Assembly (NCBI RefSeq): GCF_002813295.1
Contig: NZ_PHUE01000001.1
Location: 682,001 to 746,000 of the forward strand
Origin: Flavobacterium sp. 5
Lineage (GTDB): Bacteria; Bacteroidota; Bacteroidia; Flavobacteriales; Flavobacteriaceae
Reading direction: 5' to 3'
DNA: 64,000 nt
Every line of letters starts with the position of its first letter. Within the stretch, counting starts at the first letter, position 1. This document shows, piece after piece, positions 1 to 64,000 of the stretch. The position numbers and the translations under genes are program-made. The notes under the pieces are model-generated. The model was not told the origin of the DNA. It did no database searches and saw only the letters and a list, made by a program, of their open reading frames with translations.

Positions 1-942
1 AATTATAATTCTTTCACACTAAACTCTTTAGATTATAATGCCATCGACAAGCAAGATGCTATTGTATTGAATGAACTAGATGAAATCCCTCAAGCTTTAG
101 AAACGACTTTGAAATCCTTTGTCAAAAAAGGAGGAAATCTAATTGTAATTCCATCTGAAAAAGTTTCTATATCAAACTTAAATGAGTTGATACAACAATT
201 TGACAACACCCAATTCAAATCATTAGAATCGAATGAAAAACTGATTACCAAAATCAACTTCAGTCATCCATTATTTGCTGGTGTTTTTGAAAACAAAACA
301 AATAATTTTCAGTATCCAAAAATCAAAAAAGATTTTACGATTTCGACAACAAGCCCAGCCGTTTTAAATTTTGATGATCAATCTCCATTTTTAACAGCAA
401 TAAAAACAGCAGTTTCTTCGGTTTATGTGTTTTCGGCTCCAATTAATACTGATAATTCTAATTTTCAGCAATCGCCATTAATTGTTCCAGTTTTTTACAA
501 AATGGCTTTAAGCAATCAAAATAATGGCATAAATGCAAACACAATTGGAAACAATACTTCCTACCTCGTTTCTGTGAATTTGGCCAAAGATGAAATTCTA
601 ACAGTAAAAAATTCAGACGAACAATTTATTCCGGTACAACAATTATTAAATAATAAAGTTCAATTATTTTTTAATGATTACCCTGAAAAAGCAGGCAATT
701 ACATGATTTATGATTCCAAAAAACCAATAGAAAATATTAGTTTTAATTACCCAAGAACAGAAAGTGATTTGAATCAAGTCAACGAAAGTATTTTATCAGA
801 TTATAAAACAAGTGATTCCATTACAACCATTTTTGACACACTACAAAGCAACCGAAGTGACAATCAAATTTGGAAATGGTTTATTATCTTTGCACTACTA
901 TTTCTAGCATTGGAAATGGCAATTATCAAATTTGTGAAATAA
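1..942 (+). CDS. BatA-like membrane protein, C-terminal part (5' end outside window)
   Basis: The reading frame is open from base 1, so only the C-terminal 313 residues are seen and an internal ATG at 67 is not the true start. The visible part is a soluble region rich in Asn, Ser and Lys that ends in one membrane helix (WKWFIIFALLFLALEMAIIKF) and a short tail. This layout fits the C-terminus of flavobacterial BatA-domain proteins (aerotolerance/VWA type), where an extracytoplasmic region sits between membrane anchors. The BatA and VWA domains would lie upstream, so the assignment rests on the C-terminal architecture and on the gene order with the dihydroorotase homologue 31 bases downstream. 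The four plus-strand genes to 3257 probably form one operon. Confidence 0.55.
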   Translation, partial: NYNSFTLNSLDYNAIDKQDAIVLNELDEIPQALETTLKSFVKKGGNLIVIPSEKVSISNLNELIQQFDNTQFKSLESNEKLITKINFSHPLFAGVFENKTNNFQYPKIKKDFTISTTSPAVLNFDDQSPFLTAIKTAVSSVYVFSAPINTDNSNFQQSPLIVPVFYKMALSNQNNGINANTIGNNTSYLVSVNLAKDEILTVKNSDEQFIPVQQLLNNKVQLFFNDYPEKAGNYMIYDSKKPIENISFNYPRTESDLNQVNESILSDYKTSDSITTIFDTLQSNRSDNQIWKWFIIFALLFLALEMAIIKFVK

Positions 943-973
943 CAATCCGATTTCTAAAAATTACAAAAACAAC

Positions 974-2227
974 ATGAACATAATCATCCGAAGTGCCAAA
1001 ATTATAGATTCAAAAAGTTCGTTTAACAATCAAACTGTTGATCTTTTAATTGTTGATGGTTTAATAAAACAAATTGGAACAGCAATTCCCAACAATGATG
1101 ATATTGAAGAACTAAAACTAGACAATCTTCATATTTCTCAAGGATGGTTTGATAGTAGTGTTTCTCTTGGAGAGCCAGGCTTTGAAGATCGGGAAACCAT
1201 TGCCAATGGACTTGATGTTGCTGCCAAAAGTGGTTTTACTGCCATCGCATTACAACCTAACTCATACCCTGTTATAGACAACCAAGCCCAAGTAAATTTT
1301 GTAAAAAACAAAGCTAACGGTTTTGCTACGCAACTTTTCCCAATAGGTGCATTAACAAAAGGAAGTGAAGGCAAAGACATGGCTGAGTTGTATGATATGA
1401 AAAATTCTGGAGCTGTAGCTTTTGGTGATTATACAAAAAGTCTAGACAATGCCAATTTGCTTAAAATTGCATTACAATATGTTCAGGATTTTGATGGACT
1501 AGTTATTGCTTTCGCACAAGATGATAAAATAAAAGGGAATGGTGTTGCAAATGAAGGAATTGTTTCTACCCGATTGGGATTAAAAGGCATACCAGATTTA
1601 GCCGAAGAATTACAAATTGCCCGAAACTTATTTTTACTGGAATACACTGGAGGAAAATTACATATCCCTACTATTTCTTCGGCAAAATCAGTTCAATTAA
1701 TTAAAGAAGCTAAAGCAAAAGGATTAAATGTTACATGTAGTGTAGCTGTTCATCATTTAGTCTTGACAGATGAAAAATTGGAAGGTTTTGATACCCGTTT
1801 TAAAGTAACTCCTCCATTAAAAACCGAAACTGACAGACAAGCATTACTTAGCGGAATACTTGATGGTACGATTGATATAATCACTTCCGATCACAATCCA
1901 ATTGATATTGAACACAAAAAAATGGAATTTGATTTGGCTAAAAATGGAACAATCGGATTAGAAAGCGCTTTTGGATCTTTGGTGACTGTATTACCTTTGG
2001 AAACCATCATCGAAAAATTCACAGAAGGAAAATTGATTTTCAGTATTCCGACTAATATTATTAACGAAGGACAAATAGCCAATATTACTTTATTTAATCC
2101 TGAAGGTTCAAGTGTTTTTTCAAAGGAAAACATACTTTCAAAATCCAAAAATTCAGCTTTCTTGGGAACTAATCTAAAAGGGAAAGCTTACGGGATTTTG
2201 AACCAAGGGAAATTAATTTTAGGATAA
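974..2227 (+). CDS. Dihydroorotase homologue lacking the HxH metal motif (pseudo-dihydroorotase)
   Basis: At 417 residues this has the length and order of class I dihydroorotases (amidohydrolase superfamily), which close the pyrimidine ring in UMP synthesis. The conserved N-terminal block normally reads like D-x-H-V-H-x-R-E-P-G; here residues 60-69 read DSSVSLGEPG, so both zinc-binding His and the substrate-binding Arg are gone. Later blocks survive: AVHHLVL near 260, KVTPPLKT near 275 and SDHNP near 305. Known inactive homologues such as PyrC' in pseudomonads help aspartate transcarbamoylase assemble, so a structural role is possible. A separate active enzyme would be needed for pyrimidine synthesis. 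The gene lies 31 bases after the BatA-like gene and 9 before the next, so it is probably co-transcribed. Confidence 0.85.
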   Translation: MNIIIRSAKIIDSKSSFNNQTVDLLIVDGLIKQIGTAIPNNDDIEELKLDNLHISQGWFDSSVSLGEPGFEDRETIANGLDVAAKSGFTAIALQPNSYPVIDNQAQVNFVKNKANGFATQLFPIGALTKGSEGKDMAELYDMKNSGAVAFGDYTKSLDNANLLKIALQYVQDFDGLVIAFAQDDKIKGNGVANEGIVSTRLGLKGIPDLAEELQIARNLFLLEYTGGKLHIPTISSAKSVQLIKEAKAKGLNVTCSVAVHHLVLTDEKLEGFDTRFKVTPPLKTETDRQALLSGILDGTIDIITSDHNPIDIEHKKMEFDLAKNGTIGLESAFGSLVTVLPLETIIEKFTEGKLIFSIPTNIINEGQIANITLFNPEGSSVFSKENILSKSKNSAFLGTNLKGKAYGILNQGKLILG

Positions 2228-2236
2228 CTAAATATC

Positions 2237-2563
2237 ATGAACAACACTATCGAAGCTGGAAAAACCGCAGCCATTACCAGTTATATTTTAGGCATTGGAG
2301 TATTTATTGCCATGTCTATGAATTCAGAGGATAAAAATGAATTTGCTTCATTTCATATCCGACAAGGATTAGGACTTACACTTACCTTTATTTCTTTGGG
2401 CTTAATCATTAGTAACTTTAATAGTTTAATGATTTCGGCACCAATGTGGATTTTTATTTCTGTTTTATGGTCTTACGGGATTTTCAGTGCTATAAAAGGC
2501 GAAACAAAACCAGTTCCATTGTTAGGGACTTATTTTCAAAAATGGCTTAAAAGCATATCATAA
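2237..2563 (+). CDS. Small membrane protein, DUF4870/Tic20-like
   Basis: This 108-residue protein has three likely membrane helices (around residues 12-28, 45-63 and 68-88). A short polar segment between the first two reads FHIRQGLG, a pattern of DUF4870-type proteins in which a His-x-Arg-Gln stretch precedes the second helix. The molecular role is not known. It starts 9 bases after the dihydroorotase homologue and 46 bases before the esterase, and the same order is familiar to me from other flavobacteria, which supports one operon. I see no signal peptide separate from the first helix. Confidence 0.7.
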   Translation: MNNTIEAGKTAAITSYILGIGVFIAMSMNSEDKNEFASFHIRQGLGLTLTFISLGLIISNFNSLMISAPMWIFISVLWSYGIFSAIKGETKPVPLLGTYFQKWLKSIS

Positions 2564-2609
2564 AAAATCAATTAACAATCAACAATTGATAATTACCAAT
2601 TAATTACAA

Positions 2610-3257
2610 ATGAATCTATCTTTAGAATATAAAATAAGAGAACCAAAAGTTATTCTTGACAAAAATCCATTATTACTTTTACTTCATGGATACGGCAGTA
2701 ACGAAGCTGATTTATTTTCGTTTGCAACAGAATTACCTAATGAATATTATATAATCTCGGCTCGGGCTCCCTACGATCTACAATATGGAAGTTATGCATG
2801 GTATGCAATAAATTTTGATGCTGATCAAAACAAATTTTCTGACAATGAACAGGCTCGAATTTCGAGAGATATAATTGCAGATTTTATTGATGAATTAGTT
2901 GCAAACTACCCAATTGATGCCAATGATGTCAATCTAGTTGGTTTTAGTCAAGGTTCTATTTTGAGTTATGCAGTAGCACTTTCTTATCCTGAAAAAGTAA
3001 ATAAAGTAGTTGCAATGAGTGGTTATCTCAATTTAGAGATTGTAGCAGAAGATTATTTAAAAAACAACTTAAGCAAACTTAAAATATTTGCTTCTCACGG
3101 AACAGTAGACCAAGTAATCCCTTTGGATTGGGCTAGAAAAACATCTCCAATTTTAGAAAAATTAGGCATAGCCATTACCTACAAAGAATATCCTGTTGGT
3201 CATGGAGTTGCACCACAAAATTTTTATGATTTCAAGAATTGGCTGATTCAAAAATAG
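2610..3257 (+). CDS. Alpha/beta-hydrolase, phospholipase/carboxylesterase family
   Basis: The 215-residue protein is a cytoplasmic serine hydrolase of the Abhydrolase_2 (carboxylesterase/lysophospholipase) family. The oxyanion region LLLLHGYGSNEADL is near residue 25, the nucleophile elbow GFSQGS near residue 112, the acid is probably in the SHGTVDQVIP block near 165, and the catalytic His is in VGHGV near 195. It has the usual family length and no signal peptide. The natural substrate cannot be read from the sequence; small esters or lysophospholipids are typical. It is the last gene of the operon starting with the BatA-like gene, and a perfect inverted repeat begins at its stop codon. Confidence 0.85.
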   Translation: MNLSLEYKIREPKVILDKNPLLLLLHGYGSNEADLFSFATELPNEYYIISARAPYDLQYGSYAWYAINFDADQNKFSDNEQARISRDIIADFIDELVANYPIDANDVNLVGFSQGSILSYAVALSYPEKVNKVVAMSGYLNLEIVAEDYLKNNLSKLKIFASHGTVDQVIPLDWARKTSPILEKLGIAITYKEYPVGHGVAPQNFYDFKNWLIQK

Positions 3258-3321
3258 TTTTTAGTTGATAGTTTTTAGTTTTCGGTCCATCACCTGACAA
3301 CTAAAAACTATCAACTAAAAA
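3258..3321. terminator. Perfect 23-bp inverted repeat, probable bidirectional terminator
   Basis: Two perfect 23-base arms (3258-3280 and 3299-3321) flank an 18-base loop. The arms start TTTTTAGTTGATAG and end with T or A runs on both strands. The structure sits exactly between two convergent genes, beginning one base after the stop codon at 3255-3257. The sequence type (AACTAAAAACTATCAACT) looks like a repeat seen between flavobacterial genes. Confidence 0.7.
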
Positions 3322-3325
3322 AATT

Positions 3326-3826
3326 TTACTTTTGATATATAAAAGACTGATTTACTTCAAAAGAAACGCTTTCGTCATCGTTAATGAAATATTTCAACAA
3401 TACTTCACCCCAATATTCACCATCATTATAATCTGCAATTATCCAACGGTGATTTAGCACTTTTACTTTATTAATTATAAATTTATTGGCTCCCAATTGC
3501 TCTTGTCCTGTATAAGGGTTTCCTTTTGGGTTTGTATTAAAATCCAATAATTTACCAGTAACATAAGGAATTAAAGTCGTATAGTTTCGGATTTTATCTG
3601 ACTTAGCCGATTCGAAATAATTTTGTGCATTTTCATTTTTTTCTAATGAGAAATAATCAGCATCAGACCATTTATTAGTCATTGCTTGTAAACTATCTTT
3701 TAATTTGGTAGTCGATTTTTTATATTTATCCTGCTCAAAAGTAACTTCTTTGCTTAAATACATATAGGTATAAACATTAAAAACTAAAGACAAAATTAAA
3801 GCGTAAAGGAGTAATGATTTTTTCAT
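3326..3826 (-). CDS. Conserved hypothetical membrane-anchored protein
   Basis: I do not recognise a named family in this 166-residue protein. It starts with a single hydrophobic segment (residues 5-24, LLLYALILSLVFNVYTYMYL), then a lysine-rich linker likely to be a coiled coil, then a mixed alpha/beta domain of about 110 residues with Trp/Tyr-rich strands (HRWIIADYNDGEYWGEVLLKYF). This suggests an inner-membrane anchor with a periplasmic domain. It begins only 7 bases after the metallo-hydrolase gene on the same strand, so the two are almost certainly co-transcribed, although nothing in it points to a shared function. Confidence 0.6.
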   Translation of the reverse strand: MKKSLLLYALILSLVFNVYTYMYLSKEVTFEQDKYKKSTTKLKDSLQAMTNKWSDADYFSLEKNENAQNYFESAKSDKIRNYTTLIPYVTGKLLDFNTNPKGNPYTGQEQLGANKFIINKVKVLNHRWIIADYNDGEYWGEVLLKYFINDDESVSFEVNQSFIYQK

Positions 3827-3833
3827 TCGTAGA

Positions 3834-4598
3834 TTAAATTGTAATTTCTAAATTGTCGTAAGCCAAGAAAACATTTTCCGGCAATCTTTTTTGAACTTCT
3901 TCATGAAAGCCAAGCATGTGGCTAATATGTGTAAGATAGGCTTTTTCGGGTTTCAGCAAAGCTATAAAATCGAGTGCTTCTTCCAAATTAAAATGTGTAT
4001 CATGAGGCTGTTCACGCAATGCATTAACGACTAAAACTTTGAGGTTTTTCAGTTTATCAATTTCGACTTCATCAATGGTTTTTACATCTGTTAAATAAGC
4101 AAAATCATCAATCCTAAATCCAAAAACCTGCAAATCTCCATGCCAAACATTTACTGGAATAGCGGTTTTGTTTCCAATAGAAAAAGGTTTATCATTTTCA
4201 ATTTCGATGATTTTTACCGAAGGTGCTCCTGGATATCTATTGACAGTTTCGAATATGTAATCAAATCGTTTTTCAATATTGGTAAGTACCCTTTTATGAG
4301 CATATATAGGAATTTCTCCTTGTCTGAAATTAAAAGGTCGTATATCATCCAAACCAGCAGTATGATCTGCATGTTCATGAGTAAAAAGAATTCCGTCCAA
4401 TTTTCTACAATTAGAAGACAACATTTGCTGTCTAAAATCAGGTCCGCAATCGATAACGTAAGAGTGATCTTTCCATGATATCCAAGCCGAAACCCGGAGC
4501 CTTTTGTCCTTAAAATCAGTGCTTCTGCAAACTTCATGATCAACCCCAATAATAGGAATTCCCTGAGATGTACCTGTACCTAAAAAATATACCTTCAA
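3834..4598 (-). CDS. MBL-fold metallo-hydrolase, PhnP-like
   Basis: This 254-residue protein belongs to the metallo-beta-lactamase superfamily. The metal motif THEHADHTAGLDD (H-x-H-x-D-H) is near residue 77, and there are further metal ligands near HGD (about 155) and at the C-terminal YLTHISHMLGFH. The short start MKVYFLGTGTSQGIP and the central DDIRPFNF match the PhnP/phosphodiesterase branch (cyclic phosphate or RNA-end hydrolysis) rather than beta-lactamases. It has no signal peptide, so it is cytoplasmic. A minus-strand promoter element lies about 20 bases upstream, and the 166-residue gene follows directly. The exact substrate is unknown. Confidence 0.8.
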   Translation of the reverse strand: MKVYFLGTGTSQGIPIIGVDHEVCRSTDFKDKRLRVSAWISWKDHSYVIDCGPDFRQQMLSSNCRKLDGILFTHEHADHTAGLDDIRPFNFRQGEIPIYAHKRVLTNIEKRFDYIFETVNRYPGAPSVKIIEIENDKPFSIGNKTAIPVNVWHGDLQVFGFRIDDFAYLTDVKTIDEVEIDKLKNLKVLVVNALREQPHDTHFNLEEALDFIALLKPEKAYLTHISHMLGFHEEVQKRLPENVFLAYDNLEITI

Positions 4599-4616
4599 TT
4601 GCGTTTGTTTTTTTTA

Positions 4617-4624
4617 CAAAAATA
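4617..4624 (-). promoter_or_regulatory. -7 promoter element for the MBL-fold gene
   Basis: CAAAAATA on the plus strand reads TATTTTTG on the minus strand, a full match to the Bacteroidota -7 consensus TAnnTTTG, 18 bases upstream of the start at 4598. It stands back to back with the plus-strand element at 4659. Confidence 0.55.
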
Positions 4625-4658
4625 GAATTAATTCTCTTTCTTTAGAAGCCTAATTAGT

Positions 4659-4666
4659 TAACTTTG
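4659..4666 (+). promoter_or_regulatory. -7 promoter element for the 487-residue gene
   Basis: TAACTTTG matches TAnnTTTG and lies 30 bases before the ATG at 4697, giving a leader of about 25 bases. Confidence 0.55.
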
Positions 4667-4696
4667 TAACATAATTGCCCAATTTAAACAAAAAAA

Positions 4697-6160
4697 ATGG
4701 AAGCCAAAAAGATAAAACTAAAAGGAGACAAAGTTATCGAGCAAATTCCTTCTTTAAAGGATAAAGCACTTCGTATTAATTTGAATGAAAACATATACGG
4801 AACTTTTGCTGAAATTGGAGCTGGTCAAGAAACAGTTAGACATTTTTTTAGATCAGGTGGATCATCTGGCACAATCGCAAAGGCAATGTCAGCTTATGAC
4901 AAAGACTTTAGTGATGCTGTTTATGGAATTGAAGAAGACGGCCGTTACGTAACTGAAAGCCGACTGAAAAAAATGTTGAATTTTGAAGGCGAATTGATTG
5001 AAGAACGATTAAGTCGAACAAAACATCCAAACAAGATGTTTTTCAGTTATGCCAATACAGTTGCTACCATTGACTTTGCTAAACAATTCAAAGGGCATGG
5101 ATGGGTAGGTATTCGCTATCAATTGGACCCAACAGAAGGTTATAATGAAATAATTATTCATATTCGTTTCAAAGAAACGGATTCAAGATTACAACAAGAA
5201 ACTTTAGGTACTTTGGGTGTTAATTTGATTTATGGTGCATTCTATAAATATAATGATCCAAAAAAATTACTTCGCTATTTATACGACCATCTTGACAAAG
5301 ACCAATTAGAAATTGACACCATTAATTTCTCGGGCCCCCGTTTTGCTGATGTTGACAATCGTTTAATGAGCTTACAGTTGGTAAAAAACGGTATGACAGA
5401 TGCAGTAATGTTCAATCCAAAAGGAAAAAATGTTCTGCCAGCAGCCATCCTTTACAAAAAAAACTTACTTGCATTTAGAGGAAGTTTCCGTCCTGTTACC
5501 AAAGTAAACATGGATATGTATGCCAACTCTTTAAAGATGTTTTTGGAAGAAAACAAAGTAGAAAAAGAAAACACTTTGGTAATTTTCGAAATTACATTAT
5601 CTAATCTTCGATCTGATGGTGAAATTGACGAAAGAGACTTTATGGATCGTGCCGAGCTGTTATGCTCTTTGGGACAAACTGTAATGATTTCTAATTTTCA
5701 AGAATACTATAAAGTAGTAGAATATTTTTCTAATTATACCAAAGCCCGAATGGGTCTTGCTATGGGCGTTAATAACCTAGTAGATATATTTGACGAAAAA
5801 TACTATCGCCATTTGAGCGGAGGAATCCTAGAAGCCTTTGGGAAATTATTTTATCGTGATATGAAAGTATTTTTATACCCAATGATTGGCGAAGAAGGAG
5901 AAATCATAACTTCCAAAAACTTAAAAGTACATCCAAGAATGAAAGAATTATATAAGTTCTTTAAATTCAACGGAAAAGTAGTAGATATTGAGGATTACAA
6001 CCCAGAAATATTAGAAGTATTCTCTCGAGAAGTATTAAAAATGATTAGTGCCGGCAAACCAGGCTGGGAGCCGATGCTTCCTCCTGGAGTTGCAGAAATC
6101 ATTAAAGAAAAAGGGCTTTTTGGTTATCAATCCAATTCACTTTTAGAAGCAAGCAAATAA
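4697..6160 (+). CDS. Large conserved protein of unknown function
   Basis: This 487-residue soluble protein is very well kept in flavobacteria as far as I remember, but has no secure function. Its homologues have sometimes carried the label nicotinate-nucleotide adenylyltransferase; however, I do not see the H-x-G-H nucleotidyltransferase signature here. Striking segments are GTFAEIGAGQETVRHFF near residue 35, the acidic/basic stretch around 95-110, NLIYGAFYKYNDPKKLLRYL near 175, and MGLAMGVNNLVDIFDEKYYRHL near 355. There is no signal peptide or membrane helix. It is transcribed alone from its own promoter and followed by a clear terminator. Confidence 0.7.
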   Translation: MEAKKIKLKGDKVIEQIPSLKDKALRINLNENIYGTFAEIGAGQETVRHFFRSGGSSGTIAKAMSAYDKDFSDAVYGIEEDGRYVTESRLKKMLNFEGELIEERLSRTKHPNKMFFSYANTVATIDFAKQFKGHGWVGIRYQLDPTEGYNEIIIHIRFKETDSRLQQETLGTLGVNLIYGAFYKYNDPKKLLRYLYDHLDKDQLEIDTINFSGPRFADVDNRLMSLQLVKNGMTDAVMFNPKGKNVLPAAILYKKNLLAFRGSFRPVTKVNMDMYANSLKMFLEENKVEKENTLVIFEITLSNLRSDGEIDERDFMDRAELLCSLGQTVMISNFQEYYKVVEYFSNYTKARMGLAMGVNNLVDIFDEKYYRHLSGGILEAFGKLFYRDMKVFLYPMIGEEGEIITSKNLKVHPRMKELYKFFKFNGKVVDIEDYNPEILEVFSREVLKMISAGKPGWEPMLPPGVAEIIKEKGLFGYQSNSLLEASK

Positions 6161-6180
6161 ACTAAACGATTCTAAATTCA

Positions 6181-6221
6181 AAAAAATCCAAGAAAGACAA
6201 AATGTTTTTCTTGGATTTTTT
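6181..6221 (+). terminator. Intrinsic terminator
   Basis: Arms AAAAAATCCAAGAAA (6181-6195) and TTTCTTGGATTTTTT (6207-6221) form a 15-bp stem followed by a T run, 20 bases after the stop of the upstream gene. It can also serve the convergent bcp gene. Confidence 0.85.
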
Positions 6222-6264
6222 TTTAAAGAAAGAAATACTATTAAGAATTATCCCAATCTGTTCT

Positions 6265-6717
6265 TTATTTTAAGATTTGGTTGGCATGAACCTTGGTTTT
6301 AACATCTGAAATAATATCAGAGATAATACCATTTTCATCGATGACAAAAGTTGTTCTGTGAATACCATCATATTCTCTTCCCATAAACTTTTTTGGACCC
6401 CAAACTCCAAAAGCATTAATAACTGTTTTATCCTCATCTGCCAACAACGGAAAAGGTAATTCGTATTTATCTCTAAACTTCGCTTGCGCTTTGGCACTAT
6501 CAGCACTTACGCCAAGGAGTTCATAATTATTAGCTTGAAAACGTTGAAAATTATCTCTTAAATCACAAGCCTCAGTAGTACAACCTGGTGTTGATGCTTT
6601 TGGATAAAAGAAAACAACTAGTTTTTTTCCTTTATAATCGGTTAATTGATGTAATTTTCCATCTTGATCTATACCTGCAAATTTTGGGGCTTGATCTCCT
6701 ATTTTTAATGTAGTCAT
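6265..6717 (-). CDS. bcp: Thioredoxin-dependent peroxiredoxin (Bcp/PrxQ)
   Basis: The 150-residue protein has the PrxQ/Bcp layout: FFYPKASTPGCTTEACDLRD with peroxidatic Cys46 and resolving Cys51 five residues apart. The active-site Pro/Thr (TPGC) is present, and the conserved Arg lies in the FRDKYELPFPLLAD to GREYDGIHRTTF region. It reduces hydrogen peroxide and organic hydroperoxides in the cytoplasm, using thioredoxin as electron donor. Length and motifs are normal. The gene is divergent from nth, with a palindromic, repeat-like intergenic region between them. Confidence 0.93.
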   Translation of the reverse strand: MTTLKIGDQAPKFAGIDQDGKLHQLTDYKGKKLVVFFYPKASTPGCTTEACDLRDNFQRFQANNYELLGVSADSAKAQAKFRDKYELPFPLLADEDKTVINAFGVWGPKKFMGREYDGIHRTTFVIDENGIISDIISDVKTKVHANQILK

Positions 6718-6731
6718 ATTTTTAAGTTGAT

Positions 6732-6855
6732 GAGTTACTAAGCCACTAAGGTACTAAGTTTTGTAAAATTTGACATTCAAAACACCATTCAAAAAGTAAA
6801 TAATACTATTTTTACATTCAAAAACATTCTTAGAAACAAAGATTCTTAGCAACTC
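6732..6855. repeat. Imperfect inverted repeat between bcp and nth
   Basis: GAGTTACTAAG at 6732-6742 is matched by CTTAGCAACTC at 6845-6855 (10 of 11 complementary). The left part continues with repeated CTAAG words (6738-6758) and the right part with CTTAG words. The region separates two divergent genes and so must also hold their promoters, but I see no clean TAnnTTTG. The CTAAG pattern resembles short interspersed repeats of flavobacterial genomes. Confidence 0.45.
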
Positions 6856-6861
6856 AAAAAA

Positions 6862-7515
6862 ATGACCAAACAAGAACGCGTAACATTTGTAATAAACACG
6901 TTAAAAGAATTATATCCAACTATTCCAATACCATTAGATCATAAAGACCCATATACGCTGCTAATTGCTGTTTTACTGTCAGCACAGTGTACAGATGTTC
7001 GTGTTAATCAAATTACCCCTTTGCTTTTTGCTAAAGCTGATAACCCATACGATATGGTTAAGATGTCTGTCGAAGAAATAAAAGAGATTATTCGTCCTTG
7101 TGGTTTATCACCTATGAAATCGAAAGGAATTCATGGTTTATCACAAATTTTGATCGATAAGCATAACGGAAAAGTTCCTCAAAGTTTTGAGTTTTTAGAA
7201 GAATTACCAGCAGTTGGGCATAAAACGGCTAGTGTAGTGATGTCGCAAGCTTTTGGTGTCCCTGCATTTCCTGTAGATACTCATATTCACCGATTAATGT
7301 ACAGATGGAACTTAACAAATGGTAAAAATGTCGTTCAAACCGAAAGAGATGCTAAACGCATTTTCCCAGAAGAAATATGGAATGATTTACACCTACAAAT
7401 TATTTGGTATGGTCGCGAATATTCACCAGCAAGAGGTTGGAGTTTAGAGAAAGATATTATCACCAAAACAATTGGACGAAAATCTGTATTGAATGAATTT
7501 GTAAAAAAACAATAA
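6862..7515 (+). CDS. nth: Endonuclease III-like DNA glycosylase without Fe-S cluster
   Basis: This 217-residue HhH-GPD protein fits endonuclease III, which removes oxidised pyrimidines in base excision repair. The helix-hairpin-helix and catalytic lysine are in LEELPAVGHKTA (Lys121), and the catalytic aspartate is in FPVDTHIHR (Asp139). Other family blocks (LLIAVLLSAQCTDVRVNQ, LSPMKSKGI) are intact. The C-terminal region that in E. coli holds the C-x6-C-x2-C-x5-C [4Fe-4S] ligands has no cysteine at all after residue 80; it ends SLEKDIITKTIGRKSVLNEF. The enzyme should still be active, since some Nth homologues work without the cluster. It is transcribed alone and followed by a hairpin. Confidence 0.9.
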   Translation: MTKQERVTFVINTLKELYPTIPIPLDHKDPYTLLIAVLLSAQCTDVRVNQITPLLFAKADNPYDMVKMSVEEIKEIIRPCGLSPMKSKGIHGLSQILIDKHNGKVPQSFEFLEELPAVGHKTASVVMSQAFGVPAFPVDTHIHRLMYRWNLTNGKNVVQTERDAKRIFPEEIWNDLHLQIIWYGREYSPARGWSLEKDIITKTIGRKSVLNEFVKKQ

Positions 7516-7529
7516 CAATCATAAACAAC

Positions 7530-7564
7530 AAATTTCACTAGTTTAATAAAAACTAGTGAAATTT
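7530..7564. terminator. Hairpin terminator after nth
   Basis: AAATTTCACTAGTTT (7530-7544) and AAACTAGTGAAATTT (7550-7564) form a perfect 15-bp stem with a 5-base loop. It lies between nth and the convergent small ORF at 7616-7759. Confidence 0.7.
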
Positions 7565-7615
7565 GAATCTATTTTAAATCAATTAAGATTTAAATTTCTT
7601 TTTGATTTTAACGAA

Positions 7616-7759
7616 TTAATTGGCTATAATTTCAAAAACCTTTTCCTCTATTTTAAATACTTTCAATGCTTTAGAGTAATTTAATAAAAAAGAAACAACT
7701 TCTTTATCTGGTTTCATTTTTTTAGTAGTTTTTAATTCTTTAGAGTAATTCTTTTCCAT
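7616..7759 (-). CDS. Small conserved hypothetical protein (47 residues) next to the sigma factor
   Basis: A 47-residue ORF runs on the minus strand from ATG at 7759 to TAA at 7616-7618. It reads MEKNYSKELKTTKKMKPDKE and continues with a short amphipathic helix and a hydrophobic end (FEIIAN). The composition (Lys/Glu-rich start, VVSFLLNYSKALKV core) is protein-like, and I recall a similar short ORF after the ECF sigma gene in other flavobacteria. It begins about 50 bases after the sigma-factor stop on the same strand, so it could be co-transcribed. Function unknown; an anti-sigma or adaptor role would be speculation. Confidence 0.6.
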   Translation of the reverse strand: MEKNYSKELKTTKKMKPDKEVVSFLLNYSKALKVFKIEEKVFEIIAN

Positions 7760-7810
7760 ATGAATATAAATTGTATTTTATATTACAACGGAGGAATCTC
7801 CCCTTTATTG

Positions 7811-8395
7811 TCAATTTGTCAAAACAATTTGATGCTTTTCTATAATTTTTCTTAAATTCATTATAGCATATCTCATTCTACCCAATGCTGTATTAATACT
7901 AACCCCAGTAGTTTCTGAAATTTCTTTAAAACTCATATCTTGATACATGCGCATAATTAAAACTTCTTTTTGATCTAAAGGAAGTTCTTCTATGAGTCTA
8001 CGAATATCCACCTCTACTTGATCTGCAATAATTTGATTTTCAACAGTAAGTGAATCATCAGACATCACAGAAAATATAGAAAACTCCTCTGTCTCTCTGT
8101 ACATTGGCATTTTTTTGGACTTTCTAAAATGATCAATAATCAAATTATGAGCGATACGCATTACCCAAGGCAGAAATTTTCCTTCCTCGTTATATGAATT
8201 TAATTTCAGGGTTTTGATTACTTTGATAAAAGTATCTTGAAAAATGTCATTGGAAACGTCTTTATCTGAGACTTTAGAATAAATGAATCCATATACTTTA
8301 GATTCATGTCTTCTTATTAATGTAGCCAATGCATTTTCGTCACCAGCCATATAATCCTTTACTAATAAAGCATCCGTTTTTTGTATATTTGCCAT
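7811..8395 (-). CDS. ECF-type sigma-70 family RNA polymerase sigma factor
   Basis: The 194-residue protein has region 2 (about residues 20-95, with DIFQDTFIKVIK and FLPWVMRIAHNLIIDHFRK for -10 recognition and core binding) and region 4 (about 130-185, LPLDQKEVLIMRMYQDMSFKEISETTGVSINTALGRMR, a helix-turn-helix for -35 contact). It has the usual ECF length and lacks regions 1 and 3. No anti-sigma gene is adjacent; the neighbour downstream is the 47-residue ORF. This conserved flavobacterial sigma factor is often annotated as RpoE-like, but its regulon is not evident from the window. The roughly 400-base upstream gap is shared with the glucan locus end. Confidence 0.92.
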   Translation of the reverse strand: MANIQKTDALLVKDYMAGDENALATLIRRHESKVYGFIYSKVSDKDVSNDIFQDTFIKVIKTLKLNSYNEEGKFLPWVMRIAHNLIIDHFRKSKKMPMYRETEEFSIFSVMSDDSLTVENQIIADQVEVDIRRLIEELPLDQKEVLIMRMYQDMSFKEISETTGVSINTALGRMRYAIMNLRKIIEKHQIVLTN

Positions 8396-8797
8396 AGCTA
8401 TTCCTTTTTAGATCGTTAGTTCGTGGGAGTTTTCTAAAAGGTAGTTCTATGCTATAGGCTTACGAGATTTTATTTAAGGTTAAGTATTTGCCAAATTTAA
8501 CAAATTATTATCAAAAGAAGCAAGAAAAAATAGAATAAATATCATTTTTAAAAATTAACTCTTTAATTTTTAACAAATTAATATAAAAATCCTAATTGTA
8601 AAATATTGTTTTACATTGCCATACCAAACAAAGCGCTAAAACTTTAAATCAAACTAAGCGATTCATTTTTATTTTAGCATCAAAATAAAAACACAAATTA
8701 TACTTACAAAAAACCAACAGTCTTGATAAATCTGACACTCTCACTTTTTCAAAAAAGAATTGCAAGAGTGCCAAAATTAACTAAGAGAACAATTCTA
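8396..8797. other. Intergenic region between the GH16 gene and the sigma-factor gene
   Basis: This 400-base AT-rich gap must hold the promoter of the sigma-factor gene and the end of the glucan operon. I find no clear coding frame. A weak stem (CACTCT near 8730 with AGAGTG near 8765) could end the GH16/GH3 transcript, but it lacks a convincing T run. Confidence 0.4.
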
Positions 8798-9553
8798 TTA
8801 TTGATATACTTTAATATAATCAATCAAAAATTCCTGAGGAAAAATGGTATCATCAACCTTTGGCCCTCCAAAATTACCTCCTACTGCCAAATTAACTAAA
8901 AAATAAAAAGGTTGGTCGAAAGGCCAAGTATTTTCGTCTTTAATTTCTGGTTGAAAAGTATAAATCAAATCTTTATCTACAAAAAAGTCTATTTTATCTT
9001 TTGTCCACTCTATCGCATAAATATGATAACCTTCTTCAATATTTGATATTATTGTTTTTTTACTATTAATAGAGTTTCCGTGACTATCTTGTGTATGCAA
9101 AGTAGTATACACCGTATGAGGTTCGCGTCCAATATATTCCAAAATATCAATTTCACCACACTTAGGCCAATTCTTTTCCGCTAAATTAGAACCTAACATC
9201 CAAAATGCAGGCCATATTCCATACCCTAAAGGTAATTTGGCTCTAGCTTCCAAACGTCCGTATTGAAATTCCTTTTTCGCTTTGGTATTAATCCGAGTGG
9301 ACGTATAACTATCTCCTTCTTTCTTGGCGGTTATAATTAACTTTCCATTTTCCAACCTATGATTTTGATTAGTATATAGCTCACGTTCATTATTTCCCCA
9401 ACCACAATTGGGACACCCATCGCCTAATTCAATATTCCAAACTTTATCATTCAAAGTTTTACCATCAAAATTCTCTTCCCAAACCAATTTTCTTTTAGTT
9501 TGTTGTCCGAATACAGCCCCACTTATCAGCAGGATTATCATAAATTTATTCAT
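8798..9553 (-). CDS. GH16 endo-beta-1,3-glucanase (laminarinase), secreted
   Basis: The 251-residue protein has a signal peptide (residues 1-16, MNKFMIILLISGAVFG) with no lipobox, followed by a single GH16 domain. The catalytic block GEIDILEYIG places the nucleophile at Glu134, the helper at Asp136 and the acid/base at Glu139. WPAFWML before it and the AVGGNFGG block after it are typical of the laminarinase branch (GH16_3). It should cut internal beta-1,3 bonds of laminarin-like glucans in the periplasm. Only 7 bases separate it from the GH3 gene, so both are translated from one mRNA: GH16 makes oligomers and GH3 releases glucose. Confidence 0.92.
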   Translation of the reverse strand: MNKFMIILLISGAVFGQQTKRKLVWEENFDGKTLNDKVWNIELGDGCPNCGWGNNERELYTNQNHRLENGKLIITAKKEGDSYTSTRINTKAKKEFQYGRLEARAKLPLGYGIWPAFWMLGSNLAEKNWPKCGEIDILEYIGREPHTVYTTLHTQDSHGNSINSKKTIISNIEEGYHIYAIEWTKDKIDFFVDKDLIYTFQPEIKDENTWPFDQPFYFLVNLAVGGNFGGPKVDDTIFPQEFLIDYIKVYQ

Positions 9554-9560
9554 CCTTATT

Positions 9561-11852
9561 TTATTTTACAAATTGGAATTCCCCTTTTAATGTTTCTACA
9601 GAATTACCTCCTATGAAGACTTTAAAATCTCCAGTTTCAGCTTCCCATTTTCTATTAGCAGTAAAAAATTCAATTGTTTTTTCATTTATCTCAAAAGTAA
9701 CTCTTTTAGTTTCATTAGGTTTTAATTCAATCATTTCAAACCCTTTCAATTCCAAAACAGGTCTAGTGATACTCGCTATTAAATCTCTAATATAAAGTTG
9801 AACCACTTCTTTACCTTTAACTTTTCCACTGTTTTTTACCAAAACAGATACTTCTATTTTACCATTTTTCGAAAAAGATTGTGAAGATAATTTCAAATTT
9901 GAATATTCAAATTTAGAATAACTTAAACCAAATCCAAAAGGATATAAAGGAGTATTTTTTTCATCTATATAATGCGACCAAAAAACACTATCTGGTTCGT
10001 TCATTATAGGTCTTCCTGTGCTTTTATAATTATAATAAATTGGCACCTGAGCCACATTACGAGGAAAAGTCATTGGAAGTTTTCCACTTGGATTGTAATC
10101 TCCGTACAATACTTGCGCAATCGCGTTACCACTTTGAGTTCCAAGTTGCCATGCTTCAACGATAGCAGGAATATGTTCCTCTGCCCAAGGAATAGCTAAT
10201 GGGCGTCCATTGTTAAGTACCAAAACTATATTTGAATTTACTTTATATATTGCTTCCAATAGTTCTTGTTGCACACCTGGCAAACCTAAATCTGCTCTAC
10301 TTCTACCTTCACCCGATTGCAAACCATATTCCCCTAAAACTAGTATTACAACATCAGCTTTTTTTGCAGTAGTTATAGCTTCCTCAAAACCTGATTTATC
10401 AGTGGTGTTTATTTTGGTTTCCAATATAAATTTTGGCGAACCAAGTGCAACATCAGCACCTTTAGCATAAGTTAGCTGATTATCTTTATATGCTTGTAAA
10501 CCTTCTAAAACTGAAACAGCGGTATTCTCATCGGCTGCAATTCTCCAACTTCCCAACGGACTTGTTTTATCATTTGCCAAAGCACCAATCAAAGCTATTT
10601 TTTGTCCAGATTTTTTTAAAGGTAATACATCATTATTATTTTTCAACAAAACAATCGATTTTTTCGCCATGTCCAAAACTTCATTTTGAAACTCCTGTTT
10701 TCCAACAGTTGCCAATTCTCTGGCTTCATCACAATATTTATATGGATTATCAAACAACCCCAATTCAAACTTTACTCTAAGTATTCTTCGAACGGCATCG
10801 TCAACAGTAGTTTCCTTCACTTTACCTTCGTGAACCAATTGAGCTAAATAATCAACATAAGCACTAGATTCCATATCCATATCAGAACCCGCATTAATAG
10901 CAATTTCTGCAGCTTGTTTGTCATCTTTGGCAAATCCGTGCGCCTTCATTTCTTGAATAGAACCCCAATCTGACACAACAAAACCTTTAAATTTCCAATC
11001 TCCTTTCAGAACTTCCCTTTGTAAATAAGGATTACCTGTTGCAGGAATACCATTTAGTTCATTAAAAGAATTCATAAATGTTCGAACACCAGCATCTAAA
11101 GAGGCCTTAAAAGGAGGAAAAACAACATTTTGCAAAGTTGATTCCCCTAGATCTACCGAATTGTAATCTTTACCCGATTCTGCAAAAGCATAACCTGCAA
11201 AATGCTTGGCGCAGGCCAAAATATTTTTATTAGAACTTAGATCCCCCTGAAAACCTTTGACACGAGCAACCGCAATTCTACTTCCTAAATAAGAATCTTC
11301 ACCTGCTCCTTCCATAACACGCCCCCAACGTGCATCACGAGACACATCCACCATTGGCGCAAATGTCCAATTTATTCCTACGGATGAAGCTTCATCAGCG
11401 GCCATTTCTGCAGATTTTTGAATAGCATCCATATCCCAACTAGCTGATTCAGCTAGCGGTATAGGACTAATGGTTTTATAGCCATGAATCACATCAAAAC
11501 CAAAAAGAAGTGGAATTCCCAATCGGGTTTGTTCAACAGCTATTTTTTGCAAGGCTCTTACATCTTTTACACCTTTTACATTCAACATGGAACCTACTAA
11601 ACCTTTTTTTAAATCCTCATATTTTTTTGCTGCCAAACCTTCTTTTGGTGTTGGTCCAGTTACATCCCAAAAGCCATTGTATTGATTAAGTTGCCCAACT
11701 TTCTCCTCAAGAGTCATTTTCTTTAAAAGTATCTCAACTTTTTTATCAAAAGAAACCTCTTTTTTAACTTTAGTTTGTGCCTTAACTGAGCCTATTACAA
11801 ACAACCCAACTGCTAAAAAAAACAAAAAAAACCTTCTATTCATTTGTACCAT
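9561..11852 (-). CDS. GH3 beta-glucosidase, periplasmic (BglX-like)
   Basis: This 763-residue protein carries a signal peptide (to about residue 25, GSVKAQ), a GH3 N-terminal barrel, a GH3 C-terminal domain and a fibronectin-III-like end (YSNLKLSS onward). Key blocks are LFGFDVIHGYKT (about 116-127), KHFAGY (216-221) and FVVSDWGS with the nucleophile Asp295. The acid/base is probably in the GEGRSR loop of the second domain. It would release glucose from beta-linked gluco-oligosaccharides made by the GH16 enzymes. The start could be Met1 or Met4. A terminator-like hairpin lies just upstream, and a decayed copy of a similar gene is present near 18 kb. Confidence 0.93.
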   Translation of the reverse strand: MVQMNRRFFLFFLAVGLFVIGSVKAQTKVKKEVSFDKKVEILLKKMTLEEKVGQLNQYNGFWDVTGPTPKEGLAAKKYEDLKKGLVGSMLNVKGVKDVRALQKIAVEQTRLGIPLLFGFDVIHGYKTISPIPLAESASWDMDAIQKSAEMAADEASSVGINWTFAPMVDVSRDARWGRVMEGAGEDSYLGSRIAVARVKGFQGDLSSNKNILACAKHFAGYAFAESGKDYNSVDLGESTLQNVVFPPFKASLDAGVRTFMNSFNELNGIPATGNPYLQREVLKGDWKFKGFVVSDWGSIQEMKAHGFAKDDKQAAEIAINAGSDMDMESSAYVDYLAQLVHEGKVKETTVDDAVRRILRVKFELGLFDNPYKYCDEARELATVGKQEFQNEVLDMAKKSIVLLKNNNDVLPLKKSGQKIALIGALANDKTSPLGSWRIAADENTAVSVLEGLQAYKDNQLTYAKGADVALGSPKFILETKINTTDKSGFEEAITTAKKADVVILVLGEYGLQSGEGRSRADLGLPGVQQELLEAIYKVNSNIVLVLNNGRPLAIPWAEEHIPAIVEAWQLGTQSGNAIAQVLYGDYNPSGKLPMTFPRNVAQVPIYYNYKSTGRPIMNEPDSVFWSHYIDEKNTPLYPFGFGLSYSKFEYSNLKLSSQSFSKNGKIEVSVLVKNSGKVKGKEVVQLYIRDLIASITRPVLELKGFEMIELKPNETKRVTFEINEKTIEFFTANRKWEAETGDFKVFIGGNSVETLKGEFQFVK

Positions 11853-11863
11853 AACTTAATCTT

Positions 11864-11906
11864 TAAAAAAATAAGAAGACTGAAAACCACTCAATCTTCT
11901 TATTTT
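11864..11906 (-). terminator. Terminator-like hairpin directly upstream of the GH3 start
   Basis: AAAATAAGAAGA (11868-11879) pairs with TCTTCTTATTTT (11895-11906), 12 bp without mismatch. On the minus strand the stem is followed by seven T residues (11865-11871) and then, 12 bases later, by the GH3 ATG at 11852. It would stop most transcripts coming from susCD, so GH3/GH16 would depend on read-through or anti-termination. Confidence 0.6.
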
Positions 11907-11939
11907 ACATTACTAACCCAAAACTTATTAATAAATATT

Positions 11940-12215
11940 TATATTATCTACTTATGGTAGATTGTATGAAAGCTATATCCTCAATACTTCCAAAAGCTGA
12001 ATTCATCTCAACATTTAAGAATTTTAAAAATACAATGAAATCTCAATGAAGTATCTGAATTATCAAATACAGGAACTTGCATTTTAATAGTAGAAATTCC
12101 ACAGAAACATCAACCAATATAATACCCAATAAAACCTCCACTAGAAAGCTTCTAACACTTTCTATAATTTCTTTTGCAGCATCGAAATTTTCAAAAACAA
12201 AGGAGGTTAAAGGGA
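11940..12215 (-). pseudogene. Remains of a coding gene between susD and the GH3 gene
   Basis: On the minus strand protein-like stretches appear in different frames in the right order: FENFDAAKEIIESVRSF near 12180, then STIKMQVPVFDNSDTSLRF near 12085, then VEMNSAFGSIEDIAFIQST near 11990 followed by a stop. At least two frame changes separate them. The position after SusD is where laminarin loci usually carry a surface glycan-binding lipoprotein, so I infer the remains of such a gene, but the fragments are too short to name a family. Confidence 0.45.
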
Positions 12216-12286
12216 TTAAAAATACTTTTTAACATTTGTAGTATTAAAAAAGTATATTTTCATATTAGATACTATTTATTTTTTAA

Positions 12287-12347
12287 CAGCAAATGAAATC
12301 GTAATTCTTTACTTAAAAAATTAAAATTATCGCAATTTCATTTGCTG
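12287..12347 (-). other. Hairpin after susD, possible mRNA 3'-end stabiliser
   Basis: CAGCAAATGAAAT (12287-12299) and ATTTCATTTGCTG (12335-12347) are perfect 13-bp arms around a 35-base loop, 70 bases downstream of the SusD stop. No T run follows on the minus strand, so protection of the susCD message from decay is more likely than termination. A second AT-rich stem lies at 12220-12256. Confidence 0.5.
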
Positions 12348-12416
12348 CTATTTATTATTCTTAACTATCACACTAATTTATTTTTTAATAAATTTATTTC
12401 TATGACAATCTTGTTT

Positions 12417-13910
12417 TTAATATCCAGGATTTTGCTTCCAATTTCCATTAGAAAACTGAATCTCTTCTAAAGGAATTGGAAATAACTCGTGTTTACCAAC
12501 AACAAAACCACTGATTGCAGCTGCCGCTTTTCCTGTTCTAACCAAATCAAAAAATCGTAAACCTTCTCCAACAAATTCAACTCTTCTTTCTTTCCAGATA
12601 GCATCTGTCAATCCTGAACCTGTAGCAGATATTCTATGACTTGTATTACCAAAAGCTCGGTCTCTTACTTGATTTAAATATCCTAATGCTTTAGCATCAT
12701 CTAAACCTCCACGATTAAGTGCTTCGGCTGCCATCAATAAAACATCAGCATAACGAATAGCTCTATAATTATTAGGATTGGTTAATTTTAAATCATTGGA
12801 AGCTTCATTACGCCTTGTTCTTGGTAAGTATTTTTGACTAAAGTAACCTGTATCTTCATTTCCTTTACTATAGGTAACTGGATGTCCAGGTGTACTATTT
12901 GCTGTTGCCCAAGCAGCAATATCAAGCACGGAGACATCTCTTCTTAAATCTCCAATTTCAAATGCGTCATGAGTTTCTTTGGTTGGTACATTGAAACTCC
13001 ATCCTGAAGAATATTTAGGCCCTACATAATCTCTAACGCCGCTAAAGCCAACTGCTATATTTCCTTCACTACATTGTTTACAAACATAACTTGCACCTTC
13101 GATATCTGTATACTGCACTTCAAAAATAGATTCTGGTCCATTTTCACCTTCCATTTCAAAAATTGACCCATAATCAGTAACCAAAGAATATTTAGAAGAC
13201 GCAATTACTTTTTCAAAAGCAATTGCAGCTTCAGGAAATTTATTATCATACAAATAAGCTTTTCCAAGTAAAGCAAGAGCTGCACCTTTCGTAACTTTCC
13301 CTTGTACTGAAGCGTCAGCTGATAAATTATCAGCTGCATAAATCAAATCTGACTCTATAGAAGCATATACCTCAGCGACAGAAGAACGTGGTATCTTTGT
13401 TTCATCACCTGGAGCAAATCTTTTATCTCCATTTAGTGGAATACCACCAAACCATTTTACCAATTCAAAATGATAATAAGCTCTAAGAAAACGAGCTTCA
13501 GCAATAATCTGATTCTTACCCTCAAAATCAGTTTTATCTTTAAACTCTAAAATATAATTTGCCCTTTGAACACCTGCAAACATCCAATCCCAAGTGTTTT
13601 TAATATTTTCATTCACCGGAGTGTGTATCATATCATCAATTTGTTGCCAACCGGCAACATCGGTAGCATCTCCACCTCCTGCTAAAGTATTATCCGAAGC
13701 AAATTCCCCCATGATAACATTATTATATGTCGTTTGAAGCAAGTCATAAGCTCCAACTAAAGCATTTTGATAATCCTCTTTAGAATTGAAATAACTCTCC
13801 GAATCTATCGAATATTGAATAGGACGTTCTATAAAATTATCGCTGCATGAAACAAAAATAGCAGAGAAAAGTGCCATACTTGTTACTGTAATAAATATAT
13901 ATTTTTTCAT
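12417..13910 (-). CDS. SusD/RagB-family outer-membrane glycan-binding lipoprotein
   Basis: The 497-residue lipoprotein has a type II signal (MKKYIFITVTSMALFSAIFVSC, lipobox Cys22), an N-terminal SusD-like domain (about 25-240, with TPR-like helices such as IIAEARFLRAYYHFELVKWFGGIPL) and the C-terminal RagB/SusD region ending in the usual IPLEEIQ-NGNWKQNPGY motif. SusD proteins sit as a lid on their SusC transporter at the cell surface and pass oligosaccharides to it. It is encoded 10 bases after the SusC gene, so the two are co-expressed. With GH16 and GH3 enzymes nearby, the ligand is probably laminari-oligosaccharide. Confidence 0.93.
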   Translation of the reverse strand: MKKYIFITVTSMALFSAIFVSCSDNFIERPIQYSIDSESYFNSKEDYQNALVGAYDLLQTTYNNVIMGEFASDNTLAGGGDATDVAGWQQIDDMIHTPVNENIKNTWDWMFAGVQRANYILEFKDKTDFEGKNQIIAEARFLRAYYHFELVKWFGGIPLNGDKRFAPGDETKIPRSSVAEVYASIESDLIYAADNLSADASVQGKVTKGAALALLGKAYLYDNKFPEAAIAFEKVIASSKYSLVTDYGSIFEMEGENGPESIFEVQYTDIEGASYVCKQCSEGNIAVGFSGVRDYVGPKYSSGWSFNVPTKETHDAFEIGDLRRDVSVLDIAAWATANSTPGHPVTYSKGNEDTGYFSQKYLPRTRRNEASNDLKLTNPNNYRAIRYADVLLMAAEALNRGGLDDAKALGYLNQVRDRAFGNTSHRISATGSGLTDAIWKERRVEFVGEGLRFFDLVRTGKAAAAISGFVVGKHELFPIPLEEIQFSNGNWKQNPGY

Positions 13911-13920
13911 TTTTTACTGA

Positions 13921-16900
13921 TTAAAAATTAACGTTTAAACCAAACAAATACGTTTTAGGAATTGGATAAAAACCATTATCAATTCCTCCACCAATTGGTG
14001 CTCCGTTAGATGCACCTGGATCATAGCCTTTGTATTTTGTAAAAGTATATAGGTTATTAACCCCCATATAAACCCTAAATTTAGTTATACCTACTTTCTT
14101 AAAATAGTCAGGATCTACTGAATATCCTAGTTGTACATTTTGAATACGTATATAAGAAGCATCCTCAACAAAATAATCCGAAAGCACATTGTTTGTAGTT
14201 GCATCTGTAGTTACTCTTGGAACTGTATTGCTTGTTCCTGCACCATGCCATCTGTCTAGTATGTAATCCAAATGATTAACATCAGTTAATACTTTTTCAT
14301 AATTTCTTATCATCTCATTTCCTATAGAAGCAAAAGTATAAGCTACAAAATCAAAGTGCTTATAATCTAATTGTAGATTAAAACCCATAGTTGCTGCTGG
14401 AATTGGATTACCAATATCTGTTCTGTCAAAATTATTGATTACACCATTTCCGTCAACGTCAACATAACGAATATCCCCAGGCTTAGCCTCGGCACCTAAT
14501 GCTATTTGAGAAGGAGCTGCGTCAACTTCTGCTTGATTTTGAAAAATACCATTGGTTTTGTAACCAAAGAAATACCCCAACGGTTTCCCTTCTTCCATTC
14601 TAGATGGCGGAGATTGTCCTGTACTAAACGATCCGCCTTCAATATAATGAGTACCATTCTTTACTTCTGTTACTACATTTTTAATAAAAGTTACATTATA
14701 TCCTAAACTCAAAGAAAGTTTATTGGAAAAAGTTTTACTATAATCGATTGCAAATTCAACACCTGTATTTTTTACTGATCCAGCATTCATGGTTGGAGGG
14801 CTTGCACCTGGAGCCGATACCCCAAGAATACCAGAAACTGGAATCCATGCAATCAACAAATCTTTTCTATTATCAATAAAATAATCAGCAACAATATTGA
14901 TTTTGTTTTGAAACATTTTAATATCCAAACCAACGTCAAATTTTTTCGCTTCTTCCCATTTCAAGTTTGGATTTGGGATCTGTCCTGTTGCTTTACCGAA
15001 AACAATAGCATCCTTATCAGTAGCATTACTATAAACATAAGCAGCTTCACCACTTAATTGAGAAACATAACCATTAGGAGGAATTTGATCGTTCCCGAGA
15101 ACTCCATAACTTCCTCTCAGTTTCAAGAAATTTACTGTGCCTTCATTCCCACCAAAGAAGTTTTCATCAGAAATAACCCATCCAGCAGTCATCGAAGGGA
15201 AATACGCTACTCTATTATTAGGACCAAATCTTGTTGAAGAATCACGTCTTAACATAGCAGAAAAAAGATATTTACCTTTGAAATCATATTGAGCTCTTGC
15301 AAAATAAGACAATCTTCTTTCATCAAAATATTCTGTTCTATTCGGAGGTGTTTTAGGAAATCCATTAGCCAAACTAATATCTGCGTACTCCCATGAATTA
15401 TAAGGAACATCAAAACCAGTAGCAAACAATTTATTACCATAGTCTTTAAAAACTGTTGTACCTAAAGTTCCTACTATATTATGTTCACCTACTTTTTTAG
15501 CATATGTACCATATAGATCCAAAGAATAATTATATGCGAATTCTGCACCTTGAGTAACAGAACTTCTTTTTACATCAAAAACTTTTCCTCCATAATCAAC
15601 TATTTTTCCAAATACTCTACTTTGTATACTTTGAGTATTAAAACCTAGTGACCCAGACATTGTAAATGCATCAGTTACCTTATAATCCAATCCAATATTT
15701 CCATTAAATTTTCTCAACTCATTACTATTGTAAGTATTATCAATCTGTGCTAATGGATTGATAATTTCTGCACCAAATCCCGCTGCAGGTACCAAAGTAT
15801 AATTTCCGTTACTATCGTAAGGACTTTGTGTAGGAGCAACATTCAAAGCATTAAATAAAGCAGTACCTAATCCACCACCGTCATCATTTAAAGTTTTTCT
15901 AGTTTGAAAAGTATAAATTACATTAGTTTTCAACTTTAAGCGATCGGATACATCTGCTCCAAGAGAAATACGTCCTGAGTTTCTCAAAAAACCAGATTTA
16001 TCACCTCCAACTATACCTTTTTGATCCACATGAGAAGCACTTACTGCATAAGTAATTTTTTCAGATCCACCACTTATTGATAAATCATAATTAATGATTG
16101 GTGCTGGATTAAAAATTTCTTTTTGCCAATTAGTTCCTTCTCCTAATTCAGAAACATTTGGATAAGGCAAAGGTTTACCACTAAAAGAATAACTTTCGTT
16201 TAATAGATTTGCATACTGAGTTGCATTTAATGTTGGTAAATTTCTACTAGCGACTTGAATACCTGTTGAAGAGTTAAAAGAAATTCTTGCTTTAGAATTT
16301 TTCTTACCCATTTTGGTAGTTACAAGAATAATTCCATTAGCTCCTATTGTACCGTAAATAGCAGCCTGAGCATCTTTTAAAACGGTAAGTGATTCAATAT
16401 CATTCGGACTTAAAGTACTTAAATCTCCTATATATCCATCAATGATGGCAGTTGGTTTATTTTCTCCATTAGTTGAAATACCACGAATACGAACGCTGAT
16501 GTCGGCACCTGGTGCTCCACCTATTGTCGTAACATTTACTCCAGATACAGTTCCTTGTAATGCTTGTTCAATTTTTACAGGTCTTAGTGTTTCAATTGTT
16601 TTACTACTTACCACACTTACAGCACCAGTAAGTTGCTTTTTCTTTACACTTCCGTAACCAATAACAACAACTTCACTCAAAGCTTTCGGTTCGTCCTGCA
16701 AGTTGATTACTATATTTGAATCACCTTCATTAACAATATACTCTATTGATTTATAACCTACATATGTAAAGACAAGAGTGGTTCCTGTGGATACTTCTTT
16801 AAAAGAAAACTTTCCATCAAAACCAGTGACTTCAGTGGAACCTGATTTTTTGTCCGTAACGTTTACACCATACAAGGGTAAACCTGAACTTTGTTCTTTT

Positions 16901-16983
16901 ACTGTTCCCACAAATCCCTTCTTTTGGGCAAAACCAAAAGCAGAAAAAAGCAAAAAGATAATTAATAAATGATTTAACTTCAT
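13921..16983 (-). CDS. SusC/RagA-family TonB-linked outer-membrane transporter
   Basis: This 1020-residue protein has a signal peptide (1-19, ending FGFAQ), a CarboxypepD_reg-like domain (about 22-100), a TonB-contact and linker region (ALSEVVVIGYGSVKKKQLTG, near 103-122), a plug domain (about 120-230, with AIIDGYIGDLSTLSPNDIESL and GANGIILVTTK) and a 22-strand barrel ending in FGLNVNF. It imports oligosaccharides across the outer membrane using TonB energy. It is the first gene of an operon with SusD. Its promoter carries a 21-base activator box repeated upstream of the second glucan operon (see the promoter entry at 17011-17069). Confidence 0.95.
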   Translation of the reverse strand: MKLNHLLIIFLLFSAFGFAQKKGFVGTVKEQSSGLPLYGVNVTDKKSGSTEVTGFDGKFSFKEVSTGTTLVFTYVGYKSIEYIVNEGDSNIVINLQDEPKALSEVVVIGYGSVKKKQLTGAVSVVSSKTIETLRPVKIEQALQGTVSGVNVTTIGGAPGADISVRIRGISTNGENKPTAIIDGYIGDLSTLSPNDIESLTVLKDAQAAIYGTIGANGIILVTTKMGKKNSKARISFNSSTGIQVASRNLPTLNATQYANLLNESYSFSGKPLPYPNVSELGEGTNWQKEIFNPAPIINYDLSISGGSEKITYAVSASHVDQKGIVGGDKSGFLRNSGRISLGADVSDRLKLKTNVIYTFQTRKTLNDDGGGLGTALFNALNVAPTQSPYDSNGNYTLVPAAGFGAEIINPLAQIDNTYNSNELRKFNGNIGLDYKVTDAFTMSGSLGFNTQSIQSRVFGKIVDYGGKVFDVKRSSVTQGAEFAYNYSLDLYGTYAKKVGEHNIVGTLGTTVFKDYGNKLFATGFDVPYNSWEYADISLANGFPKTPPNRTEYFDERRLSYFARAQYDFKGKYLFSAMLRRDSSTRFGPNNRVAYFPSMTAGWVISDENFFGGNEGTVNFLKLRGSYGVLGNDQIPPNGYVSQLSGEAAYVYSNATDKDAIVFGKATGQIPNPNLKWEEAKKFDVGLDIKMFQNKINIVADYFIDNRKDLLIAWIPVSGILGVSAPGASPPTMNAGSVKNTGVEFAIDYSKTFSNKLSLSLGYNVTFIKNVVTEVKNGTHYIEGGSFSTGQSPPSRMEEGKPLGYFFGYKTNGIFQNQAEVDAAPSQIALGAEAKPGDIRYVDVDGNGVINNFDRTDIGNPIPAATMGFNLQLDYKHFDFVAYTFASIGNEMIRNYEKVLTDVNHLDYILDRWHGAGTSNTVPRVTTDATTNNVLSDYFVEDASYIRIQNVQLGYSVDPDYFKKVGITKFRVYMGVNNLYTFTKYKGYDPGASNGAPIGGGIDNGFYPIPKTYLFGLNVNF

Positions 16984-17010
16984 AATTTATAAGTTTTAGT
17001 TAGTGAATTG

Positions 17011-17069
17011 CAAACATATTGGGAAGACTTGAAGAAAACGCAAAATGAACCACAACAAAAAACATACAA
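17011..17069 (-). promoter_or_regulatory. SusC promoter with activator box
   Basis: On the minus strand: a -7 element TATGTTTGC (plus CAAACATA at 17011-17018), a 22-base spacer, a -33 element TTTTG (17041-17045), 3 bases, then a 21-base box (17049-17069) that contains GTTGTGGT at its promoter-side end. Box, 3-base gap, -33 and 22-base spacer are repeated exactly in the promoter near 22.9 kb. The predicted leader is about 20 bases. The box is placed as expected for an activator bound next to the -33 element. Confidence 0.75.
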
Positions 17070-17136
17070 TTCAAAAAAAAACACAATTAATTATCAATAC
17101 CGCACAGAGGCCTTATAAATCAAGAATTTAAATCTC

Positions 17137-17345
17137 TTAAATACGAATATAAAAAACACAACAATACATCAATGTTGTGGTAATGTATGGGCGATTTAAA
17201 AAAAATAAGGACAACCTATACCTCGACAATATACTCGTAACTACTTGTTCATCTGATAAATCCATCTTTTCACGCAAACGATATCTTTTTCTCTCAATAC
17301 TTGACAAACAAATATTAAACAAAGGAAATGGTTCCTTAAAAAAAG
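17137..17345 (-). pseudogene. C-terminal remnant of a SusR-like (LuxR-type HTH) regulator
   Basis: The minus strand encodes KEPFPLFNICLSSIERKRYR followed by LREKMDLSDEQ, closely matching the end of the intact regulator at 23133-25934 (KEMAPLLNISVRSVEIKRYR, LRKKMDLTHEQ). After the EQ the frame is lost by what looks like a 2-base deletion relative to the intact gene, and upstream of KEPF stops appear in every frame. The DNA downstream also matches: ATGTTGTGGTAATGTAT occurs after both genes (17172-17188 and 23089-23105). This is the last part of the recognition-helix domain of a dead paralogue, not a small gene. Confidence 0.75.
17172..17188 (+). promoter_or_regulatory. GTTGTGGT element, copy next to the regulator remnant
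   Basis: ATGTTGTGGTAATGTAT here is identical to 23089-23105. Its GTTGTGGT core is the inverse of the core in the SusC promoter box at 17049-17056, so ACCACAACA and TGTTGTGGT face each other 133 bases apart. The same pair occurs near 22.95-23.10 kb. A second regulator-binding site or loop partner is possible. Confidence 0.5.
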
Positions 17346-17799
17346 TAATAATTATGAGTTAAATACATCGCTAAAATCACTTAACATTTAGCCTGGCAGA
17401 ATAGAATTGATCCTTTTATAAAGCAATTATCCACCTTATCAAAATCTTTAAAATAATATTCAATATTATTTTAAATAATTTCACTAATTAAGTTTATCGC
17501 AAGCGATATACACCACATAATACATGACTTTTGATCTAAAAATATCAAATGCTATTGATTTCAATTCGCGAATCATCTTAAGTTATTATCAAGACATTGC
17601 TAATTCTATCGTTTTTTAAAATCAGATTATTTGAAATCCAAATATGCAGCAACACTTTGAAATTCGAATAATCATTAATTTACAATCTAAAAACAAATAG
17701 AATACTCGTGTGGTATAACTTTACATTAGTATTATTGGGAGTAATAATTTCGAATGCATTTACTTTGGAATCATAAATACAAAAACTATTTATGATTTT
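17346..17799. other. Non-coding, decayed stretch between regulator remnant and GH3 remnant
   Basis: No open frame of useful length is seen on either strand. It is very AT-rich and lies between two gene remains, so it is probably eroded sequence of the regulator or of the GH3 gene, but I cannot align it by eye. Confidence 0.4.
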
Positions 17800-18390
17800 T
17801 ATAAATCCAATTATTTCCATTAAAAAAGGATAGAACTAACTTTTTGAACCATTGGCTCATAAAGTCATTAATTAAAAGTAAAAAGACATTGGTTTTATGA
17901 TTGTCAAATCAATCAATTTTGATAAATAACCTTATATAAATTTGAGATCTACTTTATAATTTAAAGAAGTTCTTTAGAAAAAATTATTATAAGTATAAAA
18001 ATTAAGGCAAGTATTTTCTTTTCAAAAATAGATTCTATTTAAAAAGCTAAATCAAAGAATCTGAGTCACCTATGGGTATTTCTAAAAAAATCAGCCCATA
18101 TGTATAAATATTAAATTCCGCTATAGCAATTTATTTTATTATCATTACTACTATTTTGATTAGTCTAAATCACAACTAGCAAGTTCTATAAATGATGCTA
18201 AACTAATTATTTTATAACCATGAATACATCGAAGCCAAAAAAGTGGAGTTTCTAAAAATTTTATTTAAACTGTTTTTTTGTAATACCGTAGCTCTTTTGG
18301 GTTGATCTTACAGTCTTCCAAAACTCATTGTTTTGTAGAATCTATTTAATATTCTAATTTTAAATAGTATAAACTACAGCATATCATGCA
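17800..18390 (-). pseudogene. Decayed GH3 beta-glucosidase gene
   Basis: The plus-strand text at 18160-18270 follows the same order as 11430-11540 inside the intact GH3 gene: CAACTAGC (the SASW codons), then TTTTATAACCATGAAT at 18210-18225 against TTTTATAGCCATGAAT, then a GTGGA block, then TTTAAACTGTTTTTTTGTAA against TTCAACAGCTATTTTTTGCAA. On the minus strand GFDV and IHGYK are both readable but in different frames, with stops between. Weaker matches continue to about 17.83 kb (TGAACCATTGGCTCATAAAG against CGAACACCAGCATCTAAAG). The remnant covers roughly residues 95-265 of the intact enzyme; the rest is gone. Confidence 0.7.
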
Positions 18391-18608
18391 CTTCTCTACT
18401 AAATATTCGATACTAAAAGAAAAATAAAAAGTGAAAGAAAAAGAAAAATTAAGAATAAATTAAATTTTAGATATATAGATTTCATAATAAATTAATTTTA
18501 TAAGTTAAATTTTTACTTCCAAAATCACAACTATGAATTGAAGTTCTAACTAAAGAAAATCCTATTCCCTTTTTAATTATTAAAATTTAAGACTATAATT
18601 ATTTGGGG

Positions 18609-18672
18609 AAAATGAGTTTTAAAGTTTATCCCATTACTAGGAGTTAAAACTTCTTTAAAGATTACTCATTTT
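18609..18672. terminator. Hairpin with T-rich flank
   Basis: AAAATGAGT (18609-18617) pairs with ACTCATTTT (18664-18672), and TTTAAAG/CTTTAAA words extend the stem inward. A T run follows on the plus strand and an A-rich side on the other. It could end transcription of the GH operon or be part of the decayed gene region. Confidence 0.4.
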
Positions 18673-18754
18673 TTATAATATTTTGCAAAAACAAGAATAA
18701 CAATCTGATTATAAAATTATGGAAGAGAAAGCTGTTTTAGTGTATTTTGAGTAA

Positions 18755-18799
18755 TAATGCGAATCAAAAGGTTAAATTTTCCACTTTCGATTCGCATTA
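18755..18799. terminator. 11-bp stem downstream of the GH128 gene
   Basis: TAATGCGAATC (18755-18765) and GATTCGCATTA (18789-18799) pair perfectly around a 23-base loop. It lies 200 bases after the stop of the GH128 gene and is the strongest candidate for the end of that operon, though the following T run is weak. Confidence 0.4.
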
Positions 18800-18998
18800 A
18801 TTACAAAATGTTTAATAATTTATATTTTTTAAGAAACCATTGTTAGGACATTTGTACGAGTTGTTTTTGCTTTTTTACTAAAAAAGCATTTCTCTTAAAA
18901 CATCAAATACGGTAATCCTAGTAGAAAGAACCAATATCTTTTTTCTACATCAAAATAATATTCTAAAAAAAAACATTTATTTCATTGATAACTCACTG

Positions 18999-20309
18999 TT
19001 AATAAATCTTTAACCAGTTTAAATGTAACGATCCTTTGTTTAGAAAAATTCGAATTGTGTGTTTACCAGAATTTAGTTTTACTGGTACTTTAGCATTACT
19101 CCAAATAAAATCTTTCACAGTGTTTTTTAGTAAAAAGGTTGTTCCTAATTTACCATCTACTTCAATATTTATTTCAGAATCAACAAAACAAGAATATCTT
19201 AATTCAAGTGTAAAATCTTTGGTCCTATCTATATCAAACTGATATTCAACCCATTGTTTAGGCAAAAAATCATACAATTCTAAGGATTCATTTGGTGCAT
19301 CTGTAGTAATTTTTACATGTGGACCATTTACCCAACTACCATTACCTCCATCAGCAATGCTAATAGAGCTATAATGTTCCGCTTCTACAAGTTGTTGCTC
19401 AACATAGTATGCACTTTTATCTTGAGTAGACATTTGTACAAATATTTTTCCAAGATCTGTTAATTTTACTTCAGGTGTATTTGTTAAAAGTGCCATGTAT
19501 GGGAATGCATCTATATTTGATACTCTCGGAGTAAACCATGCATATCTAAAAACATCAGGGTCACTTTCTAAGTAATTTATTACATCTGAAAGGTGTTTTT
19601 GTTGACCTTCGGGTGCAAAAGTGTTTTTGTTTAAACCGTCCCATGCACAAAATTCTGTTAACCAAATTGGTTTTCCATATTTTTTAAAAAGTTGAACATA
19701 GGATTTAACAGAAGCTGCATTTGGCATATAACAGTGTATTGAAATACCATCAATATCACTTAAAGGCACAAGTGCAAAAAATTCATCCAACCATTTAACA
19801 GGATTACTATAGTTTGCTAATGTTCCATAATTCATAGCAGGAGAAATTACTTTTAAACCTAATTCATCTGCAATTGATTTAACATCACCCCATTTTGCAG
19901 CAGCTTGTTGAGGTGTCATATTAGCCTGATCAGTTAAGTTTGGTTCATTAAAAGCAAGTAAGTATTTACACTTTGGATGGTCTTTCACATAAGAACGTAA
20001 AGCATCTTTATTGATTCCATTCCATGCCATAGGGCAAAAATCTATATCATTTTTTGCGACAGCATCATCAAAAGCAATATTTTGGGAAATACCCCAATTA
20101 TATGACCACGACATGCCTTTTCCTAAAAGATTTACATCATTAATATTTTGGTAGTTAAAACCTCCTCCTCTTTTTGTACTACGCTTTTGAAAGACTTCTT
20201 GTTTTGGAGTATAGTTATCAGTAGAATTATCTTCAGAGTCTGATTTAGAGCAACTACAAAACAAAGATACCGTAGCCAGACAAATTAATTTTAGATTGAA
20301 TAATTTCAT
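18999..20309 (-). CDS. GH128-like endo-beta-1,3-glucanase with CBM6, surface lipoprotein
   Basis: The 436-residue lipoprotein has a type II signal ending FCSC (Cys20) followed by SKSDSED, an acid-rich start like the flavobacterial surface-export signal. Residues about 45-285 look like the glycosyl-hydrolase catalytic core of GH128: FNEPN with the probable acid/base Glu122, ISIHCYMPN near 190, and IWLTEFCAWDG with the probable nucleophile Glu219. The last 130 residues (VEAEHYSS to SLHLNWLKIY) form a CBM6-type beta-sandwich. GH128 enzymes cut internal beta-1,3-glucan bonds. It is the last intact gene of the operon, 24 bases after the GH16 gene. Confidence 0.82.
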   Translation of the reverse strand: MKLFNLKLICLATVSLFCSCSKSDSEDNSTDNYTPKQEVFQKRSTKRGGGFNYQNINDVNLLGKGMSWSYNWGISQNIAFDDAVAKNDIDFCPMAWNGINKDALRSYVKDHPKCKYLLAFNEPNLTDQANMTPQQAAAKWGDVKSIADELGLKVISPAMNYGTLANYSNPVKWLDEFFALVPLSDIDGISIHCYMPNAASVKSYVQLFKKYGKPIWLTEFCAWDGLNKNTFAPEGQQKHLSDVINYLESDPDVFRYAWFTPRVSNIDAFPYMALLTNTPEVKLTDLGKIFVQMSTQDKSAYYVEQQLVEAEHYSSISIADGGNGSWVNGPHVKITTDAPNESLELYDFLPKQWVEYQFDIDRTKDFTLELRYSCFVDSEINIEVDGKLGTTFLLKNTVKDFIWSNAKVPVKLNSGKHTIRIFLNKGSLHLNWLKIY

Positions 20310-20333
20310 TTTTGCTTTTATTTTATTTGAAAT

Positions 20334-21401
20334 TTACTGTAGCTGATATACTCTAACGTAGTCTACTTGATACAAAACTGGATTATTAAATATAGTGTCA
20401 TCAATACCTTGTATTCCTCCCCAGTTACCACCAATAGCAAAATTAAGGATAAAGAAAAAGTTTTTATTAAATGGCCAGTCACCAGAATCTTGTAACGGTG
20501 GAGTTTCACCAAATGTTGTAGTTTCAACACCGTCAATAGAAATGTGGATTCTATCAAAACCTAATAATTCGTCTTTAACCCATTCCATTGTAATAATATG
20601 GAAATCATTAGCTACATTTTCTGCTAATTCCTGAGTTCCTTTAAAATTTTGGCCATTCATACCGTTTTTATTTTTTGTATGAAGTGCGCAATGAATCGCT
20701 TTAGGTTGATAACCTACATGTTCCATAATATCTATCTCACCAGCACTAGGCCAAGATCCATAACCAAGCATCCAAAATGCTGGCCATGTACCTTTACCAC
20801 TAGGTACTTTTAAACGAGCTTCAATTTTACCATAAGCAAAATCTTTTTTATTCGCAGACTTTATACGTGCAGAAGTGTATGCACTACCTTCATAATTTTC
20901 TTTTCGAGCTTCTATGGTTAAAAAACCATTTTCAACACGAATATTTTCAGGTCTGTTCGTATAATATTGTTTTTCATTATTTCCCCAACCGTTACCTCCG
21001 GTTTCGTAAGCCCAGTTATCAGTATTTAATGTATTTCCATCAAATTCATCAGACCAAACTAATTTATAAGTTCTTTGAGCTACTGTTACTGTACATTGAG
21101 CAGTATGAGTTCCAAGCGTAGCTGTAATTATAGCAGTTCCACTTTGCTGAGCAGTTACAATACCATTAAAAACTGTTGCTACTACTTTGTTACTTGTACT
21201 CCAAACCAGCGTTTCATTAGTAGATGGAGCTTTTGTAACAGTTAAAGTTTCATTTTCTCCAACATCCATTTTTAATTCACTGTTGTTCAATTCTAATTTT
21301 ACATCAGAAACAATAGGGTTGTCGTTATCTGAAGAATTGCTTGAACAAGAATAAAAAGCAAATTGTAGTAAGATTATTAAAAATAAATATTTGTGTCGCA
21401 T
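20334..21401 (-). CDS. GH16 laminarinase lipoprotein with N-terminal Ig-like (BIG2) domain
   Basis: The 355-residue lipoprotein has lipobox Cys19 followed by SSNSSDNDN, a bacterial Ig-like domain (about 35-107, VVATVFNGIVTAQQSGTAII) and a GH16 domain (about 112-355). The catalytic block GEIDIMEHVG gives nucleophile Glu222, Asp224 and acid/base Glu227. WPAFWMLG and FAIGGNWGG flank it as in beta-1,3-glucanases. Anchored at the cell surface, it would make the first cuts in laminarin, while the non-lipidated GH16 at 8798 works further in. It lies between the 330-residue lipoprotein gene (81-base gap holding a strong hairpin) and the GH128 gene. Confidence 0.92.
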   Translation of the reverse strand: MRHKYLFLIILLQFAFYSCSSNSSDNDNPIVSDVKLELNNSELKMDVGENETLTVTKAPSTNETLVWSTSNKVVATVFNGIVTAQQSGTAIITATLGTHTAQCTVTVAQRTYKLVWSDEFDGNTLNTDNWAYETGGNGWGNNEKQYYTNRPENIRVENGFLTIEARKENYEGSAYTSARIKSANKKDFAYGKIEARLKVPSGKGTWPAFWMLGYGSWPSAGEIDIMEHVGYQPKAIHCALHTKNKNGMNGQNFKGTQELAENVANDFHIITMEWVKDELLGFDRIHISIDGVETTTFGETPPLQDSGDWPFNKNFFFILNFAIGGNWGGIQGIDDTIFNNPVLYQVDYVRVYQLQ

Positions 21402-21439
21402 TTGTATTTGGGGTTGAATTAAAAAAGTGCTTTTAAATT

Positions 21440-21470
21440 ATTATGGGGAACATGTTATGTTCCCCATAAT
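21440..21470 (-). other. Strong intercistronic hairpin
   Basis: ATTATGGGGAACAT (21440-21453) and ATGTTCCCCATAAT (21457-21470) form a perfect 14-bp stem with a 3-base loop. It lies 13 bases after the lipoprotein stop and 39 before the GH16 start. T residues follow only after a 10-base gap, so mRNA processing or 3'-end protection is more likely than full termination. Confidence 0.7.
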
Positions 21471-21482
21471 ATATTTATAGAT

Positions 21483-22475
21483 TTATTTTGCTTTTTTGTA
21501 ATAAAAAATAGCATCTAAATCAATAGTAGTACCTGCTGTACCACCCCCTAAAACTGCAAGGATATTTTTCTTCACTAATGGTTTATCAAAAAACAATCCT
21601 AATTCATTTAATTTAGTTACAGGAACTTCTATACTATTCCATTTACCGTCAGTTGTAATTGTTGCAAAAGAAGGATAAGTAGTACCATTATCAACAAAAT
21701 CTCCACCGATAGAAAATTTCCCATCTGCATTTCCATCATTTACAATAATTGCAATTGGACGACCCGTTTGACTTGTTTTATATCCAATATGCAAGTAATA
21801 ATCTCCAGGATTATCAAACAAATCAGTCATATCAACAGGGCCAAAATCAGCATTAGTATTCCATCCTGCACCAGACCATCCAACAGTACCTACAACTAAA
21901 CTTACCCAGCCTTGGCTTAATCCGTAAAAATTAGTTCCTGCAGGAGTACCAGCAGATAAAGTATTTTCCCAAATATATAGATTTTTATTAACATCATCTG
22001 GACGTAAATCAGCAGTAACCTTACTTTGAATACTAGCAAAAGAAACATCGTCTAATTGTAAAACAAAGTAATTACTACCTGATAATGAAGGATCAGTAAC
22101 AACAACATCTTCTCCAGTAACAGTAACTACACAAGTAGCTGTAAAAGTACCGATAGCAGCTACAATTGAAGCTGTTCCTTTTTTAACTGCAGTAACAACA
22201 CCACTATTATTAACGCTTGCAACTGTTGCATCTGAAGAGCTCCAAGAAACGTTACCAGTAGCACCTGCTGGTGCTAATGTAGCTCCCAAAGTAGCTGTTG
22301 CTCCTTCTTTTAAACTTAAGGTTGTTTTATCTAATGAAACTCCTGTTACAGTAATAACATTGCTTCCTCCATTGCCATTATCGTTTCCACCATCATCACT
22401 ACTACTACAGCCTGTTGTTTGTAGTGTTATAACAGCACATAATAAAGTAAATAATAAAAATTTGATTTTAGTCAT
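21483..22475 (-). CDS. Surface lipoprotein with BIG2 domain, probable glycan-binding protein
   Basis: The 330-residue protein has a lipoprotein signal (lipobox TGC, Cys23) followed by SSSDDGGNDNGNGGSN, a Ser/Asp/Gly-rich linker, then an Ig-like BIG2 domain (about 40-120, TVTGVSLDKTTLSLKEGATA onward) and a C-terminal beta-rich domain of about 200 residues with Trp/Tyr/Asp blocks (NFYGLSQGWVSLVVGTVGW, DYYLHIGYKTSQTGRP). No catalytic motif is seen. Such proteins next to GH16 genes commonly bind beta-glucan at the surface (SGBP). It is the first intact gene of the second glucan operon, but sits about 430 bases from the predicted promoter because of a decayed gene in between. Confidence 0.75.
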   Translation of the reverse strand: MTKIKFLLFTLLCAVITLQTTGCSSSDDGGNDNGNGGSNVITVTGVSLDKTTLSLKEGATATLGATLAPAGATGNVSWSSSDATVASVNNSGVVTAVKKGTASIVAAIGTFTATCVVTVTGEDVVVTDPSLSGSNYFVLQLDDVSFASIQSKVTADLRPDDVNKNLYIWENTLSAGTPAGTNFYGLSQGWVSLVVGTVGWSGAGWNTNADFGPVDMTDLFDNPGDYYLHIGYKTSQTGRPIAIIVNDGNADGKFSIGGDFVDNGTTYPSFATITTDGKWNSIEVPVTKLNELGLFFDKPLVKKNILAVLGGGTAGTTIDLDAIFYYKKAK

Positions 22476-22560
22476 GATTTTAATTTTTTTAATTGGTTAA
22501 TTATTAATTAAGTAATTGAGTTTGTATGTAACTCGGTAATCTCGGAATTGCTTATTGTAT

Positions 22561-22574
22561 AAGAGGCCTCTTAA
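22561..22574. other. Perfect 14-bp palindrome TAAGAGGCCTCTTA
   Basis: The palindrome extends outward with ATTGT/ACAAT arms after one mismatch on each side (22555-22580). It lies 27 bases after the stop of the decayed first gene of the operon, so it may be that gene's old transcript-end structure; a protein-binding site is an alternative. Confidence 0.5.
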
Positions 22575-22600
22575 ACAATACAATAACCTACTCAAACAAT

Positions 22601-22893
22601 TAATGATTTATTATTTTAGTAGTTTTTGCAACTCCGTTTGCTTTAATTTTTAATGTATATCTAGATTTACAGAATTTGCTTTTATTAAACTTCATCCCAC
22701 TAATATCAAAGTTTTGATATAGTAATAATTTGAAACTAGTTTAAAAGAGATCTGATTTTTTTTGCTTCTATTAAATTTCAACTATTAATAATGAAATATA
22801 AATACAGCGTCATTTCATCTTCATTAACCTAAAGGTTTATAAAGACTATAAAATGATATTAGTACAAAAAATTGCTTGGTGATTTGGTTTCAT
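22601..22893 (-). pseudogene. Decayed first gene of the second glucan operon
   Basis: A likely start ATG at 22893, about 15 bases after the predicted transcript start, reads MKPNHQAIFCTNIIL and then stops. About 170 bases later another frame reads KSRYTLKIKANGVAKTTKII, then NH and a stop at 22601-22603. This end resembles the C-terminal sorting signal of type IX secretion cargo (K-x-KANG-TKKII type). I infer the two ends of an exported protein whose middle was deleted. The product is unknown. Confidence 0.45.
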
Positions 22894-22915
22894 ATTTATG
22901 TTTTTTAGTATGTGG

Positions 22916-22974
22916 TAAAACTATATGTAACGATTAACAATTAATCAAAACAAACCACAACAAAAAACATACAA
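22916..22974 (-). promoter_or_regulatory. Promoter of the second glucan operon with the shared activator box
   Basis: On the minus strand: near-consensus -7 TAGTTTTA (plus TAAAACTA at 22916-22923), 22-base spacer, -33 TTTTG (22946-22950), 3 bases, then the 21-base box at 22954-22974, identical to 17049-17069. The spacing equals that of the SusC promoter at every step, which strongly supports a shared activator. The leader to the first intact gene is about 430 bases. Confidence 0.72.
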
Positions 22975-22985
22975 AACAAAAAAAA

Positions 22986-23088
22986 AGCTGTTTTTTTTAC
23001 CATATTCTTCAAAAACCCCTTGTTTAACTAATAATTAAGAAGTGGTTTTTTTTGTATTTTTTTTGAAGAAATATGATAAAAAACAGCT
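22986..23088. terminator. Long imperfect hairpin after the regulator gene
   Basis: The arm starting AGCTGTTTTTTTTACCATAT (22986 onward) pairs with the arm ending ATATGATAAAAAACAGCT (23088). CATATTCTTC pairs with GAAGAAATATG and AAAACCCCTT with AAG-GGTTTT further in. It lies between the inverted GTTGTGGT elements at 22954 and 23089 and downstream of the regulator stop, so it probably ends the regulator transcript and insulates the operon promoter. Confidence 0.6.
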
Positions 23089-23105
23089 ATGTTGTGGTAA
23101 TGTAT
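23089..23105 (+). promoter_or_regulatory. GTTGTGGT element after the intact regulator
   Basis: ATGTTGTGGTAATGTAT, identical to 17172-17188. It faces the inverted core in the promoter box at 22954-22962, 145 bases apart end to end. Confidence 0.5.
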
Positions 23106-23132
23106 AGGAAAATGATATGCGTAAGAAGTGAA

Positions 23133-25934
23133 CTATACAGCCAGAATATATTCTACTAGACCTTGTTCATGTGTTAAATCCATTTTTTTACGCAAACGAT
23201 ATCTTTTTATTTCTACGCTACGAACAGAAATATTCAATAATGGAGCCATTTCTTTAGAAGACAAATTTAATCTCAAGTAAGCACACAATCTTAAATCATT
23301 TGGAGTTAATGACGAATGAGCTTCTTTCATTTTTTTCAAGAAATCTTTATCGGTTTTATCAAAAGCCTCTTGAAAAACACTCCAAGAATCTTTACCACTA
23401 ATATTTCTATTAATAGTAGAAATTACTGATTTGACACTTTTATTATCACTTTCGTTAGTATTTTTTAAATCTTCATGAATGTAAGCTAGTAATTCATTTT
23501 TACTATTTAGATTCATTGCAGAGGCCGCAAGTTCTTTATTAATAGCATCAACGTCTTGGGACAATTGTTCATTCTTAAGACGCATCATTTGATGCTCATT
23601 TTCTAATTCTTTAATTTCTAATAGTAAATTATTCTCCTCAATCAATTTTATTTCCTTTTTATGATAATAACTAACATATTGTTCGTGCATTAATTTAATT
23701 AAAATCAATCCTAGAACAAAATAAACTATAATAGCTAAAGTTGTGCCATACCATGGTTTTTGAATTGTGAAAGTATATACTACAGTATTATCAAGATTCG
23801 AGTTAGCATATTTAGCTCTTACTTTAAAAACATAATCACCTGCAGGCAAATTTTTAAAATTAACCGAAGATTTTACATTCCATTCACTCCAGCGATCCTG
23901 AAAACCTTCCAGCATATATTGATACTCTGCATTAATATATTTGTTGTATTCTGGAACCGTGTAATAAAAATTTATATTATTCTCGTCATTTTTAAAACTT
24001 CCTTTTTCATGAATTGAATTATTATGACTCGGCTCATTCAAAGCATTAGTTACTACACTAGATAGCAATACTTTATAATCCTTAAAAATCAAATCATTTA
24101 TATTCATAGTATAAAACCCGTCGGTAGCTCCAAAGAAATAATTAGATGGAGATAATTGTTTAATATTCTCATATCCCAACATTGAATTACTCAATGAAAC
24201 AGGAATTGGAATACTATTCTGTTTAAGCTGTTTACTTAATTTAGATGCTGAATAATAATTAATATAATTTTTAGAAAACAACCATATTCTGTTAGAACTA
24301 TCTACAATCATCTTACCTGAAGTGTACTGGTCTTTATCAAAAACAGAGCTTAATAAGACATCTTTTTCAAATTGCTTAGTCTTATCATTTAATTTAAAAA
24401 CCCCACCTTTATATGCATAATAAATTGAGTTATTAAATTTGACTAAACCAGCATTCTTACCTTTAGTTGGTTCTTTGTATATTGAATACTTTTTGATATT
24501 TTGAAGTTTACCATTAGTTTCTAATCTAAAAACTCCCTTGTATTCATGGCTAACATAAATCTCAAAATTATTAGTGATTTCAAGATATCTTGAGGAATAT
24601 TCAAACCCATTGAGTTTATTTCTAAAACTCCATTCATTATTCTTTTTTTCCAAGACCGAAATACCATAATAGTTCCCTTGTAATAAAAGCTCATTATGAC
24701 CTGGAACCCTAGTAAAATTCCATGTTCCAGATTTAGAAAAAATAAGATGAGCATTTCCATTATTGACCACAAATGTTCCGCTATGATGACCACAAAACAA
24801 GGTTCCATCATAAACAAACAGAGACCATACCTGTCCTTTTGTTCCCTTTACAAAAGTAAAATCCTCATCACTCTTAAAATCCTTGTAAAACAACCCTTGA
24901 TTAGTTCCTACATACAATTTATCATTATAAAGCTGAGATGTATATACCGTTCCTAAAACCCCCGAATTATCAACAAAACTCTGTATCGGAGATTTTAAAT
25001 TGATACAACTAATACCATTATCTAAACCAACCCATAAATTATTGTCAAAATCTTCAAATAAAGATAGCGCTGTATTATTACTCAAACCTTTTCTTTGTGT
25101 GATATGGAATTTTAATTTTCCTTCTTTACTTAAAATAAAAATTCCATTCGAAACAGTTCCAACAACAAAACCACCATCTGATAGAGTTTCACAACTATAC
25201 ACACTCCCTTCAGAAAACTCATTATCAATCTCTGTAGGGAATTTAGTTAATACATTTCCGGACAATTCATAAAAACCAGAACTTTGAGTCGATATCAATA
25301 ATTTATCTTCTTTTGCAAAAACATTAACAATAAGATTATTCTTTAATATAGGATTATCAGAAACCAACCTAATCATACCAGCTTCAATCTCATATAACCC
25401 TTGATTAATAGGCTGATAATAAATAGAATTTGCAGTTTTAAAAGATTTAAAAATATAACCATTGGGAGAAATTATTTTAAAATCGCCTTTATTAACATCA
25501 TAAATATAAATTCGGTGCGAAGATTGAAAAACTACCCAATGATCATAACTTAAAATATTCCAGAAATTTTCGTCATCTAAAAACTTCGACTGGACAAATT
25601 TACTAAGTGAATGATATTTTAATAATCCATCAGCTTTTCTTTTCCAAAAGCCAAATTCCATGTAACTTCCAGTATAAATTCTATCACCAATTACTTTAAC
25701 AGACCTAATGATAGTTTCATTGGGAGAAGGATACAATTGCCAATAAGAACCATTAAATTCTAGAAGCCCCTCATTATTTGCAAAAAAAACAAATTGATTT
25801 TTATCTTGTGAAATCATCCAGTTTTGATTTCCTGCTCCATATAAATTTGGTGCATAATTTACAATTGGCGGTAAACATTGAGAAAAAACAGAAATAGATA
25901 GGAGAAAAAAAAGTGAGGTTAGTTTTGTTTTCAT
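23133..25934 (-). CDS. SusR-like membrane-spanning regulator (beta-propeller, Y_Y_Y, LuxR-type HTH)
   Basis: The 933-residue protein has a signal peptide (1-18), a long periplasmic sensor built from reg_prop-type propeller repeats (about 30-630, for example NLWVGLDNGISCI and FFGATDGFYTMN), a Y_Y_Y domain (about 655-722), one membrane helix (about 727-747), a cytoplasmic coiled coil (750-815) and a C-terminal helix-turn-helix (about 875-925, LNISVRSVEIKRYRLRKKMD). It has no histidine kinase or receiver domain, so it is the SusR type, which senses a periplasmic sugar and binds DNA directly. It lies upstream of the second glucan operon. Its likely targets are the two promoters with the GTTGTGGT box. 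Confidence 0.88.
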   Translation of the reverse strand: MKTKLTSLFFLLSISVFSQCLPPIVNYAPNLYGAGNQNWMISQDKNQFVFFANNEGLLEFNGSYWQLYPSPNETIIRSVKVIGDRIYTGSYMEFGFWKRKADGLLKYHSLSKFVQSKFLDDENFWNILSYDHWVVFQSSHRIYIYDVNKGDFKIISPNGYIFKSFKTANSIYYQPINQGLYEIEAGMIRLVSDNPILKNNLIVNVFAKEDKLLISTQSSGFYELSGNVLTKFPTEIDNEFSEGSVYSCETLSDGGFVVGTVSNGIFILSKEGKLKFHITQRKGLSNNTALSLFEDFDNNLWVGLDNGISCINLKSPIQSFVDNSGVLGTVYTSQLYNDKLYVGTNQGLFYKDFKSDEDFTFVKGTKGQVWSLFVYDGTLFCGHHSGTFVVNNGNAHLIFSKSGTWNFTRVPGHNELLLQGNYYGISVLEKKNNEWSFRNKLNGFEYSSRYLEITNNFEIYVSHEYKGVFRLETNGKLQNIKKYSIYKEPTKGKNAGLVKFNNSIYYAYKGGVFKLNDKTKQFEKDVLLSSVFDKDQYTSGKMIVDSSNRIWLFSKNYINYYSASKLSKQLKQNSIPIPVSLSNSMLGYENIKQLSPSNYFFGATDGFYTMNINDLIFKDYKVLLSSVVTNALNEPSHNNSIHEKGSFKNDENNINFYYTVPEYNKYINAEYQYMLEGFQDRWSEWNVKSSVNFKNLPAGDYVFKVRAKYANSNLDNTVVYTFTIQKPWYGTTLAIIVYFVLGLILIKLMHEQYVSYYHKKEIKLIEENNLLLEIKELENEHQMMRLKNEQLSQDVDAINKELAASAMNLNSKNELLAYIHEDLKNTNESDNKSVKSVISTINRNISGKDSWSVFQEAFDKTDKDFLKKMKEAHSSLTPNDLRLCAYLRLNLSSKEMAPLLNISVRSVEIKRYRLRKKMDLTHEQGLVEYILAV

Positions 25935-25972
25935 TTAGGCTTGTTTTTGGTTTGTTTTTGGTTTGGAGATTA

Positions 25973-25980
25973 CAAATTTA
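25973..25980 (-). promoter_or_regulatory. -7 element for the SusR-like regulator gene
   Basis: CAAATTTA on the plus strand is TAAATTTG on the minus strand, a TAnnTTTG match 38 bases upstream of the start at 25934. The leader contains a short tandem repeat (TTTTTGGTTTG twice on the plus strand). Confidence 0.5.
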
Positions 25981-26118
25981 AAACTAAAACTATTCAATAG
26001 ATTAAAAAGCTATACATATTAACTATACAATTCTAAAAAACAACTTTCACCTATCAAAATGATTATTGAAGCTAAAATTTGTGATTCGTTCATCTCCAAT
26101 TCTCAATTGGAAAATGAT

Positions 26119-26126
26119 TACTTTTG
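26119..26126 (+). promoter_or_regulatory. -7 element for uvrA
   Basis: TACTTTTG matches TAnnTTTG and ends 18 bases before the ATG at 26145. It overlaps a TTG at 26124 that would otherwise extend the frame, which rules that start out. Confidence 0.6.
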
Positions 26127-26144
26127 TGGAAATTTATTTTTAGT

Positions 26145-28940
26145 ATGTCAATTGATATTTCCAAACTCGATCCAAAGAAGAACATCATTATAAAAGGTGC
26201 ACAAGTACATAATTTAAAAAATGTAGATGTGGCTATTCCTAGAAACAAACTTGTAGTTATTACAGGACTTTCTGGCTCTGGTAAATCCAGTTTAGCTTTC
26301 GATACTTTATATGCAGAAGGACAACGTCGGTATGTAGAGAGCTTATCTTCATACGCCAGACAATTCTTAGGCCGTTTAGACAAACCAAAAGTGGAATATA
26401 TCAAAGGAATTGCGCCTGCAATTGCTATAGAGCAAAAGGTAAATACAACCAATGCCCGTTCTACAGTTGGTACATCCACCGAAATTTACGATTACATCAA
26501 GTTATTATTTGCCAGAATTGGTAGAACGTATTCACCAATTTCTGGAAAAGAAGTCAAAAAAAATACCGTTACTGATGTTGTTACTACTGTCAAAACCCTT
26601 GAAATTGATAGTAAATGGTTGCTCTTAGCTCCTATTCATCTCGAAGAAGGCAGACAATTGGAAGATAAATTAAAAGTATTATTACAACAAGGATTTGCAA
26701 GGATATTGGTAAATAATGAAATGGTTCGTTTGGATGACTTTACCACTACTGAACAGCATTCTTTAGATCATAAAGACATTTTACTTATTATTGATAGAAT
26801 TATAGTTAAAGACGAAGAAGAGTTTTATAATAGACTATCAGATGCTGTACAAACAGCTTTTTTTGAAGGGAAAGGAATTTGTTATTTACAAGAATTAAAT
26901 TCAGATAAAATACTTTCTTTTTCCAATAATTTTGAATTGGATGGTATTACTTTTCTAGAACCCAATGTACATTTATTTAGTTTCAACAACCCGTATGGAG
27001 CATGTCCTGCTTGTGAAGGATATGGAAATATCATAGGAATCGATAGTGAATTGGTTATTCCAAACACCTCTCTTTCTATCTTTGAAAACGCAATTTTTCC
27101 TTGGCGTGGCGAAAGTATGAGTTGGTTTCGTGACGAATTAGTAAATCATGCATACAAATTTGATTTTCCAATACATAAACCTTTCTTTCAACTTACTGAA
27201 GAGCAAAAAGATTTAATTTGGACAGGAAACAAGTATTTCCAAGGACTCAATAGTTTTTTTAAAGAACTTGAAGAAAAAAATTACAAGATTCAAAATAGAG
27301 TAATGCTTTCCCGTTATAGAGGAAAAACGAAATGTCATGTTTGCAAAGGAAAACGCTTGAGAAACGAAGCCTCTTATGTAAAGATAAATGATAAAACAGT
27401 TTCGGATTTAGTTGATTTACCTATTAAACATTTAGTTGAATTTTTCAAAAACATTGCGTTAGATGAATATGAAAAACAAATTGCAAAACGTTTATTAATC
27501 GAAATCAACAATCGACTATCGTTTTTATCCGAAGTTGGATTGAATTACCTGACATTAAATAGAAATTCATCAACTCTTTCTGGTGGAGAATCTCAACGTA
27601 TCAACTTAGCTACTTCTTTAGGCAGTAGTCTTGTCGGATCCATGTATATTCTAGATGAACCGAGCATTGGATTACATCCAAAAGACACTGAGCGTTTAAT
27701 AAAAGTTCTAATATCCTTAAGGGATTTAGGTAATACCGTGATTGTTGTCGAACACGATGAAGACATTATGAAAGCGGCCGACATGATTATTGATATAGGT
27801 CCGGAAGCTGGAACGCAAGGTGGAAATCTTGTCGCTCAGGGCACTTATGATGAAATATTGAAATCAAGTTCGCTAACCGCAAAATATTTGAATGGTGAGC
27901 TTGAAATCAGCGTTCCAAAGAAAAGACGAACATCAAAAAGTTTCATTGAAATAAAAGGAGCTAGAGAAAACAATCTACAAAATATAGATGTTACAGTTCC
28001 TCTTGATGTACTAACAGTTATTACAGGAGTTTCAGGTAGTGGAAAAAGTACACTCGTAAAGAAAATTCTTTTTCCTGCTATGCAGAAGAAGCTAGATAAT
28101 GCAGGTGAAAAAGCAGGCCAATTTACTGAATTATCGGGTTCTTTTTCTCAAATAAAGCATATAGAATACGTAGATCAAAATCCTATTGGAAGAAGTTCAA
28201 GATCTAATCCTGTTACCTACATCAAAGCCTATGACGATATTCGGGAATTATATGCCAAAGAAAAACTTTCAAAAGTAAGAGGTTATCAAGCAAAACATTT
28301 TTCTTTTAATGTTGATGGAGGAAGATGTGAGACCTGTAAAGGTGAAGGTTCTATTAACGTAGAAATGGTTTTTATGGCCGATGTGCAACTACCATGTGAG
28401 ACCTGTAATGGAAAACGTTTCAAAAAAGAAGTTCTAGAAGTAGCATTTGATGGCAAAAATATTCACGACATTTTAACAATGACTATTGACGATTCCATTA
28501 TTTTCTTTGAAAAGAATAAACAAACAAAAATCACACAAAAACTGCAACCTCTACAAGATGTTGGCTTGGGCTATGTCCAATTAGGGCAATCCTCATCAAC
28601 CCTATCAGGTGGTGAAGCACAACGTATCAAACTGGCTTCTTTTTTGGTCAAAGGAACAATAAAAGAAAAAGCTCTTTTTGTATTTGATGAACCTACAACC
28701 GGATTACATTTTCATGACATTAAAAAACTAATGGCTTCTTTTGATGCTCTAATAGAAAAAGGGCATTCAATATTAGTGATAGAACATAATCTTGATTTAA
28801 TCAAATGTGCAGATTGGGTAATTGATCTTGGTCCTGAAGGAGGAGAAAACGGTGGATTATTACTCGCAGTAGGAACTCCAGAAGAAATTGTAAAAAACAA
28901 AAAATCAGTTACAGCAAAATATTTAAAAGAGAAACTATAA
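26145..28940 (+). CDS. uvrA: Excinuclease ABC subunit A
   Basis: The 931-residue protein is UvrA, the damage-recognition ATPase of nucleotide excision repair, which loads UvrB onto lesions. It has two ABC ATPase halves: Walker [11 protein letters not shown] (41-50) and [10 protein letters not shown] in the second half, signatures LSGGESQRI and LSGGEAQRI, and Walker B blocks [10 protein letters not shown] and [10 protein letters not shown]. Zinc-module cysteines are seen as [24 protein letters not shown] and CETCNGKR. I use the ATG at 26145 ([10 protein letters not shown]) because the upstream TTG lies inside the promoter element. The gene stands alone with a terminator behind it. Confidence 0.97.
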
Positions 28941-28973
28941 GTCAAAATTCAACTATTTACTTTTTTCTAAATA

Positions 28974-29004
28974 AAAAGCCATGACAATTAATGTCATGGC
29001 TTTT
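28974..29004. terminator. Terminator after uvrA
   Basis: AAAAGCCATGACA (28974-28986) and TGTCATGGCTTTT (28992-29004) form a perfect 13-bp stem with a 5-base loop and a T run. Confidence 0.85.
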
Positions 29005-29163
29005 CCCATTATACCTTTATACAACGACTAAGTTTTTTTAAACAATTTTAAAAATAACTTAAATTTTATCAAAGATTGACAGTTTTGTACTAATCCAATC
29101 TTTATTTTTTAAACGAAATTCTTCCTATCAGTCTGTGGAATTCTATTAGCTAGATTTAAAAAA

Positions 29164-29460
29164 TTAACCCAGATAACATTTTTCTTCAAAAACAACCCCT
29201 TCCTCATCAATAGCTACCAAAACCTTTTGATCTTTGGCTGTAACTTGTGTCATATACAACCAAGGTAACGACCACATACCAAGTGTTGCACAACAGATCA
29301 AAAAATTCAAACTATGATTGATTTTTTTACCTTCTTTATACAATACAGTAAAAGGTAATTTATCATTTCTCTCTACTACAACAAAACCATTTTGAATTTT
29401 ATTCGCAATAACTTTTGTAAATAGATTTAATTTATCCTGTTTAATAAAATGATTTTTCAT
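29164..29460 (-). CDS. Hypothetical small membrane protein
   Basis: A 98-residue protein of no family I recognise. The first half is basic and soluble (NGFVVVERNDKLPFTVLYKEGKKINH). Residues 50-70 (SLNFLICCATLGMWSLPWLYM) form one hydrophobic segment, and a short acidic C-terminus reads VAIDEEGVVFEEKCYLG. The layout suits a small inner-membrane protein with domains on both sides. It has its own promoter match about 50 bases upstream and is followed by convergent uvrA, so it is transcribed alone. Confidence 0.6.
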   Translation of the reverse strand: MKNHFIKQDKLNLFTKVIANKIQNGFVVVERNDKLPFTVLYKEGKKINHSLNFLICCATLGMWSLPWLYMTQVTAKDQKVLVAIDEEGVVFEEKCYLG

Positions 29461-29510
29461 CCTCTAGACATTTAATTTAATAAAGCATTTATCTGGCATT
29501 GTGAACTAAA

Positions 29511-29518
29511 CAAATATA
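29511..29518 (-). promoter_or_regulatory. -7 element for the 98-residue gene
   Basis: CAAATATA on the plus strand reads TATATTTG on the minus strand, 50 bases upstream of the start at 29460. Confidence 0.45.
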
Positions 29519-29726
29519 ATACTCCTTTAGAGACTCTGCAATACCAACTTTTGGTGATATTAAAATTAAAAAAAATTAAATTACTGAATTTCAACAAGTT
29601 AAATATTACAAAATCAAAAAAGTGCAAAAATACTCGTCAGACTATGCTGTAAAAAAAAATAAACAATATTTCACCTACAAAAAAAACACAATAAAATTAA
29701 AATTTAACACGTGCTTATGTATAAAT

Positions 29727-31409
29727 TTATTTTTTATCAGAAATATTAAATCCTGGGGTCGAATAATCTTTATCAAGATAATCATTTGGAATAGTTGTTC
29801 TGTTTCCATCTCGAAGAGAAGTATAATGAGAAGACATAATTTCTAAACCTGCTTCATTAAAACAATCTTGAATATTTTGATGAAGTTTTGAATAAATAGA
29901 TGGTTGCTGATTTGGTTGTTTGGTATAAGCATTAATTTCATACGAAACATAAAAATCATTTAAACTCGTTTGCAAAACAAAAGGTACTGGAGACTTTTCA
30001 AGTGAATCAGTTCTCATAGCGGCAGCAATAAGTGCTTTATGAACATCAACCCATGGCGTATCATATCCAATAGTGATTGTGGTATGAATTAACAATCCAT
30101 TGGATTCTTTATTGGTGTTTGCAGAATAATTAATTGAAGAACTTGACAAAACAGTAGCATTAGGAATTGTAATATCCTCTTGCTTTGGCGTTCGAACTCT
30201 TGTAACCAAAGAACTTTTCTCTGTAACGGTCCCTGTCACATCTCCAATTTTTATAAAATCACCTATCTTAAATGGACGCATATAAGTAATTACTAACCCT
30301 GCAACCATATTAGCAATCGCATTCGAAGAGCCTAAAGAAAATAAAATCCCTACAAAAACAGATACTCCCTGAAAAATAGGTGAATTAGATCCTGGCAAAT
30401 AAGGAAAGACTATAACTATCATAAAAGCATAAACTAGAACTTTTATAATATTAAAAGTTGGCATAGCCCAATCGCTATAAAAACCTTCAATTTTAATTTG
30501 TCCACTATGAATTTCATCAACAAAAAATTTGATCACTTTTAAGATGAATCTAAATAGCACGACAATTACTAATATTGAAAACAAATTAGGTAAAAAATGA
30601 ACAAAACCCATCAAAGCTGCTTTAGCAGGAGAAAATATCCAGTTCAAAAGAACAGATGCATAGTTCTTTGTCTCTGGAAAAACACTAAAAAGAGCAGGTA
30701 AAGAAATGTAAAATATAAATATTAAAAAAAATATTCGCACCATTGTCACCAATTTCAAAACAAATTCCAATTGTTTATCGGGTGATAAAACACTAGATTC
30801 TTTAATTTTAAATCCTGAAAAATAACGTTCTTTATTTTCGATAATTAAAAATCGTAGCCATCTAAACAATTTATTAATTGCAAATACAATTAGAATTATA
30901 AAAGTAATTAGTAACAAAGCAAGTCCAATCCTTTTTGCCCAATCTATATTCTCATTGTCTGATTTTTGAAAAAGAACTGCTTTTTGAATAATCGCTAAAT
31001 TTTTTTGTGCTAGAGCAAAATCAGTACTCCCCATTGTTTTTCCATCCAAATCAGTAACAGACATTACTAAAAAATCTTTTTTGTATACAATATCAAGGCT
31101 AATTTCGGACCTAGACAAACTCAATGAATCTTTACTGAAAAAAGGATCTTTATATAGTATTTCAATTCTACTGGTAATGGCATTAGCACGATTTTGGGCA
31201 TTGAAAGATCCAATTTTATTATAAACAGTAAATAAAGTATCTCTAAAAGGAGCTACTGGGTAACCTTTTAAATTAGATTTTTTTTGAGAAAGTACATTAC
31301 TACTAGAGTCTACTGCATTTAAAGTTTCTTCGGGCTTCTTAGTTTGAGAAAATACGAGTATAGAACATCCAAGAAAAACATAAAGCAATATTGTTTTAAA
31401 ATTTATCAT
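29727..31409 (-). CDS. MscS-family mechanosensitive channel
   Basis: The 560-residue protein has a signal peptide (1-21, ending VFSQ), a periplasmic N-terminal region (about 25-160), a first helix near 162-182, further helices between about 215 and 360, and the MscS pore and beta domain (VFVGILFSLGSSNAIANMVAGLVI pore helix near 350; FKIGDFIKIGDVTGTVTEKS near 385). The glycine/alanine-packed pore helix and the following beta domain place it in the MscS superfamily, like other long bacterial members with an added N-terminal domain. It releases solutes on hypo-osmotic shock. It has its own promoter match and is transcribed away from uvrA's end. Confidence 0.88.
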   Translation of the reverse strand: MINFKTILLYVFLGCSILVFSQTKKPEETLNAVDSSSNVLSQKKSNLKGYPVAPFRDTLFTVYNKIGSFNAQNRANAITSRIEILYKDPFFSKDSLSLSRSEISLDIVYKKDFLVMSVTDLDGKTMGSTDFALAQKNLAIIQKAVLFQKSDNENIDWAKRIGLALLLITFIILIVFAINKLFRWLRFLIIENKERYFSGFKIKESSVLSPDKQLEFVLKLVTMVRIFFLIFIFYISLPALFSVFPETKNYASVLLNWIFSPAKAALMGFVHFLPNLFSILVIVVLFRFILKVIKFFVDEIHSGQIKIEGFYSDWAMPTFNIIKVLVYAFMIVIVFPYLPGSNSPIFQGVSVFVGILFSLGSSNAIANMVAGLVITYMRPFKIGDFIKIGDVTGTVTEKSSLVTRVRTPKQEDITIPNATVLSSSSINYSANTNKESNGLLIHTTITIGYDTPWVDVHKALIAAAMRTDSLEKSPVPFVLQTSLNDFYVSYEINAYTKQPNQQPSIYSKLHQNIQDCFNEAGLEIMSSHYTSLRDGNRTTIPNDYLDKDYSTPGFNISDKK

Positions 31410-31475
31410 AATTTATTTTTTTAGATTATCTATAACAAGTCTCTTATGTTAGCAAAACAACAGAAACTATACTTA

Positions 31476-31483
31476 CAAATATA
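31476..31483 (-). promoter_or_regulatory. -7 element for the MscS-family gene
   Basis: CAAATATA on the plus strand reads TATATTTG on the minus strand, 66 bases upstream of the start at 31409. Confidence 0.45.
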
Positions 31484-31550
31484 AAAAAAACAAAATTATA
31501 AAAACTTAAATATCAATTAGAAAACATCGCAAAATCATTCAGTAACAGAT

Positions 31551-33020
31551 TTATTTTCCTTTCCTAATTTTCAAAAAAACTTTATCTAAAGTTTGATTTA
31601 TTTCTGCCGAAATAACAAACTTATAATTGAGGTATATGTACACCAAAGTCACTAAAATAGATTTTAAACAAATAGCTATAATAGGGTATATCGGAAACTT
31701 CCAAAAATAAAACAATAAAAAAACTATAAACGTTATTCCTAATGAATGTAGTGTTTGTTTTGTGAATGGATACAAATGCATTCTTTTTACAACAAAAAGT
31801 AATTTAGCAAGGCTATAACAAGTAATAGACAATAAAGTAGCGAATGCAGAACCCATAATTCCATACAAAGGAATAAAAATCATATTTAACACCACCGTTA
31901 AAACAACCAAACCAACTCCTAAAAACAAAACAGCGCGATAATACTTTGAATTGAAAATTATAGCATTATTATTTCCCAAAATCAAGTCAAAATATTTAGA
32001 AAGTCCAATCATAAACACAACTACAATCCCGCCACTATATTCTTTTGGAACAATCTCATACAACTGAGCAATATTGACAAATATACAGAGCATTACAAAT
32101 CCACCTACGATTTGCAGATTTATAGAAGTCTTTTTATACAAATCATTCAACTCCTCATATTTGTTCTCGTGCATTAATTTAGCAGTAATTGGATACACAA
32201 TTTGGTGCATGGCACGACTTGGCACTGAAATAACCAAAGCAATATAGGTCGCAACCGAATAGTAAGCGATGTTCTCAATCTTCATATAGTAATTTAGCAT
32301 TACTTTATCTCCGTCTAAAAGTAAATTAGCTACACTTCCTGATAAAATAATGTAAAATGAATAAACTAAAATTTCTTTTGCTTTTTCAGGAATACCAAAT
32401 TCAAAAACAGGCTTTCTTATTTTAAACGCATAAAGCATTGTAACCAAAAAGGCAACAAAATAAATACCCGTAGTTAAATAAATAAAATCAACAGCTGTAA
32501 TCCATTTAAAATAGAGAGCAAAAAGAGCCAATAATGAAAATAATCGTAAACCTACTTCCTTTATAAAATTACCAAAAACAGAATGCATATGCACTCTTGC
32601 CCAAGCATAGAAAATTTCAAAATAGGCCATACAAAGAGCTACGAAAGGGATAAGCCAGATATAACTTTTTACTATTGCATTTTTCTTTGTCATGAAAAAA
32701 GCAATCTCATCATAAAAAACGAAACCTAGCAAAACGATTGGAATAATTAACAAAATAGGAAATAATACAGTAAACGATAAAAACTGGTTTTTTTCTTTCT
32801 CTGTTTTGCATTGAGAATAAAACTTAACTAAAGTATTTTGCATTCCGATAGCAAACAAGGGCATTATTACATTTGCACAAGACAAGATATAATTTGAAAG
32901 TCCATAAAATGTTTTTCCTAAAATAGGCGGAAATAAAAAAAGCGTGCTAATTCCTCCTATTGCAAAACCGATATAAGTTATTATTGTATTTCGTAAAGAC
33001 TGCTTTAATACTATGCCCAT
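31551..33020 (-). CDS. Oligosaccharide flippase (Wzx/MATE-like)
   Basis: The 489-residue protein has 12-14 predicted membrane helices and no large soluble domain, and the pattern of the polysaccharide-biosynthesis/Wzx family: a start like TIITYIGFAIGGISTLFLFP and a C-terminal FIPLYGIMGSAFATLLSITCYSL block. Such proteins move lipid-linked sugar units across the inner membrane for surface polysaccharide. It is the third gene of a three-gene minus-strand operon with a glycosyltransferase (42 bases upstream) and a YfhO-like protein, which supports a role in cell-surface glycan assembly. Confidence 0.85.
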   Translation of the reverse strand: MGIVLKQSLRNTIITYIGFAIGGISTLFLFPPILGKTFYGLSNYILSCANVIMPLFAIGMQNTLVKFYSQCKTEKEKNQFLSFTVLFPILLIIPIVLLGFVFYDEIAFFMTKKNAIVKSYIWLIPFVALCMAYFEIFYAWARVHMHSVFGNFIKEVGLRLFSLLALFALYFKWITAVDFIYLTTGIYFVAFLVTMLYAFKIRKPVFEFGIPEKAKEILVYSFYIILSGSVANLLLDGDKVMLNYYMKIENIAYYSVATYIALVISVPSRAMHQIVYPITAKLMHENKYEELNDLYKKTSINLQIVGGFVMLCIFVNIAQLYEIVPKEYSGGIVVVFMIGLSKYFDLILGNNNAIIFNSKYYRAVLFLGVGLVVLTVVLNMIFIPLYGIMGSAFATLLSITCYSLAKLLFVVKRMHLYPFTKQTLHSLGITFIVFLLFYFWKFPIYPIIAICLKSILVTLVYIYLNYKFVISAEINQTLDKVFLKIRKGK

Positions 33021-33062
33021 TAATTGGAATTTGAGGTTAAGGTTAAAAAAAAATAAAGTGAA

Positions 33063-34361
33063 TTACCTTAAATTTTTTGACTGAATCAATTGTACCAAAT
33101 CTTTGGTCAAATTTTTTCTAGAATATTTTTGCAAACCTACACCATAGGATTGTAATTTCTCTTCTAAAAACTGATTATAATATAAAATGATAGTGTTTTT
33201 TAGTTTTTCTTTCTCGGTATAATCAAAAAAAACACCTGTATTGGTTTCTGTAATAATTTCAGCAAAATCAGAATCTTTTGGACCAATAGCGATAATTGGT
33301 CTATTCGAAACCATGTATTCAAATAATTTACCTGGAATAATGCTTTTGGTTTCATCAGAATTGATTTCAATAAGTAATAAAACCTGAGAATTTCTTTGAT
33401 GAGCAATGGCTTCCGAATGAGAGACATATCCCAAATTTTTCAAATACGATTCCAAATTAAACTGCGAGATGGTATCCAATACTTCCTGACTAACTGCGCC
33501 AATTAATTTTAGTTCTAAATGAGCTTTAAAATTTGGAATTTCCTGAATTAATTCAACCAAAGTTTCCCATAAAATAACTGGATTTCGCTCTGACAGAAAA
33601 GAACCAATATGTGCCAAACTAAAATTAGCATCAAGACTTACTTTTTCCACTGGCTCATTATCATAACCATTGGTGATTACAGTTATAGGCCTATTGGTAA
33701 TTGCTTTAAATTCAGTTTTCGTAGTTTTACTAGTTACAATAATCCTATCAGCAGTATTTAAAACACTATATTCTAATGCCTTGTGTTTTCTTTCTGCACT
33801 AGTAGATAATCGTAATGCTTTATGATATCCTATTGTCGTCCATGGGTCGCGAAAATCAGCAAACCAAGTTAATCCTAATTTTTTCTTTAGCCCCATTCCA
33901 ATTAGATGCAAACTATGTGGTGGTCCCGAAGTAATAACAATGTCAATATCATTTTCGACAATGTATTTTTCTAAATAAATAAGGGAAGGTTTTACCCAAA
34001 AAACACGAGCATCTGGTATAAACAAATTACCTCGTATCCACAACAATGTCTTATCTAAAAAAGTTTGTTTCTTCTGATTAGGAATAATACCCGAACTAAT
34101 TTTTTTAGTTTTGTTTTTTGAAAAAACAGAAGCTAATTGATAGGGTTCAAAAATTTTATTTTTTAAAATGATAACATTCTCTGGAACTTCTTTTTCTAAA
34201 TTGGCATCAACAATTGGATAAGTTGGATTTTCTGGAATATATACAATGGGTTCAATATCAAAATCAGGTAAATATTTTGCAAATTTAAGCCAACGTTGAA
34301 CTCCTGGCCCCCCAGCTGGTGGCCAATAATACGTTATAATAAGAATTTTTTTTGAACTCAA
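33063..34361 (-). CDS. Glycosyltransferase, family 4 type
   Basis: The 432-residue protein has a GT-B layout: an N-terminal domain starting KILIITYYWPPAGGPGVQRW, with the GGPG loop typical of GT4, and a C-terminal nucleotide-sugar domain with LAHIGSFLSERNPVILWETL near 250 and IIPGKLFEYMVSNRPIIAIG near 340, which holds the conserved Glu. No membrane helix is seen, so it acts at the cytoplasmic face. Position between the flippase and YfhO-like genes (42 and 52 bases) suggests it adds a sugar to a surface polysaccharide or glycoprotein glycan. Donor and acceptor are unknown. Confidence 0.85.
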   Translation of the reverse strand: MSSKKILIITYYWPPAGGPGVQRWLKFAKYLPDFDIEPIVYIPENPTYPIVDANLEKEVPENVIILKNKIFEPYQLASVFSKNKTKKISSGIIPNQKKQTFLDKTLLWIRGNLFIPDARVFWVKPSLIYLEKYIVENDIDIVITSGPPHSLHLIGMGLKKKLGLTWFADFRDPWTTIGYHKALRLSTSAERKHKALEYSVLNTADRIIVTSKTTKTEFKAITNRPITVITNGYDNEPVEKVSLDANFSLAHIGSFLSERNPVILWETLVELIQEIPNFKAHLELKLIGAVSQEVLDTISQFNLESYLKNLGYVSHSEAIAHQRNSQVLLLIEINSDETKSIIPGKLFEYMVSNRPIIAIGPKDSDFAEIITETNTGVFFDYTEKEKLKNTIILYYNQFLEEKLQSYGVGLQKYSRKNLTKDLVQLIQSKNLR

Positions 34362-34413
34362 AATAGCAAGACATTAGAATTAATACAAAATTTAAGAATA
34401 CTAGTTAATACTC

Positions 34414-36822
34414 TTAAACCCCCTTCTTTCTTTCAACATACAATCCACCTACTAAAAGGAATAACATTCCAATACAACTAACCAATGTAATTGTACCTCC
34501 CGTTTTTACAACTTGAGGATCAAATTTAAACTCAATACTATGTTTTCCTGCTGGAACCAAAATCGCTCTTAAAGCATAATCTGCTCTCATAATTGGGGTT
34601 TCTTTCCCATCAATAATTGCCTTCCATCCTTTTTCATAATACATCTCAGAGAAAACAGCCAAACCTTCTTTTGAATTATTAGAAGTATATTTTAAATTAT
34701 TAGATTGGTATGAATCTAAAGTTATAGCTGCTGTACTATCTTTAGCAAAAGCTTTATTTTTAATAACTTCAAACTCATCTTTATTAATTACTGCAACTTC
34801 TTTAGAATTAAGCTTATCCAAAGCTTTCATTTCTTGATCAGCATTTTTCACCAATTCTACTTTACTCACAAACCACGCATTTCCATTGGCATCTGGGTTG
34901 ATAATTGGAGATTCTTTTCCTTCCTTATCTGTTTGTATCACGTATTTCACGTTCAACATATTAAGGATTTCCATATTATTTTTAGCAATTTGATAATCAA
35001 ATAATTGTTGAATTCGTTTTGGACGAACAGCACTATATCCACCAATAGCTTTATGAAAATAAGATGTTCTTGCCTGCATTAACCCTTGAATATCAAAAAC
35101 TCTGTAATTAGTAGGATCTTCCAAAATCTTTGCATCTGTAGGAGTTTCTTGAAAAGGAACTTCAACATCTCTAGCATTTACAAAATCTTTGTTTGATACA
35201 TAATTTTTATCAACAAAGAACAAATCGGAAACCATAAATAAACCAACCAAAATGATAGCCGTGTTTTGAGCTATTTTATTTTTAATAAATAACCATAAAG
35301 TACCCACTGCAATTATGATAAAAAATCCTGAACGCAATAAATCAGCACTATATAATGACTTTCTATCAGCTTTTAAAGCATCCACAAAACTAGGCCCATA
35401 ATTTTGAAGAAAATAACTATCATTTGCAGTTGAAAAACTGAACAAACTTTTAGATAAAAACAATACCAAAACAAGTCCAAAACCAACAGCTCCAGATTGT
35501 AATAATGGTTTTAATTGTTTTTCTTTTTCTAATTTAAAGAAAGATTGTAAACCCATAATAGCTAATACAGGAAAACACAATTCCAAAATAACCTGAATAG
35601 ACGAAACTGCTCTAAACTTATTATACATAGGAATATAATCGATACAAAAATCTGTCAATAAAGGAAAGTTTTTTCCCCACGAAAGAATTAATGACAGGAA
35701 TGCTCCTCCTATGAAAGCATATTTAATTTTTCTTTCATCAGTAAATAAAGCCAAAATACCTAAAAAGAAAACTACTGCTCCTATATAAGCTGGTGCAGAT
35801 ACGATCGGTTGATCCCCCCAATAGGTAGGCATACTGGAAACAAAATTTGTGGCTTGATCTTCAGGAACTCCTTGCGAAATCATGAACTCAAACATACTAC
35901 TATCCGTTCCTACTTTTTCATTGTTAGAACCTCCAAATAATCTAGGAGCAATCAAATTAAAACTTTCGGCAATCCCATAACTGTATTCGGTAATATAATC
36001 ATAAGTCATTGCTGAATCAGTTGTACTTTTTGACCCATCAGGATTAAAACTTAAATCACTTTTTCCACGAATACTAAAATTTGCATATTCAGTTGTCGCC
36101 AATAAATTACCTGCATTAGAACCAATAGCAAATATTCCCGCTATAAAAAGTGTTCCTATAGAAATTAAGAGTGATTTATACTCTTTAGATTTGATTCCTT
36201 CATAAATAAAATAACTCAAAAAAATCAATAACAATATCAATAAATAAAAGGTCATTTGAAAGTGATTTGCATTCAGTTCTAATGCTCCTGCAAACATTAC
36301 AAGCAAACCTCCCCAAATATATTTCCTCTGAAAAACCATTACAAAACCCGCTACAACCATTGGCATATAAGCAATGGCATGAGCCTTAGCATTATGCCCT
36401 ACTCCAAGTATAATAATTAAATAAGTTGAAAAACCAAAAGCGATTGCTCCAAAAAAGGCTTTTAATGGATCCGCTTTTAAAACTAGCATTAAGATATAGA
36501 AACTCAAAAAGTATAAAAACAAGTAATCAGCTGGACGAGGTAAAAAACGTAATATATCGTCAATTGCCCCTACATAATCATGAGGATATTTAGCACCTAA
36601 TTGATAGGTAGGCATTCCTCCAAAAGCTGAGTTTGTCCAATACGGTTCCGCATGATAGGTCGCTCTAAAATCATTTTGCTCTTTGGCCATACCCGTATAT
36701 TGGGCAATATCTGATTGAAAAATTTGTTTTCCTTGTAAAACTGGAAAAAAATAAAGAGTAGAAACGAGAACAAAACCAAGAATGGCAATTGCGTGCGGAA
36801 AGAACTTTTGAAGTTGCTTCAT
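34414..36822 (-). CDS. YfhO-family membrane protein
   Basis: The 802-residue protein has about 12-13 membrane helices in its first 530 residues, a soluble region of about 220 residues (VEVPFQETPTDAKILEDPTN to HSIEFKFDP) and a last helix near 775-795. This is the YfhO family (Pfam YfhO, bacterial membrane protein), which includes Gram-positive proteins that help glycosylate lipoteichoic acid using undecaprenyl-linked sugars. In Bacteroidota the substrate is not known. The GT4 and flippase genes downstream fit such a lipid-linked sugar role. Its own promoter match lies 43 bases upstream. Confidence 0.85.
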   Translation of the reverse strand: MKQLQKFFPHAIAILGFVLVSTLYFFPVLQGKQIFQSDIAQYTGMAKEQNDFRATYHAEPYWTNSAFGGMPTYQLGAKYPHDYVGAIDDILRFLPRPADYLFLYFLSFYILMLVLKADPLKAFFGAIAFGFSTYLIIILGVGHNAKAHAIAYMPMVVAGFVMVFQRKYIWGGLLVMFAGALELNANHFQMTFYLLILLLIFLSYFIYEGIKSKEYKSLLISIGTLFIAGIFAIGSNAGNLLATTEYANFSIRGKSDLSFNPDGSKSTTDSAMTYDYITEYSYGIAESFNLIAPRLFGGSNNEKVGTDSSMFEFMISQGVPEDQATNFVSSMPTYWGDQPIVSAPAYIGAVVFFLGILALFTDERKIKYAFIGGAFLSLILSWGKNFPLLTDFCIDYIPMYNKFRAVSSIQVILELCFPVLAIMGLQSFFKLEKEKQLKPLLQSGAVGFGLVLVLFLSKSLFSFSTANDSYFLQNYGPSFVDALKADRKSLYSADLLRSGFFIIIAVGTLWLFIKNKIAQNTAIILVGLFMVSDLFFVDKNYVSNKDFVNARDVEVPFQETPTDAKILEDPTNYRVFDIQGLMQARTSYFHKAIGGYSAVRPKRIQQLFDYQIAKNNMEILNMLNVKYVIQTDKEGKESPIINPDANGNAWFVSKVELVKNADQEMKALDKLNSKEVAVINKDEFEVIKNKAFAKDSTAAITLDSYQSNNLKYTSNNSKEGLAVFSEMYYEKGWKAIIDGKETPIMRADYALRAILVPAGKHSIEFKFDPQVVKTGGTITLVSCIGMLFLLVGGLYVERKKGV

Positions 36823-36864
36823 TATTTATTATTAAAATATTGGTTTTATTAAGAGTTTTAAACT

Positions 36865-36872
36865 CAAATATA
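36865..36872 (-). promoter_or_regulatory. -7 element for the YfhO operon
   Basis: CAAATATA on the plus strand is TATATTTG on the minus strand, 42 bases upstream of the start at 36822. Confidence 0.5.
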
Positions 36873-36958
36873 CAAGATTGGTTTTGATTTTTATTATCAA
36901 TCAATTATTTCCCTACACAAAAACAAAATAAATTTAGAATTTGTATAGAAAAGCATAA

Positions 36959-37249
36959 TTAATCAATTTCTTCATAATCGACATAATCTCCGACTTTTTT
37001 GGTTTCGCGAGGATTTTTACTATTGGCTGTATCGATTATAACTTCATCATTACTAGACGTTTTTCGCCAGGAAGATTGCTGTTGATATTGTTGTTGCTGT
37101 TGCTGAAAATTTTGTCCCGCTTTTTCTACTACCTTTTTTACTACTAAAGGTAAAAACAATCGAGCCAAAAATTTAAAAATATAATAGAATGCCATCATAT
37201 AAAATAGCATTTCTATAAAACCCGAAAAAGAGGCTGTTTGCATAATCAA
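36959..37249 (-). CDS. DUF4834-family small membrane protein
   Basis: The 96-residue protein has one N-terminal membrane segment (residues 10-35, IEMLFYMMAFYYIFKFLARLFLPLVV), then a basic stretch, a glutamine-rich linker (about 47-58) and a polar C-terminus ending KKVGDYVDYEEID. This matches the DUF4834 pattern I know from flavobacteria; the function is unknown. A second ATG at codon 3 (37243) is an equally good start, since the promoter element at 37262-37269 is very close. It is the gene before the YfhO operon, with a 136-base gap that has its own promoter. Confidence 0.75.
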   Translation of the reverse strand: MIMQTASFSGFIEMLFYMMAFYYIFKFLARLFLPLVVKKVVEKAGQNFQQQQQQYQQQSSWRKTSSNDEVIIDTANSKNPRETKKVGDYVDYEEID

Positions 37250-37261
37250 ATAATTTTAGTG

Positions 37262-37269
37262 CAAAATTA
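37262..37269 (-). promoter_or_regulatory. -7 element for the DUF4834 gene
   Basis: CAAAATTA preceded by G on the plus strand reads TAATTTTGC on the minus strand, a full TAnnTTTGC match. It lies only 13 bases from the start at 37249, so the leader is very short. Confidence 0.55.
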
Positions 37270-37599
37270 ATAAATCAATATTGAAACTTCGGAGCAATTT
37301 AAAAATATCATTCTTAAAGAAATGATAAAAAAAGACCAAAATACCCAAAAACAGTAAAAAGCACAGCAATAACACTTCTAAAAAACTTTTTCAGACAAAC
37401 ACAAAAAACACTATACAACTTAAAAACAGTTTTAGCGCATCTTTTTTTTAACAAAAACACCAAAATCACGACATAATTTCACATCAAAAACCAATTTTAA
37501 ATTTCAAAAAGTAAAATTAAAATCATAACAAATTGATACTCAAAACCTAATAAAACCCTAATTCTTAAAATTGCATTAGTTTTTATGGATTATAAACAG
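37270..37599. other. AT-rich intergenic region upstream of the DEAD-box gene
   Basis: About 330 bases with no supported ORF or hairpin. It holds the upstream control region of the DEAD-box gene and of the divergent DUF4834 gene. A-rich blocks (AAAAACAC/AAAACAC words) recur. Confidence 0.4.
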
Positions 37600-37608
37600 T
37601 AATTTTGC
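37600..37608 (+). promoter_or_regulatory. -7 element for the DEAD-box helicase gene
   Basis: TAATTTTGC is a full TAnnTTTGC match, 20 bases before the ATG at 37629. It overlaps an in-frame TTG at 37605 that therefore cannot be the start. Confidence 0.65.
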
Positions 37609-37628
37609 ACCCTATTTTAAAAATATAT

Positions 37629-39560
37629 ATGAATAAATTTGAACAATTAGGATTGAGTGAATCGTTACTGAAGGCGATTTTAGATCTAGGATTTGAGAAT
37701 CCGACCGAAGTACAGGAGAAAGCGATTCCCCTATTATTGGAAAAAGACACAGATTTAGTTGCGTTGGCTCAGACAGGGACAGGGAAAACGGCAGCATTTG
37801 GTTTTCCAGTTATTCAGAAAATTGATGCCAACAACAGAAATACACAGGCATTGATTTTATCTCCAACACGTGAGTTGTGTTTACAGATTACCAACGAACT
37901 TAAAAACTACTCTAAATACGAAAAAGGTATTAATGTGGTAGCAGTTTACGGCGGGGCTAGCATTACAGAACAAGCGAGAGACATTAAAAGAGGCGCACAA
38001 ATTATAGTAGCGACTCCAGGTAGAATGCAAGATATGATTAACAGAGGATTGGTAAATATTTCTCAAATTAACTATTGCATCCTTGACGAAGCAGACGAAA
38101 TGTTGAACATGGGATTCTACGAAGATATCGTAAACATCCTTTCAACTACACCTGACGAGAAAAGCACATGGTTGTTTTCTGCAACTATGCCTGCTGAAGT
38201 GGCGAGAATTGGAAAACAATTCATGACTGACCCTATTGAAATTACAGTTGGCGCAAAAAATTCAGGCTCAGCTACAGTATCTCACGAATTTTACTTAGTA
38301 AATGCTCGTGATCGTTACGAAGCTTTGAAAAGATTGGCAGATGCTAATCCAGACATTTTCTCTGTAGTTTTCTGTAGAACAAAACGTGACACACAAGCTG
38401 TTGCCGAGAAATTAATCGAAGATGGATACAGCGCTGCTGCATTGCACGGAGATTTATCTCAAGCACAGCGTGATGGTGTAATGAAATCTTTTAGAGGAAG
38501 ACAAATTCAAATGCTTGTTGCTACAGATGTTGCAGCTCGTGGAATTGACGTTGATAATGTAACTCACGTAGTAAATTATCAATTACCTGACGAAATCGAA
38601 ACTTACAATCACCGTTCTGGACGTACAGGTCGTGCTGGTAAATTAGGAACTTCTATCGTAATTGTAACTAAAAGTGAATTACGCAAGATTTCTTCTATCG
38701 AAAGAATCATCAAACAAAAATTCGAAGAAAAAACAATCCCTTCTGGAATTGAAATCTGCGAAATTCAATTACTACACTTAGCTACTAAGATTAAGGATAC
38801 TGAAGTTGATCACGAAATTGACAACTACTTACCAGCTATCAACAACGTTCTTGAAGAATTATCTAAAGAAGAATTGATTAAGAAAATGGTATCAGTAGAA
38901 TTTAACCGTTTTATTGCTTACTACAAGAAAAACAGAGATATCTCTAATCAATCTTCAGGTTCTGAAAGACGTGAGCGTGACGATAGAGATGGCGCTCCAA
39001 GAGAAAACAATAATGGTGGTGCAACTAGATACTTTGTAAACATTGGATCTAGAGACAACTTCGATTGGATGTCATTAAAAGACTACTTGAAAGAAACATT
39101 AGACTTAGGTCGTGATGACGTATTCAAAGTGGATGTAAAAGAAGGATTCTCTTTCTTTAACACTGACCCAGAACATACAGATAAAGTAATGGAAATATTG
39201 AACAACGTACAATTAGAAGGACGTCGTATCAATGTAGAAATTTCTAAAAATGATGGTGGCGGAAGACGTGATCACAACGGAAGAAGCTCTGGAGGTTTTG
39301 GTGGCGGAAGAAGTTCAGCTCCTAGAAGAGAAGGAAGTTTTGCTCCAAGACGTGAAGGTTCTGGTGGTGGATTTAGAAGCGATAGAAATTCTGCTCCTAG
39401 AGAAGGTGGTTTTGGACCAAGAAGTTCATCTGCTCCAAGAAGAGAAGGTGGTTTTTCATCAGACAGAGCTCCAAGAGAAGGTGGTTCTTCAGAAAGAGCA
39501 CCAAGACGTTCTGAAAGTTTTGGTGATTCATCAAGACCAAGAAGACCAAGAAGAGACTAA
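37629..39560 (+). CDS. DEAD-box RNA helicase with DbpA-type RNA-binding domain and RGG-like tail
   Basis: From the ATG at 37629 the protein has 643 residues. The helicase core has Q-motif elements near 24-29, AQTGTGKT (47-54), PTRELCLQ (79-86), DEAD (153-156), SAT (184-186), ATDVAARGID and HRSGRTGRAG in the second domain. A DbpA-type RNA-binding domain follows (about 460-545, YFVNIGSRDNFDWMSLKDYL), then a Gly/Arg/Ser/Pro tail of nearly 100 residues with APRREG-like repeats. Such helicases (CsdA/DeaD type) remodel ribosome precursors and mRNAs, often in the cold. Codon use in the core is unusually rich in optimal codons, suggesting high expression. Confidence 0.94.
   Translation: MNKFEQLGLSESLLKAILDLGFENPTEVQEKAIPLLLEKDTDLVALAQTGTGKTAAFGFPVIQKIDANNRNTQALILSPTRELCLQITNELKNYSKYEKGINVVAVYGGASITEQARDIKRGAQIIVATPGRMQDMINRGLVNISQINYCILDEADEMLNMGFYEDIVNILSTTPDEKSTWLFSATMPAEVARIGKQFMTDPIEITVGAKNSGSATVSHEFYLVNARDRYEALKRLADANPDIFSVVFCRTKRDTQAVAEKLIEDGYSAAALHGDLSQAQRDGVMKSFRGRQIQMLVATDVAARGIDVDNVTHVVNYQLPDEIETYNHRSGRTGRAGKLGTSIVIVTKSELRKISSIERIIKQKFEEKTIPSGIEICEIQLLHLATKIKDTEVDHEIDNYLPAINNVLEELSKEELIKKMVSVEFNRFIAYYKKNRDISNQSSGSERRERDDRDGAPRENNNGGATRYFVNIGSRDNFDWMSLKDYLKETLDLGRDDVFKVDVKEGFSFFNTDPEHTDKVMEILNNVQLEGRRINVEISKNDGGGRRDHNGRSSGGFGGGRSSAPRREGSFAPRREGSGGGFRSDRNSAPREGGFGPRSSSAPRREGGFSSDRAPREGGSSERAPRRSESFGDSSRPRRPRRD
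39280..39555 (+). repeat. Coding repeat in the helicase tail
   Basis: Imperfect tandem units encoding APRREG, APREGG or APRR-S steps with GG(F/S)-rich spacers repeat about six times at DNA level (for example GCTCCTAGAAGAGAAGG and GCTCCAAGAAGAGAAGG). This is a likely site of length change between strains. Confidence 0.6.
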
Positions 39561-39583
39561 TACAATTTTGTATTTTCTATATA

Positions 39584-39616
39584 AAATCTCCCGAAAATAT
39601 TCGGGAGATTTTTTTT
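39584..39616 (+). terminator. Terminator after the helicase gene
   Basis: AAATCTCCCGAA and TTCGGGAGATTT arms with a short AT loop and eight T residues. Confidence 0.88.
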
Positions 39617-39909
39617 ACATTACATCTACATTATCAAAACAACACATATACATTCATTTAATTCAATACACTTAATCCTCTGTATTTATATGACTAAAAA
39701 CATTCTCTTTTTTTATAAGCCATTAAACTATTTCAAAGTCATAAAGTCCAAATAGCAATAACATTAAACTATGAAATTCAAAGATTTTAAGTAATATATT
39801 CTAATAAAAATGTTATAAAAAATCACATATTGTTAATTTTCTTATAATTATAATCGAACAACAAAATATTTAATGTCGTTTTACTACTTTTAAACCTTTA
39901 AATCAGTTT

Positions 39910-40677
39910 ATGAAATATATTATACTTTTTTTATTCTTTGTTGCCTCTCTAAATTCAGTTGCTCAAACTACTGAAATCCCACAAAAAATATCTGGCACCA
40001 TAATCAGTGATAATACTGGTACTCCTTTAGCCAATGTTAACATCATCAATATCAATCAAGTTACAGGTACAACAACAGACAATAAAGGTCATTTTGAACT
40101 AGCAGTAACCCAAAGTGATACTCTACACATCACCCTTCTTGGCTTTGAATCTTTACGCGTTCGTGTAACTAATGACTGGATTAAAAACAAAACAACCATA
40201 ATACAACTTACTCAAAAAGCAATTCCATTAAACGAAGTAGTCATCAGTCCATACTACCTAACAGGCTATCTTGAAATTGATGCCAAATTAATCCCTATAA
40301 AAGAAGATCTTCGTTATAATATTTCAGGTTTAGGCCTAGGATACGAAGCAGGACAATATGCTCCCGAAGCTTTTGGAAAAGTATTAGGATCCATCTTCAA
40401 TCCTGCAGATATGCTCTATAATGTTTTCGGAAAAAGACCCCAACAACTCAAAAAACTCCGAGAAATGCGAAAGGATGATACTGTACGGAAACTATTAGAA
40501 ACAAAGTATGACCGAGAAACAATCTCACTACTTTTAGGAGTTACACAAGATGAAATTGCCGAAATATTAACCCGTTGCAGTTACTCAGATGCTTTCATAA
40601 AATCCGCCAATGACCTCCAAATAATGGACGCAATTAGTGGTTGTTATGAACAATACAAAATATTAAAGAAAAAGTAA
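39910..40677 (+). CDS. Secreted protein with carboxypeptidase-D-like regulatory domain
   Basis: The 255-residue protein has a signal peptide (1-19, ending NSVAQ) and a CarboxypepD_reg-like beta-sandwich (about 25-110: ISGTIISDNTGTPLANVNII through ITLLGFESLRVRV). This is the same fold found at the N-terminus of SusC proteins, but no plug or barrel follows. The second half (about 120-255) is alpha-helical, with VLGSIFNPADMLYNVFGKRP and a C-terminal ILTRCSYSDAFIKSANDLQIMD block that I cannot assign. It is probably periplasmic or surface-associated, function unknown. It stands alone; the -7 region is only a near match (TACTTTTA at 39885). Confidence 0.7.
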   Translation: MKYIILFLFFVASLNSVAQTTEIPQKISGTIISDNTGTPLANVNIININQVTGTTTDNKGHFELAVTQSDTLHITLLGFESLRVRVTNDWIKNKTTIIQLTQKAIPLNEVVISPYYLTGYLEIDAKLIPIKEDLRYNISGLGLGYEAGQYAPEAFGKVLGSIFNPADMLYNVFGKRPQQLKKLREMRKDDTVRKLLETKYDRETISLLLGVTQDEIAEILTRCSYSDAFIKSANDLQIMDAISGCYEQYKILKKK

Positions 40678-40724
40678 AAACACTACCCATATCAAATAAC
40701 TTTTAGCAATCCAAAAAAGTATTT

Positions 40725-40838
40725 GGGCGTGCCACCATATAAAAAGGAGCCAACTCAACATGGCAGTGAGTCGGCTCCTTTTTTTATGCTGTCGTGCTGT
40801 CCGCGTTACAAGGTAACTTGCTTCCATCACTCACGCGG
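40725..40838 (+). repeat. GC-richer structured intergenic element with terminator stem
   Basis: The element starts GGGCGTGCC (40725-40733), then a stem GGAGCCAACTC/GAGTCGGCTCC (one mismatch, 40746-40778) with a T run, then GTCGTGCTGTCCGCG (40791-40805), an inner stem GTTAC/GTAAC (40805-40817), CATCACTCACGCGG (40825-40838) and an outer stem CCGCG/CGCGG. The conserved words fit a non-coding repeat I recall in many Bacteroidota genomes (GGGCGTnCC, GTCGGGCTnTCCGC, CATCCCTCACGC), here in a diverged copy. It has no ORF and differs clearly in base composition from its surroundings. It also serves as terminator for the gene at 39910. Confidence 0.65.
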
Positions 40839-40908
40839 TTGCAAATCAAGACCTTTTTGATTATAAACAAACTGTCTTTAAGTTAGTTCGTTACTCGTGA
40901 CTATTCAT

Positions 40909-41583
40909 TTACCAATCACATTCAGTTTGTGTTTCAACATTCCAAAATATTCCTGTACTAAATTCGCTAATTACAAAATCATATATTCCTTTTGCAGATT
41001 CTTCAGGAGAAAGTCTTCCTTGAGTACTATTATTTTTCGCAATTGTAGTCCTTACCCAACCAGGATGAAGTGATGCTACTTTTATGTTACCAAAAAGTCT
41101 ATTCGAAAGAATTTTTGAATACATATTTAATGCCGTTTTAGACATTCTATAAGCTGTAGAATCTGTTCGTTCACATAATTCAATTGATCCCATTTTGGAA
41201 GAAACATTTATTATTTTTCCCTCTTCATTTATATTTTCGATTAGTGATTCAGTCAAAAAAGTAGTTCCAGTTACATTAACATCAAAAGTCTGTTTAAAGG
41301 TTATTTTATCTGGATTCATAAAATCCAAATCTGGGCCAATTCCTGCATTATTTATTAAAACATCTATTTTCTTTCCTTTTTGACTCAATTCTCGAGTAAA
41401 CAATTCAATGCTCTTAAATTCTGATAAATCCAATTGTAAAATTTCAAAATTATCATTTTCTATTCCATCAATTTTACCTGATCTGGAAGTTCCAATAACT
41501 TTATATCCATTTTCTAAAAATTCATTAGCCAAAGCAAATCCAATACCTTTGCTCACTCCTGTAATTAAAACAGTTTTATTCAT
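40909..41583 (-). CDS. Short-chain dehydrogenase/reductase (SDR)
   Basis: This 224-residue protein has a Rossmann fold with the cofactor motif TGVSKGIG (residues 8-15), the NNAGIG motif (about 77-82), the catalytic Ser in INVSSKMGS (near 127) and YRMSK with catalytic Tyr and Lys (near 145-149). The family acts on alcohols, ketones or sugars with NAD(P)H; the substrate cannot be read here. The C-terminus is short for the family (STGIFWNVETQTECDW). It stands alone between the structured element and the trmH gene. Confidence 0.9.
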   Translation of the reverse strand: MNKTVLITGVSKGIGFALANEFLENGYKVIGTSRSGKIDGIENDNFEILQLDLSEFKSIELFTRELSQKGKKIDVLINNAGIGPDLDFMNPDKITFKQTFDVNVTGTTFLTESLIENINEEGKIINVSSKMGSIELCERTDSTAYRMSKTALNMYSKILSNRLFGNIKVASLHPGWVRTTIAKNNSTQGRLSPEESAKGIYDFVISEFSTGIFWNVETQTECDW

Positions 41584-41647
41584 ATCTTACTAACTTTATT
41601 ATCATACTCGTTCACAATGATGACTAATATAACACTAATCCCCTAAA

Positions 41648-42301
41648 TCAAACATCAAAATATCTTGCTTCTATTCTCTTAATATCCTTAATAGACTTCT
41701 TAGCCCAATCCAATCGTTTCTCTAAAATTTCATCCTCGGTCAATTGCCAATTGATTTCTGAATTACGTAAACGATTTGTTAGATTCTGAATAATAATCGC
41801 AGCCGAAACTGAAATATTCAAACTCTCAGTAAAACCCACCATCGGAATTTTAAGAAAACCATCTGCCTTCTTAATAATTTCTTCGGACAATCCATCTCTT
41901 TCTGTTCCAAAAAATAATGCACTTGGCTTCGAAATATCAAAATCCTCCAACAAACAATCATTCTCGTGTGGCGTCGTGGCAATAATTTGATACCCTTTAT
42001 TTTTCAAAGTATCTACACAATTGGTAACGCTATCATAAGTATTAATATCCACCCATTTTTGTGCACCCATCGCAATTTCTTTATCAATACGTTTTCCATA
42101 CCGTTCTTCAATTACATGCAATTCCTGGATTCCAAAAACCTCACAACTACGCATCACAGCACTAGCATTATGCATTTGAAAAACATCTTCAACTGCAATT
42201 GTAAAATGCTTGGTACGAGTTTCAAGAACACTTAAGAATCTTTCTTTTCGATTATCAGTTAATATATTTTCAAGAAATTCCAGGTAATCCAAATCAATCA
42301 T
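41648..42301 (-). CDS. trmH: tRNA/rRNA 2'-O-methyltransferase, TrmH (SpoU) family
   Basis: The 217-residue protein is a SPOUT methyltransferase. Motif 1 reads FTIAVEDVFQMHNASAVMRS (N and R contact the target ribose), motif 2 SALFFGTERDGLSEEI, motif 3 MVGFTESLNISVSAAIII, the trefoil-knot SAM site. A C-terminal extension of about 45 residues (WQLTEDEILEKRLDWAKKSI) is typical of TrmH, which methylates G18 of tRNA. The other possibility is a related rRNA enzyme of the same family, but the C-terminal extension favours TrmH. It is transcribed divergently from the sirtuin gene. Confidence 0.88.
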   Translation of the reverse strand: MIDLDYLEFLENILTDNRKERFLSVLETRTKHFTIAVEDVFQMHNASAVMRSCEVFGIQELHVIEERYGKRIDKEIAMGAQKWVDINTYDSVTNCVDTLKNKGYQIIATTPHENDCLLEDFDISKPSALFFGTERDGLSEEIIKKADGFLKIPMVGFTESLNISVSAAIIIQNLTNRLRNSEINWQLTEDEILEKRLDWAKKSIKDIKRIEARYFDV

Positions 42302-42399
42302 TGTGTTATCTTTTTTTTGCTAAAATACTAAAAAAGACTAGTTTTATCGTATAATCATTTTCATTACAAAATAACCAAACCCAAAGACTAAAACCCATC

Positions 42400-43092
42400 A
42401 TGAAAAAAAAATTAGTAGTACTTACAGGTGCTGGAATTAGCGCCGAAAGTGGCATCAAAACATTTAGAGATAGTGATGGATTATGGGAAGGTCATAATGT
42501 AATGGATGTAGCTACTCCCGAAGGATGGTATAAAAACCAAACATTAGTTCTTGATTTTTATAATCAAAGACGCAAGCAATTAAAAGAAGTACAGCCCAAT
42601 CAAGGCCATCAAATTTTGGCAGAACTCGAAAACCACTTTGACGTTTACATCATTACACAAAATGTTGACGATTTACACGAAAGAGCAGGAAGTTCAAATG
42701 TTACTCATTTACACGGTGAATTACTAAAAGTTCGAAGTTCAAAAAATGAAAACTTCATACTTGACTGGCAAGACGATTTGAATATAGGAGACAATGACAA
42801 AAACGGCCATCAACTTCGACCACATATTGTTTGGTTCGGGGAACAAGTTCCAGCTTTAGAAGATGCTATTAACTTAACAGAGCAAGCTGATTATTTTGCC
42901 GTAATTGGAACTTCTCTTCAAGTATACCCAGCAGCAAGTTTAATTAATTTTACACCAAAAACAACTCCTGTTTATTATATCGACCCCAAGCCTATAAAAA
43001 TCCCCAACCTTAGAAACTCTCTTGAAGTAATCCCAGATGTAGCTTCCAAAGGCATACTTATTTTAAAAGAAAAACTTCTCGCTAATCTATAA
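42400..43092 (+). CDS. Sir2-family NAD-dependent deacylase lacking zinc cysteines
   Basis: The 230-residue sirtuin keeps the NAD site (LTGAGISAESGIKTFRD, 8-24), TQNVDDLHERAG (86-97), the catalytic His105 in LHGEL and VIGTSLQVYPAA near 171. The YNQR pattern (Tyr54, Arg57) matches the CobB/SIRT5 class that prefers succinyl- and malonyl-lysine. The region 106-145, which in most sirtuins holds four zinc-binding Cys, has none (LLKVRSSKNENFILDWQDDL). It therefore belongs to the zinc-free kind found in Bacteroidota, which are thought to be active. The 3' end overlaps the convergent K+ channel gene by 11 bases. Confidence 0.9.
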   Translation: MKKKLVVLTGAGISAESGIKTFRDSDGLWEGHNVMDVATPEGWYKNQTLVLDFYNQRRKQLKEVQPNQGHQILAELENHFDVYIITQNVDDLHERAGSSNVTHLHGELLKVRSSKNENFILDWQDDLNIGDNDKNGHQLRPHIVWFGEQVPALEDAINLTEQADYFAVIGTSLQVYPAASLINFTPKTTPVYYIDPKPIKIPNLRNSLEVIPDVASKGILILKEKLLANL

Positions 43093-44044
43093 TAACAGCA
43101 TCGAATAAATTCAATAGTCTCAAATCAAGAACAGTACTTTGGTTATCTTCGCTTTTGTTATACATTGGCTTAAATTTGGCTCCATAGATAATCTCTTCAA
43201 AAGTATATGAAGTTCGAGTAGCAACAGTAGTACTAAACATATCGTCAAAAGTTTTAATAATCACTATAACCTCACCAATAATAGAATCATAATCCGACTT
43301 CGTTAACTCATACAAAGGACTTTCGCTCGTTATAGGATGAACCAATGTCCAAGTCAATGCAAGCGAGTTTATTTTTTGATATTCCAAATCCAACGTAAAA
43401 AATTTATTAGTCATCATTCCATTCTCCTCCATTCGCATCCCAAGAGTCACACTTACTTCAGCATCAATATAATTAGTGTTTTTATAGGGTGCTAACCTAA
43501 ACATCAATGCTTTCCCATTATTAAAGGGAGCAATGATCGCGTTATGAGAAAATTTCAAATAAATAGCAGGTTTACTAAACCGTCCAAAAAATAAACCCGT
43601 AGCGATAGCGAAACTCAACAATCCCATTAATGCTTCAGCAGAAGACAATGCGCTTGTATAAAATCCAACGGGACTAACATGCCCATATCCAACGGTTGTA
43701 AATGTCTGCGCACTAAAAAAATAAGCTTGTCCAAATTGTACCCATTCATTATCAGTAGTATCTATCCCGTTGAGATGCTCAATACCAATTCCAAAATAAA
43801 GAATGGCAAACACAAAATTTATAGAAATATAAAACAACAACAAAATCGAAAGAAATTTCCAAGAAGACATATCTAACATAGTGTGATACCAACTTATTCT
43901 ATCAAGAATTCCAATGCCCTTTTTTGTTGCATTTACCGATCCGTCTTTATTAATAAATCGTCCGCCTGTAGTGGATGCACTACTTCCAAATCCAGTATTA
44001 ATCAGTGTTTTTGCTCTGCTATTAAATCGATGAAATAATGCCAT
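43082..44044 (-). CDS. Inward-rectifier (KirBac-type) potassium channel
   Basis: The 320-residue protein has two membrane helices (about 60-85 and 125-150) around a pore loop with the selectivity filter TVGYG (117-121), and a C-terminal immunoglobulin-like domain (about 165-320) with VTLGMRMEENGMMTNKFFTL. This is the Kir layout: an N-terminal slide helix (RISWYHTMLDMSSWKF), two TM helices and a large cytoplasmic domain. It conducts K+ with rectification and may help set membrane potential. It stands alone on the minus strand and overlaps the sirtuin gene's end by 11 bases. Confidence 0.92.
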   Translation of the reverse strand: MALFHRFNSRAKTLINTGFGSSASTTGGRFINKDGSVNATKKGIGILDRISWYHTMLDMSSWKFLSILLLFYISINFVFAILYFGIGIEHLNGIDTTDNEWVQFGQAYFFSAQTFTTVGYGHVSPVGFYTSALSSAEALMGLLSFAIATGLFFGRFSKPAIYLKFSHNAIIAPFNNGKALMFRLAPYKNTNYIDAEVSVTLGMRMEENGMMTNKFFTLDLEYQKINSLALTWTLVHPITSESPLYELTKSDYDSIIGEVIVIIKTFDDMFSTTVATRTSYTFEEIIYGAKFKPMYNKSEDNQSTVLDLRLLNLFDAVIID

Positions 44045-44199
44045 AATTTATTTATTAAATACATTGCAAATTACTTAATAAATCTAATGTAACAATAAAT
44101 AATAACGACACTCTAATTGATTCAAAAAACATTTAATAAAAAAAGAAAATTCTAACAAAAATAAGTTAGAATTAAAGTACCTAGTACATTTAAAAAATT

Positions 44200-44207
44200 T
44201 ATGTTTG
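44200..44207 (+). promoter_or_regulatory. -7 element for the flotillin-like gene
   Basis: TATGTTTG, a TAnnTTTG match, ends 21 bases before the ATG at 44228. Confidence 0.6.
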
Positions 44208-44227
44208 TAATCTAAACCCTCATTATT

Positions 44228-46141
44228 ATGGAAGTAATTTTTACTTATTGGTGGATATTCTTAATTGTTTTATCCCTTCTTTTTTACAAATTTGTTTTAC
44301 GCGTTTTCTTTGGAATGGTAATCGTACCTGAAAACAAAATTGGACTTGTCACCAAAAAATTTGTCCTATTTGGTTCAGAAAAATCATTACCCGATGGCAG
44401 AATAATCGCAACCAAAGGAGAAGCTGGATACCAAGCCAAAACACTTGCACCAGGACTCTATTGGGCAATGTGGCCTTGGCAATTTTCAATAGATATGGCC
44501 TCATTTACTATTATTCCCGAAGGAAATATTGGATTATTATTAAGTAAAGATGGTGCAGAAATCCCAACAGGTAGAATTCTAGCTCAAAAAGTAAGTTCAG
44601 ATAATTTTCAAGATGCCACATTATTTCTTGACAATGGAGGTCAAAAAGGAAGACAATCGGCTTTTATTACAACAGGTTCGTATCGTATTAATACTCATTT
44701 ATTTGAAGTAGTCGTATTTCCACAAGTTGTTATTTCCGAAAATATGGTTGGAATTGTTACTGCCATGGATGGTGAACCTATTCCAATTGGGCAAATTGCA
44801 GGGAAATTTGTTGAGGGTCATAATAACTTTCAAGACATTGACCAATTTTTAAAAAATGGAGGTAATCGTGGATTACAACCGCAAGTTATGTTAGCAGGAT
44901 CTTATTATATTAATTCATGGGCAGTTCAAATAGAACAAACGCCAATGACAGATGTCCCTATTGGATATGTAGGCGTTGTTATTTCCTATATTGGAGAAGA
45001 TGGAAAAGATGTAACAGGAGATACTTTCAAGCATGGAAATATTGTTTCAAAAGGACAACGCGGTGTATGGATGGAACCTTTTGGACCTGGAAAATATGCT
45101 CTTAATAAATATACAACCAAACTAGAAGCTGTTCCAACCACTAACTTGGTATTGAATTGGGCTGACGCCAGAAGTGAATCCCATAATTTAGACAAAAACC
45201 TTTCGACCATAACGGTTCGTTCTAAAGATGGTTTCCCTTTCAATCTGGACGTTTCACAAATCATTCACGTTCCTGCCAATGAAGCTCCAAAGGTAATTGC
45301 CCGTTTTGGAAGTATGAACAATTTGGTTTCTCAGGTTTTAGAACCTACTATTGGAAATTACTTCAGAAACTCAGCTCAGGAAAGTGATGTAATTTCGTTT
45401 TTATCTACCAGAAAAGAGCGTCAGGAATCTGCCAAAAATCACATTAAAGTAGTTTTGGATGAATACAATGTTAATGCTGTTGACACCTTAATAGGAGATA
45501 TTGTTCCGCCAGAATCCTTAATGAAAACTTTGACGGATAGAAAAATTGCTGAAGAAGAGCAAAAAACCTATCAAACTCAAAAAATGGCGCAAGAACAACG
45601 TCAAGGAATGGAAAAAGAAACTGCCATTGCAGATATGCAAAAAGAAATTGTAAAAGCTTCGCAAAGTGTCGAAATTGCACAACGAACTGCAGATGCAACA
45701 GTTAAGAAAGCAGAAGGAGACGCTACAAGTTTAAAACTAAATGTAAATGCAGAAGCTGAAGCTACCAAAATGAGAGCCAATGCCGAAGCGGAAGCGACGA
45801 AAGCCAGAGCTGGAGCACAAGCCGAAGCTACTAAACTAACTGCTAGTGCAGAAGCTGAAAGAATTTCTAAAACAGGTTTAGCTGAAGCTGAAAAAATTAT
45901 GGCAATCGGTAAATCTACAGCTGAGGCATATCAACTTCAGGTTTCTGCAATGGGCGATGATAATTTTACAAAATACAAAATCACAGAAGAAATTGGAAAA
46001 GGAAAAATCAAAGTCATTCCTGATGTACTTATTTCCGGAAGTAATGGAACCGATGGATCAATGAGTGGATTACTTGGTCTAAAACTTATGGAAATGATGG
46101 ATACCAATAGTCCTAAAACAAATATCAAAAAAGGAGAATAA
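44228..46141 (+). CDS. Flotillin-like SPFH-domain membrane protein
   Basis: This 637-residue protein has an N-terminal membrane helix (6-32), a PHB/SPFH domain (about 30-440) with two repeats of the pattern IP(V/I)G-NFQD-LxNGGxxGxQ, and a long C-terminal coiled coil (about 445-590) rich in Ala/Glu heptads (NAEAEATKMRANAEAEATKA). Flotillins build oligomeric scaffolds in lipid microdomains and help organise membrane proteins. NfeD partners are often adjacent, but I find none here. It is transcribed alone, with a clear promoter and terminator. Confidence 0.9.
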   Translation: MEVIFTYWWIFLIVLSLLFYKFVLRVFFGMVIVPENKIGLVTKKFVLFGSEKSLPDGRIIATKGEAGYQAKTLAPGLYWAMWPWQFSIDMASFTIIPEGNIGLLLSKDGAEIPTGRILAQKVSSDNFQDATLFLDNGGQKGRQSAFITTGSYRINTHLFEVVVFPQVVISENMVGIVTAMDGEPIPIGQIAGKFVEGHNNFQDIDQFLKNGGNRGLQPQVMLAGSYYINSWAVQIEQTPMTDVPIGYVGVVISYIGEDGKDVTGDTFKHGNIVSKGQRGVWMEPFGPGKYALNKYTTKLEAVPTTNLVLNWADARSESHNLDKNLSTITVRSKDGFPFNLDVSQIIHVPANEAPKVIARFGSMNNLVSQVLEPTIGNYFRNSAQESDVISFLSTRKERQESAKNHIKVVLDEYNVNAVDTLIGDIVPPESLMKTLTDRKIAEEEQKTYQTQKMAQEQRQGMEKETAIADMQKEIVKASQSVEIAQRTADATVKKAEGDATSLKLNVNAEAEATKMRANAEAEATKARAGAQAEATKLTASAEAERISKTGLAEAEKIMAIGKSTAEAYQLQVSAMGDDNFTKYKITEEIGKGKIKVIPDVLISGSNGTDGSMSGLLGLKLMEMMDTNSPKTNIKKGE

Positions 46142-46164
46142 TTATTTTACCAAACTATTTACTA

Positions 46165-46194
46165 AAAAAATCTGCTATTATAGGCAGATTTTTT
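46165..46194 (+). terminator. Terminator after the flotillin-like gene
   Basis: AAAAAATCTGC (46165-46175) and GCAGATTTTTT (46184-46194) with an 8-base loop and T run, 24 bases after the stop. Confidence 0.85.
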
Positions 46195-46386
46195 TTTAGT
46201 ATGCTTATGTAAACCTGTAATTAATCACCATACTGTCAATATTTTAAAAAACAAAAAGAAGTACAATTATTACAAAAAATTGTAAGTGTATTAAATTAAA
46301 TTTATGTAAAAAAGAAATTTAATTCAAACTTTAACAAAAATTTAAAATTTTTTTGTTCTAAAAAATTAAAAATTTAAAAAAAAAGT

Positions 46387-46394
46387 TATATTTG
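46387..46394 (+). promoter_or_regulatory. -7 element for the Ala/Lys-rich coiled-coil gene
   Basis: TATATTTG matches TAnnTTTG, 44 bases before the ATG at 46438. Confidence 0.55.
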
Positions 46395-46437
46395 TTATTC
46401 CTAAATTAACTAAAAACCAACTAAATACCACTGAATT

Positions 46438-47208
46438 ATGAATTTAAAACTATCTTTTAGCATTGTACTTCTTGTATTTTCACAAACTTTTTTCGCCCAG
46501 GAATCTAAAACTGAAACCGCAAGCACTGAAGTCTCTACAACAACTACCACTACCGACGTAGCTACAGCAACAACTCCAGTTGATTTTAAAAAACAAATAC
46601 AAGACCTAAAAGATCAGGAAAAAGCATATTTAGCCAAACAAGAAGTTGATAAAAAAGCAGCAAAAATAAAAGCTGATGCAGACAAAAAAGCTGCAGAAGA
46701 AGCTCAAAAAGCTGCAGAAAAAGAATCTACTCTTGCAAAAGTAGCTGAGGCTAAAGCAGCTGCTGAAGCTAAAGAGGCTGCAGAAAAAGCAGCAAAAGAA
46801 AAAGCCGTTGCTGACAAAGCCCAAGCTGAAGCAGATAAAAAAGCCGCCGAAGCAGCCAAAGATGCAGCAAACAAAACCGCTAAAGAAGCAGCAATTGCCG
46901 CAAAAGCCCAAGCTGATGCAGACAAAAAAGTAGCAGACGAAGCAGAGAAAATCTCCAAGGAAAAAATAGCCGCTTATAAAAAAGATGCAGAAGCAGCTAA
47001 AGATGCAGAAACTAAATTAGCAAAAGACGTTGAAAAACTTAAAAAAGAAAAAGAAGAAGCCGATCAAAAATTAGCCGAATCAGCTAAATTAGCATTACAG
47101 AAATCGACTAAACTCGCCGAACAAATAGCTAAAGCGGAAGCTGAAGCTGAGAAAAAAGCAGCAGCTGAGGCTAAAATAGCCGCAGAAAAAGCACCTAAAA
47201 ACAATTAA
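46438..47208 (+). CDS. Exported Ala/Lys/Glu-rich coiled-coil protein
   Basis: A 256-residue protein with a signal peptide (1-20, FSQTFFAQ) and a Thr/Ser-rich linker, then about 190 residues of nearly uninterrupted Ala/Lys/Glu/Asp. This should form one long helix or coiled coil with 11-residue-like repeats (AEADKKAAEAAKDAANKTA). Composition is like TolA stalks, but there is no TolA C-terminal domain or membrane anchor, so I do not call it TolA. It is probably periplasmic. Function unknown. It has its own promoter and terminator. Confidence 0.7.
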   Translation: MNLKLSFSIVLLVFSQTFFAQESKTETASTEVSTTTTTTDVATATTPVDFKKQIQDLKDQEKAYLAKQEVDKKAAKIKADADKKAAEEAQKAAEKESTLAKVAEAKAAAEAKEAAEKAAKEKAVADKAQAEADKKAAEAAKDAANKTAKEAAIAAKAQADADKKVADEAEKISKEKIAAYKKDAEAAKDAETKLAKDVEKLKKEKEEADQKLAESAKLALQKSTKLAEQIAKAEAEAEKKAAAEAKIAAEKAPKNN

Positions 47209-47262
47209 TCCCCCAATTAATAATAATAAAACCAAACCTTAAATCTTAACCAATTTAAAACT

Positions 47263-47290
47263 AAAATCCGTTGAAAAACGGATTTTTTTT
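47263..47290 (+). terminator. Terminator after the coiled-coil gene
   Basis: AAAATCCGTT and AACGGATTTT arms (47263-47272, 47277-47286), 4-base loop, eight T residues. Confidence 0.88.
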
Positions 47291-47337
47291 ATGCTCATTA
47301 CAACAATTCTTCTTTATATCCACTTTTTAAAAATGTT

Positions 47338-47346
47338 TATCTTTGC
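47338..47346 (+). promoter_or_regulatory. -7 element for pepT
   Basis: TATCTTTGC, a full TAnnTTTGC match, 16 bases before the ATG at 47362. Confidence 0.62.
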
Positions 47347-47361
47347 AAAAAAACAAATACC

Positions 47362-48615
47362 ATGCAAAATATAATTGATCGCTTTGTAAGTTATGTAACT
47401 ATAGACACCGAATCGGATGCAAGCTCAAACACAACACCCAGTACGGCCAAACAGTGGGATTTAGCCAATAAATTAGTTGAAGAATTAAAAAATATTGGAC
47501 TTGAAGATGTTACTATTGACGACAAAGCTTATATTATGGCTACACTTCCTAGTAATGTCAATCATGAAGTACCAACAATAGGTTTTATTTCACACTTTGA
47601 TACTACTCCTGATTTTACTGGAGCTAATGTAAAACCTCAAATTATCTCTAATTATGATGGTAAAGACATCATATTAAATAAAGAACAAAACATCATCTTA
47701 TCTCCATCTTATTTTAAAGATTTGTTACAATACAAAGGGCAAACATTAATCACTACTGATGGAACTACCCTATTAGGTGCAGATGACAAAGCAGGTATTA
47801 CAGAAATTGTCACAGCTATGGAATTCTTAATTAACAATCCAGAAATAAAGCACGGAAAAATCAGAATTGGATTCACTCCAGATGAAGAAATTGGTCGAGG
47901 AGCTCATCATTTTGATGTTGACAAATTTGGAGCTGAATGGGCCTATACTATGGATGGAAGTCAAATAGGCGAATTAGAATATGAAAACTTCAATGCTGCG
48001 GGAGCTAAAATTATTTTCAAAGGAAAAAGTGTTCATCCTGGTTATGCTAAAGGGAAAATGATTAATTCTATGCTTATTGCTAATGACTTTATCAATGAAT
48101 TACCCGAAGATGAAACTCCACAAGAAACAAAAGGATATCAAGGTTTTTTTCATGTACATCATTTAACAGGAACTATTGAAGAAACCGTTTTAGAATTAAT
48201 CATTCGGGATCACAACAAATTAAAATTTGAAAAACGAAAAGACTTAATTCATAAAATAACAAAAAAAATCAACAAAAAATTCGCTAAGCAATTTGGAGAA
48301 GATATCGTTATTACTGAAGTAAACGATCAGTATTACAATATGAAAGAAAAAGTTGTACCCGTAAAACACATTGTCAATATTGCCGAAAGCGCCATGAGAG
48401 AAGTTGGAATTAAGCCAATAATTAAACCCATTAGAGGTGGAACTGATGGATCCCAGTTATCTTATAAAGGATTACCTTGTCCAAACATCTTCGCTGGGGG
48501 GCATAATTTTCATGGGAAATATGAATATGTTCCTGTAGAAAGTATGCAAAAAGCAGTAGAAGTAATTATACGAATAGCAGAATTGACAGCTAAAGGGGAT
48601 TATTTAAAAAAATAA
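47362..48615 (+). CDS. pepT: Peptidase T (tripeptide aminopeptidase)
   Basis: The 417-residue protein matches PepT, an M20 zinc aminopeptidase that cuts the N-terminal residue from tripeptides in the cytoplasm. Key blocks: [11 protein letters not shown] (metal His and Asp, near 75), [11 protein letters not shown] (near 138), [15 protein letters not shown] (catalytic Glu and metal Glu, near 172-180), [17 protein letters not shown] near 200 and the last metal His in [12 protein letters not shown] near 380. Length and order are normal. It is followed 18 bases later by the YdeI-like gene on the same strand, probably co-transcribed. Confidence 0.95.
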
Positions 48616-48633
48616 AAATCAAACCATTATTGT

Positions 48634-49197
48634 ATGGACAAGATCAATCATTGGGAAACTGAATTGGATATTTTAAAAACAATTATATCCAAAACAACTT
48701 TGATTGAAACCAGCAAATGGGGTGGCTCTGTCTATGTCCACAATAACAAAAATATTGTGGGTGTTGGAGGATTTAAAAAATTTTTCACACTTTGGTTTTT
48801 CAATGGTGCATATCTTAAAGATGAAAAGAAATATTTGGTTAATGCGAATGAAGGAGTTACGAAATCTTTACGCCAATGGCGATTTACGTCAAAAGATGAA
48901 ATCATTGAAGATGAAATTTTAGCCTATATACAAGAAGCGATCATCAACGAGGAACAGGGTAAAATTATTAAACCTAAAAAAGAAAAAGAAGCAATAATTA
49001 TCCCCAATCATTTACAAAAAGTTCTCGATAGTGACATTAATTTAAAATATGCCTTTTCAAAATTCAGTCCATACAAACAAAAGGAATTTATCGAATATAT
49101 TGAAACCGCCAAACGAGAAGAAACAAAACTCTCAAGAATAGAAAAAATAAAACTAATGATTTTAGACAATATTGGTCTAAATGACAAATACAGATAA
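48634..49197 (+). CDS. YdeI/OmdA-family protein (DUF1801 plus C-terminal helical domain)
   Basis: The 187-residue protein has an N-terminal DUF1801-like domain (about 5-110, ETSKWGGSVYVHNNKNIVGVG and FFTLWFFNGAYLKDEKK), often found in small bacterial proteins of unclear role. Its C-terminal segment (about 130-180) reads LDSDINLKYAFSKFSPYKQK and EFIEYIETAKREETKLSRIEK, the OmdA/YdeI pattern linked to bacteriocin tolerance in enterobacteria. The name says little about function in this organism. It lies 18 bases after pepT and ends with a terminator. Confidence 0.75.
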   Translation: MDKINHWETELDILKTIISKTTLIETSKWGGSVYVHNNKNIVGVGGFKKFFTLWFFNGAYLKDEKKYLVNANEGVTKSLRQWRFTSKDEIIEDEILAYIQEAIINEEQGKIIKPKKEKEAIIIPNHLQKVLDSDINLKYAFSKFSPYKQKEFIEYIETAKREETKLSRIEKIKLMILDNIGLNDKYR

Positions 49198-49216
49198 AAT
49201 AGTATTTAACAAATTA

Positions 49217-49259
49217 AAAAGTCTCAAAAACTGACCCAAGCAGTTTTGAGACTTTTTTT
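49217..49259 (+). terminator. Terminator after the pepT/YdeI pair
   Basis: AAAGTCTCAAAAACTG and CAGTTTTGAGACTTT pair with one bulge, followed by a T run. Confidence 0.85.
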
Positions 49260-49360
49260 TATATAAAAGCATTAAAAATAATAAACTGTAACTTCTTTCA
49301 AAGACATTTTACTATTATAAAATCAGTAAAACCTTAACATTGGAACATAAAAATATTCAC

Positions 49361-49368
49361 TACATTTG
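49361..49368 (+). promoter_or_regulatory. -7 element for the Lys/Ala-rich gene
   Basis: TACATTTG matches TAnnTTTG; a TTGG at 49340-49343 is in the right place for the -33 element. The leader to 49463 is about 90 bases. Confidence 0.58.
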
Positions 49369-49462
49369 TTAATACACACAAAACAATTTGTTAACATTAA
49401 GCAAATTACATACAAACTTCACGTTTTAACTACAATAAAAAGAACTCATTAAAAGAACGATT

Positions 49463-50038
49463 ATGATAGAAAAAAAAGAAGAAAAGGTTACTCCTGAAAA
49501 TACAACTCCTCTAGAGTCTCCAAAAAGCGAAAATTCAGAAGTTGCAAAGACAGTTATCTCAAAGCCAACACCAAAACCTAGAGCACCAAGAACTACTACA
49601 GCCAAACCTGTAGCCGCTAAATCAACAACAATAAAACCAACTGCTGTAGTAAAGCCAACTGTTACTAAAACTGCTGTTACAAAAGCTATTTCTACAAAAA
49701 CAAGACCAAGCAGAGCCAAAGTTATTCCTCCTGCAACTGGAGTTGTTAAAGACACAACTACTGAAGAAATTAAAACAGAAAATGAAGTTGCAATTTCTCA
49801 AGAGAGCACCAAAAATAAAAAGAAGAAAAAAAACAAATCAAAAATGAAAGAAAAAGAAAAGGAAAAAGAAAAGGAAAAAGAAAAAAAAGCGAAAGCTAAG
49901 GCCAAAGCAAAGAAAAAAGCAAAAAAAGCTAAGAAAGCAAAAAAAGAAAAAGCTAAAAAAGCAAAGCTTAAAACAAAAGCCAAAGAGAAAAAAGCGAAAG
50001 CAAAAGCAAAAAAAACAAAAAAGAGCAAGAAAAAATAA
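49463..50038 (+). CDS. Lys/Ala/Thr-rich low-complexity protein, histone-H1-like composition
   Basis: A 191-residue cytoplasmic protein with no folded domain. The first 105 residues are Pro/Thr/Lys/Ala-rich with TKPTAV/KPTVTK repeats. A short acidic segment follows (TTTEEIKTENEVAIS), and the last 75 residues are almost only Lys/Ala/Glu (KEKEKEKEKEKKAKAKAKAK). Such tails resemble histone-H1-like nucleoid proteins of Gram-negative bacteria, so DNA or RNA binding through charge is plausible, but I see no specific family. The tail is encoded by simple AAA/GCN/GAA repeats prone to slippage. It has its own promoter and terminator. Confidence 0.65.
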   Translation: MIEKKEEKVTPENTTPLESPKSENSEVAKTVISKPTPKPRAPRTTTAKPVAAKSTTIKPTAVVKPTVTKTAVTKAISTKTRPSRAKVIPPATGVVKDTTTEEIKTENEVAISQESTKNKKKKKNKSKMKEKEKEKEKEKEKKAKAKAKAKKKAKKAKKAKKEKAKKAKLKTKAKEKKAKAKAKKTKKSKKK

Positions 50039-50052
50039 TCTTAGATTAAATT

Positions 50053-50098
50053 AAAAAATCCCAAATTCCAATTAGTAAATCGGAATTTGGGATTTTTT
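50053..50098. terminator. Terminator between the Lys/Ala-rich gene and yajC
   Basis: AAAAAATCCCAAATTCC (50053-50069) and GGAATTTGGGATTTTTT (50082-50098), perfect 17-bp stem, symmetric T/A runs. It serves both convergent transcripts. Confidence 0.9.
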
Positions 50099-50112
50099 AA
50101 TATGTAATGTAA

Positions 50113-50388
50113 CTATGCTTTTTTAGTCAAAGTAGCGCTTAGCTCTAAAGAAATTGAAGAACGTTCCATTTTCAATTTTCCTGCCATAGTTTCAATAATT
50201 ACAGTTGCATCAGCAAGCTCAACGATTTTACCGTGAATTCCACTTTTTGTAATTATTTTATCTCCTACTTTTAAGCCGCTTTCAAATTCTTTTTCGTTTT
50301 TAGCTCTTTTTTGTTGTGGTCTGATCATAAAGAAATAAATGACTACGAACATCAATAAAAACGGTAAAAATTGTTGTATTTGTCCCAT
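50113..50388 (-). CDS. yajC: Preprotein translocase subunit YajC
   Basis: The 91-residue protein has the YajC layout: an N-terminal membrane helix (about 8-24, LLMFVVIYFFMIRPQQKR) followed by a cytoplasmic domain with KVGDKIITKSGIHGKIVEL and TVIIETMAGKLKMERSSI. YajC associates with SecDF and YidC at the Sec translocon. It is the third gene of the nusB-DUF1573-yajC operon, 29 bases after the DUF1573 gene, an order common in Bacteroidota. Confidence 0.93.
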   Translation of the reverse strand: MGQIQQFLPFLLMFVVIYFFMIRPQQKRAKNEKEFESGLKVGDKIITKSGIHGKIVELADATVIIETMAGKLKMERSSISLELSATLTKKA

Positions 50389-50417
50389 AATTTAAAATTT
50401 AGTTTTTGTGTTAAAAT

Positions 50418-50843
50418 TTATTGCGCGATTCCAATTCTTGGAATCACATTTGCTTTTATATATAAAGTTTCAATACCACTTTGTGTATTCGATGTGATTG
50501 TAACAGTTTTATTTTGCATTCCTGTTTTACCAGTAGAATTAAATATAACTTTAATTTTTTCTTTTTCTCCTGGCTTAATTGCTCTTTTAGGAAACTCTGG
50601 TACAGTACATCCGCATGAACCTATTGCTTCGGTAATCAACAAATCTGAATTTCCAGAATTTGAAAATTCAAATTCTGTGGCAACAATATCACCATGATTA
50701 ATAGAACCAAAATCATAAGTTTTATTAGAAAAAGTCATTTCAGCAATTCCTTCGCCACTTTTTACTTTTTTCTTATTGTTATCACATGAAAAGACAATAA
50801 TTGATGTCAAAATTAGCGCAAAATAGAATACTTTTTTATTCAT
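50418..50843 (-). CDS. DUF1573 lipoprotein
   Basis: The 141-residue protein has a lipoprotein signal (VFSC, Cys20, followed by DNNKKK) and a DUF1573 domain (about 35-141): TFSNKTYDFGSINHGDIVAT and ITEAIGSCGCTVPEFPKRAI, with the conserved SCGCT motif. The fold is Ig-like (ASH/MSP type). The function is unknown; the conserved cysteine pair may bind metal or form a disulphide. It lies between nusB (18 bases) and yajC. Confidence 0.88.
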   Translation of the reverse strand: MNKKVFYFALILTSIIVFSCDNNKKKVKSGEGIAEMTFSNKTYDFGSINHGDIVATEFEFSNSGNSDLLITEAIGSCGCTVPEFPKRAIKPGEKEKIKVIFNSTGKTGMQNKTVTITSNTQSGIETLYIKANVIPRIGIAQ

Positions 50844-50861
50844 TACAATACCTAATTAAAA

Positions 50862-51806
50862 CTACATTAAACCTCTGCCAATCTTAATGATTCTTTTGTT
50901 TCCTTCAAGCTCTTTAACCAAATTATCCAAAATTCCGTTAATAAAAATACTACTCTTTGGAGTCGAATATTCTTTGGCCAACTCTAAATATTCATTTAAA
51001 GTTACTTTTACAGGAATCGAAGGGAATTTCAAGAACTCACAAATTGCCATTTTCAGGATAATAGTGTCAATTTCAGCAATACGTTCACTATCCCAGTTTG
51101 GTGTTTTGTCAATGTATTCCTTAGCTAATTCAGTTTCGTTCAAAATTGTTTTTCTAAACAAGTCTTTAACATAAGCCTTATCTTCATTGTCTTTGTATAA
51201 TTTTGGAACTCTAAAATTATCATCTTCACCTTGTTTTATAGCTTTTAGCTGTTTAACAATATGAGTGTTTACCAATGGAATATCATCAATCCATGTTAAT
51301 TTATCGTCTTCTAAATAATCGTATAACTTTTCATTTGGAACAATAACCTCTGCAAAAATATCAGCTACAAAAGTTCTATCTTCCTCAAACGTATTTACAG
51401 TATTACTCATGTATTTAGCATACAATTCGCTTTCTTTAATCGCATTCAGCAAAAGCAAAATGTAATCATCATTCAAAGTCCAATTATTAATCGAACGATT
51501 TTCTAAAGCAATACTAAGAGAATTGTTTTCGGCAAGAATTTGAAAAATACTGTTTTTAATAAATTTTTCGTTTGGAGTACGTTCTTCTTTAGTTGCCAAA
51601 TGTTTTTGGCTTGACAGATGTAAAAAGACAGTTTCCTTTTTACAAATCTCTATCAATGAAGAAAGCATGATAAGGTATAAATCTTGAATGGCGTCAATAC
51701 TATGCATAAGGAATTTTTCCTCTTTTTCTAAATTATCAGAACCATTTTGATGCATTGCATAAATGGATTGCATGACTTTAACGCGGATGTGTCTTCTATT
51801 TACCAC
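50862..51806 (-). CDS. nusB: Transcription antitermination factor NusB
   Basis: The 314-residue protein carries the NusB fold mainly in its C-terminal 130 residues (FRKTILNETELAKEYIDKTP, KMAICEFLKFPSIPVKVTLN, EYLELAKEYSTPKSSIFING). The N-terminal start MVNRRHIRVKVMQSIYAMHQ, with its Arg-rich RNA-binding helix, is also typical. The length, about twice that of E. coli NusB, is normal for Bacteroidota, which have an insert in the middle. NusB binds BoxA with S10 for rRNA antitermination. It is the first gene of the nusB-DUF1573-yajC operon. Confidence 0.92.
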   Translation of the reverse strand: MVNRRHIRVKVMQSIYAMHQNGSDNLEKEEKFLMHSIDAIQDLYLIMLSSLIEICKKETVFLHLSSQKHLATKEERTPNEKFIKNSIFQILAENNSLSIALENRSINNWTLNDDYILLLLNAIKESELYAKYMSNTVNTFEEDRTFVADIFAEVIVPNEKLYDYLEDDKLTWIDDIPLVNTHIVKQLKAIKQGEDDNFRVPKLYKDNEDKAYVKDLFRKTILNETELAKEYIDKTPNWDSERIAEIDTIILKMAICEFLKFPSIPVKVTLNEYLELAKEYSTPKSSIFINGILDNLVKELEGNKRIIKIGRGLM

Positions 51807-51969
51807 CTTGTAAGAACTTTTAAAATTAAGAGTGCAAAATTAATACTTTCACAGCTTAAATGAAAATTTATGAGCGTTTAATTTAAGCTCAAAAAAGAAC
51901 ATCATACTTTGCTGCTACAAAACACACATTAATTAATGTTTTTAATAAATAATTCTAATTCAGAATAAA

Positions 51970-52013
51970 AAAAAACAGCTCTAAAATATTTTAAAAAAAA
52001 TTCTAGAACTGCT
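51970..52013 (-). terminator. Terminator after the leucine-dehydrogenase-type gene
   Basis: On the minus strand CAGTTCTA and TAGAGCTG pair (one G:U) and are followed by a long T run (plus-strand A run before 51974). Confidence 0.7.
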
Positions 52014-52047
52014 TTCAAAAAAAACTAGTATAAATACAGTTTAAAAA

Positions 52048-53151
52048 CTATTTAGCATTTTCAATTTTTCTTAAATCGATACGATTTTGAGCAATAGTCA
52101 AAGCTGCTTGATGAGTTGTGATATTATTTGCAATAGCATAATCAAAGATTTCCAAGGTAGTATTGTAAATATTCTCAGTTTTGCGCATAATTTCAGCTTT
52201 ATCATAATGCTCTAATTCAGCATAAACATTGATAATTCCACCTGCATTAATCAAGAAATCAGGAGCATAAAGAATCCCTCTTTCCTGCAAGATTAATCCA
52301 TGAGTATTTTCGTTTGCCAATTGATTATTAGCTGCACCTGCAATCACTTTTGCTTTTATTTTATTTACAGTAATATCATTGATAGTTGCTCCCATTGCAC
52401 AAGGTGCATAAATATCAACATCAGCACTATACAAATCTTCTCCAGTAAATACTTGTGCATTATATTTAGCTGCTACTTGATATAATTTTTCTTCATTGAT
52501 ATCAGCAATAAAAACCTGAGCTCCTTCTTTTGTCAAATACTCAACTAAAGTTTCACCTACATGCCCAATTCCTTGAACCAATATTCTTTTACCTTCTAAT
52601 TTCTCTGAACCAAATTGTTGTTTTGCAGCTGCTTTCATTCCCATATACACACCAAAAGCTGTAACAGGCGATGGATTTCCAGACCCACCTCTTTCCTCAG
52701 AAATACCAGTAACATAAGGAGTCACATCTCTTACCAAATCCATATCAGATGTTTCCATTCCAACATCTTCAGCAGTAATATATCTTCCGCTTAGTGAATG
52801 TACAAATTCACCAAATTTACGCATCAATTCTGGTGTTTTTTGAGTTTTGGCATCACCAATAATAACTGCTTTTCCTCCTCCAATATTCAATCCAGTAATT
52901 GCAGCCTTATAAGTCATCCCTCTGGAAAGACGCAAAACATCATTCAAAGCTTCCCATTCGTTAGCATAATTAAACATACGAGTTCCTCCTAATGCAGGTC
53001 CCATAACCGAATTATGAATACCAATAATTGCTTTTAATCCTGTATCTTTGTCATTGCAAAAAACAATTTGCTCATGATCATTAAAAGATAATTGTCCAAA
53101 AACAGGATCCATTTTTTGAAGTTCCTTTGCAGTTGTAACAGTAGCATCCAT
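52048..53151 (-). CDS. Glu/Leu/Phe/Val dehydrogenase, leucine-dehydrogenase type
   Basis: The 367-residue protein belongs to the amino-acid dehydrogenase family, nearest to leucine dehydrogenases by length and by the motifs MTYKAAITGLNIGGGKAVII (catalytic Lys region, residues 79-98) and GIGHVGETLVEYL (NAD-binding, near 190). It converts branched-chain amino acids to keto acids with NAD+, giving ammonia, and feeds branched-chain fatty-acid synthesis typical of flavobacteria. CAMGATINDITVNKIKAKVI and AGAANNQLANE complete the family pattern. It stands alone with its own promoter and terminator. Confidence 0.92.
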   Translation of the reverse strand: MDATVTTAKELQKMDPVFGQLSFNDHEQIVFCNDKDTGLKAIIGIHNSVMGPALGGTRMFNYANEWEALNDVLRLSRGMTYKAAITGLNIGGGKAVIIGDAKTQKTPELMRKFGEFVHSLSGRYITAEDVGMETSDMDLVRDVTPYVTGISEERGGSGNPSPVTAFGVYMGMKAAAKQQFGSEKLEGKRILVQGIGHVGETLVEYLTKEGAQVFIADINEEKLYQVAAKYNAQVFTGEDLYSADVDIYAPCAMGATINDITVNKIKAKVIAGAANNQLANENTHGLILQERGILYAPDFLINAGGIINVYAELEHYDKAEIMRKTENIYNTTLEIFDYAIANNITTHQAALTIAQNRIDLRKIENAK

Positions 53152-53188
53152 AGTACTATTTTTATTTAGTTAAAAAATACGAATTTAT

Positions 53189-53196
53189 CAAAAATA
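53189..53196 (-). promoter_or_regulatory. -7 element for the leucine-dehydrogenase-type gene
   Basis: CAAAAATA on the plus strand is TATTTTTG on the minus strand, 37 bases upstream of the start at 53151. Confidence 0.5.
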
Positions 53197-53352
53197 CACT
53201 TCAAACATACATAAAAAATAAACATACTGCGCTAAATTTACTTAAAAATAAATATTTAATAATAATAACTAAAAATATTTAATTTAATACAATTGTTAAA
53301 ATTTAAACATTAAATAAAAAACAAAAACAATTCAATACTGAATCCTCATAAT

Positions 53353-55113
53353 ATGAAAGAATTACGCTATTTAAATAAATATTTCATCAAATATAAATTC
53401 AGCTTTTCACTTGGTATTATTATCACTATAATCGCACAAATATTTTCATTATTTACACCAAAACTTATTAGTAAATCTTTTAATGAAATAGAAGCTTTTT
53501 CAAAAAGCAAAGCAATCGATACCAGTATTATAAGTCAACAATTGATTTCTAATATTTTACTGATTATCGCTACCACAATTATAGCAGGATTTTTAACTTT
53601 TCTAATGAGACAAACATTAATTGTAATGTCTCGTCATATAGAATTTGACTTAAAAAATGAAGTCTTCCATCAATATGAAAACCTATCTCAGAACTTTTAC
53701 AAGCAAAACAGAACAGGCGATTTAATGAATCGTATTAGTGAAGATGTTTCTAAAGTCCGCATGTATGTTGGTCCAGCGGTTATGTATTCCATAAACACAT
53801 TTATACGCTTTGCTATTGTAATTGGATACATGTATAATGTTTCGCCAAGGTTAACTTTGTATACCATACTCCCCTTACCAATTTTATCCTATTGTATTTT
53901 TAAATTGAGTTCCGAAATCAATAAGCGATCTACCACTTTTCAGCAATATTTATCAAAAGTATCCAGTTATACTCAAGAAGTTTTCTCTGGAATCAGAGTT
54001 ATAAAAGCCTATTCATTAGAAAATCAACATCAAGACAACATTGCCAATTTAGCCAATGAAAGTAAAAGTAAAAGTTTAAGTCTAGCCAAAGTTCAAGCAT
54101 TATTTGGCCCTTTAATGATTGCTTTGATTGGAGTGAGTAACTTAGTGGTTATTTATTTTGGAGGTTTAATGTACATCGATGGCACTATAAAAAGTATTGG
54201 AACTATCGCTGAGTTCATCTTATATGTTAACATGTTAACTTGGCCTGTTGCTTCCCTAGGCTGGGTCTCTTCAATGGTTCAAGAGGCGGAAGCTTCTCAA
54301 AAAAGACTTAATGAATTTTTGAAAATCGTTCCAGAAATAAAGAACAAAAACCTAAACAAATCCAAAATAGAAGGCAGTATTGCATTCAATGATGTAAGTT
54401 ACACCTATGAAGACACTAATATAAAAGCACTTCAAAACATAACCTTTACAGTAAATAAGGGAGAAACTTTGGCAATTTTAGGAAAAACTGGTTCTGGAAA
54501 ATCTACAATTTTAGCACTACTCTCCCGCTTGTACAACGTTACAAATGGACAACTCTTAATTGATGATATAGAAATTAGTCAGGTTAATTTATTTGATTTA
54601 AGAAACAATATTGGTGCTGTCCCACAAGATGCTTTTCTATTTTCAGACACCATCAAAAACAATATAAAGTTTGGAAAAGAAGATGCGAACGATCATGAAG
54701 TAGAAGCTGCTGCAAAAAGCGCTGTTGTTCACGATAACATTATTGGTTTTAGCAATGGATATGATACCATATTGGGAGAAAGAGGAATAACTTTATCTGG
54801 TGGTCAAAAGCAACGTGTATCTATCGCAAGAGCGATCATAAAAAATCCTGCTATTTTACTTTTTGATGATTGCTTATCGGCAGTAGATACCGAAACAGAA
54901 GAAGCAATCCTAAATAACCTTTATGAGATATGCAAGAATAAAACTACCATAATTGTAAGTCATAGAGTATCTTCTGCCAAGAATGCAGATAAAATCATAA
55001 TCCTTGAAGATGGCAAGATAATTGAACAAGGTTCTCATAATCAATTAATAAACCAAGACGGGTATTATGCAGCTCTTTATTTAAAGCAACTTTCGGAAAA
55101 AGAATTGCTGTAA
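53353..55113 (+). CDS. ABC exporter, fused permease and ATPase
   Basis: The 586-residue half-transporter has six membrane helices (about 15-320) and an ATPase domain (340-586) with Walker A GKTGSGKST near 385, the signature LSGGQKQR near 490, Walker B AILLFDDCLSAVD near 510 and the H-loop IIVSHRVSSA. It resembles MsbA/MdlB-type homodimeric exporters of lipids or drugs. No partner subunit is adjacent, so it probably works as a homodimer. The substrate is not predictable. The PUR-family gene follows 66 bases later on the same strand. Confidence 0.92.
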   Translation: MKELRYLNKYFIKYKFSFSLGIIITIIAQIFSLFTPKLISKSFNEIEAFSKSKAIDTSIISQQLISNILLIIATTIIAGFLTFLMRQTLIVMSRHIEFDLKNEVFHQYENLSQNFYKQNRTGDLMNRISEDVSKVRMYVGPAVMYSINTFIRFAIVIGYMYNVSPRLTLYTILPLPILSYCIFKLSSEINKRSTTFQQYLSKVSSYTQEVFSGIRVIKAYSLENQHQDNIANLANESKSKSLSLAKVQALFGPLMIALIGVSNLVVIYFGGLMYIDGTIKSIGTIAEFILYVNMLTWPVASLGWVSSMVQEAEASQKRLNEFLKIVPEIKNKNLNKSKIEGSIAFNDVSYTYEDTNIKALQNITFTVNKGETLAILGKTGSGKSTILALLSRLYNVTNGQLLIDDIEISQVNLFDLRNNIGAVPQDAFLFSDTIKNNIKFGKEDANDHEVEAAAKSAVVHDNIIGFSNGYDTILGERGITLSGGQKQRVSIARAIIKNPAILLFDDCLSAVDTETEEAILNNLYEICKNKTTIIVSHRVSSAKNADKIIILEDGKIIEQGSHNQLINQDGYYAALYLKQLSEKELL

Positions 55114-55179
55114 TTGTTGTATAATACATATATTTTTATGATTTTTGATTGCTATTAAATAAAAAATGACGAAAAGATT

Positions 55180-55560
55180 ATGAGAGAAAATGATATGTTA
55201 GAAAAAGAAGAAATATTCTCAAAAGTTTTAAGAGCTGGAAGAAGAACGTATTTCTTTGATGTTAGAGCGACTAAAGCTGATGATTATTATATTACTATAA
55301 CAGAAAGTAAAAAATTCACAGAGGAAGACGGTTCGTTTCATTTTAAAAAACATAAAATCTATTTATACAAAGAAGATTTTACTGCATTTTCAGAAATTTT
55401 AGAAGACATGACTTCTTACGTTTTAAACCACAAAGGTGAAGAAGTAATTTCTGAAAGACATCAAAAAGATTTCAAAAAAGAATATGCTTTGGATAAATCA
55501 GACGAAGATAATGTACCAAATACTTCAAGTTTTACTGATATCGAATTTGATGATATTTAA
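55180..55560 (+). CDS. DUF3276/PUR-family nucleic-acid-binding protein
   Basis: The 126-residue protein is a PUR-repeat (DUF3276) protein: IFSKVLRAGRRTYFFDVRAT then KADDYYITITESKKFTEEDG and IYLYKEDFTAFSEILEDMTS. Bacterial PUR proteins bind single-stranded DNA or RNA through a whirly-like fold; a homologue has been studied in Borrelia. The last 40 residues are acidic and likely disordered. Alternative starts exist at codon 6 (MLEKEE). It follows the ABC exporter and ends with a strong terminator. Confidence 0.9.
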   Translation: MRENDMLEKEEIFSKVLRAGRRTYFFDVRATKADDYYITITESKKFTEEDGSFHFKKHKIYLYKEDFTAFSEILEDMTSYVLNHKGEEVISERHQKDFKKEYALDKSDEDNVPNTSSFTDIEFDDI

Positions 55561-55575
55561 CTAAATAATAAAATT

Positions 55576-55613
55576 AAAAAAGCCCAAAAATTTAATAATT
55601 TTTGGGCTTTTTT
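55576..55613. terminator. Terminator after the PUR-family gene
   Basis: AAAAAAGCCCAAAAATT (left arm from 55576) and AATTTTTGGGCTTTTTT (to 55613): 17-bp perfect stem with a 4-base loop. It can serve both convergent genes. Confidence 0.9.
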
Positions 55614-55639
55614 TTATCTTGTAATTTATCCTTAGAATA

Positions 55640-56758
55640 TTACAATGACTTTCTAAAAGTCTTTCTTCTACAGTGAATCACTGGATTAAAGTTTTTCCAG
55701 ATCAATTGAATAGCTATATTATCAGCTAATTCAGGTGTTCTAAAACAATTCTCAACACCATTTTCAGTAAAAGTCTTATGGTATTCATTAAAAATAACCG
55801 CCGTTACTCCTTTATTTTGATAATCAGGATGAACTCCAATAAGATAGAATAAAACATCTTTACTACTGCGTTTGGCTTTTAATAAATGTAAAAAGCCAAA
55901 AGGAAATAATTTTCCGTTTGCTTTCTGAAGCGCTTTTGAAAAACTTGGCATTACAATTGCAAACGCTACAAGCTTTCCATCTTTATCCTCAACATACTTT
56001 ATATATTCTGGATTAATAAAACTGATGTATTTTTTCTTAAAATATTCTTTTTGAACATCAGATATTGCAACAAATGAAGATAGCTTAGCATACGATTCAT
56101 TAAACAAATCAAACATTTTATCTACATAAGGCATTACATCCTTAGCTGATTTAAAGTTAATTGGTTTAAGCTGGTATCGCTTTTTAACTAATTCATTAAT
56201 TTTTTCAAAAAATTCGGGTTTAGCATTAGCAAATGGAAATTTATTTTCCACATACTCTTTCTCTGTTGAGTATCCTAATTCCTCAAAATGTGTAGCATAA
56301 TAAGGAAAATTGTACCATGTAATCATGGTACCTAATTCATCAAAACCTTCAGTTAAAACACCCACTTTATCAAGATTAGAAAAACCCATCGGCCCTTCAA
56401 CATATTCTAGATTATTTTTTTGACCTAATTCATATACTTTTTCAAGCAATGCTTTAGTCACTTCAATGTCATCAATAACATCAAACCAACCAAAACGAAC
56501 TTTCTTTTTTTGTTGGTGATTGACTTCATCCCAATTGATTATAACTGCAATCCTACCCACAATAGTATTATTTCTATATGCAACATAAAAAGTAGCTTCA
56601 GCACTATTAAAAGCAGGGTTTTTGTTTTTATCAAAAGTCTCTAGCTCATCTGAAATTAATGGTGGAACCCAATATGGGTTGTCTTTATATAAAGAAAAAG
56701 GAAATTTTATAAATTCAGTTAATTCTTTTTTTGTCTTAGCTTCTTGTATGGTAATCAT
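55640..56758 (-). CDS. GNAT-fold acetyltransferase-like protein
   Basis: The 372-residue protein looks like a two-part GNAT-related enzyme. The N-terminal part (about 1-200) includes ATFYVAYRNNTIVGRIAVII, and the C-terminal part (about 215-350) includes KYVEDKDGKLVAFAIVMPS and LIGVHPDYQNKGVTAVIFNE, the acetyl-CoA motif A region (Q-x-x-G). EGPMGFSNLDKVGVLTEGFD near 122 is a distinctive conserved block. It is cytoplasmic. Homologues in databases have at times been named GTP cyclohydrolase, which the sequence does not support. The substrate is unknown. The gene is 22 bases after the outer-membrane protein gene. Confidence 0.72.
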   Translation of the reverse strand: MITIQEAKTKKELTEFIKFPFSLYKDNPYWVPPLISDELETFDKNKNPAFNSAEATFYVAYRNNTIVGRIAVIINWDEVNHQQKKKVRFGWFDVIDDIEVTKALLEKVYELGQKNNLEYVEGPMGFSNLDKVGVLTEGFDELGTMITWYNFPYYATHFEELGYSTEKEYVENKFPFANAKPEFFEKINELVKKRYQLKPINFKSAKDVMPYVDKMFDLFNESYAKLSSFVAISDVQKEYFKKKYISFINPEYIKYVEDKDGKLVAFAIVMPSFSKALQKANGKLFPFGFLHLLKAKRSSKDVLFYLIGVHPDYQNKGVTAVIFNEYHKTFTENGVENCFRTPELADNIAIQLIWKNFNPVIHCRRKTFRKSL

Positions 56759-56780
56759 TGATACTTTTATAGAATATTAT

Positions 56781-57731
56781 TTATTTCTTCGATTTTTTAA
56801 ATCCTTTTTTTGTTTTAGTTTTTTTAGCCATATTTTCGGCTGCTTCTTCTTCTTTTGACAAAAGACGCACTTCTTTGTAACGACCATCATAACGCCATGA
56901 TACTCCGACACCGCCATAAAGTAATGAAGGCGTATTTTTAAAATTAGTACTTATTGACGCATCTACTTGAAGGTTCCTATTAATTAAATAGGCGGCACCT
57001 CCACGAATGATTGCATCACTGTAAAAATCACTTTTTATCCCTTGATTTTCTATAAAAGCAGACCATTTTGGGCTAATTCCTTTGGTCAAAGTTAATATAT
57101 AACTCAAACTAGGATAATCTGTAGCAATATAATTATAAATGATATTAGTCACAAAAACCCATGAACCATCGCCTAAATGATTTTGCAATATCAAAGCCGC
57201 TTTTGGAGAAATAGTCGCATCAGGTGTAAAAAAATATGGATTATTAGCTCCTGTAAAATTAGCTCCACCAAAAACAGCTACAGCAGGGATAACTTGATGC
57301 CAGTCAAATTTATGGTTGGCTTTCCAGCTATAAATATTTGCCTCTTTTTTATAACCTTTATTTGGGTCATAAATCAAATATTTAGCTCCAAGAACGCTTT
57401 GCTTAAAATCAGATTTATCTACAACTTGCAAAGGATAATTAAATGTCTCATAAGCATATTGAACATCGGCAATAAATTCTAAATTCTCTAAGAAAGCTCC
57501 ATATCTCACTTCCATATCAACTCCAAAACCATTAGCATTATATCTTGATAAACTGTGATCTTCTTTAATTCCAAATACTCCTGTTTCAACTTGTATTACA
57601 GTTTTTCCAACTGCAAAAGCCGACATGGACTCACCGGGTCTATTGGAGTTAATTTCGTCTGTGTGTTGCCCATAATGAACTGTTGGTAATAAAAAAAGAG
57701 AGGCTAAAAATGCTTTTTTGATATTGAACAT
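56781..57731 (-). CDS. Outer-membrane beta-barrel, transporter (phenol MetA-like) family
   Basis: The 316-residue protein has a signal peptide (1-21, PTVHYGQ), the start block TDEINSNRPGESMSAFAVGK and alternating beta strands (QVETGVFGIKEDHS, DMEVRYGAFLENLEFIADVQY, WVFVTNIIYNYIATDYPSLS) typical of the outer-membrane family annotated as transporter or MetA-pathway phenol degradation. The barrel ends near 285 (VGVSWRYDGRYKEV). A Lys-rich tail (KKTKTKKGFKKSKK) after the last strand is unusual. It precedes the GNAT-like gene on the same strand. Confidence 0.75.
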   Translation of the reverse strand: MFNIKKAFLASLFLLPTVHYGQHTDEINSNRPGESMSAFAVGKTVIQVETGVFGIKEDHSLSRYNANGFGVDMEVRYGAFLENLEFIADVQYAYETFNYPLQVVDKSDFKQSVLGAKYLIYDPNKGYKKEANIYSWKANHKFDWHQVIPAVAVFGGANFTGANNPYFFTPDATISPKAALILQNHLGDGSWVFVTNIIYNYIATDYPSLSYILTLTKGISPKWSAFIENQGIKSDFYSDAIIRGGAAYLINRNLQVDASISTNFKNTPSLLYGGVGVSWRYDGRYKEVRLLSKEEEAAENMAKKTKTKKGFKKSKK

Positions 57732-58015
57732 ACTTGATTATTTGAATGAAAAGGTATAACGCATTTCAAATGTACTATATTTTATTGTAACTATCATTTG
57801 GTTAAAAATTCCTAAAGAATAATTTAATACTTTAGGACTATAATAATTTTAGAAGTATAAAAATTATGTATTTTTATAAGCATAATATTTACAGACGAGA
57901 CTAAAAACAGGACTGACAAAGCAATTCGTTTCATTTTTTTTATTTAAAAAAAAATCCCTCTTCAAATGAGATTCGCAGAATTCCTATGAAAATCAAACTT
58001 AAATCAACTATTAAC

Positions 58016-58597
58016 TTAACTTGGATTATTATTTAAAAAAGCAATTAACTCGTGAGTTGCTTTTCCCCGATGACTAATGGTATTTTTGGTTTCTAATGAA
58101 AGTTCTGCAAAAGTCTCTTGATATCCTACAGGTCTAAAAATAGGATCGTAACCAAAACCTTGATTTCCAGTTTTTTCTATAGTAATTGCACCACGAGCAA
58201 TTCCTGTAAAAAGATATTGTTCGCCTTTTATATTCAAAGCAATAACAGTCTTAAATTGTGCATCTCTATTGGTTTTAACTTTCAAATTCAAAAGTAGTTT
58301 ATCCATATTATCTTCAGATGATTTTTGTTCTCCTGCATATCGTGCTGAAAAAACCCCTGGCTCACCATTCAAAGCATCAACTTCGAGTCCAGTATCATCT
58401 GCAAAGCAATCATACCCATATTTTTGGGTTACATAATTGGCTTTCATGATAGCATTTTCTTCAATTGTATCGGCAGTTTCAGGAATATCTTCATGACAAC
58501 CAATACTTTCCAAACTGATAATTTCAATGCTTCCTGGTAGCATACTTTGTATTTCTCTGATTTTATTTTTGTTATTAGTTGCAAAAACGATCTTCAT
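58016..58597 (-). CDS. rdgB: Non-canonical purine NTP pyrophosphatase (RdgB/HAM1)
   Basis: The 193-residue protein matches RdgB: KIVFATNNKNKIREIQSMLP (P-loop-like start with the SxxK-type site), CFADDTGLEVDALNGEPGVF (metal-binding Asp pair, near 66-67), GFGYDPIFRPVGYQETFAEL and SHRGKATHEL at the end. It removes ITP, XTP and dITP from the nucleotide pool to avoid base misincorporation. It stands alone with its own promoter, divergent from the YhcH gene. Confidence 0.94.
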   Translation of the reverse strand: MKIVFATNNKNKIREIQSMLPGSIEIISLESIGCHEDIPETADTIEENAIMKANYVTQKYGYDCFADDTGLEVDALNGEPGVFSARYAGEQKSSEDNMDKLLLNLKVKTNRDAQFKTVIALNIKGEQYLFTGIARGAITIEKTGNQGFGYDPIFRPVGYQETFAELSLETKNTISHRGKATHELIAFLNNNPS

Positions 58598-58622
58598 ATT
58601 GGTATTATTAAAAATAAGAATT

Positions 58623-58630
58623 CAAAAATA
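58623..58630 (-). promoter_or_regulatory. -7 element for rdgB
   Basis: CAAAAATA on the plus strand is TATTTTTG on the minus strand, 25 bases upstream of the start at 58597. Confidence 0.5.
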
Positions 58631-58688
58631 CATTTTTGTAAGCAACAAATGAAGGAAATACTTATTTGTATAATTCTCAACTGTACAC

Positions 58689-58696
58689 TATTTTTG
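58689..58696 (+). promoter_or_regulatory. -7 element for the YhcH-family gene
   Basis: TATTTTTG matches TAnnTTTG, 28 bases before the ATG at 58725. Confidence 0.55.
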
Positions 58697-58724
58697 TTTA
58701 AATCAATTAATTCAATTTGAAATC

Positions 58725-59171
58725 ATGATTATAGATTATATAGAAAATTCATCTCGATATGAAACAATACATCCTTCTTTTAAAATTGCCTTTGACTATT
58801 TAAAACAAACCAATAAAGAAGCTTTAGATGGATTAACAGATGAAAAAGCAGGAGTAAAAATGTTTGCCTACAAAGGTGAAGGAAAAAGTAAAATAAAAAG
58901 CTTAGAAACATTTGAATGTCATGACAAAAATATCGATATTCAGTTTTGCATTAGCGGAAACGAAGGTTTTTTATGGAAACCAAGGCCAAAATGCATTTCT
59001 CCAAATGGAGATTACAACGTAGAAAAAGACGTTCGTTTTTTTTACGACAAACCTGATACCTATTTTGAATTACAAGCCAATCAATTTGTTATATTTTTCC
59101 CAGAAGATGTACATGCTCCAATGATTAGTGAAAACGATTTGGATAAAATTGTAGTGAAAATATTGATTTAA
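58725..59171 (+). CDS. YhcH/YjgK/YiaL-family protein (DUF386)
   Basis: The 148-residue protein is a small cupin of the YhcH/YjgK/YiaL family. Conserved blocks: KMFAYKGEGKSKIKSLETFE, CHDKNIDIQFCISGNEGFLW (the sugar-binding strand with H-x-x-x-D-I-Q) and QFVIFFPEDVHAPMI, whose Glu, Asp and His are typical metal ligands. Family members are linked to sugar acid or sialic-acid metabolism in enterobacteria (NanQ anomerase), but no such genes are near here, so its substrate is open. It stands alone, 107 bases upstream of the predicted ncRNA promoter. Confidence 0.88.
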   Translation: MIIDYIENSSRYETIHPSFKIAFDYLKQTNKEALDGLTDEKAGVKMFAYKGEGKSKIKSLETFECHDKNIDIQFCISGNEGFLWKPRPKCISPNGDYNVEKDVRFFYDKPDTYFELQANQFVIFFPEDVHAPMISENDLDKIVVKILI

Positions 59172-59275
59172 TCTCTATTTTAATATTATTCTTTTGACTA
59201 ATAAATATCAACAAACACACCAAGTTAAAATATAGTTAAAAATCTTATTTTAAGCATTTTAAATAAAATAAATTG

Positions 59276-59283
59276 TAAATTTG
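59276..59283 (+). promoter_or_regulatory. -7 element upstream of the candidate ncRNA
   Basis: TAAATTTG, a TAnnTTTG match, ends 7 bases before the first stem of the structured region that runs to a terminator at 59445. Confidence 0.55.
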
Positions 59284-59289
59284 AATGTG

Positions 59290-59445
59290 GTTTTGATTAA
59301 TTACTTGAGATATAATATCACAAATATTTAAGTATTAGAAAAAATATCTCAATAGTCAGCTATACCGAATTATAGTACAGTATAAGTTAGATAATGATAA
59401 ATCAGAACGACAAAGGGAAGAGGGCTTTTAAAAGCCCTCTTTTTC
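59290..59445 (+). ncRNA. Candidate structured small RNA (6S-like layout)
   Basis: About 155 bases lie between a -7 element and an intrinsic terminator without a credible ORF. GTTTTGATT (59290-59298) pairs with AATCAGAAC (59401-59409, one G:U), closing the molecule. Inside are TTGAGATAT/ATATCTCAA (59305-59313, 59344-59352) and CTATA/TATAG around CCGAAT (59360-59375). The end is GAGGGCTTTTAAAAGCCCTC plus five T. A long-range stem with large internal loops is how 6S RNA looks, and a flavobacterial 6S variant is known, so it is one candidate; a regulator of the following gene is another. Confidence 0.5.
59421..59445 (+). terminator. Intrinsic terminator of the candidate ncRNA
   Basis: GAGGGCTTTTAAAAGCCCTC is a 20-base palindrome followed by TTTTT. 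It lies 250 bases after the YhcH stop, too far to be only that gene's terminator. Confidence 0.8.
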
Positions 59446-59564
59446 GTTTAACAAACTTTCAAAACAACCCTTTAAACGTTAAACTTAGAAAGGTTTTTAT
59501 ATTTATTTTATATATTTAGTAAATAAAATAATCCTCAATTTGTGATTTGCTATATATCTCGATC

Positions 59565-60254
59565 ATGAAGCCAATTCTTTTCAACTTATTTTTAAAAACA
59601 GCCGAAAGGATGTCTGCTTTAAATAATAAGGAAATAGTACAAAAAATAACCAATAATTTGGATTTAGCTTTTTTTAATCAAAAAGAGCTTTCTGGAAACG
59701 TTTGTTTTGCAAACGACAATGATGTACGTCCAGAATTCAAAGAAATCTTCAGTCAAATTGATTTGCTCAATTACATCTATGCTATTTTATTTTTGTCAAA
59801 ATACAGAGAAAATCACCAAGAGTTTTTAAAGTCCAATTTCTCATATATTCCAATTCCAAATGATAAAATTAAATTTTGGAAATTAATAAAACTCGGTAAT
59901 GAATTACGTGAAAATCATTTATTTAAAAATAATATTACCGAGCACTACAATATACAGTATCCTATACATGGTGATAATATAGTTGAAAACACCCTTTTTA
60001 AAAATTCATTTTCTTTGAAGGATAGTCATAAAAATATCGGTAAAATTTACATTAACAAAAACCAATATTTCGATAATGTCCCTGAAGTTGCTTGGAATTT
60101 TTATATTGGAATTGATCAACCTGCACAAAAATGGCTTAAAGAACGTGAGTACAATAAACTTAATCAAGAAGATATTTTATATTACCAAAAAATGATTCTT
60201 ATTTTACTCGAAACGATTCGGATAGTGAAAGAAATTGATATAATAGAATTTTAG
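59565..60254 (+). CDS. Lone C-terminal domain of a type ISP restriction-modification enzyme
   Basis: From the ATG at 59565 the protein has 229 residues. I avoid a TTG at 59547 because it only adds LYISI. It matches the end of type ISP enzymes (LlaGI/LlaBIII-like single-chain restriction-modification proteins): IDLLNYIYAILFLSKYREN, FWKLIKLGNELRENHLF, YNIQYPIHGDNIVEN and YFDNVPEVAWNFYIGIDQPA, then QKWLKERE and YYQKMILILLETIRIVKEID. The nuclease, helicase and methyltransferase parts, over 1000 residues in full enzymes, are absent from the window. It may be a leftover of a lost system or an independent DNA-recognition or anti-restriction protein. It follows the candidate ncRNA. Confidence 0.78.
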   Translation: MKPILFNLFLKTAERMSALNNKEIVQKITNNLDLAFFNQKELSGNVCFANDNDVRPEFKEIFSQIDLLNYIYAILFLSKYRENHQEFLKSNFSYIPIPNDKIKFWKLIKLGNELRENHLFKNNITEHYNIQYPIHGDNIVENTLFKNSFSLKDSHKNIGKIYINKNQYFDNVPEVAWNFYIGIDQPAQKWLKEREYNKLNQEDILYYQKMILILLETIRIVKEIDIIEF

Positions 60255-60318
60255 TCTTAGATTTGGTCTTTACAAAACATAATTTCCATAGAAAGATATA
60301 ATTGACAAAAACATAACT

Positions 60319-61269
60319 ATGATAGAAATTTTATTAAAAAACAAAAAATTTCACAAAGTCCAAAGTGTTGATGAACTTTCACCATCTAATTTAGATTTTC
60401 ATGTTTTGCAATTTCTTGATTATAGCGATTCAGAAATAAATTGGCTGGAGAAAAATTATGGCCTTGATTTTTCTATCATGAAACATTTTGAAGACATTGA
60501 AATTAGTTCTCACTTTTTAGAAAATGAAAATCAAGCAGCTTTCCATTTTTCATTTCCCTTTTATGAAGAAAAAAAAATAACTGAAGAACCAATATTCATT
60601 ATAATTTCAAAATCGGGTTTGTTTTTATTTTCTAGTTCCAAACTCGATAACTTTTTGAATAAAATGTATTTAAACAAATTTAAATTTTTAAGAGAATTAG
60701 AAGAGTCAAAAGACATTTTAGAATTTCAGTTCAGTTTTATATCAGATTATTTTGCTGATATTACAGAAAATCTGGCACGGAAAATAAAAATACTTGCCAA
60801 TACAATTTTAATCGAAAAACAATTTTCCAATAATGAAATGGACAGTATTACTGATTATAATTTTAGTAATATGTTAGTAAAAGAGTTACTCATAGAAACT
60901 ACAAGAGTTTTCAGATTGTATATTAAAAGTAATTGGGCTCAAAAAATGGGCTTAAAAGAAAATATTAAAGCTGACTTAAACGATCTTACAGTTGTATCCG
61001 ACTATATTCAATTTAATTTTGATCGTTTGGATGATTTGAAAGAGAATATTTCCAGCAAAATTGACTTGGAGCAAAATCATATTTTTAAAATGCTTACGGT
61101 TGTAACCGTATGTATTTCACTACCAACATTTATAGCGGGCGTGTACGGAATGAATTTTGAAATAATGCCGGAACTCAAAACTTCTTATGGATATCCGATA
61201 GCATTAATTGCCATGTTATGTTCAGCAATTCTTCCATTTATTTATTTCAAAAGAAAAAAGTGGCTGTAA
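60319..61269 (+). CDS. corA: CorA-family magnesium transporter
   Basis: The 316-residue protein fits CorA: a large N-terminal cytoplasmic domain (1-250), a long stalk helix with LTVVSDYIQFNFDRLDDLKE, and two membrane helices at the C-terminus (about 262-282 and 290-308). The pore motif GMN is present in FIAGVYGMNFEIMP. It is homopentameric in known cases and lets Mg2+ (or Co2+/Ni2+) into the cell. It starts 64 bases after the type ISP-like gene and ends at a strong bidirectional terminator. Confidence 0.93.
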   Translation: MIEILLKNKKFHKVQSVDELSPSNLDFHVLQFLDYSDSEINWLEKNYGLDFSIMKHFEDIEISSHFLENENQAAFHFSFPFYEEKKITEEPIFIIISKSGLFLFSSSKLDNFLNKMYLNKFKFLRELEESKDILEFQFSFISDYFADITENLARKIKILANTILIEKQFSNNEMDSITDYNFSNMLVKELLIETTRVFRLYIKSNWAQKMGLKENIKADLNDLTVVSDYIQFNFDRLDDLKENISSKIDLEQNHIFKMLTVVTVCISLPTFIAGVYGMNFEIMPELKTSYGYPIALIAMLCSAILPFIYFKRKKWL

Positions 61270-61298
61270 TTAATTGTCTCTGACTATTATCTCAATAC

Positions 61299-61340
61299 AA
61301 AACAACCCTTTCAGAATTTGAAATCTGAAAGGGTTGTTTT
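61299..61340. terminator. Bidirectional terminator between corA and the glutamate-synthase-like gene
   Basis: AAAACAACCCTTTCAGA (61299-61315) and TCTGAAAGGGTTGTTTT (61324-61340), perfect 17-bp arms with an 8-base loop. Confidence 0.9.
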
Positions 61341-61364
61341 GGAAAATATCGTATTGTTTGATTT

Positions 61365-62873
61365 TTAATGTTTAGTTACATTCGTCAAATTATCTGGAAA
61401 ATACGCATCTGACAAATGCCCAAATTCATCTCCCCGCATGAAGATATTAATATCCACTTCTCCAAAACTATTTTTTCCAGCTGCAGCCAAAAGTTCGTTT
61501 GCAGCGTGTAAAGTATTTTTATGAAAATGATAGACTCTTTCGGATTTATCGGTTACAACCAATCCTTTCATTAACATTTTATTTTGGGTAGCAACCCCAG
61601 TTGGACATTCGTTCGTGTTACAACGCAAGGCCTGAATACAACCCAAGGAAAACATAAAACCACGAGCCGAATTACACATATCTGCACCCAAAGCAATAGC
61701 ACGTAAAATAGAATACCCTGAAATGATTTTTCCACTGCAAATCACTCTAATTTTATCTCTAATTCCTAAACGAACTAATGTTTTATTTACAAAAATAAGT
61801 GCCGGTTCAAAAGGCATTCCAACACCATCTGCAAATTCAAGCGGTGCAGCTCCAGTTCCTCCTTCAGCTCCATCGACAGTAATAAAATCAGGATAACAAT
61901 TAAGATGAATCATTTCATTGCAAAGATCTTCAAATTCAGAAGTTTCACCAATACATAGTTTAAAACCTATTGGTTTTCCATTTGATAATTCACGCAAATG
62001 GGCAATAAATTCAACTAACTCCTTAGAATTTTGGAAAGCATTATGACTTGGCGGTGAAAGAATTGTAGTATGTGGTTCTACTCCTCTAATTTTTGCAATT
62101 TGTTCGGTATTTTTTTGGGCAGGAAGAACTCCACCGTGACCAGGTTTTGCTCCTTGCGATAGTTTGATCTCAATCATTTTTACAGCAGGAAGATTTGCTT
62201 TTTCTGTAAATTTATCAGCATCAAAATTGCCTTCTGAAGTTCTGCAACCAAAATAACCAGTTCCAATTTGCCAAGTTATATCCCCACCACTCTGATGAAA
62301 TTGAGTCAAACCTCCTTCGCCTGTATTATGATAAAAATTACCTTTTTGAGCTCCTTTATTGAGTGCTACAATCGCATTTTCGCTCAAAGATCCAAAACTC
62401 ATCGCTGAAATATTCAGTAAAGAAGCTGAATATGGCTGCTTACAATCTGGGCCTCCAACGAGAATACGAGGCAATTCATGATTGACAGATGCAGGAAACA
62501 TAGAATGTTTGATTCCTTCATAACTCGATTGGTTTAATACCAGTTGCGTTCCAAATGGAGAAGTTGCATCAATATTTTTGGCTCTTTGGTATATTAGAGA
62601 GCGTTGATTTCTTGAAAATGGCTTTCCATCAGTGGTGCGTTCGATGAAGTATTGCTGAATTTCTGGAGCAATCATTTCAAACAAATAACGGAAATACCCC
62701 AAAACAGGAAAGTTTCTTAAAATAGCATGCTTCTGTTGAATGGTATTGCAATAGCCTACAATTAGCAGAATTACCATTATTGCAGAAAAGACAAATCCTG
62801 TTCTCAAAAAATAATTAAACAACAGTGAAATAATCAATAGTGTTATGCCAATTGTGAATAATTGTTTTCTCAT
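61365..62873 (-). CDS. FMN-binding glutamate-synthase-like protein
   Basis: The 502-residue protein has two N-terminal membrane helices (about 7-40) and then the FMN/glutamate-synthase domain: SAMSFGSLSENAIVALNKGA, TGEGGLTQFHQSGGDITWQI, HGGVLPAQKN, and DFITVDGAEGGTGAAPLEFA. A 3Fe-4S motif C-x5-C-x4-C is present in GCIQALRCNTNECPTG. It lacks the amidotransferase and C-terminal beta-helix parts of true GltB, so it belongs to the stand-alone FMN-binding group whose electron partner and substrate are not settled. The membrane anchor is part of this group. It lies 50 bases after the NYN gene. Confidence 0.9.
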   Translation of the reverse strand: MRKQLFTIGITLLIISLLFNYFLRTGFVFSAIMVILLIVGYCNTIQQKHAILRNFPVLGYFRYLFEMIAPEIQQYFIERTTDGKPFSRNQRSLIYQRAKNIDATSPFGTQLVLNQSSYEGIKHSMFPASVNHELPRILVGGPDCKQPYSASLLNISAMSFGSLSENAIVALNKGAQKGNFYHNTGEGGLTQFHQSGGDITWQIGTGYFGCRTSEGNFDADKFTEKANLPAVKMIEIKLSQGAKPGHGGVLPAQKNTEQIAKIRGVEPHTTILSPPSHNAFQNSKELVEFIAHLRELSNGKPIGFKLCIGETSEFEDLCNEMIHLNCYPDFITVDGAEGGTGAAPLEFADGVGMPFEPALIFVNKTLVRLGIRDKIRVICSGKIISGYSILRAIALGADMCNSARGFMFSLGCIQALRCNTNECPTGVATQNKMLMKGLVVTDKSERVYHFHKNTLHAANELLAAAGKNSFGEVDINIFMRGDEFGHLSDAYFPDNLTNVTKH

Positions 62874-62923
62874 TATTGAAACGATTTAAAGGTTAGAAAT
62901 GAATTGTATTTTTATCGAAAAGA

Positions 62924-63727
62924 TTAGGTATAACGCAATCTTACAAAAACATGTTTGATTCCTTTTTTGTCTGATTCTCTTTCGTCTATTTCTAAAATTT
63001 CTGTTAGAGATTTGAGCATAGGTGTTAGTTTTGAAAAGCCATAATTTCTAGGATCAAATTCAGGTTTTTTCTTTACAATTAAATTACCAACATCACCAAG
63101 GAAAGCCCATCCATCATCATCTCCAATTGCATCAAGTGTATCTTCTATGAGTTCGATCGTTTGAGCATCAATTTTGTTTGGAGCGTCTTTTTCGGCAGCT
63201 TTTTTAGATTCTGCAATAGCAGTGGTAACTGGTTTTGGTAATTTACTTTGAGCGTTGGTTGTTTTTCGGGTCTTTTTGATTGCCCCATCCAATACTTCTA
63301 TGAAAATAAATCTATCGCAGGCACTAATAAAAGGTTTTGGTGTTTTTTGTTCTCCAATTCCAATGACTTTCATTCCCGATTCGCGAAGTCGTATAGCTAA
63401 TCTTGTAAAATCACTATCGCTGGAAACGATACAAAAACCGTCCAATTTTCCAGAATACAATAAATCCATGGCATCAATAATCAAAGCTGAATCGGAAGAA
63501 TTTTTCCCAACGGTATAACTGTATTGTTGGATAGGTGTGATTGCATGTTCGAGTAAGACTGCTTTCCAACCGTTTGCATTTGGCTTAGTCCAATCGGCGT
63601 AAATACGTTTGGTGGTTGGTGTTCCAAATTTTGCGATTTCTTCCATCATACCTTTTACATTGCTGTAAGGTACGTTGTCTGCATCAATAAGTACAGCGAG
63701 TTTTAATTCTTTGGAGGTTTGTGACAT
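62924..63727 (-). CDS. NYN-domain ribonuclease-like protein with LOTUS/OST-HTH domain
   Basis: The 267-residue protein has an N-terminal NYN (PIN-like) domain (about 8-150) with the acidic residues expected for a metal nuclease: AVLIDADNVPY, SDSALIIDAMDLLY and IVSSDSDFTRLAIRL. A Lys/Ala linker (150-185) is followed by a C-terminal OST-HTH/LOTUS domain (about 190-265: LIEDTLDAIGDDDGWAFLGD and YGFSKLTPMLKSLTEILEID), which binds RNA in eukaryotes. The combination suggests an RNA-cleaving enzyme directed by the LOTUS part, as in MARF1-like proteins. The target is unknown. It precedes the glutamate-synthase-like gene. Confidence 0.9.
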   Translation of the reverse strand: MSQTSKELKLAVLIDADNVPYSNVKGMMEEIAKFGTPTTKRIYADWTKPNANGWKAVLLEHAITPIQQYSYTVGKNSSDSALIIDAMDLLYSGKLDGFCIVSSDSDFTRLAIRLRESGMKVIGIGEQKTPKPFISACDRFIFIEVLDGAIKKTRKTTNAQSKLPKPVTTAIAESKKAAEKDAPNKIDAQTIELIEDTLDAIGDDDGWAFLGDVGNLIVKKKPEFDPRNYGFSKLTPMLKSLTEILEIDERESDKKGIKHVFVRLRYT

Positions 63728-63754
63728 GAAATTTGCGAATGAAATGTTTTTCCC

Positions 63755-63762
63755 AAAGATAC
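63755..63762 (-). promoter_or_regulatory. -7 element for the NYN gene
   Basis: CAAAGATA on the plus strand is TATCTTTG on the minus strand, 27 bases upstream of the start at 63727; TTTTG at 63780-63784 could be the -33. Confidence 0.5.
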
Positions 63763-63932
63763 AGGATTATTCTCAATGCAAAAAGTTATTATTATGCTAA
63801 GACACTCATAGAAATCCATACTCTTTCAAAGAAAATATGATCTTAAAAAACGATTAAAAGTTGTAATTAAAAGGTTATTTTTTCAAAATTATTATTAAAC
63901 TTCCGAAATTTTTGCCTTGATTATTATAAAAT

Positions 63933-63970
63933 AAAAACCTTGTCCAATTATTTATTTGAAAAAGGTTTTT
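63933..63970. terminator. Terminator-like stem near the window end
   Basis: AAAAACCTT (63933-63941) and AAGGTTTTT (63962-63970) with a 20-base loop. It probably belongs to a gene beyond the right edge; bases 63763-64000 hold no supported gene. Confidence 0.5.
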
Positions 63971-64000
63971 AGTTATAAATGAAGTGTCAAAAAAATTTAT

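Follow-up and report, generated by a model that had tools for sequence, protein, structure and literature searches.

How did one site come to hold two beta-1,3-glucan (laminarin-type) modules with decayed genes in both, and do their surviving parts belong together? The question is raised by the minus strand between 25.9 and 8.8 kb of the window, by which we mean the whole stretch of 64,000 nucleotides of Flavobacterium sp. 5 analysed here. A sequence-only reading had offered tandem duplication or insertion, followed by complementary gene loss, as the origin of the region.

Two modules between uvrA and an ECF sigma factor gene

The intact genes (Table 1) lie where that reading had placed them, all on the minus strand. 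Its two modules were also found as described, each with a SusR gene (one of them dead), a boxed promoter and dead genes, and their surviving parts complement one another. SusR-like regulators combine a Y_Y_Y sensor part with a C-terminal helix-turn-helix (HTH) and lack a histidine-kinase domain. In the intact regulator Y_Y_Y is present, no kinase domain is listed, and the HTH is recognised by weak similarity to response regulators. From sequence and fold, the Big_2 lipoprotein is probably a surface glycan-binding protein and the GH16 lipoprotein probably a surface endo-beta-1,3-glucanase. The latter activity is also probable for the GH128 lipoprotein, which matches PF11790, presumably the GH128 family, at E 2.4e-51 and has 8j3x and 6uaw as solved relatives. 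A SusC/SusD pair beside CAZymes (GH3, GH16 and GH128) makes the region a polysaccharide utilisation locus (PUL). On the same predictions, it holds the set of a Bacteroidota 1,3-glucan locus: SusC, SusD, a second glycan-binding lipoprotein, GH3 and an endoglucanase.

Table 1. Features of the locus in window coordinates, in order of transcription of the two modules
Feature	Position	Strand	Remarks
UvrA-like gene	26124..28940	+	usual left border of the site
SusR-like regulator, intact	23133..25934	-	Y_Y_Y domain, 933 aa
Box 1, upstream promoter	23089..23105	-	
Box 2, upstream promoter	22953..22973	-	TAnnTTT at 22917-22923, 50 nt after box start
Short ORF with susC-like start	22846..22893	-	about as far from box 2 as susC usually lies
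Lectin-gene 3'-end relic and spacer	22499..22663	-	F5/8-type lectin gene; precedes the lipoprotein in Polaribacter and Tamlana
Big_2 lipoprotein	21483..22475	-	carbohydrate-binding-module-like sandwich
GH16 lipoprotein (Big_2 + GH16)	20334..21401	-	
GH128 lipoprotein (PF11790)	18999..20309	-	CBM6/35-like module below Pfam's cut-off
GH30 relic	18507..18571	-	81.5% over 65 bp to Polaribacter
GH3 relic	18163..18254	-	resembles GH3 of the genus
Dead native SusR	17216..18017	-	fragments at about 17871-18017, 17589-17790, 17216-17452
Box 1, native promoter	17172..17188	-	
Box 2, native susC promoter	17048..17068	-	TAnnTTTG at 17012-17018
SusC, native	13921..16983	-	TIGR04056, 787 bits
SusD, native	12417..13910	-	PF07980/PF14322
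Native GH16 endoglucanase remains	11853..12416	-	12097-12243; gene end and spacer before GH3, 11853-11951
GH3, native	9561..11852	-	
GH16b (second GH16), native	8798..9553	-	
ECF sigma factor	7811..8395	-	usual right border of the site

Across the genus, loci at this site usually read uvrA, then SusR-SusC-SusD-lipoprotein-GH16-(GH3)-GH16b-ECF. Regulator matches at E<=1e-100 occur in 114 of 150 genus genomes, a count that takes in paralogues at 30-34%. Loci were taken by SusR (60, one of which extends another) or chosen for holding the box described below (80). Among ten genomes compared, the nearest are G030, G151 and G288 (uvrA 96%), here called the sisters; G368 and G153 had appeared as nearest species (uvrA 95%) from partial alignments and were dropped. 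Each sister has a single SusR-SusC-SusD-lipoprotein-GH16 module, followed by GH3-GH16 in two of the three. To the sisters the window is 76.3-78.0% identical in SusC, 75.5-78.7% in SusD and 66.1-67.2% in SusR, and to G151 and G288 it is 88.6-89.6% identical in GH3 and 82.9-84.1% in GH16b. The site's usual PUL (SusR-SusC-SusD-PKD lipoprotein-GH16-GH3-GH16) persists in the window as SusC-SusD-GH3-GH16b together with remains of SusR and GH16. A single arrangement in relatives had been put forward as a result that would count against a duplicated locus. The sisters do show it, but since the remnants in the window are real, it speaks only against an old duplication.

At the same point, other insertions widen the gap between uvrA and SusR to about 5.5 kb in G288 and 8.3 kb in G030. 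The G030 locus (L146) also carries a shortened type-B SusC-like ORF (422 aa) and more genes behind its type-A module, with no regulator between, and is perhaps another composite.

Relics and boxed promoters

Relics were scored with DNA profiles built from relatives, against 100 dinucleotide shuffles per gap. Between 17.0 and 19.0 kb the dead SusR reached 49.4 and 48.2 bits (best shuffle -3.6), and its pieces match, in order, residues 4-53, 144-205 and 894-924. The first, N-terminal piece is at shuffle level in this test (-3.7 bits) and is 71% identical to sister G151 over 151 bp (E 2.8e-13). The downstream module had been credited with only the last residues of a regulator; a dead remnant it is, but the ordered pieces reach back to residue 4. 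The dead GH3 proposed for the upstream module was borne out by 18.9 bits against -3.2 for the best shuffle, in a relic that at about 90 bp is impossible to place phylogenetically. The dead gene suspected at 11.9-12.4 kb is likewise real and was identified as a GH16 endoglucanase (23.6 bits; best shuffle -3.8). A PKD lipoprotein relic was sought in the same gap (11.85-12.42 kb), where nothing rose above shuffles; DNA comparison did better there than protein search, which gave 27.3 bits against 28.1 for shuffles.

Absent from the earlier reading are the GH30 relic, at 64.4 bits where the best of 200 shuffles reached 35.6, and the lectin-gene tail, at 41.9 and 46.4 bits where shuffles reached 32.8. 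In Polaribacter sp. IC066, GH30 comes after GH128. The interval from 22.48 to 23.13 kb contains the promoter, a short ORF with a susC-like start, which is probably the relic of a susC start, and the lectin-gene tail. Protein queries stayed at shuffle level there (26.2 against 27.3 bits, 50 shuffles), and profiles of SusC, SusD and lipoprotein gave no match. Of the decayed first gene that had been placed at 22.6-22.9 kb, the susC-like start and the lectin-gene tail stand, and remains of susC, susD or the lipoprotein do not. When the two modules are compared with each other, the best two DNA matches are the regulator tail and promoter (72% over 170 bp; 90% over 41 bp), and the next best are short and lie between the two GH16 genes. 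The self-comparison that had been suggested as a check confirms a repeated regulator tail and promoter; the modules are not copies of each other.

Box 2, of 21 bp, is identical in both promoters of the window. Of 398 genomes, 120 contain its exact pattern, three of them twice: the window's, G007 and G318 (on two contigs, the second box adjoining genes of no assigned type). With the reversed control, no match was apparent among the 398 genomes. A wider pattern is found in 163 of the 398, twice in four (G368 is added), with one control match. TAnnTTTG is the -7 element of Bacteroidota, and TAnnTTT starts 49-51 nt past the box start at 118 of 121 boxes. Being single in nearly all genomes that have it, box 2 is a candidate operator of the SusR-like regulator, whose binding to it is suggested by position and co-occurrence. 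Box 1 stands right after susR; by eye, in many relatives it is the left arm of a hairpin with T's behind it, which may be the susR terminator, and the hairpin has seemingly been lost from the window's upstream copy.

For a survey of what follows the box, 139 loci were reduced by the 21 without an exact box and the window was added, giving 119. The gene after the first box is a type-A SusC in 92, a type-B SusC in 22, a type-C SusC in two and unassigned in two; only in the window is it a Big_2 lipoprotein. In six genomes (G113, G147, G153, G181, G368 and G007) a spacer of 273-332 nt separates the same promoter from another block behind it; four of these spacers include a susC-like start. A leader shared past the start codon by the window, G368 and G181 comprises few sites only and was discarded as evidence.

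Ancestry of the block, the regulators and the promoters

Directly after uvrA, the window has a second SusR, which belongs to a different lineage, then a promoter like the native one in type, a marine-like lipoprotein-GH16-GH128 block and relics of GH30 and GH3. Within the genus, GH128 matches at E<=1e-30 occur in 53 of 398 genomes including the window's, the others being distant (38% for the best-scoring). The block itself was not found in the other sampled genus genomes (397 others for GH128, 36 others for GH16). Among named genomes, the best of 36 GH128 loci are those of Tamlana sp. I1 (75%) and Polaribacter sp. IC066 (69%). In a protein collection (126 matches at E<=1e-120, 120 of them listed) the best named source is Wenyingzhuangia (77%); two metagenome proteins, likewise at 77%, score higher, and their origin could be this genus. 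Ten of the 36 loci were annotated; nine keep the order lipoprotein-GH16-GH128, and the tenth has another gene instead of the lipoprotein. For named genomes, then, the closest relatives of the block lie outside the genus and share its gene order, as in a horizontally acquired block. Its G+C content (0.316-0.344, against 0.312 for the window) gives no foreign signal.

The Tamlana and Polaribacter PULs (L091, L092) share with the window the order lectin-lipoprotein-GH16-GH128, followed in Polaribacter by GH30. Over 3.5-3.7 kb the block is 71-73% identical to them as DNA. Protein identities to Tamlana and Polaribacter are 58 and 52% for the lipoprotein, 71 and 70% for GH16, and 75 and 75% for GH128, the Polaribacter GH128 figure covering residues 94-435 and being 69% in another comparison. 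In these PULs, however, the block stands behind a SusD of its own, in Tamlana also a SusC (the Polaribacter locus is cut short), whereas in the window only relics remain of lectin and GH30, and the SusC/SusD pair is native. Because of its distribution and the 71-73% DNA identity, we regard the block as a gene set widely held in Bacteroidota and new to the genus as sampled. This bears on whether two PULs had long stood side by side as an ancestral state of the group, one of them being lost in all sisters. Two complete regulators do occur in some genomes, with about 20 kb between them in G119 and on different contigs in G028, but with the block confined to the window among the genus genomes sampled, and with uvrA and the single SusR of G151 only about 300 bp apart, we consider such an ancestral pair very improbable.

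Trees of SusR, SusC and GH3 were made by a quick method with rows chosen by hand. SusC and GH3 of the window group with the sister genomes (support 100 and 98). The intact SusR stands apart from the sisters, with G389, G005, G051 and G031 (98), and a tree that forces it onto them is worse by 211 log units (p-AU 1.15e-5). By contrast, the tail of the dead SusR, taken together with its promoter, groups with all three sisters (100/98). A chimeric SusR made by crossover within the gene was also considered; sliding windows show no switch to sister-like sequence. In promoter-only tests, pairing P1 with P2 gave p 0.058 and placing P2 among the sisters p 0.309; a grouping of P2 with the lineage nearest to the intact SusR was weakly rejected (p 0.039). 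This last result sits badly with SusR and P2 arriving as one piece. The promoter tree alone gives no firm separation of the two promoters.

Copies born of tandem duplication should be mutually closest. The SusR tree against those of SusC and GH3, together with the tail tree, shows that they are not, P1 with P2 being borderline (p 0.058). Plain tandem duplication of one locus is therefore rejected as the simple reading by the sister loci and the trees: the SusR lineage differs from that of SusC and GH3, the dead tail goes with the sisters, and the block is like that of other genera. Insertion followed by complementary loss, the second option of the sequence-only reading, fits. A more elaborate duplication is conceivable, in which the native PUL was doubled in tandem, the upstream SusR and middle genes were replaced by foreign DNA, and reciprocal loss followed. 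The upstream module indeed keeps a native frame of SusR, box promoter, susC-like start and genus-type GH3 relic. In G007, moreover, the two regulator tails pair with each other (0.957 in one tree, 99/89 in another), so doubling of the left end does occur in the genus. The window's two left ends, however, are not sisters in the trees (P1 with P2 again at p 0.058), and along almost its whole length sliding windows bring the intact SusR closer to the other lineage than to the sisters, so that replacement would need to span all of SusR. As one extra event is also required, we think this course of events unlikely.

Assembly of the locus and its parallels

Our results thus speak, with good probability, for a composite beta-1,3-glucan locus in which two PULs of different origin were joined and then pruned. 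We hypothesize that the second PUL, already carrying the marine block, came from a relative and joined between uvrA and the native regulator. Homologous recombination near uvrA is possible at the left end, and the right end looks like an illegitimate join; at this right-hand junction, the sequence 5' of the sisters' susR is not recognisable before the dead regulator. Redundancy would then have allowed each half to lose parts: the regulator, lipoprotein and endoglucanase on the native side, GH3 and probably SusC/SusD on the newcomer side, the latter judging by position and the susC-like start. Among the genomes sampled, none showed the arrangement proposed for the donor, SusR with the marine block alone.

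In the resulting locus, the single intact regulator would sense imported oligosaccharide and activate both promoters through the identical box 2. The foreign lipoprotein would bind beta-1,3-glucan and the foreign GH16 and GH128 would cut it at the surface, native SusC/SusD would import the products, and native GH16b and GH3 would finish in the periplasm. The net effect would be that surface parts were swapped and the importer was left unchanged. Against such joint working, the upstream module might be a fragment being lost, with only the downstream module, if any, at work. It lacks SusC/SusD, and of its lectin, GH30 and GH3 genes only relics remain; yet full-length open frames persist for its lipoprotein, GH16, GH128 and SusR amid decayed DNA, and the lipoprotein and endoglucanase counterparts are dead in the other module, which is also without a regulator of its own. 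We find it quite improbable that the upstream module is such a fragment.

The plan of the window recurs clearly in one further genome, G007, and weakly in another, G368. Both have uvrA-SusR-promoter-other block-dead SusR tail-promoter-SusC/SusD, and differ from the window in that the block is of another SusC-SusD-GH16 type. G007 reads SusR-block B-dead SusR-SusC of type A, with the dead regulator at 76.6 bits (28.5 for the best of 50 shuffles) and 141.8 in the DNA profile (-4.6 for shuffles). G368 has the same order and a second box; its dead tail, missed by protein search and first read by eye, scores weakly in the profile (6.8 bits, shuffles -5.3). G036 has SusR-dead SusR tail-SusC, its tail reaching 50.6 bits against -4.7. 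The profile used for these three tails includes the intact SusR of G007 and of G036. The G368 and G036 tails join in a tree, on long branches that, as the program warns, often join falsely. In the G036 locus (L049), a divergent SusR-like fragment (35%) lies on the opposite strand upstream of the intact SusR, the dead tail being downstream.

It is tempting to propose, if only tentatively, that the uvrA-ECF site is a recurrent assembly point. Incoming PULs would stack between uvrA and the resident regulator, one regulator would govern both through the box, the regulator nearest SusC would die, and surface parts would change while the importer stayed. On this view the window, G007 and G368 would have arisen separately, and G036 would represent a later stage. 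We hold this to be possible rather than probable.

Laminarin PUL variant A of marine Flavobacteriia has GH3 framed by two GH16 (PMC6298971), which is the arrangement of sisters G151 and G288, where all three genes are intact. The window differs in that its first GH16 has decayed to a relic, for which a GH16 and a GH128 of foreign origin stand in behind a separate promoter. The Bacteroides 1,3GUL is reported to have a conserved core, around which endoglucanases and glycan-binding proteins vary (PMC7157763). It resembles the window in SusC/SusD, a second glycan-binding lipoprotein, surface endoglucanases and GH3. The regulator is a hybrid two-component system in B. uniformis and SusR-like in the window, which also differs in having GH128 rather than GH158 and in genes that are divided between two promoters and two origins. 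PULs are known to move whole and to vary in parts; this locus would be a part exchange caught half finished, its relics revealing the source of the parts and the copy that was lost. In the open-access literature, no locus of such kind was found among the matches listed, as judged by titles and the starts of abstracts. With the 21-bp box as a concrete candidate operator, joint control of old and new genes becomes testable.

Elsewhere in the same genome (G000:C1:2866071-2877456), another SusR-like regulator (32%) has GH16- and lipoprotein-like genes near it, and the region is probably a further beta-glucan PUL.
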